Of a stretch of 64,000 bases of DNA, positions 1-64,000 are shown in pieces. The position numbers and the translations under genes were made by a program. Source of the DNA: Clavelina lepadiformis (lineage: Eukaryota > Chordata > Ascidiacea > Aplousobranchia > Clavelinidae). Below the pieces are notes generated by a model. That model worked only from the letters and a program-made list of their open reading frames with translations, was not told the origin of the DNA and did no database searches. Where the stretch lies: positions 3,288,501 to 3,352,500 of the forward strand of contig NC_135241.1 of NCBI RefSeq assembly GCF_947623445.1, written 5' to 3'. Every line of letters starts with the position of its first letter. Within the stretch, counting starts at the first letter, position 1.

Positions 1-780
1 AGCCAACTGTAGCACTGGATATTTTCGAGTAACAGAGCAGCAGTATTTTGACAAATAAATGAGTAGTGTAACAAAGCACGAGTTTAAGGAGCACAAGAGT
101 TACATGTAATATTGGTAACAACACCTGGCAATGTGACTGCTTTTATGCCTTCAACTATCATATCGATGATATAACTTTGTTTACTGATTATTGCTGTAGA
201 TGCAGGCATGCTTCATTTTCTGACTTGTTTGTTGGCACATCAATTTAACGATAGTATTAGTAAAAACATAACAAAGTAAAATCAGTAGCACCTGCAATTT
301 TTGTAGAAAATGAATGACATAGTAAGACATGAAGTATTAGTCTTAATTTTTGTATAAAGTGTCTGTAGTAGGCTACAGTTTTTTTTTATTATCTAGAAGC
401 TTTTAAAATCATTAAGTCTTCTTTTTCATTTTTCACTTAACGATTCTTTTAAAAATTCTTGGAATAAAAAATGAAATTGTAACAAAATTGTTCACTTAAA
501 GACTCCACTTTTCTAAGTAAATAAAATATGATTTGTAGAAATTATATATACGCTCACACGACGTGATTATGCAATAATACACAAGCCATTAAGCCTTCAT
601 GCAAGATTGCTATTAGACCATTCTCATGTTCTTCATAAGTCAGACCCAATATATCTGGTAGACGTTTCGCACAAAAAAATGTGACTTACACCCGATTGCG
701 ATAATTTTAAAACCTTAACGCCTGCTGTTGAGTGTATGAATAGCAAGTACATTTATGCAAGTAGCTGAGTATTCGCAATA
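1..780. other. no gene recognised
   Basis: AT-rich sequence with no open frame or convincing splice-bounded exon on either strand. It may be intron or 5' flank of the plus-strand gene whose exons begin at 1828. Confidence 0.4.
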
Positions 781-1652
781 CAGTGAGACCTCGTTAATCC
801 GTACCCCGATGAACCGGAATCCCCGATATCCGACACAAAACTGCCGGGAACGGATATCTTCCTATGCATTTTACCCCTTTAATCCGGAAACCCCGCTGTC
901 CGACTCCGACACAAAAGTTTTGGAATAAATGTGCTAAATCAATAGCAATAAAATCCGATAAACCGGATTATTAACAGTTAAGCGAAAATGATTCACGATT
1001 GTCCTAATACAGTATGTAGTTAGTTGACAAAACAATAGCCGATTATCCGATTATCTACGCATAATAACGTTGCGGTCTTTATTGATTCAAAAGTACAGTA
1101 CTGTACAGCATTGCGCTTTGTAAAAAAATTTAGCTGTGCTAATCAGTATGCTCAACATAGGAACAAACAACGCTTCCGCGGTTGCAAAAAAATACGTACA
1201 GTACATCGGTTGAGTGCGGCAATCTATTGAAGACATACTGCTGCAACTCAATCGTGCTATCAGCTTTTGATATTGCATTGCGCAAAGATTAGAAACAGGT
1301 CAAAGAAAGTTCAAGACTGCTGATCCTGCCGGAATGCTTCGCCATGCAAGAGCGGTTGTCAAACCGATTTGCGGCCGCATGTTCGTCACTTCTGACTTAG
1401 AGCATTCGTCTTTAATACGGTGGTTCTGGGGTTCGACACTGGGTCGGATCATACAAAAAATATAATTTTGTTTTAGTTGCTGTCCAGCCAGAAACTCGGT
1501 ACTTAGAATTGGAGTAAGGTGCATACTGCGTTTTTAACACGGTACTGCATTTGCAAGATTGATTGATTTTTTACTTTCCAATAATCCGGATACCCCGCTA
1601 AACCGACATTTTTTGACGAAACGAAGTGGTCCGGATTAACGAGGTCTCACTG
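781..1652. mobile_element. pogo/Tigger-like non-autonomous DNA transposon
   Basis: The ends are matching terminal inverted repeats of at least 20 bp (CAGTGAGACCTCGTTAATCC at 781, its complement ending at 1652). They are flanked by TA on both sides (779-780 and 1653-1654), the target duplication of Tc1/mariner-pogo elements. The TIR sequence resembles Tigger-type ends. No transposase frame is visible. The interior includes a 158-bp module (about 1175-1332) that also occurs inside the unrelated hAT-type element at 5479-5970, and a tRNA-like stretch near 1400. It is therefore a composite MITE. Confidence 0.8.
1385..1450 (+). repeat. tRNA-derived SINE-like stretch
   Basis: The stretch reads like a decayed tRNA: a D-arm-like TTAGAGC, a short stem-loop around CTTTAAT, then GGGTTCGACAC, close to the Pol III B box (GGTTCGANNCC). 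The 5' acceptor half and A box are not convincing. It lies inside the pogo-like element, so it is either a nested SINE fragment or chance similarity. Confidence 0.3.
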
Positions 1653-1827
1653 TACTCATATTTGTGGCACGCTGATTGATAAGTGACCTTGGAGATATCC
1701 AGATTGTGTTTGTTCTTACTCTTGATGCAATTAGTTCCCCATAATCTATCACTGGTTAACACTTATAGTATAAATGCTAATGTATCTGCATACTAAAGAA
1801 CAAATAAAGTATATTTTGCTGTTTTAG

Positions 1828-2888
1828 GTTAGATATGATGATAGTTGGGTGCAAATTTTTTGTTACACCCCTGCTGGTTGGCTTGATGTTATGGAAATAG
1901 ATTTATGCAAATACGGAGAAAATATGTCATTAGCAAAGGTAAAATTATGACCGTTCTTTCATCATCTCATGTTAGAAATATGAACTTTTATAGTTTATCA
2001 AATGGCATTGTTGGCAGTTAATTTTTTGCTACATGATGTTTTACAATTTTATCTTAGGTGGTATCGTTTTCTACTGGCCTGCTTCCTGCATGGTTACCAT
2101 TTGGATTCCTCTGTGACATGGTATGTGTAGCCGTTTTAGATACCTTGAGATCAACTGTGTCTTTATAGCTTTGGTATTAAGCATTCTAATGTCGTGCCAA
2201 TTTGTTCCGGCTGCCGAATTTGTCTTTGTGACGTAAAAATGTCGCATGAACCAGCGCAAAGTTTTCGATCGAAAACCTTGTATTCCTGATGAGTTTGTAT
2301 GTATTGTTTTTTTGTTTGTAAGTTAAGTTGGCAACCTTGTAAGTTTTCTCTAAACCGAAGGGCAATATCCAAGGTTTTCAAAAAAATTACACTAAATCAT
2401 GCCTAACCTCTACATCACAACGCCCGGAACAAATTTGGCAGTCGGAACAAATTGGGCATGACACCGGCAACCTGTTATATGCACAGGCACTTTGTTGGTG
2501 CCCATTCAGAGATAATGGCAGCAATGAGATGAGATGTCAATCCCTACGTGAAGTTTTGCCCTTTAATGTGCAAGTTTTGGACAATAGAGAGGATGAAAGA
2601 CTTTTGCCAAAAGCAACTAATCAACGCGGTCGCTCTTCAAAGTATAGAGAAGAAACAAGGAAGAACAAATGAAAATTACCCAAAAATTGTTTCACAGTTG
2701 TTATTGATATTTGCATTTGTTATTGATATATAGCATTCGTGTTTTACACGAATGCTTTGTGTAAAACACGTCATCGGCATTGCATATGATACCATCATGT
2801 TGGTTTAATGAACTAGCACAGTTTTCTTTAGTGTCATTTGAAAGAATGGTTAGCAAGTGATTGTATAAATCTTGTGAAACAAACATGA
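1828..2888 (+). CDS. unidentified protein, 3' exons of a plus-strand gene (partial)
   Basis: Two exons are well supported. 1828-1938 (37 codons) follows a TTTTAG acceptor and ends at AAAG|GTAAAA. 2058-2120 (21 codons) follows TCTTAG and ends at ATG|GTATGT. Both are open in the same phase and read as a soluble, aromatic-rich domain with YTPAGWLDVMEIDL and STGLLPAWLPFGFLCD. A possible last exon, 2832-2888, follows TTTCTTTAG and would add about 18 residues (HLKEWLASDC) before TGA. It is less certain because the intron before it is about 710 bp. The start of the gene is left of 1828 and was not found. I do not recognise the family. Confidence 0.5.
2191..2462. mobile_element. foldback MITE in an intron
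   Basis: A 272-bp segment whose ends are imperfect inverted repeats of about 32 bp. The left end begins GTCGTGCCAATTTGTTCC; the complement of the right end begins GTCATGCCCAATTTGTTCC. It lies within the last putative intron of the plus-strand gene. I could not assign a clear target duplication or superfamily. Confidence 0.55.
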
Positions 2889-3908
2889 TAATGTTGATAC
2901 ATACCTTACAGACTTCAACACACTTCAGACTTCAACGTCCAAAGCAATTTTTTTTATTTCTTTTAATTTTTCTTCCTGTCACATAAAATTTCTTGATCAT
3001 GTCTGAATTCTCTGTTTGTATGTATAACTATCGCTGCAAGTTGTTTATGGTGGAGTGTCAGTGTTAAACTTCCTGATGGATATCAGGCAACTGCACAGAG
3101 ACAGATACCTGTGATCTGTAGGTTTTGCTGTTCAGGAATCTAAAGCTTGTTTTCTTTGACTTTTTCACTCATTATTTCTATTTGGTGTGAACGGTTTGTT
3201 ACTATTGTCATGTTTGCAATATGTAATTTGAAAGCATTTAAATTTTTGTTTTATTTTTGTATTTCATTGCTTCAAAGCTATATGTTTCCTTGAAAAAAAT
3301 GTCTTTTTAATAAGTATTCCAGTCCTCCTATACCAGTTATAAATTGTATACACAATGTTTCACATTCCGACTTATGGTTCATGACTTTTCATGTGTAACA
3401 AAGTATTAGTTTTGATGTGGCAATTTTGCTTGCGCTCGGAAGAATTTTTACCACTTTCGCATTCGTTATGCTGTTATTTCTACATATACATTCTTCATGA
3501 GAATTAAAGCATTTCTTTCTCAGTTGTATTTTTCTATTTATACTAAATTTATACTTTTGTGAAAACAGGGTGAATGGTACGTTGTTATTTCTACTAACCA
3601 CTGCAGTTTTATTAAAAGGCAATTCTTTATTTTGTGCATTATTGTTATTTTTTCAAATATCTTGCATTACAGTACTTACAACATCCATCACATGTGTTAT
3701 CTAAAGCAGGCAATTATGTGAAAAAGATTTAGAGTACTACTTAGTAATGGACCAAAATGTCCACTAGCACACCACAGGAAAACCCTCGAAATGTTCTGGT
3801 GTCAGAATTGCGATTTCGACTACTTTTATATCAGAAATGTTTCACAAAAAATTGTAGTCATCTATTCCAATCAAACAAAAAAGCCGCAGTGCAAGGCGAC
3901 CTAAAGTT
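2889..3908. other. intergenic, no gene recognised
   Basis: T-rich sequence with only short random frames; no exon-like segment with splice sites was found on either strand. Confidence 0.4.
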
Positions 3909-4720
3909 TTAGAAGCTTTTTTTGTTACTTTTTGCATACTCCAAACTCCATTTTATTTTGCTACATTGAATAAGGGAAATTAGCCAATTTTCATTAGCCT
4001 TTGGCTGTAATAGGAACAAAATGTCAAGTCCATTCCAAAAAGTCAGCCAAATTAAAAAGACTACTGTAAATAAAAGATGTGTTTCAGTTGGAACTTGCAC
4101 AGAGGCTAGCTCAGTCTGAGGATAAAAATTGTCATACCATATTAAGTCACTTCGACAATTACAGGAAAAATCAGTAGTTATCCTGACGAATCGAGATGGA
4201 AATCGTTGTACTAGCATAGTAGTACCGTATGTCATGCTAGGTTCCCAAAGTTTATTGTACAAATAAGATAACCAAGCATTAAAAGGATTACCATGGTAGC
4301 GTATTTTCGTGAGTGGATGCATTACGAATATTTTTCCAATCCTAACTTGAATACGATATAGTAATGAACTGATGAGCATCTGATTAGGGACGTATGGGAG
4401 TAGTAGGCGTATTTCTTTAAACCAATCAGAGGACAGCATGGTTGTTGTTTTTTTAGCCCGGGAATTACCCTTACAATTGCCCCGTTTTCAAGTTCTACGT
4501 TGTGTGCAAAATCTAAATAAGAATCGTCATTAATCATCAAGATAAATGAGCAAAAGCGGATTTTTAGCCTAAAAATACACTCTTGACCTTGGGCCTGTGT
4601 AACTGGAACTTGAGATATATCATTAAAGTCATGTTTCAGTGCATGAGGTAGCCTCAGACAGGCGTACTTTACATGCGAACTTTCAGCAAGCTCCATGCGG
4701 CAGTTTTCAGGTGGTTGCAT
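3909..4720 (-). CDS. candidate two-exon gene, unknown product
   Basis: A weak candidate. Exon 1 (4475-4720) starts with ATG and stays open for 82 codons to a donor-like ATT|GTAAGG. Exon 2 (3909-4379) follows AATCAG and stays open in the matching phase for 156 codons to TAA. The joined product would be about 238 aa, with one hydrophobic segment near the C-terminus (FTVVFLIWLTFWNGLDILFL). It resembles no family I know. A decayed transposon or chance frames are real alternatives, and the intron region (about 4385-4455) looks loosely similar to 6210-6335. Confidence 0.25.
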
Positions 4721-5478
4721 TTTTCTAATTTTACTGCATAAAAAACAAAATAAGTAATTGAAATGCTAAAGAGTCGGCACATGACGCCTTCCTTGGTCTG
4801 ATTTTGTGTTTTGATTTGCAGTTTGGCTAATTTCAACCGGTTTTGGCTCTACGTAGGCTATATTGAAATTGAGTTACGTAACGAATTATTATATGCAATG
4901 CAAAGGCGTTTTAATTATCTTTTTTTTGTTTCAGCAATGCGATCGCTATCAATGGCTGTAGATGACTAGCTTATATACCGTGGAGCCTGAGTACAAAGCA
5001 TTTCTGGCATTGCCCATAAGATTGATTTAATCTGACCGGTAACCAACAGCAGATCATCAAATGGTAAGCAACAAGCAGATGAAGTCATAACTTGAGTAGC
5101 CGTGGCCGCACACTTCTGCACTAGACCCTATATTTTAATGAATACAGGTTGTAGAAAATGGGCCTTATATGTTCTTGACATTATAGCCTAATTTTACCAT
5201 ACCATCTTGCGGAAAAATGTTTGATAAAAGCACATGTTGATTTTAGTTCCACTCACAACATTATTTCTTATTAATTTGTGAGCAGGCCAAATTTTTTTGG
5301 ACCAAGAATTGAAACTGAACTAAATTTATGAAATTATTTCCTCACAGTATCCATTTATTAATATAAATTGTTGGCAAGTTTGATCTAATTTCAAAGGTTT
5401 GTGTTATGGTTTTAACTTATAGATCATGTTTTTTACTTGTCAATTTTGGGTAACTTGGTACTGCTCTAAAGTCTAAAT
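4721..5478. other. intergenic, no gene recognised
   Basis: No supported exon. The sequence is ordinary AT-rich spacer up to the target-site duplication of the hAT-type element. Confidence 0.4.
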
Positions 5479-5970
5479 CAGGGGTGACGAACCTGCGGCC
5501 CGCGGGCCGCATGCGGCCCGCCAAACAATTTTGTGCGGCCCACCAAACGATTTGACAAACGCCCATACATGCAAGGCATATAGGACTTATAGGGTTGCCA
5601 TACCGTCCGGAAAATTCCGGACATGTCCGGAATTTAGGGTTAAATTTTGCGTCCGGGAGACCAGCAGTCTTGAACGAAGCGTCCGGTGAGACCAGCAGTC
5701 TTGAACTTTCTTTCACCTGTTTCTAATCTTTGCGCAATGCGATATCAAAAGCTGATAGCACAATTGAGTCGCAGCAGTATGTCTTCAATAGATTGCCGCA
5801 CTCAATCGATGTATTTTTTGCGGCCGCGGGAGCAGCTAAAAATCTGCCAAATGAAGCGGTTGTGCTTGAATGCTAATTATTATGCAAAATGTTAAAAAAA
5901 TTGTGCGGCCCGCTTGCTCAGCCGTAACTGACAAAGTGGCCCGCGTCATCGAATAGGTTCGTCACCCCTG
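5479..5970. mobile_element. hAT-type MITE with perfect 8-bp target duplication
   Basis: Perfect 16-bp terminal inverted repeats (CAGGGGTGACGAACCT at 5479-5494, its complement at 5955-5970) are flanked by identical 8-bp copies of GTCTAAAT (5471-5478 and 5971-5978). The 8-bp duplication and CAGGGG ends are hAT hallmarks. The first 50 bp are a GC-rich run of GCGGCCCGC-type repeats. The interior has two tandem copies of a segment containing ACCAGCAGTCTTGAAC, then the module shared with the element at 781-1652. No transposase is encoded. The intact TIRs and duplication suggest a fairly recent insertion. Confidence 0.9.
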
Positions 5971-7034
5971 GTCTAAATGCATGCAGTTACAGCATATATA
6001 ATATATGTGATTTATATTTGTTGATCAATAGTTTATTTCTAAGTTTGCGAAATTTCTTAATTGCTTAGGCTGTTGCATGAGGCTATTCATTTTTATCGAA
6101 AAATTGTTCTCAATTTGTAATATTTTTAAGTTTCGCTCAGGTAGTGGGTCAAATTAAGGATGTTTGTAAAATGAGTATGCAAGAGTAACTATTTGATTTT
6201 GGCTCCAAAATCCCATAGAAGGAGAGGTATGGGTGAAAAATAAAGATTTTTGCTGATTTTGTTGGACTTTTACGTAGGCCATTAAAAAACATGTTTAGAC
6301 CAATAAGAGAGGGCAGTTTAGTTAGCGTTTTTTTTAGCAAGTTAAGATTTAGGAAACTTTTGTTAAAAACGTTTACAATAATAAATATGTCAAAAATTTG
6401 GAAAATACTGATAAAGCTACTAGGCTTGGAAATAGGTAATATCAATTAGGCCTAAAGGAATTGGTCTGATTCTCACTTTTCAAATTTTAATCACAATCTT
6501 TATTTTTACAGACGAAACTATAAGAGGTAATGTGTGACGTTGTACAATATAAGCATTTGTAAAAGAAATGACAGTAATGAAACGCGAGAAATACAGCAAG
6601 CATGACAGGTCTTAAAAGTGCAATTGTAACGCTAAATAAGATGGTTGGACGAGTTGGACCAATAAGTGGATTTTTGCTTTCAAATAACCAGCAAAGTGTG
6701 TTTGCATGATATGCTGCAACCATTCAGAATAAATCAGTAGAGTAAATGATTTTAGAGCAAACTACGTATGCCAGCATCGCTTCATCACTTAACAAAATTT
6801 TAGATACAAGAAAATTTTAATTTTCGAGTTCCCAAAGCTTAATATGGGTGGCAAATGAAATATATATGCTTTGTCTGGGTCGGTTGTCGGGTCATGCAAA
6901 AAAATCATTTAAATCGCAGTAAAGTTTTTACATATACAAATAGATTTTGATCACTGCAGACTGGTGTCCCTCATGTTCAGCACAATCTAAACAGTATGAA
7001 ATACATAATCTGAAATTCTACAAAATGCTTACAA
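5971..7034. other. intergenic, no gene recognised
   Basis: A few minus-strand frames of 78-98 codons occur between 6149 and 6723, but they are low in complexity, lack splice context and match no family I know. They may be repeat remnants. The right end is the 3' flank of SLC5 gene A. Confidence 0.35.
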
Positions 7035-7040
7035 TTTATT
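7035..7040 (-). terminator. polyadenylation signal of SLC5 gene A
   Basis: AATAAA on the minus strand about 22 bp after the TAA stop of SLC5 gene A. This would give a very short 3' UTR. Confidence 0.5.
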
Positions 7041-7061
7041 AATAAGATATTTCTAGTCAGT

Positions 7062-10000
7062 TTAAACGACTTTACATGCCTCTTCATCACGTCTTTGATT
7101 GTTATTGTTATTCTGTTTTTTCTTTTCATCATGTGCCACTCCACACCACATCAATTTCCTAAATCTATCGGGCAAGCAACTAAACAAAGCGTGGTCAAAA
7201 ATGGGGTGGATCAGTTTGGCAGAAACATTCTTGCGATTACGATGCCCACCTGTTTATGGAACATAAAAATATGGGTTTTTGGATTAGTTACTATTATAAA
7301 TATGTAGCAATACTTTGTGGCGCATGTTAATCTCTTTGTAGGGTAGCCTACTATGATGGTGTCAGATAAAAACTTACATGTCATGAAACTGACGATTAAG
7401 GCGACGGTAATCCCAACAAGAAATCCAAATGCAGTCAAATAGAAATACGACATAGAGTAGAAGTCAGCTATTGGTGGACGAGGTGCTGTTGTAACATTTT
7501 CCATAACTTGCGTACTATTTTCCATAAGCTCTATGTTAAGCTCAAGTGTCGTATTTTCTGACACAAGGCATGCTGAATCACTGAGAGACAACCGATTATT
7601 AAATTCTGCTTCAGGAGGATAGATAATTCTGCCCACAAACACCCACACAGTTGCTGTAGAGGCGGATATTACTCCAGCAAGGGCGCCCTAAGTACAAGAA
7701 TGTGATTAAATGGTTAATTATTAAATGTTAATGGGTTTTTGGCACTAACAGCCGTTATTATAATATCTGATGGTTTGAAAAGCATGTCCAGCTGAGAATA
7801 TCTTTTTACAAGGTTCATACAATTTGTTTGGCACCTCTAGAAACGTCACATAAAATCATGCACTCATCTAATTCAGTTGCTAGCCATCAAAATGTGATGA
7901 TATGCTTTATTCGTAGGGCTACCCGTAACAAAATATCTCACCCAAGTGTTGCCACAAGGAAACAAGACACCCAAAGTGAAGACTGTTAACAGCGGTGCAC
8001 CTGCCAATCCTAAAACACTGATGGAAGCCTGCAGTATCCCACCTAGTTGAGAAGTGAGGTAAGCGAATAAGATGCAGAGTAGCCCGTAGAAAACAACAAG
8101 ACCTGTATGAGAAGGTTCAATGTTATAAATCTTTCTTACTTTAATGTGATCTGCCGTTTGCTAATTCTCACTACACCAGAACTAGCAAGGCAAAAGTAAA
8201 ATGTATCGATTATGCGATATTTCAGCACAGTTCGGAGTTTTATTTTGGATCAGTACTAAGTAAATGTCAACAAATTGCTCCAGTCGTGCAGTGGAGATTC
8301 TTATTATACGTGATGGTATCATTTATTTCGATGTTGGGAGCCTAGGAGTGCTTTATAGCTTTCATTATTTCGATCAAACGAATCAACGTTGTTTGCATTT
8401 ACCTTTTGAAATCCAAGTGTAGGTCATTTCTTTAAACGTCTGTCCTTTCCAACTGAGAATCGGTTTCAAAAAGTCTTGCAAGGTTACACTTGCCATTGCG
8501 GTTATTGCTGTGGACACTGTACTAAGACTTCCCGAATACACGCTCGCAACAAATAAACCCGGCATACCGGGATTGTGTCTGAAGAGATCCAGAACGAAGT
8601 AAGGCATCAACTGGTCTCCTCGTTTGACATGCCCAAGTGTTATAGGATCGCAGTTGTGGTAATAACCGTACAAGGCCACCCCAGCCAAAAGAGCCAGCAA
8701 ATTTATGACGAAAATTCCCAGGAAATTGAACATAACCGACTTCTTTGCGTCTTTAAGCGATCGACAGGAAAGGTATCTCTGTACTTGAGCTTGGTTTGTG
8801 GCGTACAATGCCATGTTTAAAAATATGGAACCGACTCCAACAGTCCACACACTGTGACGTATCCGGGGGTCGGTGTCAAACCTGTTGAAACAAACAAATA
8901 TTAACCTCTCCAGGTTTTGCACTTAAGATAAAACAAATTATAAAAGTTCCCAAAACGATACTTTATAAGACGTGGAATGTCTGCGCAATCAGTTTTCGAC
9001 TCTCACCTAAGAAACTCGATCCGTCCTCCTTCTTCGCCATTCCTCCAAAGATTTTCAATCCCTCCAGCATTTACGCTGCTTTTTATGATTACTGCAACCA
9101 GACCAACAACTATGACAACGGCCTGTAACACATCCGTCCAAATAACCGCTTTCAAGCCGCCCTATCATATAGGTTATTGTAAGTACAGAACTGAATCCGT
9201 TTCTGTCTCTTTATGTCTTCATACATGAAGTTATTACCAAAGTGCTGTAAATAATGCAAATGACACCGGTCGACACCGCTGCTGCCCAAAGGTTCAGGCC
9301 AGTTACAGCGTTAAGAGCTAGCGCCGGAGCGTAGATGACGATACCGGCATACAAAACCGTTTGAACCATGTATATCAAGGTAACCAAGATACGGATTCCC
9401 CTGTGAAATCTGTATTCCAAGTACTACAAACACAGTAGAAATAAAGGTTATTTTTGTTCATAACTTCTGCAGTGCGCGTGAGTGTTTTTTTGTGATCTTA
9501 ACGAGATAATCCGACCTTCGATAAGATACTCTACCATTGTAAACAATTTATAAGTTGGCTTAACATTTTTGGTGTGATTTTGTTTTTAAATTTGTTTACC
9601 TGATAGACGCTTGATAACTTTGCCGAGTAAAATACCGGTATGTAGATTTCAGCCGTGATAACAGCGGCTGTGAAATAGCCCACGAATGACCTTCCAAAAA
9701 TAGGCACATTTCCGTTACATCATGCGTACTTTTTATGCAAGCAGACAATGTGAAATTCGTCACCGACGCTTGTAAAATTACGTGCTATGTATATTTTTAT
9801 ATGTGCTTGTATTGGCATTTTTCGATTCTATTTTTATTCTATTCTACTTGAAAGTGTATACCATGTATACATCGTTCCATACGCGTATACTTCCGCAGGC
9901 GTACCAAGGACAGTTACAGCTGATAAGAAACTCACGCAGAGCGACAAGGCTACGGGATAGGGGCTCATAGATCTATAAAAAATATAAATTGTTGGTAACA

Positions 10001-10269
10001 CGTCGCTAGAGCAAGAGTCGGTAACACGATGCTAGAGTCGGTAACACGATGCTAGAGCAAGCGCTTTAACTAAATTTAAGCAAAGTATTTATCGGATTTA
10101 GGAGCCGCAAACATCAACATTACCTTCCTGCTAACAAATAATCCTCCGTGTTTTGCCGCTTTCTGTCTTTGAAAGCGTAATAGAAGCCAATTACGGTTGA
10201 AAGGAAAAGCATTACAGCAAACACCGCATAATCGGCGGCAGAAAACATCCTAGAGAAGGAAGTGTCCAT
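7062..10269 (-). CDS. SLC5 sodium/solute symporter (monocarboxylate transporter-like), gene A
   Basis: Plasma-membrane Na+-coupled symporter of the SLC5A5/6/8/12 group; the substrate (monocarboxylate, iodide or vitamin) cannot be fixed from sequence. Nine phase-consistent exons: 10124-10269, 9862-9972, 9600-9690, 9238-9423, 9007-9161, 8403-8881, 7942-8102, 7378-7687, 7062-7249. They give 608 aa, close to human SLC5A8 (610). Conserved blocks in order: [11 protein letters not shown] (TM1), [82 protein letters not shown] (Na2-site Ser/Thr cluster) and the last TM segments. The cytosolic tail is Asn/Lys-rich and ends in KVV. The start is the ATG just before [13 protein letters not shown]. It lies downstream of gene B in the same orientation. 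The segment that is four exons in B is one 479-bp exon here. Confidence 0.93.
9993..10061. repeat. short minisatellite in SLC5 gene A intron 1
   Basis: Three tandem copies of a 20-26 bp unit built on GGTAACACGATGCTAGAG, with a variable CAAGAGTC or CAAGCG tail. Confidence 0.7.
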
Positions 10270-13103
10270 TCTCGTTGTTATAACAACGTAAAATAATGTT
10301 CTTAATCTTTTCAAAACTGAAAACATGAACAGCGTTTTGCAAATCAAAACTCATCTTAATTTTATGAACAACTGGACATTTTCCCGCTTTGGCTTGCTTT
10401 TTTTTTGCTTCGTCTTTTCCTGTATTATGTTCACTTTTTCTCATCAGTGCTCAACAGCATACCATTCTCACAGACGACTGCCTTAACTAATCAGTGTGCT
10501 CGAAGACTATGCTCTATGAACGCATAATGCTATTTTCATGTGAAGTTAAAAACTATTTTGGTTTGTTGTTTCGTTGCATTCTTTCTTGACAAATACGTTT
10601 TGCGCAAGAAATTCTACAAACATGTAAATATATTTATAGTATATAACTATATATCTATAGTATACTATAGCTTTTTTCCTTTATGCGTTACGAAACGATT
10701 TATCTTCCCATGATTTGTAACGTCCTGTCAAGCGCAGATGCGAAGACTTTGCTATTTTAAAGTCTAATTTAACTCAAAGCTCATTAAGCATCTTTATACG
10801 TGTTACGTTCAGACCTCTGCAGCATGTTTATATTTTCGCGGTTTCGACATTACTCCGCTCAGAGGCCGCCCTTATGTCGGTAACACAAAGAGATTATTGT
10901 TGTGTTTGCAGAAAGACGCCATTAAAACTCTTCGATCCAAAAAACTTGTGGGCGAACTCGTGGATGAGTGATTTTCAAGTACATCAATGAAATCATCCGT
11001 TTAAAATTTCACTGTAAAAGCCTCGCAATCGCGATATTTAGAGAAAGTTCGAAATCCGCTTAACCTACCATAACATTAAATCGACAAACCAAATCTTTCC
11101 TTTCACCAAAAATTGTTCTCTAGCGGTTCACGAATAAAACGGTTCTCAGATAAAACCCCAGGGAAACAGCTACGCGACCAAATATTGACATAATCACATT
11201 TTTTCTTTCAACCTTATATTGAGGAAAGATGTATGATACAACTTCCTTCATGAAACTCTACTTACTTTTGCGTTCGGTAATGCGGAACCTGTTATGGCTC
11301 AAGAATGCAGCTACACTCGCCTGTGTAAATTTTCGGCATATAAGGAAGGCTTTTAAAGATAAGAAAGCGTATAATGCAATTATCATCGTTTGAAACCTCA
11401 TGGTTCATTTCATCTTCGTATCGTATTGCTCGAGCATGCTGCGTTGCTGTGCTGTAATTTTAAGTAATCACTTAGACTGCTGCTAATGACGTTTGCTTGT
11501 CCCCCCAGGGAGTTTGTTACCGTGAACTTACAAAATATCAAATATCACGTTTGGCAAATTAATTGCGTGATGAAGACATTGCTGGATTAAATTATTTGCC
11601 GTTTTCAAATGTCACACTCTAAATTAATTTTCTTGCTGGGTGTCAGAGATGTTAGTGCTTGCAGGCTAATTTCTGACATAAAAGGAGCAAACGCATTGTT
11701 CGGATGTACGATGACCACCTATAAAAACTCTGTTTCTTTTTTATTATTATTTACTTTGATACATTTAAATGACCCTCTATCAACGTCCGAAATATGAGGT
11801 TAATTTCAAAATATGGAGTTACGTTCTAGTGGCGATCACTGTGGTTGATTGCGTTTTTAGGCTTTGTTGGTTTGCTTATTTAGAAGACGAGAAAAATGTC
11901 GGTGTAAGACCACCCACGATACTGATTGTCCATGCCTCTGTATCTGTTCATCGTCTAACATCCTTGACGTAATTGTCGACATCATATCTATACGTCATAG
12001 CGCAGTAGCTTTCCCGTCGTTATAACGTCGCACCTTTTTCCGTCAATTGTCATATGGCTCTTCTGTGCTATTTACTCTGCTTGCACAACCATCGTCAACA
12101 ATGGTATAATATTTTCAGCGAAAAATAAAAATTCTGCTCTGCTGTGCCCAAATGCGTCTTCTGATTTACTGAGTATATTGTTGCAATCGTTGAAAATTCT
12201 TTTTGCTCTAGTTGATGGCTGACGTTAATGATGACATGGTCATTGATATGAGTTGGTGTAAAGCAATTTGGAAGAGCAGTTGTGTCTGTGTTGGACTAGT
12301 CACTAGAAGGACAGGCATTGCCTCGGACGAAACATACGCAAACATGGAAATATAGTTTAATAGCATATTTTAGGAAGCACTACAAAATGTCGTTGATGTC
12401 ATCTTTCGATAATTTCTATGTCAAAATCATTTTTTAAATATCGGCATTTCTTTTTGTTCTTCTGAATGTTTGCCAACGCATGATACGTTGGAAGTGTCGT
12501 CTTCTCCGAAAATAGGTTACTAAGTATGTTGTTATTAAAGAGAAACGATTAGATTAGCGTTAGGAGAAAGGTTAGGCAAAGAGTTAGATTTAGCTGGTAC
12601 GGATGAATTGAGGTGAGTTTCCAACTACTACAGTATGTGATAACTGTTGTTAACATCAAGCCAAAAGGGATTACTTGGTATGTACGTTGAGATAGTGACA
12701 AACTAGTATCATACGTCGTCACAAAGAGAATAGGCTTTTTAACTACTGTTTATTGTTCCTTTTCTCTATTGGATTTGCTTTTTTAGATAAGCTATTTGCG
12801 AAGACAAAACTTATTGCAAATTGTACAGTGCAAGCAGTTTTAAGGAAAGTATCATGCGATGTTGATGAAGCTATAATTATTGCAATCTTGTTAATGCGTT
12901 GTAATGTTGGCTGTTAGATATTCAAGACTGTTAGTTGACAACTTAAACTGTTATAATTATAACAGAGCACAGTGATTTGAATTGGGTCACTTGGCATTCG
13001 CGCAGTGCCGTGCGGCATTGTTCCAGAATTATCTATAAGGAAAAATCACTGGAAAACCCTTGCATCAAAACCTTTCGTCTCTGAATGTGGCGTTCGAGCT
13101 GCC
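10270..13103. other. intergenic between SLC5 genes A and B
   Basis: Contains the 5' flank of gene A and the far 3' flank of gene B. No exon set was found. One exon-like stretch after a TTTGCAG acceptor near 10910 (plus strand, about 19 codons) has no partner exon. The stretch ends where array homology begins at 13104. Confidence 0.4.
10621..10675. repeat. AT-rich TATA microsatellite-like tract
   Basis: Imperfect run of TATAG/TATAT steps about 350 bp upstream of the SLC5 gene A start. It is probably simple sequence rather than a core promoter. Confidence 0.4.
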
Positions 13104-13175
13104 TTGCTCATTTTCAGTTGTCTGCAACGGAAACAATCGCTTTAGTCAAAACAACCTGTTTTAATTCATCCGATA

Positions 13176-16100
13176 TCACGTTTTTAAACGTCGTTGCATT
13201 ACTTTCGTGTTACTTCTCACGAAGTCATGCGGCACTCCGCACCAAGTCCCTTTCTGAGCCGATTTGGGCAAAAATATACACAGCCAGTGACTGAAGAAAG
13301 GATGAACAAATCGAGGATCTACGTCTTTACGGCTACGCTGTCCACCTAAATCAGCATAGATTTCATTTTTTTCAATTTAGAGCACGTAGTAGCCTATATC
13401 TAGGCCACGCCTCGGCCAGCGTCACAATGCGTAAGAAGAGTTACGTACATTTCTACTGCTAAGAATGAAAAAAGCAACTTTGTTTACGATGCCAGGGAAA
13501 TACGTACATGTCACGAGGCTTGTCAGCAACCCCACGACGATCGTGAAGGTAAATCCCCACGCTGAAAGGTACCAAAAAGACATCGAGTATATCTCCACCA
13601 CTGCCGGCACAGTTCCGGTGGTGCTGCTCTGATGAGTTGACATTGCCGTTGAAAGTGACGCGAGCGGTGTTGTTGCGTTGCTGGGCAACGACGTTTCTGT
13701 CATTGGGCACATGTCTGTTCGCAATGGAAGAAAGCCTTGAAATTGCTCAATGTACCAACTGTAGTCCAAAGCACCGGTAAAAACCCACGCATTCATTGCG
13801 ACACCGACAAGTAAACCAACAATCGCTCCCTGCGGAAGACAATAATTAGTGGGTAAGTTTTAAAACTTAAGCTGATCTTCCATTAAGACATGTACTAAAA
13901 AGTATAACCATCGAACTTAGCAACGGTAACACGTAGTAGTTATACCCACCGCAGGATTGGCGCAAGGGAATAGAATTCCGAGTGTGAATAAGCCTAACAT
14001 AGGCCCGCCTAGCAAGCCATGAATTGCCAAGGCTGCCTTTAAAAGTCCTTCAAGTCGTGATGTTAGAAATGCGAATAAGATGCCCAAAATTCCATAGAAT
14101 ACAACAGATCCTAAAACCAAACTTAATATCTAATCTCTATTCTATAAATTTCCGTGTAAACGTGCAATAGCGAGCTCTAGCGGTAATAGATTTTGACTTA
14201 ATTTTGAACACTTATGTAATAGATGGCGCAAGGAAGTTATAAAGCATGTACCTCTTGCTATCCAGGTTAACCTTTCTTCACTAAAATCCCACCAAGGAGA
14301 AAAAATATCCGTTACTGTTACGCTTGATAGGGCAATGAGTGACGTAGATACTGAACTAAAGCACATCAGTTATTTACTTTAACGGTTGAAAGATTTTTGA
14401 ACAAACCAAGTCTTACAAAATTGATACTTTATCTGAGTTGAAAATGTCCCCGTGTTATGGTGTTTTGAAACCAGTTATTTCACAAAACAAACGCCACTTT
14501 TTACGTATTAATCTTATACTCTTAAGACCCGGGTTGACTTTCATTTTACCTGAGACATGCTGAATAAATACTTGCCACGATTAATCCTGGTGCTCCCGGG
14601 TTATTTTGAAACAAGTCCATCACAAGAAATGGTAAAAGCTAACAAAGTAAAGGATAAAGTTTTTTTTTCATTTGCACTTTCTTATATTTTTACTAAAGTT
14701 TAGTTGGTTGTTGTTGTTTTATTTTGTTTACTCCAACTAATTTCCATAGATCTCTGAATTTGCTTCGAAACATAACATACAAACACATCAAGTCGATTAG
14801 AAAGCTTACTCTTGCTTTCATGAACAGAGTAATAGGTGATTAGTGATATACAACACTTAAATAACCTGGTCCCGCTGTGTTAGATGAGTAAACTGTAATG
14901 GATCACATTTGTGATAGTAGCCGTAAATTTCAACACCGACCAACATGGCAAGTACGTATAAAATCAGCAATCCAGCCCAATTGAGAAAAGCAGCCCTAAG
15001 CGGAAAACAGTTGTTAGTTCCTCTAGATATGCTCTTTAACAGCGAGTAATAGCAAAAAGTAAATGAATTTAAGCCGTCAACCGCCAAGCAATTTCACAAG
15101 TCGGAAAAGATTTGTTTTTGGTTGGCTTAATCTTTTTATAATTTGTGGTAAATTTTGTGAAACAATGACACGCTTGGTTTGTTACTCACGCTTTTGCAGT
15201 GGTTGCCGATCTGCACGACATGAAACGTTGCACAGAAGCTTGATTGACTGCATACAAACTTGTTGCGCTTAGTCCACCGCCAACACATAATGACCAGAAT
15301 GTGTTCGACAGTCGCGGGTCAGGATTGAAGCTGAAACCAAACGAAATTGACAAACACTTGTCATATTTTTTGAAAGCTTTACGTTTGCAGTTTATTCAAT
15401 CGACGTGGAAATGTTTTAAAAATCGTAAACTCATTCAATTTGTAATAAATTCGCAAGTTGACAGGTTCTTTGTTAAAATTAGAATCGTGATGTAATTTGA
15501 TTCATTTACTTTCCAAAGTTAATTCTCCCTCCATCGATGCATTTCTTCCATAAGACCTCATAGCCGCCAGCTTTTAAACTTCCTTGAATGAGCACCGATA
15601 CAAAGCCAAAAACAATGAATATCATTTGAGCTACATCGATCCATATGACAGCTTTCAAGCCACCCTGTTGAATGTTGAAAACCTTGGAGTAATTTTATAC
15701 TAACTTTTGTATTTTTATACAAGTAGCAGTATATTTATGTTTTGTAATCAGTGTTTTCTTGTACACTGGTTCTGTGCGGTCATATACGCATAGCTTCGAA
15801 TTTACGTAAATTATAAACTTCGTATGCTTCGTATAACTTAAATATGCAGTCTACGAGATGTGCAATGTATTGTTCTTGAAGGTCATTTGCGTTAAGGCTG
15901 TGTCAAGGCTGTGAAAATCTTTGTCTTGTCTTTCTTTTGCTTGCAAGCGCAGTATTTAGTTTCGGTTTCGTTCCTCAGATGTTACCGCATGTAGGTTATT
16001 TTTCGAAACTGGCGTTTCTTAAACTTTACGAATTGCTTAATTAGTGCGGTTATGTCGTACTCGACATCAATCGACAAGTGCATCTAATTGCGTGTACACC

Positions 16101-17267
16101 TTTGCAAAGTAATGAAGTCGAAGAAATGAATCGTGATATTAAAAATGAATGAACACTTAACTACTCACCAGCGCTGTATAAATAATACAGACGAAGCTTG
16201 TTGATGTTATGGCGCCCCATATGTTCCATCCAGTAACTGCATTAAGTGCGTAGGCTGGCGCGTATATGACGAAGCCCAGGTAAATGACAGTGTGGACAAT
16301 ATACGTTATCGCACCCAAAATTCGTACCGACCGGTGAAACCTATACTCCAGGTACTGTGCAAGAAGAAAACAAATGTTGGTATATATTTTAGTGACAATC
16401 CAATCCAGTGTTATGTTGTATACATATAATATTTAGCGGTATCTTTCCAAACTAAAGCATCTCGCTGTAGACGACTAGACGGCATGCAAGCAGATTGACA
16501 TATTGATCAATTAATCAATTAAAATCTTATTTCTTAGAAGATATTTGTGAGACGTGGTTGCCCACAAAATCAATACACTCCTACCGACGACTTACTTCGT
16601 ATGCACTTCTTAGTCGTAAGCCGTAGAAAATCGGAACGTAGATTTCTGATGCAACTACAGCGGCCAAGAAAAATCCAATTACCAGCCTACACCATGACAG
16701 ACGCGTTTAGACGTTTCGAATCGCGGTGACTCACGGCAGCAATTGTACACTTAGATTACTTCCTCGATGTAATGAGACTTATTACTTACCATATATATGT
16801 CGTCCCAAATGCGTAAACATCCCCTGGTGTTCCCAGCACTAAGGTGCCCGTTACAACACTTACAGATAATGATAGGCCCACTGGGTAGGGACTGAGTGAC
16901 CTATAACATAGAAAGAGTAGCCTGTACATGGCTGTCAACAGGGTAAGGCATCCTAAAGGTGTTTTCAATGCAAAAGTTGTAACTTTCTCATGTCAATGTC
17001 ACAAAAATTGGCCTGCGAATTCGATACGGATGTAACACGCTGTTATTACGTCACATTATTTTTGTCTTGAAAGTGTTTTCCTATTTTGAAACAATGAAAA
17101 CAATCGACCTACCTTCCACCAATGAGAAATTCATCACGGTCTTCTTTCTTTCTGTCTTTGTAGAAGTAAAAGCAACCAATCAGCGTTGACACAAGAAACA
17201 TCAACGCAAAAACAACGTAATCACCAGCAGAAAATGTTCTTCGAGTAAAGTCAGGAGCAAAATCCAT
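13176..17267 (-). CDS. SLC5 sodium/solute symporter (monocarboxylate transporter-like), gene B
   Basis: Intact paralogue of gene A. Twelve phase-consistent exons: 17113-17267, 16790-16900, 16596-16686, 16169-16354, 15510-15664, 15190-15330, 14866-14995, 14550-14638, 14252-14355, 13950-14110, 13508-13829, 13176-13345; 604 aa. Exons 2-5 and the 161-bp exon match gene A in length (111, 91, 186, 155, 161). Landmarks: GDYVVFALMFLVSTLIG (TM1), [79 protein letters not shown] (Na2-region serines), and an extracellular loop rich in Thr/Ser before the last TM. The tail resembles gene A's (WCGVPHD versus WCGVAHD). The start is the ATG at 17267; an in-frame TTG upstream is not needed. This gene is the parent of the deleted SLC5 copies in later units. 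Confidence 0.92.
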
Positions 17268-17334
17268 TGTGCATGTGGAAAACGTTTCTATCAACTATAA
17301 CTATACACTGGCTTGACACTAGCGAGAATAGCTG

Positions 17335-17342
17335 TTTATATA
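17335..17342 (-). promoter_or_regulatory. possible TATA box of SLC5 gene B
   Basis: TATATAAA on the minus strand, 68 bp upstream of the ATG. A related TATA-rich stretch remains upstream of exon 1 in every deleted SLC5 copy. Confidence 0.35.
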
Positions 17343-19025
17343 TTTTTTTAAATTGACCCAACAAATTACCATAGTCTGTAAGTCTTTTCCTGTGTGAGAG
17401 CGATCGATAAACCGGTAGGCAGTTTTTATTGACTTGTTCTATGCCTATGGTAACTTCTTCAGTATTGACTTTCTAAGTTCATGATTTTCCTGTCACCAAT
17501 GCTACTAAATTTTACCTGTTTCCCAATGCTCCGGCAAATCAAGTAAACTGTGCCCATTTGAAACGAAACCAAGACTGAGTGCTCATTCACGCGAAGATTG
17601 TCAAGAAAAAGTCATAAACTGAACGTAGTGTTAGAAATTCAGCCGCTTTAAATATAAAGTCGCTATCGATCCAATTCTCTGCAATCTACCGTACAGCCAT
17701 GCTGATTAAATGCGAATACAATTTGAATACGATGTTTACTTTTAGAGATATACGGATACAGCCGCGCGTTTGTGTGTTGACTGTAATAGCTGAGTTCTAG
17801 TTGTAGAATAGTTTCTTCGCGTTACCACTAGCCCTATTTATACGCTTTTTATGGCTGCTAGCAGTAACCCAAATTTTAAGCGTAAAGGTGTATTGTATTC
17901 CGATCGCTTGCACGCACGGTAAACGTCGGGCAAACATTTCAACAGCGGCCAGGTCATGCGTGTGGAGCCGCATTATTTCGTGCGTAACTCTGCTGTTATG
18001 CTTACAAACAGATTTTGTAACATTTGCAACACCTCAAGTGCGACAGTCAGAAAACCTTTTTGTTTGTCGACTTCAGTTTTATCTTTTAACTGTTTTTAGT
18101 GAATTTGATAAACTTACCTCTATTGTTACTTCTGTTGATATCACATACTGTTATGCTGTTTATGGGGCGTGCTTGTGATAAGCATTTTTAATGTCACAGT
18201 TGGCCGAGAAGGGTGAAGGAATACTACGAAACCTGTGTGCGTTAATTTCTTAAAGGACTTACATTAAAGGTTACGTCAATATTGCATGGGTGCATTGGTG
18301 ATAAAGTATACTTATTCTAGCAATTACTTTCATGAATTAAGTTTCATTCACAGATACGTTATCTACATGTAAGCTATCGTTTATACACTAATGTCTACTC
18401 TTTTTTATGTAGTGAAATGCATAAACTGGTAGTTTATGCGTAATGTTCCATCAAATGCCAATATGAAGATAAACAGCTACTAAAAACGAACGTTTAAAAA
18501 TTTCTTTCCGTTTTAGAGAGCTAATTACAACGGAAGTTTACGACACCTTAATACGTGTTATACTGTTGGCTGCTAAAGTTTCCCAAAATAACTTTCGAAA
18601 CTCCAGCCAGGTACTGTAAAACGAAGAATTAAAGTTTCGGTGGTATTTTCAACTTGGGCGATACCTGCTGGTTAGTTCTCTGAAGTTATGCTGTTGCAAT
18701 ATTTATTTAAATGAGTGTAAGGGTTTACCAAGTCTGAATTTATGTAAATATTAAGTGAATGTAAGTAGGCGAATAGAGCAATACATTATGCTGTTATTGC
18801 TTGACATCAAGGCATTAAATATATTCGTGCTCACGATAAAGCTCGGAACATATTAGTATGACGTTATGTATATAAGATTATATACGTACACACATGGCAT
18901 TGAAAACAAGACTAATACAAGGTGAAAATGTGCTCAGCAAAACATGATGCAGTCATTTGTTTGGTCGTAACCTTGCGCTGACAAACAAATGATTTGCTGT
19001 AATCACCAAAATTATTATTGGCTTG
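17343..19025. other. spacer: 5' flank of SLC5 gene B and 3' flank of kinase-TPR copy 1
   Basis: No exon found. The spacer exists in two sequence types across the array. This one and the one at 32158-33927 share type alpha (for example a CAAACATTTCAACAGCGGCC segment), distinct from type beta in units 2 and 4-6. Confidence 0.55.
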
Positions 19026-22000
19026 TCATTTACAAATAGTCTGTTTTATTCGGGCAATTGGACTTTTTGATTTAATAACTTCACGAACCTCTTGTAATTC
19101 TTGCCTAGCGGCTTCACACAAAGCCAGCATGCTTTCTTGGTCTTCGGAAACACTTATGGCTTTTTTGTAGTCCGCTTCTGCGTTTTTGTAATTTTTCAGG
19201 GCGTACTTGCACGCGCCAGAAATGTAATGACTTCGCGCTTTAAATGAAGAACGAAGATTTTGATCCGTTCCGAGGTCTAACGGTAAAAGTTTGTACCCTT
19301 TTTAAGCCAGTCTTAAACTTTTCTTGTAATCTTCTACCTTCAGACACCAATAGCTAACATCGATCATGCACAAGCTTTGATACTTGATTCTAATCTCTTC
19401 ATCTGTTTTCGTGGATTTCTTAATTTTATCAATTGCATCTTCTCCGAAAGCGATTATGTCTCTCGCTAGGTCACGAGGCTCATTTTTCTCCAGCAAAATG
19501 GTAAAAAGTTGTTTAAGGATCTGGAACAAGTCATTAACGTGACAAACTTTGTCAGACTTATCCGCGATGAACGTGCACAGGTTGAGGCCACATTTGCAAA
19601 GCGTTGCGGCACATCTTAAATTGTTCTGTTGAATCAGTCTTTTTGCGGTCACTGCCACATAGCCAACTACTTCCTGGCAAAAGTGCTCCGGTGGTTGGAT
19701 TTCTGTTGCGATTTTGCAGAGATCTTCAGAAAGTTGTGTCTTATCCCCCTCCAGCTGTAGTAGAATAGCCAAGCGGAGCATATTTAACTTATTGATTAGA
19801 CGTGGGTAGCCCGATACGTCACAGTTCTTTAGATACTGGTAGATGTCTTTGCTTTTGTTGGCTTTGAGTTCGGGAAAATTTTCGTATAGTCTTGCCAAAT
19901 CTATGTGAAATGTGTAAGATATAAAGGTTGATGAAAGGAGGTTTTGACAGATCTCCGAAGTTTTGCATAAAACGCCCAGGGCTATACTTATCAGACGCTA
20001 TTTCAGTCGATTTTACAAATATTTAGCTATATATCGTATCAGCGTACGTAAACAGTTTAAAACATTACACCAAATATCAAAAACATGTTGCAATTACCTT
20101 CATTGTTACAAGCGAGTTGATCATTGCTTACCATTTATTGTCTTGTAAATGCTATTTACTTTCTTTTCTTCACTTAACGCATTGTCAACTTCGCGGAACG
20201 TGTAATGCGACTTAAGGAAATATTCTTCCGCCTCTTTTGGTTTCTTCTCCATCTCGTAAATCGATCCGAGATTGTTACAGCAAGACCCATAAGCGATAAG
20301 CTTCCTACAATTGCTCCCAAATTCTCTCTCTAGTTCTGTTATTGTCTTCTTGTTGAATTCTATCGATCCTGTTATGTTGTTGGTGCGGTTATAACAGGCT
20401 GCAATGCATTCCCAACACGCCGCTTTCGCTTGCAGAAGCAACTTTTTACTGACATTCTCATCTGGAAGCATCAGACTTAGAAGTTCCTCCGCGTAAGGCA
20501 TCATGACACTGTTAACGATCAATTTGGGCGCACTTACAGACTTGGAAACAAGAGCTTGCATCACCCTTGCGCATCTTTCAAAGAAAATAACCCTAGTCGA
20601 TGATTTGGTCATCTTCACACAAAGTTCTTTTGCGTACTGCATCAATTGCAGGATTGGTAATAGGATCTGGTCTGGGTGTTTCTTGTGAACCAATTGAACC
20701 ACGTTGATTATAGCATGAGCCGTTTTCAGCAATTCATTTTGGGATAGTGATATCGTGCTGACTACCTTGCTCAGCTTTTCACAAGCTACGGTTGCTTCTG
20801 TGCTATTGTCAATGGACTCTCGAATGGAAGTTATATACTGGTGGACCGTTGCGTTTTCTGGCAATAATTGGAATAAGTTTAAGCATAGTTATACTTACCG
20901 TTTTGATTTGGGTTTACTTTGAAAAACTGTATTTGCATATTAAGCCCGTGTTTCCCAAACGTAGTTTAACAGAACCGTGCTCCTCTAGTTTAATAGAACC
21001 CGTAGTTTAACAGAAACCTCCGCCCAAAAACGTTTGGGAACCACTAGCCATAATCTATTGCTTTGATATAACTTGAAACTATTGAACTTGGATTGTTAAT
21101 TAAAATTTACACCTTTGTCGTCATCAGTGAAACAATTCTCCAACATTTGCTCGCTGCTGGTTTTGTCTACTTCTGCGTTTCGCAAGAGCTCCTGCTTTTC
21201 TGAAAACAAATCCCCAAGCATATACATTGAAATAATTATAGTGGTTTCCGATCACATTAGCCGTCTTTCATTAGGTTCATACGAAGTTCGAAGCAAAAAA
21301 TACCAGAGCCGGAGTAAGTGCAACCTTAAACAACGCGATCATTGCTTATAATAATGACGGAACTATACGAAGTTGTTCTGTTGAAACCTGTGTTGGTCAG
21401 AGAAGTACTCATTGGTTCCACTGATGAGGTGTGTGGCATTTGTGCGACATCTGCTCGTTGGACATCTGCTCGACCTTTATCAGTATAATTCGAAGAATTA
21501 CAATTTTACCTAATACGTAGTATACTAAGATCAACACGGGTTTTTGTCTATGTATATGATTTACAAATAACAGGAAGTTTTATAACCAGTTTTATGAAAC
21601 CATATGTCTGAATAATAGTTAACTTCAATCCTATCACCTTTTTTGCGGCATATAATTTCATCTATTGAAACACATTCCTTTTCATCCGGTAAGCCTCGTC
21701 TTATGTTTACAAGCTGTACAGTGTTCAGCACGCATCTTGCTACTTTCGAGTGGTCGATACTTTCCATTTGACTGCGCAGCCTGTCTCTTACAGTCATCAT
21801 CGCAGGTCGCAGGGCTGGCGAGTGGTTCCAGCATTCTCTCATAACGTTTTGAAGCAAAGTTACGATCGTTGCTTCATCTTCTCGGCCTTCTTCACGAAGC
21901 TTGGTTAATTTTTCTTGTATCTCAGCCTCATTGAAGCGGATGCCTTCGATAACGCGTAACACCAGTAGGTTAGGCATCACACGAGCCGATTCGGGGTAGC

Positions 22001-23152
22001 GTCGCACCAACACAATGTATACAATAACACCAAAGCTGTAGACATCCATCGCGGTTGTGACGCGACTTGAATCCGTCGCCAGACGTTCAGGAGCGGCGAA
22101 TAGAAGTGTGTATTGGTTGCCTTCGTCAGGGTTATCATCATTCGGATCTTGGTTCGATAGAGTATGCATAGATAACGCGGCACCACCAAAATCGGCAACT
22201 TTGCAATGCAAATCAGAATCCAGGAGGATATTTTGTGGTTTTAGGTCTCCGTGCGCGATCCGTATAGTTTGAAATAAATTGTGGATGTAAGTGATTGCGT
22301 CCGACACTTCATAGCATATTCGTAAAAGAAGGATGACCGATATAGTGTCGATGGTTTTGTTGAAAAGCAGGTCATGCAAGGAACCGGCCGCCATATACTT
22401 TGTAACCATTCCAATCCATCCTTCCCATTCTACCATGCCTTCGACTCGCATAACAAAATCGTGGCTGGCGAGAAGCACCATCTTGATTTCCTTTAAAAAC
22501 CTAAGAGAACATTTGTGCATTATTCTGAGTGGTCCAGACCGCCCTTTACCAGTTTTCCACCACTGAAGATTAGACCACCTCAACAATTCTCATCGACTTA
22601 TAGCCTAGCATCAGCATACTTCTTGCGTGAGGCGTCTATTTCCTGTTCAGATCCTTGTAAGGGTTGACACTTCACAGCCAATCTGCCATGCACTCTGTGG
22701 TAACCAACAAGTACGGTACCAAAGTTGCCTCGTCCGAGTATGCTATCCTCAGCCTTGCATAGTATTTCGGATGCTTGGAACTCTTTCACGTCGTCCCGGG
22801 CTAGCAGAGCCTGTTGTCGTCAAACATATGACAATTGTATGGTTTGTGATCTTTTTCATGACTTTTGCAATTGCGATCCTTATCTAATTCGTGTATGCAT
22901 TGACTATTTTGAAGTCAAGCAAAGAATTGCACACTCACATAAGGATTGAGTTTTGAGAGATTCGTATGTCATAACTCTTTCCCATGTGGGCCTGCACATG
23001 GGTACATTTCTTTGCTTGACCACTCTTTTGTTTATGTATAGCTCATGCAAACCTTGATAAAAGCAGAAACTTCCAGTGCTTTAAATTAGATAAGAATCGT
23101 TAAAAGTTATATTAACTGTATGAGATCGTTTACTCACCTCAGCATCGTTCAT
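19026..23152 (-). CDS. kinase-TPR fusion protein, copy 1 (C-terminally truncated by a nonsense codon)
   Basis: Exons: 23138-23152, 22620-22810, 21638-22500, 21388-21474, 21113-21199, 20132-20857, 19026-19900. Domain order is as in copy 4. Two peculiarities stand out. First, the last exon has TAA where the other copies have GAA (after LRLA, at 19302-19304), so the product is 855 aa instead of 947 and loses the last TPR-like repeat. The rest of the exon is still open, suggesting a young lesion. Second, linker exon 4 is 87 bp rather than 141 bp. The deletion kept the frame and left a tandem RADVQ-RADVAQ, which supports exon 4 as coding. Kinase motifs (GRGNFG, AVK, HGDLKPQN, DFG, AAPE) are intact. 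It may still make an active kinase. Confidence 0.8.
20950..21042. repeat. small hAT-like remnant in kinase-TPR intron 5
   Basis: GTTTCCCAAACG at the left and CGTTTGGGAACC at the right form an 11/12 inverted repeat, similar to hAT ends. Copy 1 has three GTAGTTTAACAGAACC-like repeats between them. The other array copies have one, so the element predates the array and its core expanded only here. Confidence 0.4.
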
Positions 23153-23968
23153 AACGCCTGTCTTTGGCTGGCGAGTTGTTTGCTATTATAATCAGTTTAT
23201 CTAGGCTTAAACTAGAATTTACGTAAACATTTATGCCTTGTGCATCATGTGCCAAACAATGTTTTCTAGTTTTACCGTCATTGTTTTCCGACACCTGACT
23301 ATAATTGAGTAAATGCTAAACAATATGCGCCACGCATTAGAATTACATGCTTTATAATTGCCGTCTCATACTTAAAGTTGTTACTGGAAAGCCTTGTACG
23401 CAGTTTTATATGCCCTAAGGCAGTAGCTAACATTTTTGGAAATGCTTTGGTGTGCGTCAATTTAGGTTTAAAGCGTTAGGTAATTTGTTGTTCAACATTA
23501 AGGTGTGGTTGTATTTAGAGCGTTGGCACGTTGGCCATAACTTTTATACAAACACTTTGCAAATAACTTTTGTTCTATAAAATGCCAAGATATTCTCAAT
23601 TTTATTGTGGCTGCTTCAATTAGGCTATTTATTATCACGATAAAGCCAATTCCTACAAAATGGGCCTTGGGGGAAATTTGAAAACAAACTGTCTACAAAC
23701 ACTTTCAATTTATTAATGATTCATTTCGGAATTTAAAACAATTGCACAATACCTGTACTTAAGGTTTCGCATATAGTAGTTTAATTATGGCAGATTTTTT
23801 TTCTGCAAAGTCTTTTTTCCACTGAAGCCTTTAATCTGAAATGAAAATGATGCTCTGTTTCGCCACCTACCGGCGATATCGCAATAAACATTAACATTGC
23901 TCATTTTCAGTTGTCTGCAACGGAAACAATCGCTTTAGTCAAAACAACCTGTTTTAATTCATCCGATA
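23153..23968. other. 5' flank of kinase-TPR copy 1
   Basis: Promoter-side region of the kinase-TPR gene up to the SLC5 remnant of unit 2. No exon or clear TATA box was found close to the ATG. Confidence 0.4.
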
Positions 23969-25575
23969 TCACGTTTTTAAACGTCGTTGCATTACTTTCG
24001 TGTTACTTCTCACGTAGTCATGCGGCACTCCGCACCAAGTCCATTTCTGAGCCGATTTTGGCAAAAATATACACAGCCAGTGACTGAAGAAAGGATAAAC
24101 AAATCGAGGATCTAAGTCTTTACGGCTACGCTGTCTACCTAAATCAGCATTGATTTCATTTTTTTCAATTTAGAGCACGTAGTAGCCTATATCTAGGCCA
24201 CGCCTCGGCCAGCGTCACAATGCGTAAGAAGAGTTACGTACATTTCTACTGCTAAGAATGAAAAAAGCAACTTTGTTTACGATGCCAGGGAAATACGTAC
24301 ATGTCACGAAGCTAGTCAGCAACCCCACGACGATCGTGAAGGTAAATCCCCACGCTGAAAGGTACCAAAAAGACATCGAGTATATCTCCACCACTGCCGG
24401 CACAGTTCCGGTGGTGCTGCTCTGATGAGTTGACATTGCCGTTGAAAGTGACGTGAGCGGTGTTGTTGCGTTGCTGGGCAACGACGTTTCTGTCATTGGG
24501 CACATGTCTGTTCGCAATGGAAGAAAGCCTTGAAATTGCTCAATGTACCAACTGTGGTCCAAAGCACCGGTAAAAACCCACGCATTCATTGCGACACCGA
24601 CAAGTAAACCAACAATCGCTCCCTGCGGAAGATAATAATTAGTGGGTAAGTTTTAAAACTTAAGCTGATCTTCCATTAAGACATGTACTAAAAAGTATAA
24701 CCATCGAACTTAGCAACGGTAACACGTAGTAGTTATACCCACCGCAGGATTGGCGCAAGGGAATAGAATTCCGAGTGTGAATAAGCCTAACATAGGCCCG
24801 CCTAGCAAGCCATGAATTACCAAGGCTGCCTTTAAAAGTCCTTCAAGTCGTGATGTTAGAAATGCGAATAAGATGCTCAAAATTCCATAGAATACAACAG
24901 ATCCTAAAACCAAACTTTTAATATCTAATCTCTGTTCTATAAATTTCCGTGTAAACGTGCAATAGCGAGCTCTAGCGGTAATAGATTTTGACTTAATTTT
25001 GAACACTTATGTAATAGATGGCGCAAGAAAGTTATAAAGTATGTACCTCTTGCTATCCAGGTTGACCTTTCTTCACTGAAATCCCACCAAGGAGAAAAAA
25101 TATCCGTTACTGCGTAATGCGTAAACATCCCCCGGTGTTCCCAGCACTAAGGTGCCCGTTACAACCCTTACAGATAATGATAGGCCCACTGGGTAGGGAC
25201 TGAGTGACCTATAACATAGAAAGAGTAGCCTGTACATGACTGTCAACAGGGTAAGGCATCCTAAAGGTGTTTTCAATGTAAAAGTTGTAAATTTCTCATG
25301 TCAATTCCACAAAAATTGGCCTGCGAATTCGATACGGATGTAACACGCTGTTATTGCGTCACATTATTTTTGTCTTGAAAGTGTTTTCCTATTTTGAAAC
25401 AATGAAAACAATCGACCTACCTTCCACCAATGAGAAATTCATCACGGTCTTCTTTCTTTCTGTCTTTGTAGAAGTAAAAGCAACCAATCAGCGTTGACAC
25501 AAGAAACATCAACGCAAAAACAACGTAATCACCAGCAGAAAATGTTCTTCGCGTAAAGTCGGGAGCAAAATCCAT
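23969..25575 (-). pseudogene. SLC5 gene B copy with internal deletion (unit 2)
   Basis: Retains exon 1 (25421-25575) and the start of exon 2, then jumps at about 25113 into the middle of exon 9, followed by exons 10-12. Relative to gene B the missing interval is about 14318-16807 (2.5 kb: end of exon 2, exons 3-8, start of exon 9), with three extra bases at the junction. The join is out of frame and removes most of the transporter core, so no working symporter is possible. The remaining exons are still very similar to gene B, so the loss is recent or homogenised. Confidence 0.9.
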
Positions 25576-27301
25576 TGTGCATTGGGGAAATGTTTCAATC
25601 AACTATAACTATACACTGGCTTAACACTTGCATATAATCTAGCGAGAATAGCTGTTTATATATATTTTTATATTGACTCCACAAATTACCATAGTCTTTT
25701 CCTGTAGAAGCGGTCGATAAACCGGTTGGCAGTTTTTATTGACTTGTTCTATGCCTATGGTAACTTCTTTAATATTGACTTTCTAGTTTCTAACTTCATG
25801 TCACCAATGCTACTAAATTTTACCTGTTTCCCAAAGCTCCAGCAAATCAAGTAAACTGTACGCATAACGAAATCAAGGCCGAGTGCTCATTCACGCGAAG
25901 ATTGTCGAGAAAAAGTCATAAACTGAACGTAGTGTTAGCAATTCAGCCGCTTTAAATATAAAGTCGCTATCGATCCAATTCTCTGCAATCTACTGTACAG
26001 CCATGCTGATTAAATGCGAACACAATTTGAATACGATGTTTACGTTTAGAGATATACGGATACAGCCGCGCGTTTGTGTGTTGACTGTAATAGCTGAGTT
26101 CTAGTTCTAGAATAGTTTCTTCACGTTACCACTAGCCCCATTTATACACCTTTTATGGCTGCTAGCAGTTCCCCAAATTTTAAGCGTAAAGGTTTGTTGT
26201 ATTCCGGTCGCTTGCACGCACGGTAAACGTCGGGAAACAGCGATCAGGTCAAGCGTGTGCAGCCGCATTATTTCGTGCGTAACTCTGCTGTTATGCTTAC
26301 AAACAGATTTTCAAAAGCAACACCTCAAGTGCGATAGTCAGAAAACCTTTTTGTTTGTCGACTTTAGTTTTATCTTTTAACTGTTTTTAGTGAATTTGAT
26401 AAACTTACCTTTATTGTTACTTCTGTTGTTATCACATATTATGCTGTTTGTGGGGCATGCTTGTGATAAGGATTTTTAATGTCACAGTTGGCCGAGAAGG
26501 GTAAAGGAATACTGCAAAACCTGTGTGTCTTAATTTCTTAAAGAACTTACATTAAAGGTTACGTCCATATTGCATGGGTGCATTGGTGAGAAAGTATATT
26601 TATTACAGCAATTACTTTCATGATTACTTTCTTTCATTAGATTCATTCACAGATACGTTATTTACATGTAAGCTATCGTTTATACACTATTTTCTACTCT
26701 TTTTTATGTAGTGAAATGCATAAACTGGTAGTTTATTAATGTTCCATCAAATGCCAATATGAAGGTAAACAGCTACTAAAAACGACCGTTTAAAAATTTC
26801 TTTCCGTTTCAGAGAACTAATTACAACGGAAATTTACGACACCTTAATACATGTTATACTGTTGGCTGCTAAAGTTTCCCAAAATAACTTCCGAAACTCC
26901 AGCCAGGTACTGTAAAACGAAGAATTAAAGTTTCGGTGGAATCTTCACCTAAGGCGATACCTGCTGGTTAGTTCTCTGAAGTCATGCTGGTGCAATATTT
27001 ATTTAAATGAGTGTAAGGGCTTACTAAGTGAATGTAAGTCGGCGAATAGAGCAATACATTATGCTGTTATTGCTTGACATCAAGGCATTAAATATATTCG
27101 TGCTCAAGATAAAGCTCGGAACATGTTAGTATGACGTTATGTTTATAGAATTGTATATGTACACACATATGGCATTGAAAACAAGACTAATACAAGGTGA
27201 AAACGTCGTTCAGCAAAACATGATGCAGTCATTTATTTGGTCGTAACCTTGCGCTGACAAACAAATGATTTGCTGTAATCACCAAAATTATTGTTGGCTT
27301 T
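25576..27301. other. beta-type spacer, unit 2
   Basis: Homologous to 17268-19025 but with the beta variant (for example GGAAACAGCGATCAGG in place of the longer alpha form). No exon found. Confidence 0.5.
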
Positions 27302-30300
27302 TCATTTACAAATAGTCTGTTTTATTCGGGCAATTGGACTTTTTGATTTAATAACTTCACGAACCTCTTGTAATTCTCGCCTAGCGGCTTCATACAAGGC
27401 TTTCATGCTTTCTTGGTCTTCGGAAACACTTATGGCTTTTTTGTAGTCCGCTTCTGCGTTTTTGTAATTTTTCAGGGCGTACTTGCACGCGCCAAAAATG
27501 TAATGACTTAGCGCTTTAAATGAAGAACGAAGATTTTGATCCGTTCCGAGGTCTAACGGTAAAAGTTTGTAACCTTTTTCAGCCAGTCTTAAACTTTTCT
27601 TGTAATCTTCTACCTTCAGACACCAATAGCTAACATCGATCATGCACAAGCTTTGATACTTGATTCTAATCTCTTCATCTGTTTTCGTGGATTTCTTGAT
27701 TTTATCAATTGCATCTTCTCCAAAAGCGATTATGTCTCTCGCTAGGTCACGAGATTCATTTTTCTCCAGCAAACTGGTAAAAAGTTGTTTAAGGATCTGG
27801 AACAAGTCATTAACGTGACAAACTTTATCAGACTTATCCGCGATGAACGTGCACAGGTTGAGGCCACATTTGCACAGCGTTGCGGCACATCTTAAATTGT
27901 TCTGTTGAATCAGTCTTTTTGCGGTCACTGCCACATAGCCAACTACTTCCCGGCAAAAGTGCTCCGGTGGTTGGATTTCTGTTGCGATTTTGCAGAGATC
28001 TTCGGAAAGTTGTGTCTTATCCCCCTCCAGCTGTAGTAGAATAGCCAAGCGGAGCATATTTAACTTATTGATTAGACGTGGGTAGCCCGATACGTCACAG
28101 GTCTTTAGATATTGGTAGATTTCTTTGCTTTTGTTGGCTTTGAGTTCCGGAACGTTTTCGTATAGTCTTGCCAAATCTATGTGAAATGTGTAAGATATAA
28201 AGGTTGATGAAACGAGGTTTTACAGATCTCCGAAGTTTTGCATAAAACGCCCAGGGCTATACTTATCAGACGCTATTTCAGTCGATTTTACAAATATTTA
28301 GCTATATATCGTATCAGCGTACGTAAACAGTTTAAAACATTACACCAAATATCAAAAACATGTTGCAATTACCTTCATTGTTACAAGCGAGTTGATCATT
28401 GCTTACCATTTATTGTCTTGTAAATGCTATTTACTTTCTTTTCTTCACTTAACGCATTGTCAACTTCGCGGAACGTGTAATGCGACTTAAGGAAATATTC
28501 TTCCGCCTCTTTTGGTTTCTTCTCCATCTCGTAGATCGATCCGAGATTGTTACAGCAAGACCCATAAGCGATAAGCTTCCTACAATTGCTCCCAAATTCT
28601 CTCTCCAGTTCTGTTATTGTCTTCTTGTTGAATTCTATCGATCCTGTGATGTTGTTGGTGCGGTTATGACAGGCTGCAATGCATTCCCAACACGCCGCTT
28701 TCGCTTGCAGAAGCAAAGTTTTACTGACATTCTCATCTGGAAGCATCAGACTTAGAAGTTCCTCCGCGTAAGGCATCACGACACTTTTAACGATCAAGTC
28801 GGTCGCACTTCCAGACTTGGAAACAAGAGCTTGCATCACCCTTGCGCATCTTTCAAAGAAAATAACCCTGGTGGATAATTTGGTCATCTTCACACAAAGG
28901 TCTTTTGCGTACTGCATCAATTGCAGGATTGGCAGCAGGATCTGGTCTGGGTGTTTCTTGTGAACCAATTGAACCACGTTGATTATAGCATGAGCCGTTT
29001 TCAGCAATTCATTTTGGGACAGTGATATCGTGCTGACTACCTTGCTCAGCCTTTCACAAGCTACGGTTGCTTCTGTGCTATTGTCAATGGACTCTTGAAC
29101 GGAAGTTATATACTGGTGGACCGTTGCGTTTTCTGGCAATAATTGGAATAAGTTTAAGCATAGCTATACTTACCGTTTTGTTTTGGGTTTACTTTGAAAA
29201 ATTGTATTTGCATATGAAGTCCGTGTTTCCCAAACGTAGTTTAACAGAACCCTCCGCCCAAAACGTTTGGGAACCACTAGCCATAATCTATTGTTTTGAT
29301 ATAACTTGAAACTATTGAACTTGGATTGTTAATTAAAATTTACACCTTTGTCGTCATCAGTGAAACAATTCTCCAACATTTGCTCGCTGCTGGTTTTGTC
29401 TACTTCTGCGTTTCGCAAGAGCTCCTGCTTTTCTGAAAAAAATTCCCCAAGCATAAACATTGAAATAATTATAGTGGTTTCCGATCATTTTAGCCGTCTT
29501 TCATTAGGTTCATACGAAGTTCGAAGCAAAAAATACCAGAGCCGGAGTAAGTGCAACCTTAAAAAACGCGATCATTGCTTATAATAATGACAGAACTATA
29601 CGAAGTTGTTCTGTTGAAACCTGTGTTGGTCAGAGAAGTACTCATTGGTTCCACTGATGAGGTGTGTGGCATTGGTGCGACATCTGCTCGTTGGATTTCT
29701 TGTGCGGAGCCAGTAGCAAGATCGGAAGGATAACTAACTCTGTGTCTACTTCCTCGCGGACCTTTATCAGTATAATTCGAAGAATTACAATTTTACCTAA
29801 TACGTAGTATACTAAGATCAACACGGGTTTTTGCCTATGTATATAATTTACGAATAACAGGAAGTTTTATAACCAGTTTTATGAAACCATATGTCTGAAT
29901 AATAGTTAACATCAATCCTATCACCTTTTTTGCGGCATATAATTTCATCTATTGAAACACATTCCTTTTCATCCGGTAAGCCTCGTCTTATGTTTACAAG
30001 CTGTACAGTGTTCAGTACGCATCTTGCTACTTTCGAGTGGTCGATACTTTCCATTTGACTGCGCAGCCTGTCTCTTACAGTCATCATCGCAGGTCGCAGG
30101 GCTGGCGAGTGGTTCCAGCATTCTCTCATAACGTTTTGAAGCAAAGTTACGATTGTTGCTTCATCTTCTCGGCCTTCTTCACGAAGCTCGGTTAATTTTT
30201 CTTGTATCTCAGCCTCATTGAAGCGGATGCCTTCGATAACGCGTAACACCAGTAGGTTAGGCATCACACGAGCCGATTCGGGGTAGCGTCGCACCAACAC

Positions 30301-31440
30301 AATGTATACAATAACACCAAAGCTGTAGACATCCATCGCGGTTGTGACGCGGCTCGAATCCGTCGTCAGACGTTCAGGAGCGGCGAATAGAAGTGTGTAT
30401 TGATTGCCTTCGTCAGGGTTATCATCATTCGGATCTTGGTTCGACAGAGTATGCATAGATAACGCGGCACCACCAAAATCGGCAACTTTGCAGTGCAAAT
30501 CAGAATCCAGCAGGATATTTTGTGGTTTTAGGTCTCCGTGCGCGATCCGTATAGTTTGAAATAAATTGTGGATGGAAGTGATTGCGTCCGACACTTCATA
30601 GCATATTCGTAAAAGAAGGATGACCGATATAGTGTCGATGGTTTTGTTAAAAAGCAGGTCATGCAAGGAACCGGCCGCCATATACTTTGTAACCATTCCA
30701 ATCCATCCTTCCCATTCCACCATGCCTTCGACTCGCATAACAAAATCGTGGCTGGCGAGAAGCACCATCTTGATTTCCTTCAAAAACCTAAGAGAACATT
30801 TGTGCATTATTCTGAGTGATCCAAACCGCCTTTTTACCAGTTTTCCACCACCGAAGATTAGACCACCTCAACAATTCTCATCGACTTATAGCCTAGCATC
30901 AGCATACTTCCTGCGTGAGGCGTCTATTTCTTGTTCAGATCCTTGTAAGGGTTGACACTTCACAGCCAATCTGCCATGCACTCTGTGGTAACCAACAAGT
31001 ACGGTACCAAAGTTGCCTCGTCCGAGTATGCTATCCTCAGCCTTGCATAGTATTTCGGATGCTTGGAACTCTTTCACGTCGTCCCGGGCTAGCAGAGCCT
31101 GTTGTCGGCAAACATATGACAATTGTATGGTTTGTAATCTTTTTCATGACTTTTGCAATTGCGATCCTTATCTAATTCGTGTATGCATTGACTATTTTGA
31201 AGTCAAGCAAAGAACTGCAAACTCACATAAGGATTGAGTTTTGAGCGATTCTTATGTCATAACTCTTTCCCATGTGGGCCTGCACATGGGTACATTTCTT
31301 TGCTTGACCACTATTTTGTTTATGTATAGCTCATGCAAACCTTGATAAAAGCAGAAACTTTCAGTGCTTTAAATTAGATAAGAATCGTTAAAAGTTATAT
31401 TAACTGTATGAGATCGTTTACTCACCTCAGCATCGTTCAT
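27302..31440 (-). CDS. kinase-TPR fusion protein, copy 2
   Basis: Seven intact exons: 31426-31440, 30908-31098, 29925-30787, 29621-29761, 29346-29432, 28407-29132, 27302-28176; 965 aa. Domain layout is as in copy 4. It differs from copies 3-6 by many amino-acid changes, notably in the linker (SDLATGSAQEIQRADVAPM) and in the helical region (VSKTLLLQ versus DSKKWLLQ; LLEKNESRD versus SLDENEPSD). The linker and helical differences are mostly non-synonymous, while the kinase catalytic motifs are unchanged. No disabling change was seen. Confidence 0.87.
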
Positions 31441-32002
31441 AACGCCTGTCTTTGGCTGGTAAATTGCTTGCTATTATAATCAGTTTATATAGGCTTAAAC
31501 TAGAATGTACATTAACATTTATGCCTTGTGCATCATGTGCCAAACAATGTTTTCTAATTTTACCGTCATTGTTTTCCGACACCTGACTATAATTGAGTAA
31601 ATGCTAAACAATATGCGCCACGCATTAGAATTGCCTGCTTTATAATTGCCGTCTCATACTTAAAATTGTTACTGGAAAGACTTGTACACAGTTTTATACG
31701 CCCTAAGGCAGTAGCTAACATTTGTGGAAATACTTCGGTGTGCGTCAAATTAGGTGTAAAGTATTAGATAATTTGTTTTTCCATTTTGTTTTTCCATTTA
31801 GCCTGTATATGACTGTCAACAGGGTAAGGCATCCTAAAGGTATTTTCAATGTAAAAGTTGTAACTTTCTCGTGTCAATGTCACAAAAATTGGCCTGCAAA
31901 TTCGATACGGATGTAATACGCTGTTATTAGTTTTATTACGTCACATTATTTTTGTCTTGAAAGTGTTTTCCTGTTTTGAAACAATGAAAACGATCGACCT
32001 AC
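31441..32002. other. fused unit 2/3 junction
   Basis: Begins as the 5' flank of kinase-TPR copy 2 and changes at about 31800 into SLC5 gene B exon 2-side/intron 1 sequence. Just before the join is a 13-bp near-perfect tandem repeat (TTTTTCCATTTTG then TTTTTCCATTTAG). About 1.7 kb of expected unit sequence, including SLC5 exons 3'-ward of exon 1, is missing. Confidence 0.7.
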
Positions 32003-32157
32003 CTTCCACCAATGAGAAATTCATCACGGTCTTCTTTCTTTCTATCTTTGTAGAAGTAAAAGCAACCAATCAGCGTTGACACAAGAAACATCAACGCAAA
32101 AACAACGTAATCACCAGCTGAAAATGTTCTTCGCGTAAAGTCAGGAGCAAAATCCAT
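32003..32157 (-). pseudogene. SLC5 gene B exon 1 remnant (unit 3)
   Basis: Only the first coding exon survives: ATG at 32157, 51 complete codons through TM1 (SAGDYVVFALMFLVSTLIG) and the FLIGGR motif, with an intact donor (AAG|GTAGGTCG). There is no downstream SLC5 exon before the unit 2/3 junction. It could only donate an exon to a fusion transcript. Confidence 0.9.
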
Positions 32158-33927
32158 TGTGCATTGGGAAAACGTTTCAATCAACTATAACTATACACTG
32201 GCTTAACACTTGCATATAATCTAGCGAGAATAGCTGTTTATATATATTTTTAAATTGACCCAACAAGTTACCATGGTCTGTAAGTCTTTTCCTGTGTGAG
32301 AGCGATCGATAAACCGGTAGGCAGTTTTTATTGACTTGTTCTATGCCTATGGTAACTTCTTTAGTATTGACTTTCTAACTTCAGGATTTTCTTGTCACCA
32401 ATGCTACTAAATTTTACCTGTTTCCCAATGCTCCGGCAAATCAAGTAAACTGTGCGCATTTGAAACGAAACCAAGACCGAGTGCTCACTCACGCGAAGAT
32501 TGTCAAGAAAAAGTCACAAACTGAACGTAGTATTAGAAATTCAGCCACTTGAAATATAAAGCCGCTATCGATCCAATTCTCTGCAATCTACCGTACAGCC
32601 ATGCTGATTAAATGCGAATACAATTTGAAAACGATGTTTACTTTTAGAGATATACGGATACAGCCCCGCGTTTGTGTGTTGACTGTAATAGCTGAGCTCT
32701 ATATCTGGAATAGTTTCTTCACGTTACCACTAGCCCCATTTATACGCTTTTTATGACTGCTAGCAGTAACCCAAATTTTAAGCGTAAAGGTGTATTGTAT
32801 TCCGATCGCTTGCACGCACGGTAAACGTCGGGCAAACATTTCAACAGCGGCCAGGTCATGCGTGTGGAGCCGCATTATTTCGTGCGTAACTCTGCTGTTA
32901 TGCTTACAAACAGATTTTGTAACATTTGCAACACCTCAAGTGCGATAGTCAGAAAACCTTTTTGTTTGTCGACTTCAGTTTTATCTTTTAACTGTTTTTA
33001 GTGAATTTGATAAACTTACCTCTATTGTTGCTTCAGTTGATATCACATGCTGTTATGCTGTTTATGGGGCGTGCTTGTGATAAGCATTTTTAATGTCACA
33101 GTTGGCCGAGAAGGGTGAAGGAATACTACGAAACCTGTGTGCGTTAATTTCTTAAAGGACTTACATTAAAGGTTACGTCAATATTGCATGGGTGCATTGG
33201 TGATAAAGTATACTTATTCTAGCAATTACTTTCATGAATTAAGTTTCATTCACAGATACGTTATCTACATGTAAGCTATCGTTTATACACTAATGTCTAC
33301 TCTTTTTTATGTAGTGAAATGCATAAACTGGTAGTTTATGCGTAATGTTCCATCAAATGCCAATATGAAGATAAACAGCTACTAAAAACGAACGTTTAAA
33401 AATTTCTTTCCGTTTTAGAGAACTAATTACAACGGAAGTTTACGACACCTTAATACGTGTTATACTGTTGGCTGCTAAAGTTTCCCAAAATAACTTTCGA
33501 AACTCCAGCCAGGTACTGTAAAACGAAGAATTAAAGTTTCGGTGGTATTTTCAACTTGGGCGATACCTGCTGGTTAGTTCTCTGAAGTTATGCTGTTGCA
33601 ATATTTATTTAAATGAGTGTAAGGGTTTACCAAGTCTGAATTTATGTAAATATTAAGCGAATGTAAGTAGGCGAATAGAGCAATACATTATGCTGTTATT
33701 GCTTGACATCAAGGCATTAAATATATTCGTGCTCACGATAAAGCTCGCAACATATTAGTATGACGTTATGTATATAAGATTATATACGTACACACAAGGC
33801 ATTGAAAACAAGACTAATACAAGGTGAAAATGTGCTCAACAGAACATGATGCAGTCATTTGTTTGGTCGTAACCTTGCGCTGACAAACAAATGATTTGCT
33901 GTAATCACCAAATTTATTGTTGGCTTT
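32158..33927. other. alpha-type spacer, unit 3
   Basis: Closely matches 17268-19025 rather than the spacers of units 2 and 4-6. No exon found. Confidence 0.5.
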
Positions 33928-36900
33928 TCATTTACAAATAGTCTGTTTTATTCGGGCAATTGGACTTTTTGATTTAATAACTTCACGAACCTCTTGTAAT
34001 TCTCGCCTAGCGGCTTCATACAAGGCTTTCATGCTTTCTTGCTCTTCGGAAACACTTATGGCTTTTTTATAGTCCGCTTCTGCGTTTTTGTAAATTTTCA
34101 GGGCGTGCTTGCACGCGCCAGAAATGTAATGACTTAGCGCTTTAAATGAAGAACGAAGATTTTGATCCGTTCCGAGGTCTAATGGTAAAAGTTTGTAACC
34201 TTTTTCAGCCAGTCTTAAACTTTTCTTGTAATCTTCTACCTTCAGACACCAATAGCTAACATCGATCATGCACAAGCTTTGATACTTGATTCTAATCTCT
34301 TCATCTGTTTTCGTGGATTGCTTGATTTTATCAATTGCATCTTCTCCGAAAGCGATTATGTCTCTCGCTAGGTCACTAGGCTCATTTTCATCCAGCGAAA
34401 TGGTAAAAAGTTTTTTAAGGATCTGGAACAAGTCATTAATGTGACAAACTTTATCAGACTTATCCGCGATGAACGTGCACAGGTTGAGGCCACATTTGCA
34501 CAGCGTTGCGGCACATCTTAAATTCTTATGTTGAATTAGTCTTTTTGCGGTCACTGCCACGTAGCCAACTACTTCCTGGCAAAAGTGCTCCGGTGGTTGG
34601 AATTCGGTGGCAATTTTGCAGAGATCTTCGGAAAGTTGTGTCTTATCCCCCTCCAGCTGTAGTAGAATAGCTAAGCGGAGCATATTTAACTTATTGATTA
34701 GACGTGGGTAGCCCGATACGTCACAGGTCTTTAGATACTGGTAGATTTCTTTGCTTTTGTTTTCTTTGAGTTCTGGAAAGTTTTCGTATAGTCTTGCCAA
34801 ATCTATGTGAAATGTGTAAGATATAATGGTTGATGAAACGAGGTTTTGACAGATCTCCGAAGTTTTGCATAAAACGCCCAGGGCTATACTTATCAGACGC
34901 TATTTCAGTCGATTTTACAAATATTTAGCTATATATCGTATCAGCGTGCAAACAGTTTAAAACATTCCACCAAATACCAAAAACATGTCGCCATTACCTT
35001 CATTATTACAAGCGAGTTGATCATTGCTTACCATTTATTGTCTTGTAAATGCTATTTACTTTCTTTTCTTCACTTAACGCATTGTCAACTTCGCGGAACG
35101 TGTAATGCGACTTAAGGAAATATTCTTCCGCCTGTTCTGGTTTCTTCTCCATCTCGTAAATCGATCCGAGATTGTTACAGCAAGACCCATAAGCGATAAG
35201 CTTCCTACAATTGCTCCCAAATTCTCTCTCCAGTTCCGTTATTGTCTTCTTGTTGAATTCTATCGATCTTGTGATGTTGTTGGTGCGGTTATAACAGGCT
35301 GCAATGCACTCCCAACACGCCGCTTTCGCTTGCAGAAGCCACTTTTTACTGTCATTCTCATCTGGAAGCATCAGACTTAGAAGTTCCTCCGCGTAAGGCA
35401 TGACGACACTGTTAACGATCAAGTCGGTCGCACTTCCAGACTTGGAAACAAGAGCTTGCATCACCCTTGCGCATCTTTCAAAGAAAATAACCCTGGTGGA
35501 TAATTTGGTCATCTTCACACAAAGGTCTTTTGCGTACTGCATCAATTGCAGGATTGGCAGCAGGATCTGGTCTGGGTGTTTCTTGTGAACCAATTGAACC
35601 ACGTTGATTATAGCATGAGCCGTTTTCAGCAATTCATTTTGGGATAGTGATATCGTGCTGACTACCTTGCTCAGCCTTTCACAAGCTACGGTTGCTTCTG
35701 TGCTATTGTCAATGGACTCTTGAACGGAAGTTATATACTGGTGGACCGTTGCGTTTTCTGGCAATAATTGGAATAAGTTTAAGCATAGTTATACTTACCG
35801 TTTTGTTTTGGGTTTAATTTGAAAAATTGTATTTGCATATAAAGTCCGTGTTTCCCAAACGTAGTTTAACAGAACCCTCCGCCCAAAACGTTTGGGAACC
35901 ACTAGCCATAATCTATTGTTTTGATATAACTTGAAACTATTGAACTTGGATTGTTAATTAAAATTTACACCTTTGTCGTCATCAGTGAAACAATTCTCCA
36001 ACATTTGCTCGTAATTGTTGGTTTTGTCTACTTCTGCGTTTCGCAAGAGCTCCTGCTTTTCTGAAAACAAATCCCCAAGCATATACATTGAAATAATTAT
36101 AGTGGTTTTCGATCACATTGGCCGTCTTTCATTAGGTTCATACGAAGTTCGAAGCAAAAATACCAGAGCCGGAGTAAATGCAACCATTTTAATTTCAGAC
36201 TTGTCTAGTAATATTTATGCTCATTCTCAAGGGAGGATAGAGCTAATCTTAAACAACGCGATTATTGCTTATAATAATGACAGAACTATACGAAGTTGTT
36301 CTGTTGAAACCTGTGTTGGTCAGAGAAGTACTCATTGGTTCCACTGATGAGGTGTGTGGCATTTGTTCGACATCTGCTCGTTGAATTGCTTGTGCGGAGC
36401 CAGTCGGAAGATTGGAAGGATAACTAACTCTGTGTCTACTTCCTCGCGGACCTTTATCAGTATAATTCGAAGATTTACAGTTTTACCTAATACGTAGTAT
36501 ACTAAGATAAGATCAACACGGCTTTTTGGTTATGTATGTGATTTACGAATGACAGGAAGTTTTACAACCAGTTTCATGAAAATATATGTCTGAATAAAAG
36601 TTAACCTCAATCCTATCACCTTTTTTGCGGCATATAATTTCATCTATTGAAACACATTCCTTTTCATCCGGTAAGCCTCGTCTTATGTTTACAAGCTGTA
36701 CAGTGTTCAGCACGCATCTTGCTACTTTCGAGTGGTCGATACTTTCCATTTGACTGCGCAGCCTGTCTCTTACAGTCATCATCGCAGGTCGCAGGGCTGG
36801 TGAGTGGTTCCAGTATTCTCTCATAACGTTTTGAAGCAAAGTTACGATTGTTGCTTCATCTTCTCGGCCTTCTTCACGAAGCTCGGTTAATTTTTCTTGT

Positions 36901-38135
36901 ATCTCAGCCTCATTGAAGCGGATGCCTTCGATAACGCGAAACACCAGTAGGTTAGGCATCACACGAGCCGATTCGGGGTAGCGTCGCACCAACACAATGT
37001 ATACAATAACACCAAAGCTGTAGACATCCATCGCGGTTGTGACGCGACTTGAATCCGTCGTCAGACGTTCAGGAGCGGCGAATAGAAGTGTGTATTGGTT
37101 GCCTTCGTCAGGGTTATCATCATTCGGACCTTGGTTCGATAGAGTATGCATAGATAACGCGGCACCACCAAAATCGGCAACTTTGCAGTGCAAATCAGAA
37201 TCCAGGAGGATATTTTGTGGTTTTAGGTCTCCGTGCGCGATCCGTGTAATTTGAAATAAATTGTGGATGTAAGTGATTGCGTCCGACACTTCATAGCATA
37301 TTCGTAAAAGAAGGATGACCGATATAGTGTCGATGGTTTTGTTGAAAAGCAGGTCATGCAAGGAACCGGCCGCCATATACTTTGTAACCATTCCAATCCA
37401 TCCTTCCCATTCTACCATGCCTTCGACTCGCATAACAAAATCGTGGCTGGCGAGATGCACCATCTTTATTTCCTTTAAAAACCTAAGAGAACATTTGTGC
37501 TTTATTCTGAGTGGTCCAGACCGCCTTTTTACCAGTTTTCCACCACTGAAGATTAGACCACCTCAACAATTCTCATCGACTTAAAGCCTAGTATCAGCAT
37601 ACTTCTTGCGTGAGGCTTCTATTTCCTGTTGAGATCCTTGTAAGGGTTGACACTTCACAGCCAATCTGCCATGCACTCTGTGGTAACCAACAAGTACGGT
37701 ACCAAAGTTGCCTCGTCCGAGTATGCTATCCTCAGCCTTGCATAGTATTTCGGATGCTTGAAATTCTTTCACGTCGTCCCGGGCTAGCAGAGCCTGTTGT
37801 CGGCAAACATATGACAATTTTATGGTTTGTGATCTTTTTCATGACTTTTGCAATTGCGATCGTTATCTAATTCGTGTATGCATTAACTCTTTTGAAGTCA
37901 AGCAAAGAATTGCACACTCACATAAGGATTGAGTTTTGAGAGATTCGTATGTCATAACTCTTTCTCATGTGGGCCTGTACATGGGTACATTTCTTTGCTT
38001 GACCACTCTTTTGTTTATGTATAGTTCATGCAAGCCTTTATAAAAGCAGAAACTTTCAAAGCTTTAAATGGGATAAGAATCGTTAAAAGTTATATGAACT
38101 GTATGAGATCGTTTACTCACCTCAGCATCGTTCAT
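33928..38135 (-). CDS. kinase-TPR fusion protein, copy 3
   Basis: Seven intact exons: 38121-38135, 37603-37793, 36620-37482, 36311-36451, 35971-36060, 35032-35757, 33928-34802; 966 aa. It is nearly identical to copies 4 and 6. Differences are MREYWNHS (C to Y) near the end of the kinase domain and several residues in the last TPR (SGACKHALKIY versus FGACKYALKNY; EEQ versus KEQ). Exon 5 has one extra codon relative to copies 1 and 2, and intron 4 carries about 63 bp more (36186-36248), both shared with copies 4-6. Confidence 0.88.
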
Positions 38136-38952
38136 AACGCCTGTCTCTAGCTGGCGAGTTGTTCGCTATTATAATCAGTTTATCTAGGCTTAAACTAGAA
38201 TGTACATAAACATTTATGCCTTGTGCCTCATTTGCCAAACAATGCTTTCTAATTTTACCGTCATTGTTTTCCAACACCTGACTATAATTGAGTAAATGCT
38301 AAACAATATGCGCCACGCATTAGAATTACATGCTTTATATTTGCCGTCTCATACTTAAAGTTGTTACTGGAAAGCCTTGTACGCAGTTTTATATGCCCTA
38401 AGGCAGTAGCTAACATTTTTGGAAATGCTTTGGTGTGCGTCAATTTAGGTTTAAAGCGTTAGGTAATTTGTTGTTCAACATTAAGGTGTGGTTGTATTTA
38501 GAGCGTTGGCACGTTGGCCATAACTTTTATACAAACACTTTGCAAATAACTTTTGTTCTATAAAATGCCAAGATATTTTCAATTTTATTGTGGCTGCTTC
38601 AATTAGGCTACTTATTATCACGATAAAGCCAATTCCTACAAAATGGGCCTTGGGGGAAATTTGAAAACAAACTGTCTACAAACACTTTCAATTTATTAAT
38701 GATACATTTCAGAATTTAAAACAATTGCACAATACCTGTACTTAAGGTTTCGCATATAGTAGTTTAATTATGGCAGATTGTTTTTTCTGGAAAGTCTTTT
38801 TTCCACTGAAGCCTTTAATCTGAAATGAAAATGATGCTCTGTTTCGCCACCTACCGGCGATATCGCAATAAACATTAACATTGCTCATTTTCAGTTGTCT
38901 GCAACGGAAACAATCGCTTTAGTCAAAACAACCTGTTTTAATTCATCCGATA
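38136..38952. other. 5' flank of kinase-TPR copy 3
   Basis: Homologous to 23153-23968. No exon found. Confidence 0.4.
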
Positions 38953-40559
38953 TCACGTTTTTAAACGTCGTTGCATTACTTTCGTGTTACTTCTCACGAA
39001 GTCATGCGGCACTCCGCACCAAGTCCATTTCTGAGCCGATTTTGGCAAAAATATACACAGCCAGTGACTGAAGAAAGGATGAACAAATCGAGGATCTACG
39101 TCTTTACGGCTACGCTGTCCACCTAAATCAGCATTGATTTCATTTTTTTCAATTTAGAGCACGTAGTACCCTATATCTAGGCCACGCCTCGGCCAGCGTC
39201 ACAATGCGTAAGAAGAGTTACGTACATTTCTACTGCTAAGAATGAAAAAAGCAACTTTGTTTACGATGCCAGGGAAATACGTACATGTCACGAAGCTAGT
39301 CAGCAACCCCACGACGATCGTGAAGGTAAATCCCCACGCTGAAAGGTACCAAAAAGACATCGAGTATATCTCCACCACTGCCGGCACAGTTCCGGTGGTG
39401 CTGCTCTGATGAGTTGACATTGCCGTTGAATGTGACGCGAGCGGTGTTGTTGCGTTGCTGGGCAACGACGTTTCTGTCATTGGGCACATGTCTGTTCGCA
39501 ATGGAAGAAAGCCTTGAAATTGCTCAATGTACCAACTGTAGTCCAAAGCACCGGTAAAAACCCACGCATTCATTGCGACACCGACAAGTAAACCAACAAT
39601 CGCTCCCTGCGGAAGACAATATTTAGTGGGTAAGTTTTAAAACTTAAGCTGATCTTCCATTAAGACATGTACTAAAAAGTATAACCATCGAACTTAGCAA
39701 AGGTAACACGTAGTAGTTATACCCACCGCAGGATTGGCGCAAGGGAATAGAATTCCGAGTGTGAATAAGCCTAACATAGGCCCGCCTAGCAAGCCATGAA
39801 TTGCAAAGGCTGCCTTTAAAAGTCCTTCAAGTCGGGATGTTAGAAATGCGAATAAGATGCCCAAAATTCCATAGAATACAACAGATCCTAAAACCAAACT
39901 TTTAATATCTAATCTCTGTTCTATAAATTTCCGTGTAAACGTGCAATAGCGAGCTCTAGCGGTAATAGATTTTGACTTAATTTTGAACACTTACGTAATA
40001 GATGGCGCAAGAAAGTTATAAAGTATGTACCTCTTGCTATCCAGGTTGACCTTTCTTCACTGAAATCCCACCAAGGAGAAAAAATATCCGTTACTGCGTA
40101 ATGCGTAAACATCCCCCGGTGTTCCCAGCACTAAGGTGCCCGTTACAACACTTACAGATAATGATAGGCCCACTGGGTAGGGACTGAGTGACCTATAACA
40201 TAGAAGGGGTAGCCTGTACATGATTGTCAACAGGGTAAGGCATCCTAAAGGTGTTTTCAATGTAAAAGTTGTAAATTTCTCATGTCAATGTCACAAAAAT
40301 TGGCCTGCGAATTCGATACGGATGTAATACGCTGTTATTGCGTCACATTATTTTTGTCTTGAAAGTGTTTTCCTATTTTGAAACAATGAAAACAATCGAC
40401 CTACCTTCCACCAATGAGAAATTCATCACGGTCTTCTTTCTTTCTGTCTTTGTAGAAGTAAAGGCAACCAATCAGCGTTGACACAAGAAACATCAACGCA
40501 AAAACAACGTAATCACCAGCAGAAAATGTTCTTCGCGTAAAGTCAGGAGCAAAATCCAT
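38953..40559 (-). pseudogene. SLC5 gene B copy with internal deletion (unit 4)
   Basis: Same junction as the unit 2 copy (middle of exon 2 joined out of frame to exon 9; junction near 40097). The deletion therefore happened once, before the units multiplied. Exon 1 is 40405-40559; exons 10-12 remain at the left end. Confidence 0.9.
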
Positions 40560-42302
40560 TGTGCATTGGAGAAATGTTTCAATCAACTATAACTATACAC
40601 TAGCTTAACACTTGTGTATAATCTAGCGAGAATAGCTGTTTATATATTTTTATCTTGACTCCACAAGTTACCATAGTCTTTTCCTGTATAAGCGGTCGAT
40701 AAACCGGTTGGCAGTTTTTATTGACTTGTTCTATGCCTATGGTAACTTCTTTAATATTGACTTTCTAGTTTCTAACTTCATGTCGCCAATGCTACTAAAT
40801 TTTACCTGTTTCCCAAAGCTCCAGCAAGTCAAGTAAACTGTACGCATAACGAAATCAAGGCCGAGTGCTCATTCACGCGAAGATTGTCGAGAAAAAGTCA
40901 TAAACTGAACGTAGTATTAGCAATTCAGCCGCTTTAAATATAAAGTCGCTATCGATCCAATTCTCTGCAATCTACTGTACAGCCATGCTGATTAAATGCG
41001 AACACAATTTGAATACGATGTTTACTTTAGAGATATACGGATACAGCCGCGCGTTTGTGTGTTGACTGTAATAGCTGAGCTCTAGTTCTAGAATAGTTTC
41101 TTCACGTTACCACTAGCCCCATTTATACACCTTTTATGGCTGCTAGCAGTTCCCCAAATTTTAAGCGTAAAGGTTTGTTGTATTCCGGTCGCTTGCACGC
41201 ACGGTAAACGTCGGGAAACAGCGATCAGGTCATGCGTGTGCAGCCGCATTATTTCGTGCGTAACTCTGCTGTTATGCTTACAAACAGATTTTCAAAAGCA
41301 ACACCTCAAGTGCGATAGTCAGAAAACCTTTTTGTTTGTCGACTTCAGTTTTATCTTTTAACTGTTTTTAGTGAATTTGATAAACTTACCTTTATTGTTA
41401 CTTCTGTTGTTATCACATATTATGCTGTTTGTGGGGTATGCTTGTGATAAGGATTTTTAGTGTCACAGTTGGCCGAGAAAGGTAAAGGAATACTGCAAAA
41501 CCTGTGTGTCTTAATTTCTTAAAGAACTTACATTAAAGGTTACGTCCATATTGCATGAGTGCATTGGTGATAAAGTATATTTATTCCAGCAATCACTTTC
41601 ATGATTACTTTCTTTCATTAGATTCATTCACAGATACGTTATTTACATGTAAGCTATCGTTTATACACTATTTTCTATTCTTTTTTATGTAGTGAAATGC
41701 ATAAACTGGTAGTTTATTAATGTTCCATCAAATGCCAATATGAAGGTAAACAGCTACTAAAAACGAACGTTTAAAAATTTCTTTCCGTTTCAGAGAACTA
41801 ATTACAACGGAAATTTACGACACCTTAATACGTGTTATACTGTTGGCTGCTAAAGTTTCCCAAAATAACTTCCGAAACTCCAGCCAGGTACTGTAAAACG
41901 AAGAATTAAAGTTTCGGTGGAATCTTCACCTAAGGCGATACCTGCTGGTTAGTTCTCTGAAGTCATGCTGGTGCAATATTTATTTAAATGAGTGTAAGGG
42001 TTTACCAAGTCTGAATTTATGTAAATTTTAAGTGAATGTAAGTAGGCGAATAGAGCAATACATTATGCTGTTATTGCTTGACATCGAGGCATTAAATATA
42101 TTCGTGCTCACGATAAAGCTCGCAACATATTAGTATGACGTTATGTATATAAGATTATATACGTACACACAAGGCATTGAAAACAAGACTAATACAAGGT
42201 GAAAATGTGCTCAACAGAACATGATGCAGTCATTTGTTTGGTCGTAACCATGCGCTGACAAACAAATGATTTGCTGTAATCACCAAAATTATTATTGGCT
42301 TG
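40560..42302. other. hybrid spacer, unit 4
   Basis: The right-hand SLC5-proximal part (to about 41970) is beta type like unit 2; the part from about 41990 onward is alpha type like unit 3 (CCAAGTCTGAATTTATG present, CACACAAGGCATTG present). The switch point is repeated in units 5 and 6. No exon found. Confidence 0.65.
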
Positions 42303-45300
42303 TCATTTACAAATAGTCTGTTTTATTCGGGCAATTGGACTTTTTGATTTAATAACTTCACGAACCTCTTGTAATTCTCGCCTAGCGGCTTCATACAAGG
42401 CTTTCATGCTTTCTTGCTCTTTGGAAACACTTATGGCTTTTTTGTAGTCCGCTTCTGCGTTTTTGTAATTTTTCAGGGCGTACTTGCACGCGCCAAAAAT
42501 GTAATGACTTAGCGCTTTAAATGAACAACGAAGATTTTGATCCGTTCCGAGGTCTAACGGTAAAAGTTTGTAACCTTTTTCAGCCAGTCTTAAACTTTTC
42601 TTGTAATCTTCTACCTTCAGACACCAATAGCTAACATCGATCATGCACAAGCTTTGATACTTGATTCTAATCTCTTCATCTGTTTTCGTGGATTGCTTGA
42701 TTTTATCAATTGCATCTTCTCCGAAAGCGATTATGTCTCTCGCTAGGTCACTAGGCTCATTTTCATCCAGCGAAATGGTAAAAAGTTTTTTAAGGATCTG
42801 GAACAAGTCATTAATGTGACAAACTTTATCAGACTTATCCGCGATGAACGTGCACAGGTTGAGGCCACATTTGCACAGCGTTGCGGCACATCTTAAATTC
42901 TTATGTTGAATTAGTCTTTTTGCGGTCACTGCCACGTAGCCAACTACTTCCTGGCAAAAGTGCTCCGGTGGTTGGAATTCGGTGGCAATTTTGCAGAGAT
43001 CTTCGGAAAGTTGTGTCTTATCCCCCTCCAGCTGTAGTAGAATAGCTAAGCGGAGCATATTTAACTTATTGATTAGACGTGGGTAGCCCGATACGTCACA
43101 GGTCTTTAGATACTGGTAGATTTCTTTGCTTTTGTTTTCTTTGAGTTCTGGAAAGTTTTCGTATAGTCTTGCCAAATCTATGTGAAATGTGTAAGATATA
43201 ATGGTTGATGAAACGAGGTTTTGACAGATCTCCGAAGTTTTGCATAAAACGCCCAGGGCTATACTTATCAGACGCTATTTCAGTCGATTTTACAAATATT
43301 TAGCTATATATCGTATCAGCGTGCAAACAGTTTAAAACATTCCACCAAATACCAAAAACATGTCGCCATTACCTTCATTATTACAAGCGAGTTGATCATT
43401 GCTTACCATTTATTGTCTTGTAAATGCTATTTACTTTCTTTTCTTCACTTAACGCATTGTCAACTTCGCGGAACGTGTAATGCGACTTAAGGAAATATTC
43501 TTCCGCCTGTTCTGGTTTCTTCTCCATCTCGTAAATCGATCCGAGATTGTTACAGCAAGACCCATAAGCGATAAGCTTCCTACAATTGCTCCCAAATTCT
43601 CTCTCCAGTTCCGTTATTGTCTTCTTGTTGAATTCTATCGATCTTGTGATGTTGTTGGTGCGGTTATAACAGGCTGCAATGCACTCCCAACACGCCGCTT
43701 TCGCTTGCAGAAGCCACTTTTTACTGTCATTCTCATCTGGAAGCATCAGACTTAGAAGTTCCTCCGCGTAAGGCATGACGACACTGTTAACGATCAAGTC
43801 GGTCGCACTTCCAGACTTGGAAACAAGAGCTTGCATCACCCTTGCGCATCTTTCAAAGAAAATAACCCTGGTGGATAATTTGGTCATCTTCACACAAAGG
43901 TCTTTTGCGTACTGCATCAATTGCAGGATTGGCAGCAGGATCTGGTCTGGGTGTTTCTTGTGAACCAATTGAACCACGTTGATTATAGCATGAGCCGTTT
44001 TCAGCAATTCATTTTGGGATAGTGATATCGTGCTGACTACCTTGCTCAGCCTTTCACAAGCTACGGTTGCTTCTGTGCTATTGTCAATGGACTCTTGAAC
44101 GGAAGTTATATACTGGTGGACCGTTGCGTTTTCTGGCAATAATTGGAATAAGTTTAAGCATAGTTATACTTACCGTTTTGTTTTGGGTTTAATTTGAAAA
44201 ATTGTATTTGCATATAAAGTCCGTGTTTCCCAAACGTAGTTTAACAGAACCCTCCGCCCAAAACGTTTGGGAACCACTAGCCATAATCTATTGTTTTGAT
44301 ATAACTTGAAACTATTGAACTTGGATTGTTAATTAAAATTTACACCTTTGTCGTCATCAGTGAAACAATTCTCCAACATTTGCTCGTAATTGTTGGTTTT
44401 GTCTACTTCTGCGTTTCGCAAGAGCTCCTGCTTTTCTGAAAACAAATCCCCAAGCATATACATTGAAATAATTATAGTGGTTTTCGATCACATTGGCCGT
44501 CTTTCATTAGGTTCATACGAAGTTCGAAGCAAAAATACCAGAGCCGGAGTAAATGCAACCATTTTAATTTCAGACTTGTCTAGTAATATTTATGCTCATT
44601 CTCAAGGGAGGATAGAGCTAATCTTAAACAACGCGATTATTGCTTATAATAATGACAGAACTATACGAAGTTGTTCTGTTGAAACCTGTGTTGGTCAGAG
44701 AAGTACTCATTGGTTCCACTGATGAGGTGTGTGGCATTTGTTCGACATCTGCTCGTTGAATTGCTTGTGCGGAGCCAGTCGGAAGATTGGAAGGATAACT
44801 AACTCTGTGTCTACTTCCTCGCGGACCTTTATCAGTATAATTCGAAGATTTACAGTTTTACCTAATACGTAGTATACTAAGATAAGATCAACACGGCTTT
44901 TTGGTTATGTATGTGATTTACGAATGACAGGAAGTTTTACAACCAGTTTCATGAAAATATATGTCTGAATAAAAGTTAACCTCAATCCTATCACCTTTTT
45001 TGCGGCATATAATTTCATCTATTGAAACACATTCCTTTTCATCCGGTAAGCCTCGTCTTATGTTTACAAGCTGTACAGTGTTCAGCACGCATCTTGCTAC
45101 TTTCGAGTGGTCGATACTTTCCATTTGACTGCGCAGCCTGTCTCTTACAGTCATCATCGCAGGTCGCAGGGCTGGTGAGTGGTTCCAGCATTCTCTCATA
45201 ACGTTTTGAAGCAAAGTTACGATTGTTGCTTCATCTTCTCGGCCTTCTTCACGAAGCTCGGTTAATTTTTCTTGTATCTCAGCCTCATTGAAGCGGATGC

Positions 45301-46510
45301 CTTCGATAACGCGAAACACCAGTAGGTTAGGCATCACACGAGCCGATTCGGGGTAGCGTCGCACCAACACAATGTATACAATAACACCAAAGCTGTAGAC
45401 ATCCATCGCGGTTGTGACGCGACTTGAATCCGTCGTCAGACGTTCAGGAGCGGCGAATAGAAGTGTGTATTGGTTGCCTTCGTCAGGGTTATCATCATTC
45501 GGACCTTGGTTCGATAGAGTATGCATAGATAACGCGGCACCACCAAAATCGGCAACTTTGCAGTGCAAATCAGAATCCAGGAGGATATTTTGTGGTTTTA
45601 GGTCTCCGTGCGCGATCCGTGTAATTTGAAATAAATTGTGGATGTAAGTGATTGCGTCCGACACTTCATAGCATATTCGTAAAAGAAGGATGACCGATAT
45701 AGTGTCGATGGTTTTGTTGAAAAGCAGGTCATGCAAGGAACCGGCCGCCATATACTTTGTAACCATTCCAATCCATCCTTCCCATTCTACCATGCCTTCG
45801 ACTCGCATAACAAAATCGTGGCTGGCGAGATGCACCATCTTTATTTCCTTTAAAAACCTAAGAGAACATTTGTGCTTTATTCTGAGTGGTCCAGACCGCC
45901 TTTTTACCAGTTTTCCACCACTGAAGATTAGACCACCTCAACAATTCTCATCGACTTAAAGCCTAGTATCAGCATACTTCTTGCGTGAGGCTTCTATTTC
46001 CTGTTGAGATCCTTGTAAGGGTTGACACTTCACAGCCAATCTGCCATGCACTCTGTGGTAACCAACAAGTACGGTACCAAAGTTGCCTCGTCCGAGTATG
46101 CTATCCTCAGCCTTGCATAGTATTTCGGATGCTTGAAATTCTTTCACGTCGTCCCGGGCTAGCAGAGCCTGTTGTCGGCAAACATATGACAATTTTATGG
46201 TTTGTGATCTTTTTCATGACTTTTGCAATTGCGATCGTTATCTAATTCGTGTATGCATTAACTCTTTTGAAGTCAAGCAAAGAATTGCACACTCACATAA
46301 GGATTGAGTTTTGAGAGATTCGTATGTCATAACTCTTTCTCATGTGGGCCTGTACATGGGTACATTTCTTTGCTTGACCACTCTTTTGTTTATGTATAGT
46401 TCATGCAAGCCTTTATAAAAGCAGAAACTTTCAAAGCTTTAAATGGGATAAGAATCGTTAAAAGTTATATGAACTGTATGAGATCGTTTACTCACCTCAG
46501 CATCGTTCAT
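42303..46510 (-). CDS. kinase-TPR fusion protein, copy 4 (reference copy)
   Basis: Exons: 46496-46510, 45978-46168, 44995-45857, 44686-44826, 44346-44435, 43407-44132, 42303-43177; all junctions GT-AG and phase-consistent; 966 aa. The start is MNDAE before a GTGAGT donor. Kinase, residues about 20-320: glycine loop GRGNFG (31-36), Lys52 in AVK, likely helix-C Glu73, HGDLKPQN (Asp154, Asn159; non-RD because Arg is replaced), DFG (172-174), AAPE (204-207), Asp221. This predicts an active TKL-type kinase, nearest RIPK/IRAK by feel. Residues 357-433 are a Ser/Thr-rich linker over two small exons. Residues 434-966 are all-helical with TPR-like pairs near 580-660 and 870-950. No membrane segment or signal peptide. 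It probably acts in cytosolic signalling, with the TPRs as partner-binding scaffold. The partner is unknown. Confidence 0.88.
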
Positions 46511-47327
46511 AACGCCTGTCTCTAGCTGGCGAGTTGTTCGCTATTATAATCAGTTTATCTAGGCTTAAACTAGAATGTACATAAACATTTATGCCTTGTG
46601 CCTCATTTGCCAAACAATGCTTTCTAATTTTACCGTCATTGTTTTCCAACACCTGACTATAATTGAGTAAATGCTAAACAATATGCGCCACGCATTAGAA
46701 TTACATGCTTTATATTTGCCGTCTCATACTTAAAGTTGTTACTGGAAAGCCTTGTACGCAGTTTTATATGCCCTAAGGCAGTAGCTAACATTTTTGGAAA
46801 TGCTTTGGTGTGCGTCAATTTAGGTTTAAAGCGTTAGGTAATTTGTTGTTCAACATTAAGGTGTGGTTGTATTTAGAGCGTTGGCACGTTGGCCATAACT
46901 TTTATACAAACACTTTGCAAATAACTTTTGTTCTATAAAATGCCAAGATATTTTCAATTTTATTGTGGCTGCTTCAATTAGGCTACTTATTATCACGATA
47001 AAGCCAATTCCTACAAAATGGGCCTTGGGGGAAATTTGAAAACAAACTGTCTACAAACACTTTCAATTTATTAATGATACATTTCAGAATTTAAAACAAT
47101 TGCACAATACCTGTACTTAAGGTTTCGCATATAGTAGTTTAATTATGGCAGATTGTTTTTTCTGGAAAGTCTTTTTTCCACTGAAGCCTTTAATCTGAAA
47201 TGAAAATGATGCTCTGTTTCGCCACCTACCGGCGATATCGCAATAAACATTAACATTGCTCATTTTCAGTTGTCTGCAACGGAAACAATCGCTTTAGTCA
47301 AAACAACCTGTTTTAATTCATCCGATA
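46511..47327. other. 5' flank of kinase-TPR copy 4
   Basis: Same as 38136-38952; nothing further seen. Confidence 0.4.
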
Positions 47328-48934
47328 TCACGTTTTTAAACGTCGTTGCATTACTTTCGTGTTACTTCTCACGAAGTCATGCGGCACTCCGCACCAAGTC
47401 CATTTCTGAGCCGATTTTGGCAAAAATATACACAGCCAGTGACTGAAGAAAGGATGAACAAATCGAGGATCTACGTCTTTACGGCTACGCTGTCCACCTA
47501 AATCAGCATTGATTTCATTTTTTTCAATTTAGAGCACGTAGTACCCTATATCTAGGCCACGCCTCGGCCAGCGTCACAATGCGTAAGAAGAGTTACGTAC
47601 ATTTCTACTGCTAAGAATGAAAAAAGCAACTTTGTTTACGATGCCAGGGAAATACGTACATGTCACGAAGCTAGTCAGCAACCCCACGACGATCGTGAAG
47701 GTAAATCCCCACGCTGAAAGGTACCAAAAAGACATCGAGTATATCTCCACCACTGCCGGCACAGTTCCGGTGGTGCTGCTCTGATGAGTTGACATTGCCG
47801 TTGAATGTGACGCGAGCGGTGTTGTTGCGTTGCTGGGCAACGACGTTTCTGTCATTGGGCACATGTCTGTTCGCAATGGAAGAAAGCCTTGAAATTGCTC
47901 AATGTACCAACTGTAGTCCAAAGCACCGGTAAAAACCCACGCATTCATTGCGACACCGACAAGTAAACCAACAATCGCTCCCTGCGGAAGACAATATTTA
48001 GTGGGTAAGTTTTAAAACTTAAGCTGATCTTCCATTAAGACATGTACTAAAAAGTATAACCATCGAACTTAGCAAAGGTAACACGTAGTAGTTATACCCA
48101 CCGCAGGATTGGCGCAAGGGAATAGAATTCCGAGTGTGAATAAGCCTAACATAGGCCCGCCTAGCAAGCCATGAATTGCAAAGGCTGCCTTTAAAAGTCC
48201 TTCAAGTCGGGATGTTAGAAATGCGAATAAGATGCCCAAAATTCCATAGAATACAACAGATCCTAAAACCAAACTTTTAATATCTAATCTCTGTTCTATA
48301 AATTTCCGTGTAAACGTGCAATAGCGAGCTCTAGCGGTAATAGATTTTGACTTAATTTTGAACACTTACGTAATAGATGGCGCAAGAAAGTTATAAAGTA
48401 TGTACCTCTTGCTATCCAGGTTGACCTTTCTTCACTGAAATCCCACCAAGGAGAAAAAATATCCGTTACTGCGTAATGCGTAAACATCCCCCGGTGTTCC
48501 CAGCACTAAGGTGCCCGTTACAACACTTACAGATAATGATAGGCCCACTGGGTAGGGACTGAGTGACCTATAACATAGAAGGGGTAGCCTGTACATGATT
48601 GTCAACAGGGTAAGGCATCCTAAAGGTGTTTTCAATGTAAAAGTTGTAAATTTCTCATGTCAATGTCACAAAAATTGGCCTGCGAATTCGATACGGATGT
48701 AATACGCTGTTATTGCGTCACATTATTTTTGTCTTGAAAGTGTTTTCCTATTTTGAAACAATGAAAACAATCGACCTACCTTCCACCAATGAGAAATTCA
48801 TCACGGTCTTCTTTCTTTCTGTCTTTGTAGAAGTAAAGGCAACCAATCAGCGTTGACACAAGAAACATCAACGCAAAAACAACGTAATCACCAGCAGAAA
48901 ATGTTCTTCGCGTAAAGTCAGGAGCAAAATCCAT
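47328..48934 (-). pseudogene. SLC5 gene B copy with internal deletion (unit 5)
   Basis: Indistinguishable by eye from the unit 4 copy; exon 1 at 48780-48934. Confidence 0.9.
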
Positions 48935-50677
48935 TGTGCATTGGAGAAATGTTTCAATCAACTATAACTATACACTAGCTTAACACTTGTGTATAATCTA
49001 GCGAGAATAGCTGTTTATATATTTTTATCTTGACTCCACAAGTTACCATAGTCTTTTCCTGTATAAGCGGTCGATAAACCGGTTGGCAGTTTTTATTGAC
49101 TTGTTCTATGCCTATGGTAACTTCTTTAATATTGACTTTCTAGTTTCTAACTTCATGTCGCCAATGCTACTAAATTTTACCTGTTTCCCAAAGCTCCAGC
49201 AAGTCAAGTAAACTGTACGCATAACGAAATCAAGGCCGAGTGCTCATTCACGCGAAGATTGTCGAGAAAAAGTCATAAACTGAACGTAGTATTAGCAATT
49301 CAGCCGCTTTAAATATAAAGTCGCTATCGATCCAATTCTCTGCAATCTACTGTACAGCCATGCTGATTAAATGCGAACACAATTTGAATACGATGTTTAC
49401 TTTAGAGATATACGGATACAGCCGCGCGTTTGTGTGTTGACTGTAATAGCTGAGCTCTAGTTCTAGAATAGTTTCTTCACGTTACCACTAGCCCCATTTA
49501 TACACCTTTTATGGCTGCTAGCAGTTCCCCAAATTTTAAGCGTAAAGGTTTGTTGTATTCCGGTCGCTTGCACGCACGGTAAACGTCGGGAAACAGCGAT
49601 CAGGTCATGCGTGTGCAGCCGCATTATTTCGTGCGTAACTCTGCTGTTATGCTTACAAACAGATTTTCAAAAGCAACACCTCAAGTGCGATAGTCAGAAA
49701 ACCTTTTTGTTTGTCGACTTCAGTTTTATCTTTTAACTGTTTTTAGTGAATTTGATAAACTTACCTTTATTGTTACTTCTGTTGTTATCACATATTATGC
49801 TGTTTGTGGGGTATGCTTGTGATAAGGATTTTTAGTGTCACAGTTGGCCGAGAAAGGTAAAGGAATACTGCAAAACCTGTGTGTCTTAATTTCTTAAAGA
49901 ACTTACATTAAAGGTTACGTCCATATTGCATGAGTGCATTGGTGATAAAGTATATTTATTCCAGCAATCACTTTCATGATTACTTTCTTTCATTAGATTC
50001 ATTCACAGATACGTTATTTACATGTAAGCTATCGTTTATACACTATTTTCTATTCTTTTTTATGTAGTGAAATGCATAAACTGGTAGTTTATTAATGTTC
50101 CATCAAATGCCAATATGAAGGTAAACAGCTACTAAAAACGAACGTTTAAAAATTTCTTTCCGTTTCAGAGAACTAATTACAACGGAAATTTACGACACCT
50201 TAATACGTGTTATACTGTTGGCTGCTAAAGTTTCCCAAAATAACTTCCGAAACTCCAGCCAGGTACTGTAAAACGAAGAATTAAAGTTTCGGTGGAATCT
50301 TCACCTAAGGCGATACCTGCTGGTTAGTTCTCTGAAGTCATGCTGGTGCAATATTTATTTAAATGAGTGTAAGGGTTTACCAAGTCTGAATTTATGTAAA
50401 TTTTAAGTGAATGTAAGTAGGCGAATAGAGCAATACATTATGCTGTTATTGCTTGACATCGAGGCATTAAATATATTCGTGCTCACGATAAAGCTCGCAA
50501 CATATTAGTATGACGTTATGTATATAAGATTATATACGTACACACAAGGCATTGAAAACAAGACTAATACAAGGTGAAAATGTGCTCAACAGAACATGAT
50601 GCAGTCATTTGTTTGGTCGTAACCATGCGCTGACAAACAAATGATTTGCTGTAATCACCAAAATTATTATTGGCTTG
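48935..50677. other. hybrid spacer, unit 5
   Basis: Beta-to-alpha switch at the same relative point as unit 4 (about 50350). No exon found. Confidence 0.5.
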
Positions 50678-53600
50678 TCATTTACAAATAGTCTGTTTTA
50701 TTCGGGCAATTGGACTTTTTGATTTAATAACTTCACGAACCTCTTGTAATTCTCGCCTAGCGGCTTCATACAAGGCTTTCATGCTTTCTTGCTCTTTGGA
50801 AACACTTATGGCTTTTTTGTAGTCCGCTTCTGCGTTTTTGTAATTTTTCAGGGCGTACTTGCACGCGCCAAAAATGTAATGACTTAGCGCTTTAAATGAA
50901 CAACGAAGATTTTGATCCGTTCCGAGGTCTAACGGTAAAAGTTTGTAACCTTTTTCAGCCAGTCTTAAACTTTTCTTGTAATCTTCTACCTTCAGACACC
51001 AATAGCTAACATCGATCATGCACAAGCTTTGATACTTGATTCTAATCTCTTCATCTGTTTTCGTGGATTGCTTGATTTTATCAATTGCATCTTCTCCGAA
51101 AGCGATTATGTCTCTCGCTAGGTCACTAGGCTCATTTTCATCCAGCGAAATGGTAAAAAGTTTTTTAAGGATCTGGAACAAGTCATTAATGTGACAAACT
51201 TTATCAGACTTATCCGCGATGAACGTGCACAGGTTGAGGCCACATTTGCACAGCGTTGCGGCACATCTTAAATTCTTATGTTGAATTAGTCTTTTTGCGG
51301 TCACTGCCACGTAGCCAACTACTTCCTGGCAAAAGTGCTCCGGTGGTTGGAATTCGGTGGCAATTTTGCAGAGATCTTCGGAAAGTTGTGTCTTATCCCC
51401 CTCCAGCTGTAGTAGAATAGCTAAGCGGAGCATATTTAACTTATTGATTAGACGTGGGTAGCCCGATACGTCACAGGTCTTTAGATACTGGTAGATTTCT
51501 TTGCTTTTGTTTTCTTTGAGTTCTGGAAAGTTTTCGTATAGTCTTGCCAAATCTATGTGAAATGTGTAAGATATAATGGTTGATGAAACGAGGTTTTGAC
51601 AGATCTCCGAAGTTTTGCATAAAACGCCCAGGGCTATACTTATCAGACGCTATTTCAGTCGATTTTACAAATATTTAGCTATATATCGTATCAGCGTGCA
51701 AACAGTTTAAAACATTCCACCAAATACCAAAAACATGTCGCCATTACCTTCATTATTACAAGCGAGTTGATCATTGCTTACCATTTATTGTCTTGTAAAT
51801 GCTATTTACTTTCTTTTCTTCACTTAACGCATTGTCAACTTCGCGGAACGTGTAATGCGACTTAAGGAAATATTCTTCCGCCTGTTCTGGTTTCTTCTCC
51901 ATCTCGTAAATCGATCCGAGATTGTTACAGCAAGACCCATAAGCGATAAGCTTCCTACAATTGCTCCCAAATTCTCTCTCCAGTTCCGTTATTGTCTTCT
52001 TGTTGAATTCTATCGATCTTGTGATGTTGTTGGTGCGGTTATAACAGGCTGCAATGCACTCCCAACACGCCGCTTTCGCTTGCAGAAGCCACTTTTTACT
52101 GTCATTCTCATCTGGAAGCATCAGACTTAGAAGTTCCTCCGCGTAAGGCATGACGACACTGTTAACGATCAAGTCGGTCGCACTTCCAGACTTGGAAACA
52201 AGAGCTTGCATCACCCTTGCGCATCTTTCAAAGAAAATAACCCTGGTGGATAATTTGGTCATCTTCACACAAAGGTCTTTTGCGTACTGCATCAATTGCA
52301 GGATTGGCAGCAGGATCTGGTCTGGGTGTTTCTTGTGAACCAATTGAACCACGTTGATTATAGCATGAGCCGTTTTCAGCAATTCATTTTGGGATAGTGA
52401 TATCGTGCTGACTACCTTGCTCAGCCTTTCACAAGCTACGGTTGCTTCTGTGCTATTGTCAATGGACTCTTGAACGGAAGTTATATACTGGTGGACCGTT
52501 GCGTTTTCTGGCAATAATTGGAATAAGTTTAAGCATAGTTATACTTACCGTTTGTTTTGGGTTTAATTTGAAAAATTGTATTTGCATATAAAGTCCGTGT
52601 TTCCCAAACGTAGTTTAACAGAACCCTCCGCCCAAAACGTTTGGGAACCACTAGCCATAATCTATTGTTTTGATATAACTTGAAACTATTGAACTTGGAT
52701 TGTTAATTAAAATTTACACCTTTGTCGTCATCAGTGAAACAATTCTCCAACATTTGCTCGTAATTGTTGGTTTTGTCTACTTCTGCGTTTCGCAAGAGCT
52801 CCTGCTTTTCTGAAAACAAATCCCCAAGCATATACATTGAAATAATTATAGTGGTTTTCGATCACATTGGCCGTCTTTCATTAGGTTCATACGAAGTTCG
52901 AAGCAAAAATACCAGAGCCGGAGTAAATGCAACCATTTTAATTTCAGACTTGTCTAGTAATATTTATGCTCATTCTCAAGGGAGGATAGAGCTAATCTTA
53001 AACAACGCGATTATTGCTTATAATAATGACAGAACTATACGAAGTTGTTCTGTTGAAACCTGTGTTGGTCAGAGAAGTACTCATTGGTTCCACTGGTTCC
53101 ACGACATATGGCCGCGGGAAAGTGGCCGCGAACAAACTCACCGGGGTCAACTGAACGTGACGTAAATTGACCGCAGACAAACTGACTGTGACATAAACTG
53201 GCCGGCGATCAAATTAACCGTCGATAAATTGGCCGGCGATCAAATTAACCGACGACAAATTGGCCGTCAAAAGGTCAAAATTCTAATTCACTATCTAGTC
53301 ACTTCTGTTTATTTCAATAAACGTTTCAATGTGTATTGAAATAAAAAACAATTTTGTTAAAAACAAAGGAAATAGTTACAAACAAATATTTACTTTACAT
53401 ATCATATACTACCGAGTTTAAAATTTTGACCTTTTGACGGCCAATTTGTCGCCGGTTAATTTGATCGCCGGCCAATTTATCGACGGTTAATTTGATCGTC
53501 GGCCAGTTTATGTCACAGTCAGTTTGTCTGCGGTCAATTTACGTCACGTTCAGTTGACCCCGGTGAGTTTGTTCGCGGCCACTTTCCCGCGGCCATATGT

Positions 53601-55411
53601 CGTGCTCCCGGTTCCACTGATGAGGTGTGTGGCATTTGTTCGACATCTGCTCGTTGAATTGCTTGTGCGGAGCCAGTCGGAAGATTGGAAGGATAACTAA
53701 CTCTGTGTCTACTTCCTCGCGGACCTTTATCAGTATAATTCGAAGATTTACAGTTTTACCTAATACGTAGTATACTAAGATAAGATCAACACGGCTTTTT
53801 GGTTATGTATGTGATTTACGAATGACAGGAAGTTTTACAACCAGTTTCATGAAAATATATGTCTGAATAAAAGTTAACCTCAATCCTATCACCTTTTTTG
53901 CGGCATATAATTTCATCTATTGAAACACATTCCTTTTCATCCGGTAAGCCTCGTCTTATGTTTACAAGCTGTAATACAGTGTTCAGCACGCATCTTGCTA
54001 CTTTCGAGTGGTCGATACTTTCCATTTGACTGCGCAGCCTGTCTCTTACAGTCATCATCGCAGGTCGCAGGGCTGGTGAGTGGTTCCAGCATTCTCTCAT
54101 AACGTTTTGAAGCAAAGTTACGATTGTTGCTTCATCTTCTCGGCCTTCTTCACGAAGCTCGGTTAATTTTTCTTGTATCTCAGCCTCATTGAAGCGGATG
54201 CCTTCGATAACGCGAAACACCAGTAGGTTAGGCATCACACGAGCCGATTCGGGGTAGCGTCGCACCAACACAATGTATACAATAACACCAAAGCTGTAGA
54301 CATCCATCGCGGTTGTGACGCGACTTGAATCCGTCGTCAGACGTTCAGGAGCGGCGAATAGAAGTGTGTATTGGTTGCCTTCGTCAGGGTTATCATCATT
54401 CGGACCTTGGTTCGATAGAGTATGCATAGATAACGCGGCACCACCAAAATCGGCAACTTTGCAGTGCAAATCAGAATCCAGGAGGATATTTTGTGGTTTT
54501 AGGTCTCCGTGCGCGATCCGTGTAATTTGAAATAAATTGTGGATGTAAGTGATTGCGTCCGACACTTCATAGCATATTCGTAAAAGAAGGATGACCGATA
54601 TAGTGTCGATGGTTTTGTTGAAAAGCAGGTCATGCAAGGAACCGGCCGCCATATACTTTGTAACCATTCCAATCCATCCTTCCCATTCTACCATGCCTTC
54701 GACTCGCATAACAAAATCGTGGCTGGCGAGATGCACCATCTTTATTTCCTTTAAAAACCTAAGAGAACATTTGTGCTTTATTCTGAGTGGTCCAGACCGC
54801 CTTTTTACCAGTTTTCCACCACTGAAGATTAGACCACCTCAACAATTCTCATCGACTTAAAGCCTAGTATCAGCATACTTCTTGCGTGAGGCTTCTATTT
54901 CCTGTTGAGATCCTTGTAAGGGTTGACACTTCACAGCCAATCTGCCATGCACTCTGTGGTAACCAACAAGTACGGTACCAAAGTTGCCTCGTCCGAGTAT
55001 GCTATCCTCAGCCTTGCATAGTATTTCGGATGCTTGAAATTCTTTCACGTCGTCCCGGGCTAGCAGAGCCTGTTGTCGGCAAACATATGACAATTTTATG
55101 GTTTGTGATCTTTTTCATGACTTTTGCAATTGCGATCGTTATCTAATTCGTGTATGCATTAACTCTTTTGAAGTCAAGCAAAGAATTGCACACTCACATA
55201 AGGATTGAGTTTTGAGAGATTCGTATGTCATAACTCTTTCTCATGTGGGCCTGTACATGGGTACATTTCTTTGCTTGACCACTCTTTTGTTTATGTATAG
55301 TTCATGCAAGCCTTTATAAAAGCAGAAACTTTCAAAGCTTTAAATGGGATAAGAATCGTTAAAAGTTATATGAACTGTATGAGATCGTTTACTCACCTCA
55401 GCATCGTTCAT
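50678..55411 (-). pseudogene. kinase-TPR copy 5, disrupted by a MITE in exon 4
   Basis: Exons: 55397-55411, 54879-55069, 53893-54758, exon 4 split across 53060-53724, then 52720-52809, 51782-52507, 50678-51552. A 514-bp MITE sits inside linker exon 4. Reading from the kinase side, the frame enters the element and meets a stop after about 20 codons, which would release a kinase lacking the TPR part unless the element is spliced out. Exon 3 also has one extra Leu codon (NTVLQLVN versus NTVQLVN). All other exons match copies 4 and 6, so the insertion is younger than the amplification of units 4-6. Confidence 0.85.
53086..53619. mobile_element. long-TIR MITE (Mutator-like by structure) with 10-bp target duplication
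   Basis: Comparison with the uninterrupted exon in unit 4 fixes the insertion exactly: GGTTCCACTG occurs once in unit 4 and at both ends here (53086-53095 and 53610-53619). The element is 53096-53609. Its arms (about 53100-53283 and 53424-53604) are inverted repeats of about 180 bp, beginning CACGACATATGGCCGCGGG, that differ at only a few positions. Each arm contains internal repeats alternating ATTAACCG and AAATTGGCCG. A target duplication of 9-10 bp and very long TIRs suggest a Mutator-like family; no coding capacity. Confidence 0.85.
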
Positions 55412-56228
55412 AACGCCTGTCTCTAGCTGGCGAGTTGTTCGCTATTATAATCAGTTTATCTAGGCTTAAACTAGAATGTACATAAACATTTATGCCTTGT
55501 GCCTCATTTGCCAAACAATGCTTTCTAATTTTACCGTCATTGTTTTCCAACACCTGACTATAATTGAGTAAATGCTAAACAATATGCGCCACGCATTAGA
55601 ATTACATGCTTTATATTTGCCGTCTCATACTTAAAGTTGTTACTGGAAAGCCTTGTACGCAGTTTTATATGCCCTAAGGCAGTAGCTAACATTTTTGGAA
55701 ATGCTTTGGTGTGCGTCAATTTAGGTTTAAAGCGTTAGGTAATTTGTTGTTCAACATTAAGGTGTGGTTGTATTTAGAGCGTTGGCACGTTGGCCATAAC
55801 TTTTATACAAACACTTTGCAAATAACTTTTGTTCTATAAAATGCCAAGATATTTTCAATTTTATTGTGGCTGCTTCAATTAGGCTACTTATTATCACGAT
55901 AAAGCCAATTCCTACAAAATGGGCCTTGGGGGAAATTTGAAAACAAACTGTCTACAAACACTTTCAATTTATTAATGATACATTTCAGAATTTAAAACAA
56001 TTGCACAATACCTGTACTTAAGGTTTCGCATATAGTAGTTTAATTATGGCAGATTGTTTTTTCTGGAAAGTCTTTTTTCCACTGAAGCCTTTAATCTGAA
56101 ATGAAAATGATGCTCTGTTTCGCCACCTACCGGCGATATCGCAATAAACATTAACATTGCTCATTTTCAGTTGTCTGCAACGGAAACAATCGCTTTAGTC
56201 AAAACAACCTGTTTTAATTCATCCGATA
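55412..56228. other. 5' flank of kinase-TPR copy 5
   Basis: Same as 38136-38952; nothing further seen. Confidence 0.4.
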
Positions 56229-57835
56229 TCACGTTTTTAAACGTCGTTGCATTACTTTCGTGTTACTTCTCACGAAGTCATGCGGCACTCCGCACCAAGT
56301 CCATTTCTGAGCCGATTTTGGCAAAAATATACACAGCCAGTGACTGAAGAAAGGATGAACAAATCGAGGATCTACGTCTTTACGGCTACGCTGTCCACCT
56401 AAATCAGCATTGATTTCATTTTTTTCAATTTAGAGCACGTAGTACCCTATATCTAGGCCACGCCTCGGCCAGCGTCACAATGCGTAAGAAGAGTTACGTA
56501 CATTTCTACTGCTAAGAATGAAAAAAGCAACTTTGTTTACGATGCCAGGGAAATACGTACATGTCACGAAGCTAGTCAGCAACCCCACGACGATCGTGAA
56601 GGTAAATCCCCACGCTGAAAGGTACCAAAAAGACATCGAGTATATCTCCACCACTGCCGGCACAGTTCCGGTGGTGCTGCTCTGATGAGTTGACATTGCC
56701 GTTGAATGTGACGCGAGCGGTGTTGTTGCGTTGCTGGGCAACGACGTTTCTGTCATTGGGCACATGTCTGTTCGCAATGGAAGAAAGCCTTGAAATTGCT
56801 CAATGTACCAACTGTAGTCCAAAGCACCGGTAAAAACCCACGCATTCATTGCGACACCGACAAGTAAACCAACAATCGCTCCCTGCGGAAGACAATATTT
56901 AGTGGGTAAGTTTTAAAACTTAAGCTGATCTTCCATTAAGACATGTACTAAAAAGTATAACCATCGAACTTAGCAAAGGTAACACGTAGTAGTTATACCC
57001 ACCGCAGGATTGGCGCAAGGGAATAGAATTCCGAGTGTGAATAAGCCTAACATAGGCCCGCCTAGCAAGCCATGAATTGCAAAGGCTGCCTTTAAAAGTC
57101 CTTCAAGTCGGGATGTTAGAAATGCGAATAAGATGCCCAAAATTCCATAGAATACAACAGATCCTAAAACCAAACTTTTAATATCTAATCTCTGTTCTAT
57201 AAATTTCCGTGTAAACGTGCAATAGCGAGCTCTAGCGGTAATAGATTTTGACTTAATTTTGAACACTTACGTAATAGATGGCGCAAGAAAGTTATAAAGT
57301 ATGTACCTCTTGCTATCCAGGTTGACCTTTCTTCACTGAAATCCCACCAAGGAGAAAAAATATCCGTTACTGCGTAATGCGTAAACATCCCCCGGTGTTC
57401 CCAGCACTAAGGTGCCCGTTACAACACTTACAGATAATGATAGGCCCACTGGGTAGGGACTGAGTGACCTATAACATAGAAGGGGTAGCCTGTACATGAT
57501 TGTCAACAGGGTAAGGCATCCTAAAGGTGTTTTCAATGTAAAAGTTGTAAATTTCTCATGTCAATGTCACAAAAATTGGCCTGCGAATTCGATACGGATG
57601 TAATACGCTGTTATTGCGTCACATTATTTTTGTCTTGAAAGTGTTTTCCTATTTTGAAACAATGAAAACAATCGACCTACCTTCCACCAATGAGAAATTC
57701 ATCACGGTCTTCTTTCTTTCTGTCTTTGTAGAAGTAAAGGCAACCAATCAGCGTTGACACAAGAAACATCAACGCAAAAACAACGTAATCACCAGCAGAA
57801 AATGTTCTTCGCGTAAAGTCAGGAGCAAAATCCAT
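56229..57835 (-). pseudogene. SLC5 gene B copy with internal deletion (unit 6)
   Basis: Indistinguishable by eye from the unit 4 copy; exon 1 at 57681-57835. Confidence 0.9.
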
Positions 57836-59578
57836 TGTGCATTGGAGAAATGTTTCAATCAACTATAACTATACACTAGCTTAACACTTGTGTATAATCT
57901 AGCGAGAATAGCTGTTTATATATTTTTATCTTGACTCCACAAGTTACCATAGTCTTTTCCTGTATAAGCGGTCGATAAACCGGTTGGCAGTTTTTATTGA
58001 CTTGTTCTATGCCTATGGTAACTTCTTTAATATTGACTTTCTAGTTTCTAACTTCATGTCGCCAATGCTACTAAATTTTACCTGTTTCCCAAAGCTCCAG
58101 CAAGTCAAGTAAACTGTACGCATAACGAAATCAAGGCCGAGTGCTCATTCACGCGAAGATTGTCGAGAAAAAGTCATAAACTGAACGTAGTATTAGCAAT
58201 TCAGCCGCTTTAAATATAAAGTCGCTATCGATCCAATTCTCTGCAATCTACTGTACAGCCATGCTGATTAAATGCGAACACAATTTGAATACGATGTTTA
58301 CTTTAGAGATATACGGATACAGCCGCGCGTTTGTGTGTTGACTGTAATAGCTGAGCTCTAGTTCTAGAATAGTTTCTTCACGTTACCACTAGCCCCATTT
58401 ATACACCTTTTATGGCTGCTAGCAGTTCCCCAAATTTTAAGCGTAAAGGTTTGTTGTATTCCGGTCGCTTGCACGCACGGTAAACGTCGGGAAACAGCGA
58501 TCAGGTCATGCGTGTGCAGCCGCATTATTTCGTGCGTAACTCTGCTGTTATGCTTACAAACAGATTTTCAAAAGCAACACCTCAAGTGCGATAGTCAGAA
58601 AACCTTTTTGTTTGTCGACTTCAGTTTTATCTTTTAACTGTTTTTAGTGAATTTGATAAACTTACCTTTATTGTTACTTCTGTTGTTATCACATATTATG
58701 CTGTTTGTGGGGTATGCTTGTGATAAGGATTTTTAGTGTCACAGTTGGCCGAGAAAGGTAAAGGAATACTGCAAAACCTGTGTGTCTTAATTTCTTAAAG
58801 AACTTACATTAAAGGTTACGTCCATATTGCATGAGTGCATTGGTGATAAAGTATATTTATTCCAGCAATCACTTTCATGATTACTTTCTTTCATTAGATT
58901 CATTCACAGATACGTTATTTACATGTAAGCTATCGTTTATACACTATTTTCTATTCTTTTTTATGTAGTGAAATGCATAAACTGGTAGTTTATTAATGTT
59001 CCATCAAATGCCAATATGAAGGTAAACAGCTACTAAAAACGAACGTTTAAAAATTTCTTTCCGTTTCAGAGAACTAATTACAACGGAAATTTACGACACC
59101 TTAATACGTGTTATACTGTTGGCTGCTAAAGTTTCCCAAAATAACTTCCGAAACTCCAGCCAGGTACTGTAAAACGAAGAATTAAAGTTTCGGTGGAATC
59201 TTCACCTAAGGCGATACCTGCTGGTTAGTTCTCTGAAGTCATGCTGGTGCAATATTTATTTAAATGAGTGTAAGGGTTTACCAAGTCTGAATTTATGTAA
59301 ATTTTAAGTGAATGTAAGTAGGCGAATAGAGCAATACATTATGCTGTTATTGCTTGACATCGAGGCATTAAATATATTCGTGCTCACGATAAAGCTCGCA
59401 ACATATTAGTATGACGTTATGTATATAAGATTATATACGTACACACAAGGCATTGAAAACAAGACTAATACAAGGTGAAAATGTGCTCAACAGAACATGA
59501 TGCAGTCATTTGTTTGGTCGTAACCATGCGCTGACAAACAAATGATTTGCTGTAATCACCAAAATTATTATTGGCTTG
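57836..59578. other. hybrid spacer, unit 6
   Basis: Same beta-to-alpha hybrid as units 4 and 5. No exon found. Confidence 0.5.
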
Positions 59579-62500
59579 TCATTTACAAATAGTCTGTTTT
59601 ATTCGGGCAATTGGACTTTTTGATTTAATAACTTCACGAACCTCTTGTAATTCTCGCCTAGCGGCTTCATACAAGGCTTTCATGCTTTCTTGCTCTTTGG
59701 AAACACTTATGGCTTTTTTGTAGTCCGCTTCTGCGTTTTTGTAATTTTTCAGGGCGTACTTGCACGCGCCAAAAATGTAATGACTTAGCGCTTTAAATGA
59801 ACAACGAAGATTTTGATCCGTTCCGAGGTCTAACGGTAAAAGTTTGTAACCTTTTTCAGCCAGTCTTAAACTTTTCTTGTAATCTTCTACCTTCAGACAC
59901 CAATAGCTAACATCGATCATGCACAAGCTTTGATACTTGATTCTAATCTCTTCATCTGTTTTCGTGGATTGCTTGATTTTATCAATTGCATCTTCTCCGA
60001 AAGCGATTATGTCTCTCGCTAGGTCACTAGGCTCATTTTCATCCAGCGAAATGGTAAAAAGTTTTTTAAGGATCTGGAACAAGTCATTAATGTGACAAAC
60101 TTTATCAGACTTATCCGCGATGAACGTGCACAGGTTGAGGCCACATTTGCACAGCGTTGCGGCACATCTTAAATTCTTATGTTGAATTAGTCTTTTTGCG
60201 GTCACTGCCACGTAGCCAACTACTTCCTGGCAAAAGTGCTCCGGTGGTTGGAATTCGGTGGCAATTTTGCAGAGATCTTCGGAAAGTTGTGTCTTATCCC
60301 CCTCCAGCTGTAGTAGAATAGCTAAGCGGAGCATATTTAACTTATTGATTAGACGTGGGTAGCCCGATACGTCACAGGTCTTTAGATACTGGTAGATTTC
60401 TTTGCTTTTGTTTTCTTTGAGTTCTGGAAAGTTTTCGTATAGTCTTGCCAAATCTATGTGAAATGTGTAAGATATAATGGTTGATGAAACGAGGTTTTGA
60501 CAGATCTCCGAAGTTTTGCATAAAACGCCCAGGGCTATACTTATCAGACGCTATTTCAGTCGATTTTACAAATATTTAGCTATATATCGTATCAGCGTGC
60601 AAACAGTTTAAAACATTCCACCAAATACCAAAAACATGTCGCCATTACCTTCATTATTACAAGCGAGTTGATCATTGCTTACCATTTATTGTCTTGTAAA
60701 TGCTATTTACTTTCTTTTCTTCACTTAACGCATTGTCAACTTCGCGGAACGTGTAATGCGACTTAAGGAAATATTCTTCCGCCTGTTCTGGTTTCTTCTC
60801 CATCTCGTAAATCGATCCGAGATTGTTACAGCAAGACCCATAAGCGATAAGCTTCCTACAATTGCTCCCAAATTCTCTCTCCAGTTCCGTTATTGTCTTC
60901 TTGTTGAATTCTATCGATCTTGTGATGTTGTTGGTGCGGTTATAACAGGCTGCAATGCACTCCCAACACGCCGCTTTCGCTTGCAGAAGCCACTTTTTAC
61001 TGTCATTCTCATCTGGAAGCATCAGACTTAGAAGTTCCTCCGCGTAAGGCATGACGACACTGTTAACGATCAAGTCGGTCGCACTTCCAGACTTGGAAAC
61101 AAGAGCTTGCATCACCCTTGCGCATCTTTCAAAGAAAATAACCCTGGTGGATAATTTGGTCATCTTCACACAAAGGTCTTTTGCGTACTGCATCAATTGC
61201 AGGATTGGCAGCAGGATCTGGTCTGGGTGTTTCTTGTGAACCAATTGAACCACGTTGATTATAGCATGAGCCGTTTTCAGCAATTCATTTTGGGATAGTG
61301 ATATCGTGCTGACTACCTTGCTCAGCCTTTCACAAGCTACGGTTGCTTCTGTGCTATTGTCAATGGACTCTTGAACGGAAGTTATATACTGGTGGACCGT
61401 TGCGTTTTCTGGCAATAATTGGAATAAGTTTAAGCATAGTTATACTTACCGTTTTGTTTTGGGTTTAATTTGAAAAATTGTATTTGCATATAAAGTCCGT
61501 GTTTCCCAAACGTAGTTTAACAGAACCCTCCGCCCAAAACGTTTGGGAACCACTAGCCATAATCTATTGTTTTGATATAACTTGAAACTATTGAACTTGG
61601 ATTGTTAATTAAAATTTACACCTTTGTCGTCATCAGTGAAACAATTCTCCAACATTTGCTCGTAATTGTTGGTTTTGTCTACTTCTGCGTTTCGCAAGAG
61701 CTCCTGCTTTTCTGAAAACAAATCCCCAAGCATATACATTGAAATAATTATAGTGGTTTTCGATCACATTGGCCGTCTTTCATTAGGTTCATACGAAGTT
61801 CGAAGCAAAAATACCAGAGCCGGAGTAAATGCAACCATTTTAATTTCAGACTTGTCTAGTAATATTTATGCTCATTCTCAAGGGAGGATAGAGCTAATCT
61901 TAAACAACGCGATTATTGCTTATAATAATGACAGAACTATACGAAGTTGTTCTGTTGAAACCTGTGTTGGTCAGAGAAGTACTCATTGGTTCCACTGATG
62001 AGGTGTGTGGCATTTGTTCGACATCTGCTCGTTGAATTGCTTGTGCGGAGCCAGTCGGAAGATTGGAAGGATAACTAACTCTGTGTCTACTTCCTCGCGG
62101 ACCTTTATCAGTATAATTCGAAGATTTACAGTTTTACCTAATACGTAGTATACTAAGATAAGATCAACACGGCTTTTTGGTTATGTATGTGATTTACGAA
62201 TGACAGGAAGTTTTACAACCAGTTTCATGAAAATATATGTCTGAATAAAAGTTAACCTCAATCCTATCACCTTTTTTGCGGCATATAATTTCATCTATTG
62301 AAACACATTCCTTTTCATCCGGTAAGCCTCGTCTTATGTTTACAAGCTGTACAGTGTTCAGCACGCATCTTGCTACTTTCGAGTGGTCGATACTTTCCAT
62401 TTGACTGCGCAGCCTGTCTCTTACAGTCATCATCGCAGGTCGCAGGGCTGGTGAGTGGTTCCAGCATTCTCTCATAACGTTTTGAAGCAAAGTTACGATT

Positions 62501-63786
62501 GTTGCTTCATCTTCTCGGCCTTCTTCACGAAGCTCGGTTAATTTTTCTTGTATCTCAGCCTCATTGAAGCGGATGCCTTCGATAACGCGAAACACCAGTA
62601 GGTTAGGCATCACACGAGCCGATTCGGGGTAGCGTCGCACCAACACAATGTATACAATAACACCAAAGCTGTAGACATCCATCGCGGTTGTGACGCGACT
62701 TGAATCCGTCGTCAGACGTTCAGGAGCGGCGAATAGAAGTGTGTATTGGTTGCCTTCGTCAGGGTTATCATCATTCGGACCTTGGTTCGATAGAGTATGC
62801 ATAGATAACGCGGCACCACCAAAATCGGCAACTTTGCAGTGCAAATCAGAATCCAGGAGGATATTTTGTGGTTTTAGGTCTCCGTGCGCGATCCGTGTAA
62901 TTTGAAATAAATTGTGGATGTAAGTGATTGCGTCCGACACTTCATAGCATATTCGTAAAAGAAGGATGACCGATATAGTGTCGATGGTTTTGTTGAAAAG
63001 CAGGTCATGCAAGGAACCGGCCGCCATATACTTTGTAACCATTCCAATCCATCCTTCCCATTCTACCATGCCTTCGACTCGCATAACAAAATCGTGGCTG
63101 GCGAGATGCACCATCTTTATTTCCTTTAAAAACCTAAGAGAACATTTGTGCTTTATTCTGAGTGGTCCAGACCGCCTTTTTACCAGTTTTCCACCACTGA
63201 AGATTAGACCACCTCAACAATTCTCATCGACTTAAAGCCTAGTATCAGCATACTTCTTGCGTGAGGCTTCTATTTCCTGTTGAGATCCTTGTAAGGGTTG
63301 ACACTTCACAGCCAATCTGCCATGCACTCTGTGGTAACCAACAAGTACGGTACCAAAGTTGCCTCGTCCGAGTATGCTATCCTCAGCCTTGCATAGTATT
63401 TCGGATGCTTGAAATTCTTTCACGTCGTCCCGGGCTAGCAGAGCCTGTTGTCGGCAAACATATGACAATTTTATGGTTTGTGATCTTTTTCATGACTTTT
63501 GCAATTGCGATCGTTATCTAATTCGTGTATGCATTAACTCTTTTGAAGTCAAGCAAAGAATTGCACACTCACATAAGGATTGAGTTTTGAGAGATTCGTA
63601 TGTCATAACTCTTTCTCATGTGGGCCTGTACATGGGTACATTTCTTTGCTTGACCACTCTTTTGTTTATGTATAGTTCATGCAAGCCTTTATAAAAGCAG
63701 AAACTTTCAAAGCTTTAAATGGGATAAGAATCGTTAAAAGTTATATGAACTGTATGAGATCGTTTACTCACCTCAGCATCGTTCAT
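59579..63786 (-). CDS. kinase-TPR fusion protein, copy 6
   Basis: Exons: 63772-63786, 63254-63444, 62271-63133, 61962-62102, 61622-61711, 60683-61408, 59579-60453; 966 aa. The predicted protein of the large exons is identical to copy 4, and linker exon 4 is uninterrupted, unlike copy 5. It shows the pre-insertion state of the MITE site. Confidence 0.88.
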
Positions 63787-64000
63787 AACGCCTGTCTCTA
63801 GCTGGCGAGTTGTTCGCTATTATAATCAGTTTATCTAGGCTTAAACTAGAATGTACATAAACATTTATGCCTTGTGCCTCATTTGCCAAACAATGCTTTC
63901 TAATTTTACCGTCATTGTTTTCCAACACCTGACTATAATTGAGTAAATGCTAAACAATATGCGCCACGCATTAGAATTACATGCTTTATATTTGCCGTCT
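63787..64000. other. 5' flank of kinase-TPR copy 6 (window end)
   Basis: Upstream sequence of copy 6, cut by the window edge; same as the other units. Confidence 0.4.

Follow-up and report, generated by a model that had tools for sequence, protein, structure and literature searches.

Predicted kinase-TPR fusion genes of RIPK type in a tandem array and across the genome of the tunicate Clavelina lepadiformis

The window analysed here, a stretch of 64,000 nucleotides of Clavelina lepadiformis DNA, contains a series of protein kinase exons, each followed by exons for TPR-like helices. The locus raises the question of whether these exons are joined in single genes, as an earlier note made from the sequence had proposed, and of what such genes might do. 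All positions are those of the window.

The array and its reference gene

Six tandem kinase-TPR genes (K1 to K6), each composed of a kinase, a linker, and two TPR exons, were found on the minus strand at exactly the limits given in the earlier note, from 19026 (the final base of the K1 frame) to 63786 (where the ATG of K6 begins).

K1: 19026..23152, minus strand; kinase-TPR gene with a short exon 4 and a premature in-frame TAA in exon 7
K2: 27302..31440, minus strand; kinase-TPR gene, open throughout, 965 aa
K3: 33928..38135, minus strand; kinase-TPR gene, open throughout, 966 aa
K4: 42303..46510, minus strand; kinase-TPR gene, open throughout, 966 aa
K5: 50678..55411, minus strand; kinase-TPR gene whose exon 4 is interrupted by an insertion
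Foldback element in K5 exon 4: 53096..53609, unstranded; 514 bp, with inverted arms at 53080-53286 and 53418-53624
K6: 59579..63786, minus strand; reference kinase-TPR gene, 966 aa

The array as a whole is larger than the six genes described in the note, comprising nine copies, three of them beyond the window, and two of the six are interrupted. Four of the six window copies (K2, K3, K4, and K6) are uninterrupted, because K1 carries the TAA in exon 7 and exon 4 of K5 is split by the foldback insertion. The shorter exon 4 of K1, which keeps the frame, was read by eye and also occurs in K9, beyond the window; the translations of K1, K5, and K9 were made without exon 4. The gene models of K1-K9 all have the inferred start MNDAE. 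Relative to K6, exons 2-7 carry 8 substitutions in K3, 0 in K4, 0 in K5, and 6 in K7, and because K3-K7 are nearly identical their precise number depends on the assembly. In each of the nine copy pairs with synonymous changes in every part, all three parts gave a dN/dS below 1.

K6 consists of seven phase-matched exons with GT..AG borders and an unbroken frame of 966 residues.

K6 exon 1: 63772..63786, minus strand; MNDAE, with the start codon inferred from the gene model
K6 exon 2: 63254..63444, minus strand; glycine loop and beta-3 lysine, phase 2 end (AA/G)
K6 exon 3: 62271..63133, minus strand; remaining kinase (HGD, DFG), phase 1 end (G/GT)
K6 exon 4: 61962..62102, minus strand; linker
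K6 exon 5: 61622..61711, minus strand; linker
K6 exon 6: 60683..61408, minus strand; TPR-A module, both ends phase 1
K6 exon 7: 59579..60453, minus strand; TPR-B module and stop codon

Every one of the splice phases proposed earlier (AA/G, G/GT, G/AA, G/AA, and G/AT) was reproduced with these borders.

Character of the kinase and TPR parts

Spliced K6 scored 123.3 bits against the Pfam Pkinase model (cut-off 31.7), exon 2 encoding the glycine loop and the beta-3 VK. The catalytic-loop Asn, the HGD motif, and the alpha-C Glu were invariant in all 13 aligned exon 3 sequences, and the DFG Asp was present in 12 of the 13. The non-RD HGD motif pointed out in the earlier note thus holds for the aligned kinases, but not for L030, a member on C4, which has HCD instead. 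Classification covered kinases with solved structures. Using phmmer against PDB sequences, the best 32 of the 60 K6 matches listed were RIPK2, RIPK1, RIPK3, or RIPK4, with E-values among these 32 running from 1.9e-26 (RIPK2) down to 8e-20 (RIPK4), and the first other kinase was TYK2 (5e-16). A family-profile search of solved kinases placed RIPK1, RIPK2, or RIPK4 in the best 26 of the 60 matches listed; next among these were the full-length tyrosine kinase 7t6f and IRAK4 (7e-33), with RIPK3 level with IRAK4. Both rankings agree with the RIPK/IRAK grouping made in the note, and assignment of the K6 kinase to a non-RD RIPK/IRAK type, with its catalytic residues in place, is supported.

Searching the whole K6 protein against Pfam (E up to 1) gave no match to DD, CARD, RHIM, or ankyrin models; only kinase, TPR, and weak models below cut-off were returned. 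Among solved kinases the kinase domain is closest to those of RIPK1-5, and the set of catalytic residues is complete in sequence. Because no C-terminal DD, CARD, RHIM, or ankyrin module was matched, K6 is RIPK-type by its kinase and no RIPK1-5 orthologue by its architecture.

The C-terminal part comprises TPR-A (about 240 residues) and TPR-B (about 290 residues), together about 530 residues, which are homologous to each other (hhalign E 3.4e-13). Scanned singly against Pfam, both K6 TPR exons fell below the cut-off; spliced K6 passed it for TPR_1 (31.0 vs 27.8 bits) and TPR_2 (29.1 vs 27). AlphaFold models of TPR-A and TPR-B had pLDDT values of 88.2 and 87.8 and pTM values of 0.86 and 0.84, and the best Foldseek matches of both modules were TPR proteins, e.g. 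kinesin light chain 2, LGN, and sNASP. Both marks of a TPR domain, a profile score above the Pfam cut-off and a solenoid fold in the models, were found, in keeping with the stretch of TPR-like helices described in the note. The presence of two homologous TPR modules, predicted to form helical solenoids, is supported. Over the same 11 loci, mean pairwise identity was 46.7% for the kinases and 26.5% for TPR-A; that the TPR part diverges faster than the kinase between loci is likewise supported by these comparisons.

One gene or two, and the family across the genome

Genome-wide searches returned at least 120 kinase matches and at least 78 and at least 58 TPR matches, some of which are split exons of one gene. 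Merging gave at least 89 TPR loci, 48 of which lie downstream of a kinase (38 at up to 3 kb, 10 at 3-8 kb), with a RING match within 3 kb at a further 10 and neither kinase nor RING at 31. Sixteen of these 31 partnerless loci lie on C4 at 21.67-24.88 Mb, where the single inspected member of that array, L030, has its kinase several kb upstream (the 3-8 kb class). The RING and merged-locus counts combined 21 of 69 extra TPR matches, hand-picked as lying outside the kinase-associated set, with the TPR matches above. A large, putatively lineage-expanded family with repeated tandem expansion in this tunicate, the one genome examined, is supported.

Novel domain combinations in lancelets may stem from gene-prediction errors, as noted in part of one source (PMC4967905). 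The fusion in Clavelina is predicted from genomic sequence, and the kinase and the TPR protein might be made separately, from two adjacent genes or from the trans-spliced cistrons of an operon, with any joining of the frames coincidental. Tunicates have trans-spliced operons, and the kinase frame stays open for 25 codons beyond the exon 3 donor. Against separate production, order and orientation are fixed: 37 of the 120 kinase matches listed are followed on their own strand by a TPR exon no more than 1.5 kb downstream, and none of the 120 has one within that distance in any of the other three arrangements (upstream or on the opposite strand). The K6 TPR-A exon lacks a start codon near its beginning, with no Met before residue 73. 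Phase-1 donor and acceptor pairs recur at fixed residues in relatives. In tests on loci hand-picked from the match list, whose counts are not independent events because close paralogues are included (L015-L017, L013/L014, L022/L023), phase 1 scored best for the donor at the kinase-exon end in 14 of 14 diverged loci, and the phase-1 acceptor at a fixed TPR residue (432-435) ranked in the top three in 12 of 12 loci and best in nine, using splice-score weights self-written from general knowledge. In the same set of tests the exon 2/3 border was in phase 2 at 11 of 12 loci, a phase-1 intron joined both TPR exons (the exon 6/7 border) at five of six, and kinase and TPR-A distances co-varied over 11 loci (r=0.863, permutation P=0.0002). 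Chance does not account for the exon pattern, since tens of diverged loci in other parts of the genome show the same exon order. Separate production is considered very improbable, and the proposal that these loci are true fusion genes, as predicted from genomic sequence, is supported by the phase-conserved introns, the arrangement counts, and the distance co-variation, as is joint inheritance of the kinase and TPR parts.

Copy number might also be inflated in part if the assembler had repeated one unit in K3-K7, since one long block between K3-K4 and K5-K6 is 99.96% identical over 10.4 kb, and another between K4 and K5 is 99.95% identical over 8.4 kb. This is improbable in view of the private marks of the copies (the foldback insertion of K5, a 3-nt insertion confined to exon 3 of K5 and K7, and, among substitutions, seven in exon 7 of K3 and five in exon 2 of K7) and of the assembly quality, stated in the portion of the source available as 117-fold HiFi reads and QV 67.4 (PMC10884593). 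Family members at other genomic loci are in any case independent of the K3-K7 copy number.

Comparison with known systems and proposed function

Vertebrate RIP kinases are distinguished by the module behind the kinase, and IRAKs have a death domain at the N-terminus. RIPK1-RIPK5, the nearest solved kinase relatives, resemble the Clavelina proteins in placing an interaction module C-terminal to an N-terminal kinase and in an HxD motif without Arg (HHD for RIPK2 in the alignment); the Clavelina module, however, is a double TPR, with no match to DD, CARD, RHIM, or ankyrin in K6. IRAK4 stands near the top of the profile ranking, whereas no death domain was matched in K6. The main text of a RIPK survey, as far as available, names RHIM, CARD, ANK, and LRR-Roc/COR modules, to which amphioxus adds LRR, DEATH, SH3, ZU5, and Zalpha, and contains no occurrence of 'TPR', 'tetratricopeptide', 'tunicate', or 'Ciona' (PMC9573974).

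The statement in the earlier note that no named family has this order proved incorrect, for plant BSKs have an N-terminal kinase and a C-terminal TPR part according to the portion of a BSK3 paper available (PMC6336344). The order is therefore already known; for RIP-type kinases no description was found among the matches listed, and the titles and abstract openings of the open-licence papers among them held no TPR precedent for RIPK-type or tunicate kinases. BSK3 carries an N-myristoyl group and three TPR motifs (PMC6336344, same portion), whereas the Clavelina copies begin with the inferred MNDAE rather than Met-Gly and have a pair of TPR modules that together span about 530 residues. The first plant kinase in the family-profile ranking was SOBIR1 (7e-30), below animal RIPK/IRAK, and no BSK was among the best 60 listed. 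The likeness to BSKs is probably one of convergent order, kinship not being demonstrated.

A working model, to which we give an even chance, is that the TPR part of these fusion genes of an expanded family sets specificity and the RIPK-type kinase signals a stress, innate-immune, or cell-death output. The TPR part would occupy the position of the DD, CARD, RHIM, or ankyrin modules of vertebrate RIPKs and may bind a protein or peptide partner (a host adaptor or a non-self ligand), itself, or both. Binding would bring kinase domains together and activate them in trans, and the activated kinases would emit the stress, innate-immune, or cell-death signal. Specificity would come from the fast-diverging TPR part and output from the conserved kinase. 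The earlier note had put forward a receptor-proximal or cell-death signalling role as a hypothesis. The proteins could instead be scaffold kinases like plant BSKs, in which the TPR part serves only for dimerisation or for anchoring to one constant partner, family growth reflects drift or dosage, and neither varied ligands nor an immune role is involved. BSK3, with the same part order, homo- and heterodimerises through its TPR motifs, again according to the portion available (PMC6336344); the TPR fold is generic by Foldseek, and the near-identical K3-K7 resemble dosage more than diversification. Such a role fits poorly with the retention of catalytic residues in most aligned members, a kinase dN/dS below 1, a divergence between loci that is much faster for TPR parts than for kinases, and RIPK/IRAK as the best kinase relatives, and it is judged rather unlikely. 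A vertebrate-near lineage with TPR solenoids behind the kinase in dozens of genes would show RIPK output to be couplable to quite different sensors. The kinase-TPR family also supplies a collection of natural domain swaps and is a concrete candidate for diversified intracellular recognition in this tunicate.

Among the RING matches listed, 9 of 33 are followed on their own strand by a TPR exon at most 3 kb downstream, and the RING-associated exon is homologous to the kinase-associated one (E 1.4e-16 over 236 columns). LONRF proteins contain TPR and share with these relatives the combination of RING and TPR. They are described with RING and Lon domains in the part of the source available (PMC10226518); here, by contrast, no LON domain was matched in three scanned open frames of L031, and the TPR exon is related to the one in the kinase genes. 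The similarity of the exons suggests that a single recognition module serves two outputs, and similar recognition modules may be linked to ubiquitylation through the RING fingers. It is a tentative and doubtful extension that the fast-diverging TPR module, a phase-1-entered exon, forms a large intracellular recognition repertoire behind both a RIPK-type kinase and a RING ubiquitin ligase, and that tandem arrays produce new specificities in the manner of NLR, TRIM, or IFIT families. The spread of the family through the genome and its RING-TPR relatives both lay outside the view of the earlier note.

Gene model and state of the array

The window corresponds to C2:3288501-3352500, and the reference gene K6 was rebuilt as a seven-exon model from the minus strand of window positions 59300-64000.

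Exons of the rebuilt K6 model (window coordinates)
63772-63786, minus strand, exon 1
63254-63444, minus strand, exon 2 (kinase)
62271-63133, minus strand, exon 3 (kinase)
61962-62102, minus strand, exon 4 (linker)
61622-61711, minus strand, exon 5 (linker)
60683-61408, minus strand, exon 6 (TPR-A)
59579-60453, minus strand, exon 7 (TPR-B)

All introns of this model are GT..AG, the frame is maintained through a 966-residue product, and every splice phase given in the earlier note proved correct. Pkinase, TPR_1, and TPR_2 each scored above the Pfam cut-off in the whole K6 protein, and no DD, CARD, RHIM, or ankyrin model matched it in a Pfam scan at E up to 1.

Copies were located by blastn using the K6 exons. 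The six tandem genes reported previously were all recovered inside the window (K1-K6), but the array extends further, with three more copies beyond the window (K7-K9). K2, K3, K4, K6, K7, and K8 are open throughout; exon 7 of K1 contains an in-frame TAA, exon 4 of K5 is interrupted by an insertion, and exon 4 is shorter in K1 and K9, with the frame retained as judged by eye. The six window kinase exons are spaced by 8287, 6695, 8375, 8901, and 8375 bp, the 8901-bp step being in keeping with a step of 8375 bp lengthened by the K5 insertion. Long blocks with 99.95-99.96% identity, two in number, were present among K3-K6, and substitutions relative to K6 across exons 2-7 numbered 8 in K3, 0 in K4, 0 in K5, and 6 in K7. 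The K7 differences lie chiefly in exon 2 and the surroundings of exon 1, and the array copies are therefore partly mosaic. For selection, dN/dS was determined for 11 pairs of array copies, which share copies and hence are non-independent. In two pairs at least one part had no synonymous change; in the other nine every value was below 1 (kinase, 0.09-0.54; TPR-A, 0.09-0.59; TPR-B, 0.16-0.91).

Other elements in and beside the array (window coordinates)
53096-53609, foldback element within K5 exon 4
13104-14317, 1.2-kb stretch, copy 1
23897-25112, 1.2-kb stretch, copy 2
38881-40096, 1.2-kb stretch, copy 3
47256-48471, 1.2-kb stretch, copy 4
56157-57372, 1.2-kb stretch, copy 5

The foldback element was probably active very recently, because all 40 scored genome matches to its first 225 bp were perfect (own copy included; 718 candidates). 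The five copies of the 1.2-kb stretch are 98% identical and travel with the tandem unit. Their 145-aa open frame had no Pfam match and by eye looks like a piece of a sodium:solute symporter (SLC5-type) gene. A distinct ORF at 8383-8922 gave a weak SSF family match (19.7 bits against a cut-off of 22.8).

Kinase and TPR exons as one gene

The proposed fusion was judged by comparison across the 209-Mb genome (95 contigs), in which the K6 kinase exon had at least 120 matches and the two TPR exons at least 78 and 58. Among the 120 kinase matches listed, 37 had a TPR exon within 1.5 kb downstream on the same strand, and at that distance none had one upstream, on either strand, or downstream on the opposite strand. 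Up to 3 kb, the same-strand downstream arrangement accounted for 38 of the listed matches and the other three arrangements for 0, 0, and 0; the remaining 82 of 120 had no TPR match in that range. Within 6 kb, TPR exons lay downstream at 44 and upstream at 12 of the 120 on the same strand, and downstream at 1 and upstream at 3 on the opposite strand, the upstream and opposite-strand cases being expected from tandem arrays.

Exon borders were alike in the loci studied closely, which show 23-61% identity (tblastn). Of 12 loci tested for the exon 2/3 border, 11 had it in phase 2 and L022 had no solution; of six tested for the exon 6/7 border, five had it in phase 1 and L015 had no solution. The top donor at the kinase exon end was in phase 1 in all 14 loci tested. 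Acceptors of the TPR-A exon were compared in 12 loci: the top one was in phase 1 and lay at residue 433-435 in nine, the exceptions being L019 and L023 (other phase) and L022 (other position), and all 12 had a phase-1 acceptor at 432-435 within the top three. No Met occurs ahead of residue 73 in the K6 TPR-A exon, and kinase distances were correlated with those of TPR-A (r=0.863, P=0.0002, 11 loci) and TPR-B (r=0.893, P=0.003, 7 loci). Together, the order and strand counts, phases, lack of an early Met, and distance correlations leave little room for reading kinase and TPR as two separate genes, and the fusion put forward in the earlier note is borne out; a splice form with the kinase alone is possible.

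Kinase type and proposed working

The best PDB matches of the kinase were to RIPK2, followed by RIPK1 and RIPK3, with RIPK4 last of the group and TYK2 (5e-16) the first match outside it. A 13-member family profile ranked RIPK1, RIPK2, and RIPK4 first, followed, near one another, by a full-length tyrosine kinase (7t6f), IRAK4, and RIPK3. HGD was present in 13/13 aligned kinases and the DFG Asp in 12/13. Because of these rankings and the HGD conservation, the description as RIPK/IRAK-like and non-RD is right.

The domains, their order, and the sequence constraint of the kinase-TPR genes are supported. In RIPKs, C-terminal modules bring kinase domains together. By analogy with these and with BSK3, the TPR part would probably bind a partner or itself and so control kinase activation. 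Mean identity between the same 11 loci was 46.7% for kinases and 26.5% for TPR-A, and this fast change of the TPR part suggests varied partners. The kinase type and the array expansions make it reasonable to guess at an output in immunity or cell death. According to PMC6336344, TPR motifs contribute to BSK3 dimers, and the kinase-then-TPR order is established in plant BSK. This order is common to BSK and the genes here and is thus not new; the earlier note knew of no named family with it. For vertebrates and amphioxus, a RIP kinase survey (PMC9573974) enumerates C-terminal or companion modules; its main text mentions neither TPR nor tunicates. No precedent for a RIPK-type kinase with TPR at such scale was found in the listed titles and abstract openings of the open-licence literature searched.

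RING-TPR relatives and other loci

TPR matches without a kinase on contig C7 led to two loci with a RING exon upstream of a TPR exon (zf-C3HC4, 36 and 38 bits against a cut-off of 21).

L029 (C7:16698500-16706500), 3369-3617 and 5538-6404, RING exon then TPR exon
L031 (C7:15056500-15066000), 1208-2950 and 6505-8071, RING exon then TPR exon

The TPR exons at both loci resemble those behind the kinases, and the L029 TPR matched the TPR-A profile at E 1.4e-16 over 236 columns. RING-TPR loci form a tandem array at C7:16.66-16.72 Mb, with diverged members at C7:15.06 Mb and C6:17.76 Mb. A same-strand TPR exon lay within 3 kb downstream of 9/33 RING matches and upstream of 4/33, the latter because the C7 array is tandem; on the opposite strand the counts were 0/33 and 0/33. 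In the three RING-TPR cases inspected, the top score at the start of the TPR exon belonged to a phase-1 acceptor, alone or in a tie. Since this phase-1 entry matches that of the kinase-TPR genes, it is plausible that exon shuffling joined one TPR module to two output domains, kinase and RING; less probably, general TPR likeness lies behind the match to TPR-A. Additional TPR-like exons, in tandem in L033, occur in L032 (C8:967500-973500) and L033 (C5:24181500-24189500), with no kinase or RING match upstream.

In L028 (C8:622500-632400) a kinase of a different branch precedes a helical exon that resembles TPR-A (E 1e-8, 155 columns). L027 (C4:22636500-22646400) likewise has a kinase of a different branch, then small open frames; a scan of four of these gave no Pfam model above cut-off. 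L025 (C4:2003000-2012900) and L026 (C4:2901500-2911400) are family kinase genes, almost identical by eye, at distant C4 sites, with further related kinase matches at C4:1.43 and 2.61 Mb. No TPR match lies behind these C4 kinases: they are scattered copies lacking any recognised TPR part. A large array occupies C4:24.0-24.4 Mb; its inspected member, L030 (C4:24303000-24312900), has an HCD-type (non-RD) kinase in more exons, with TPR exons several kb downstream.
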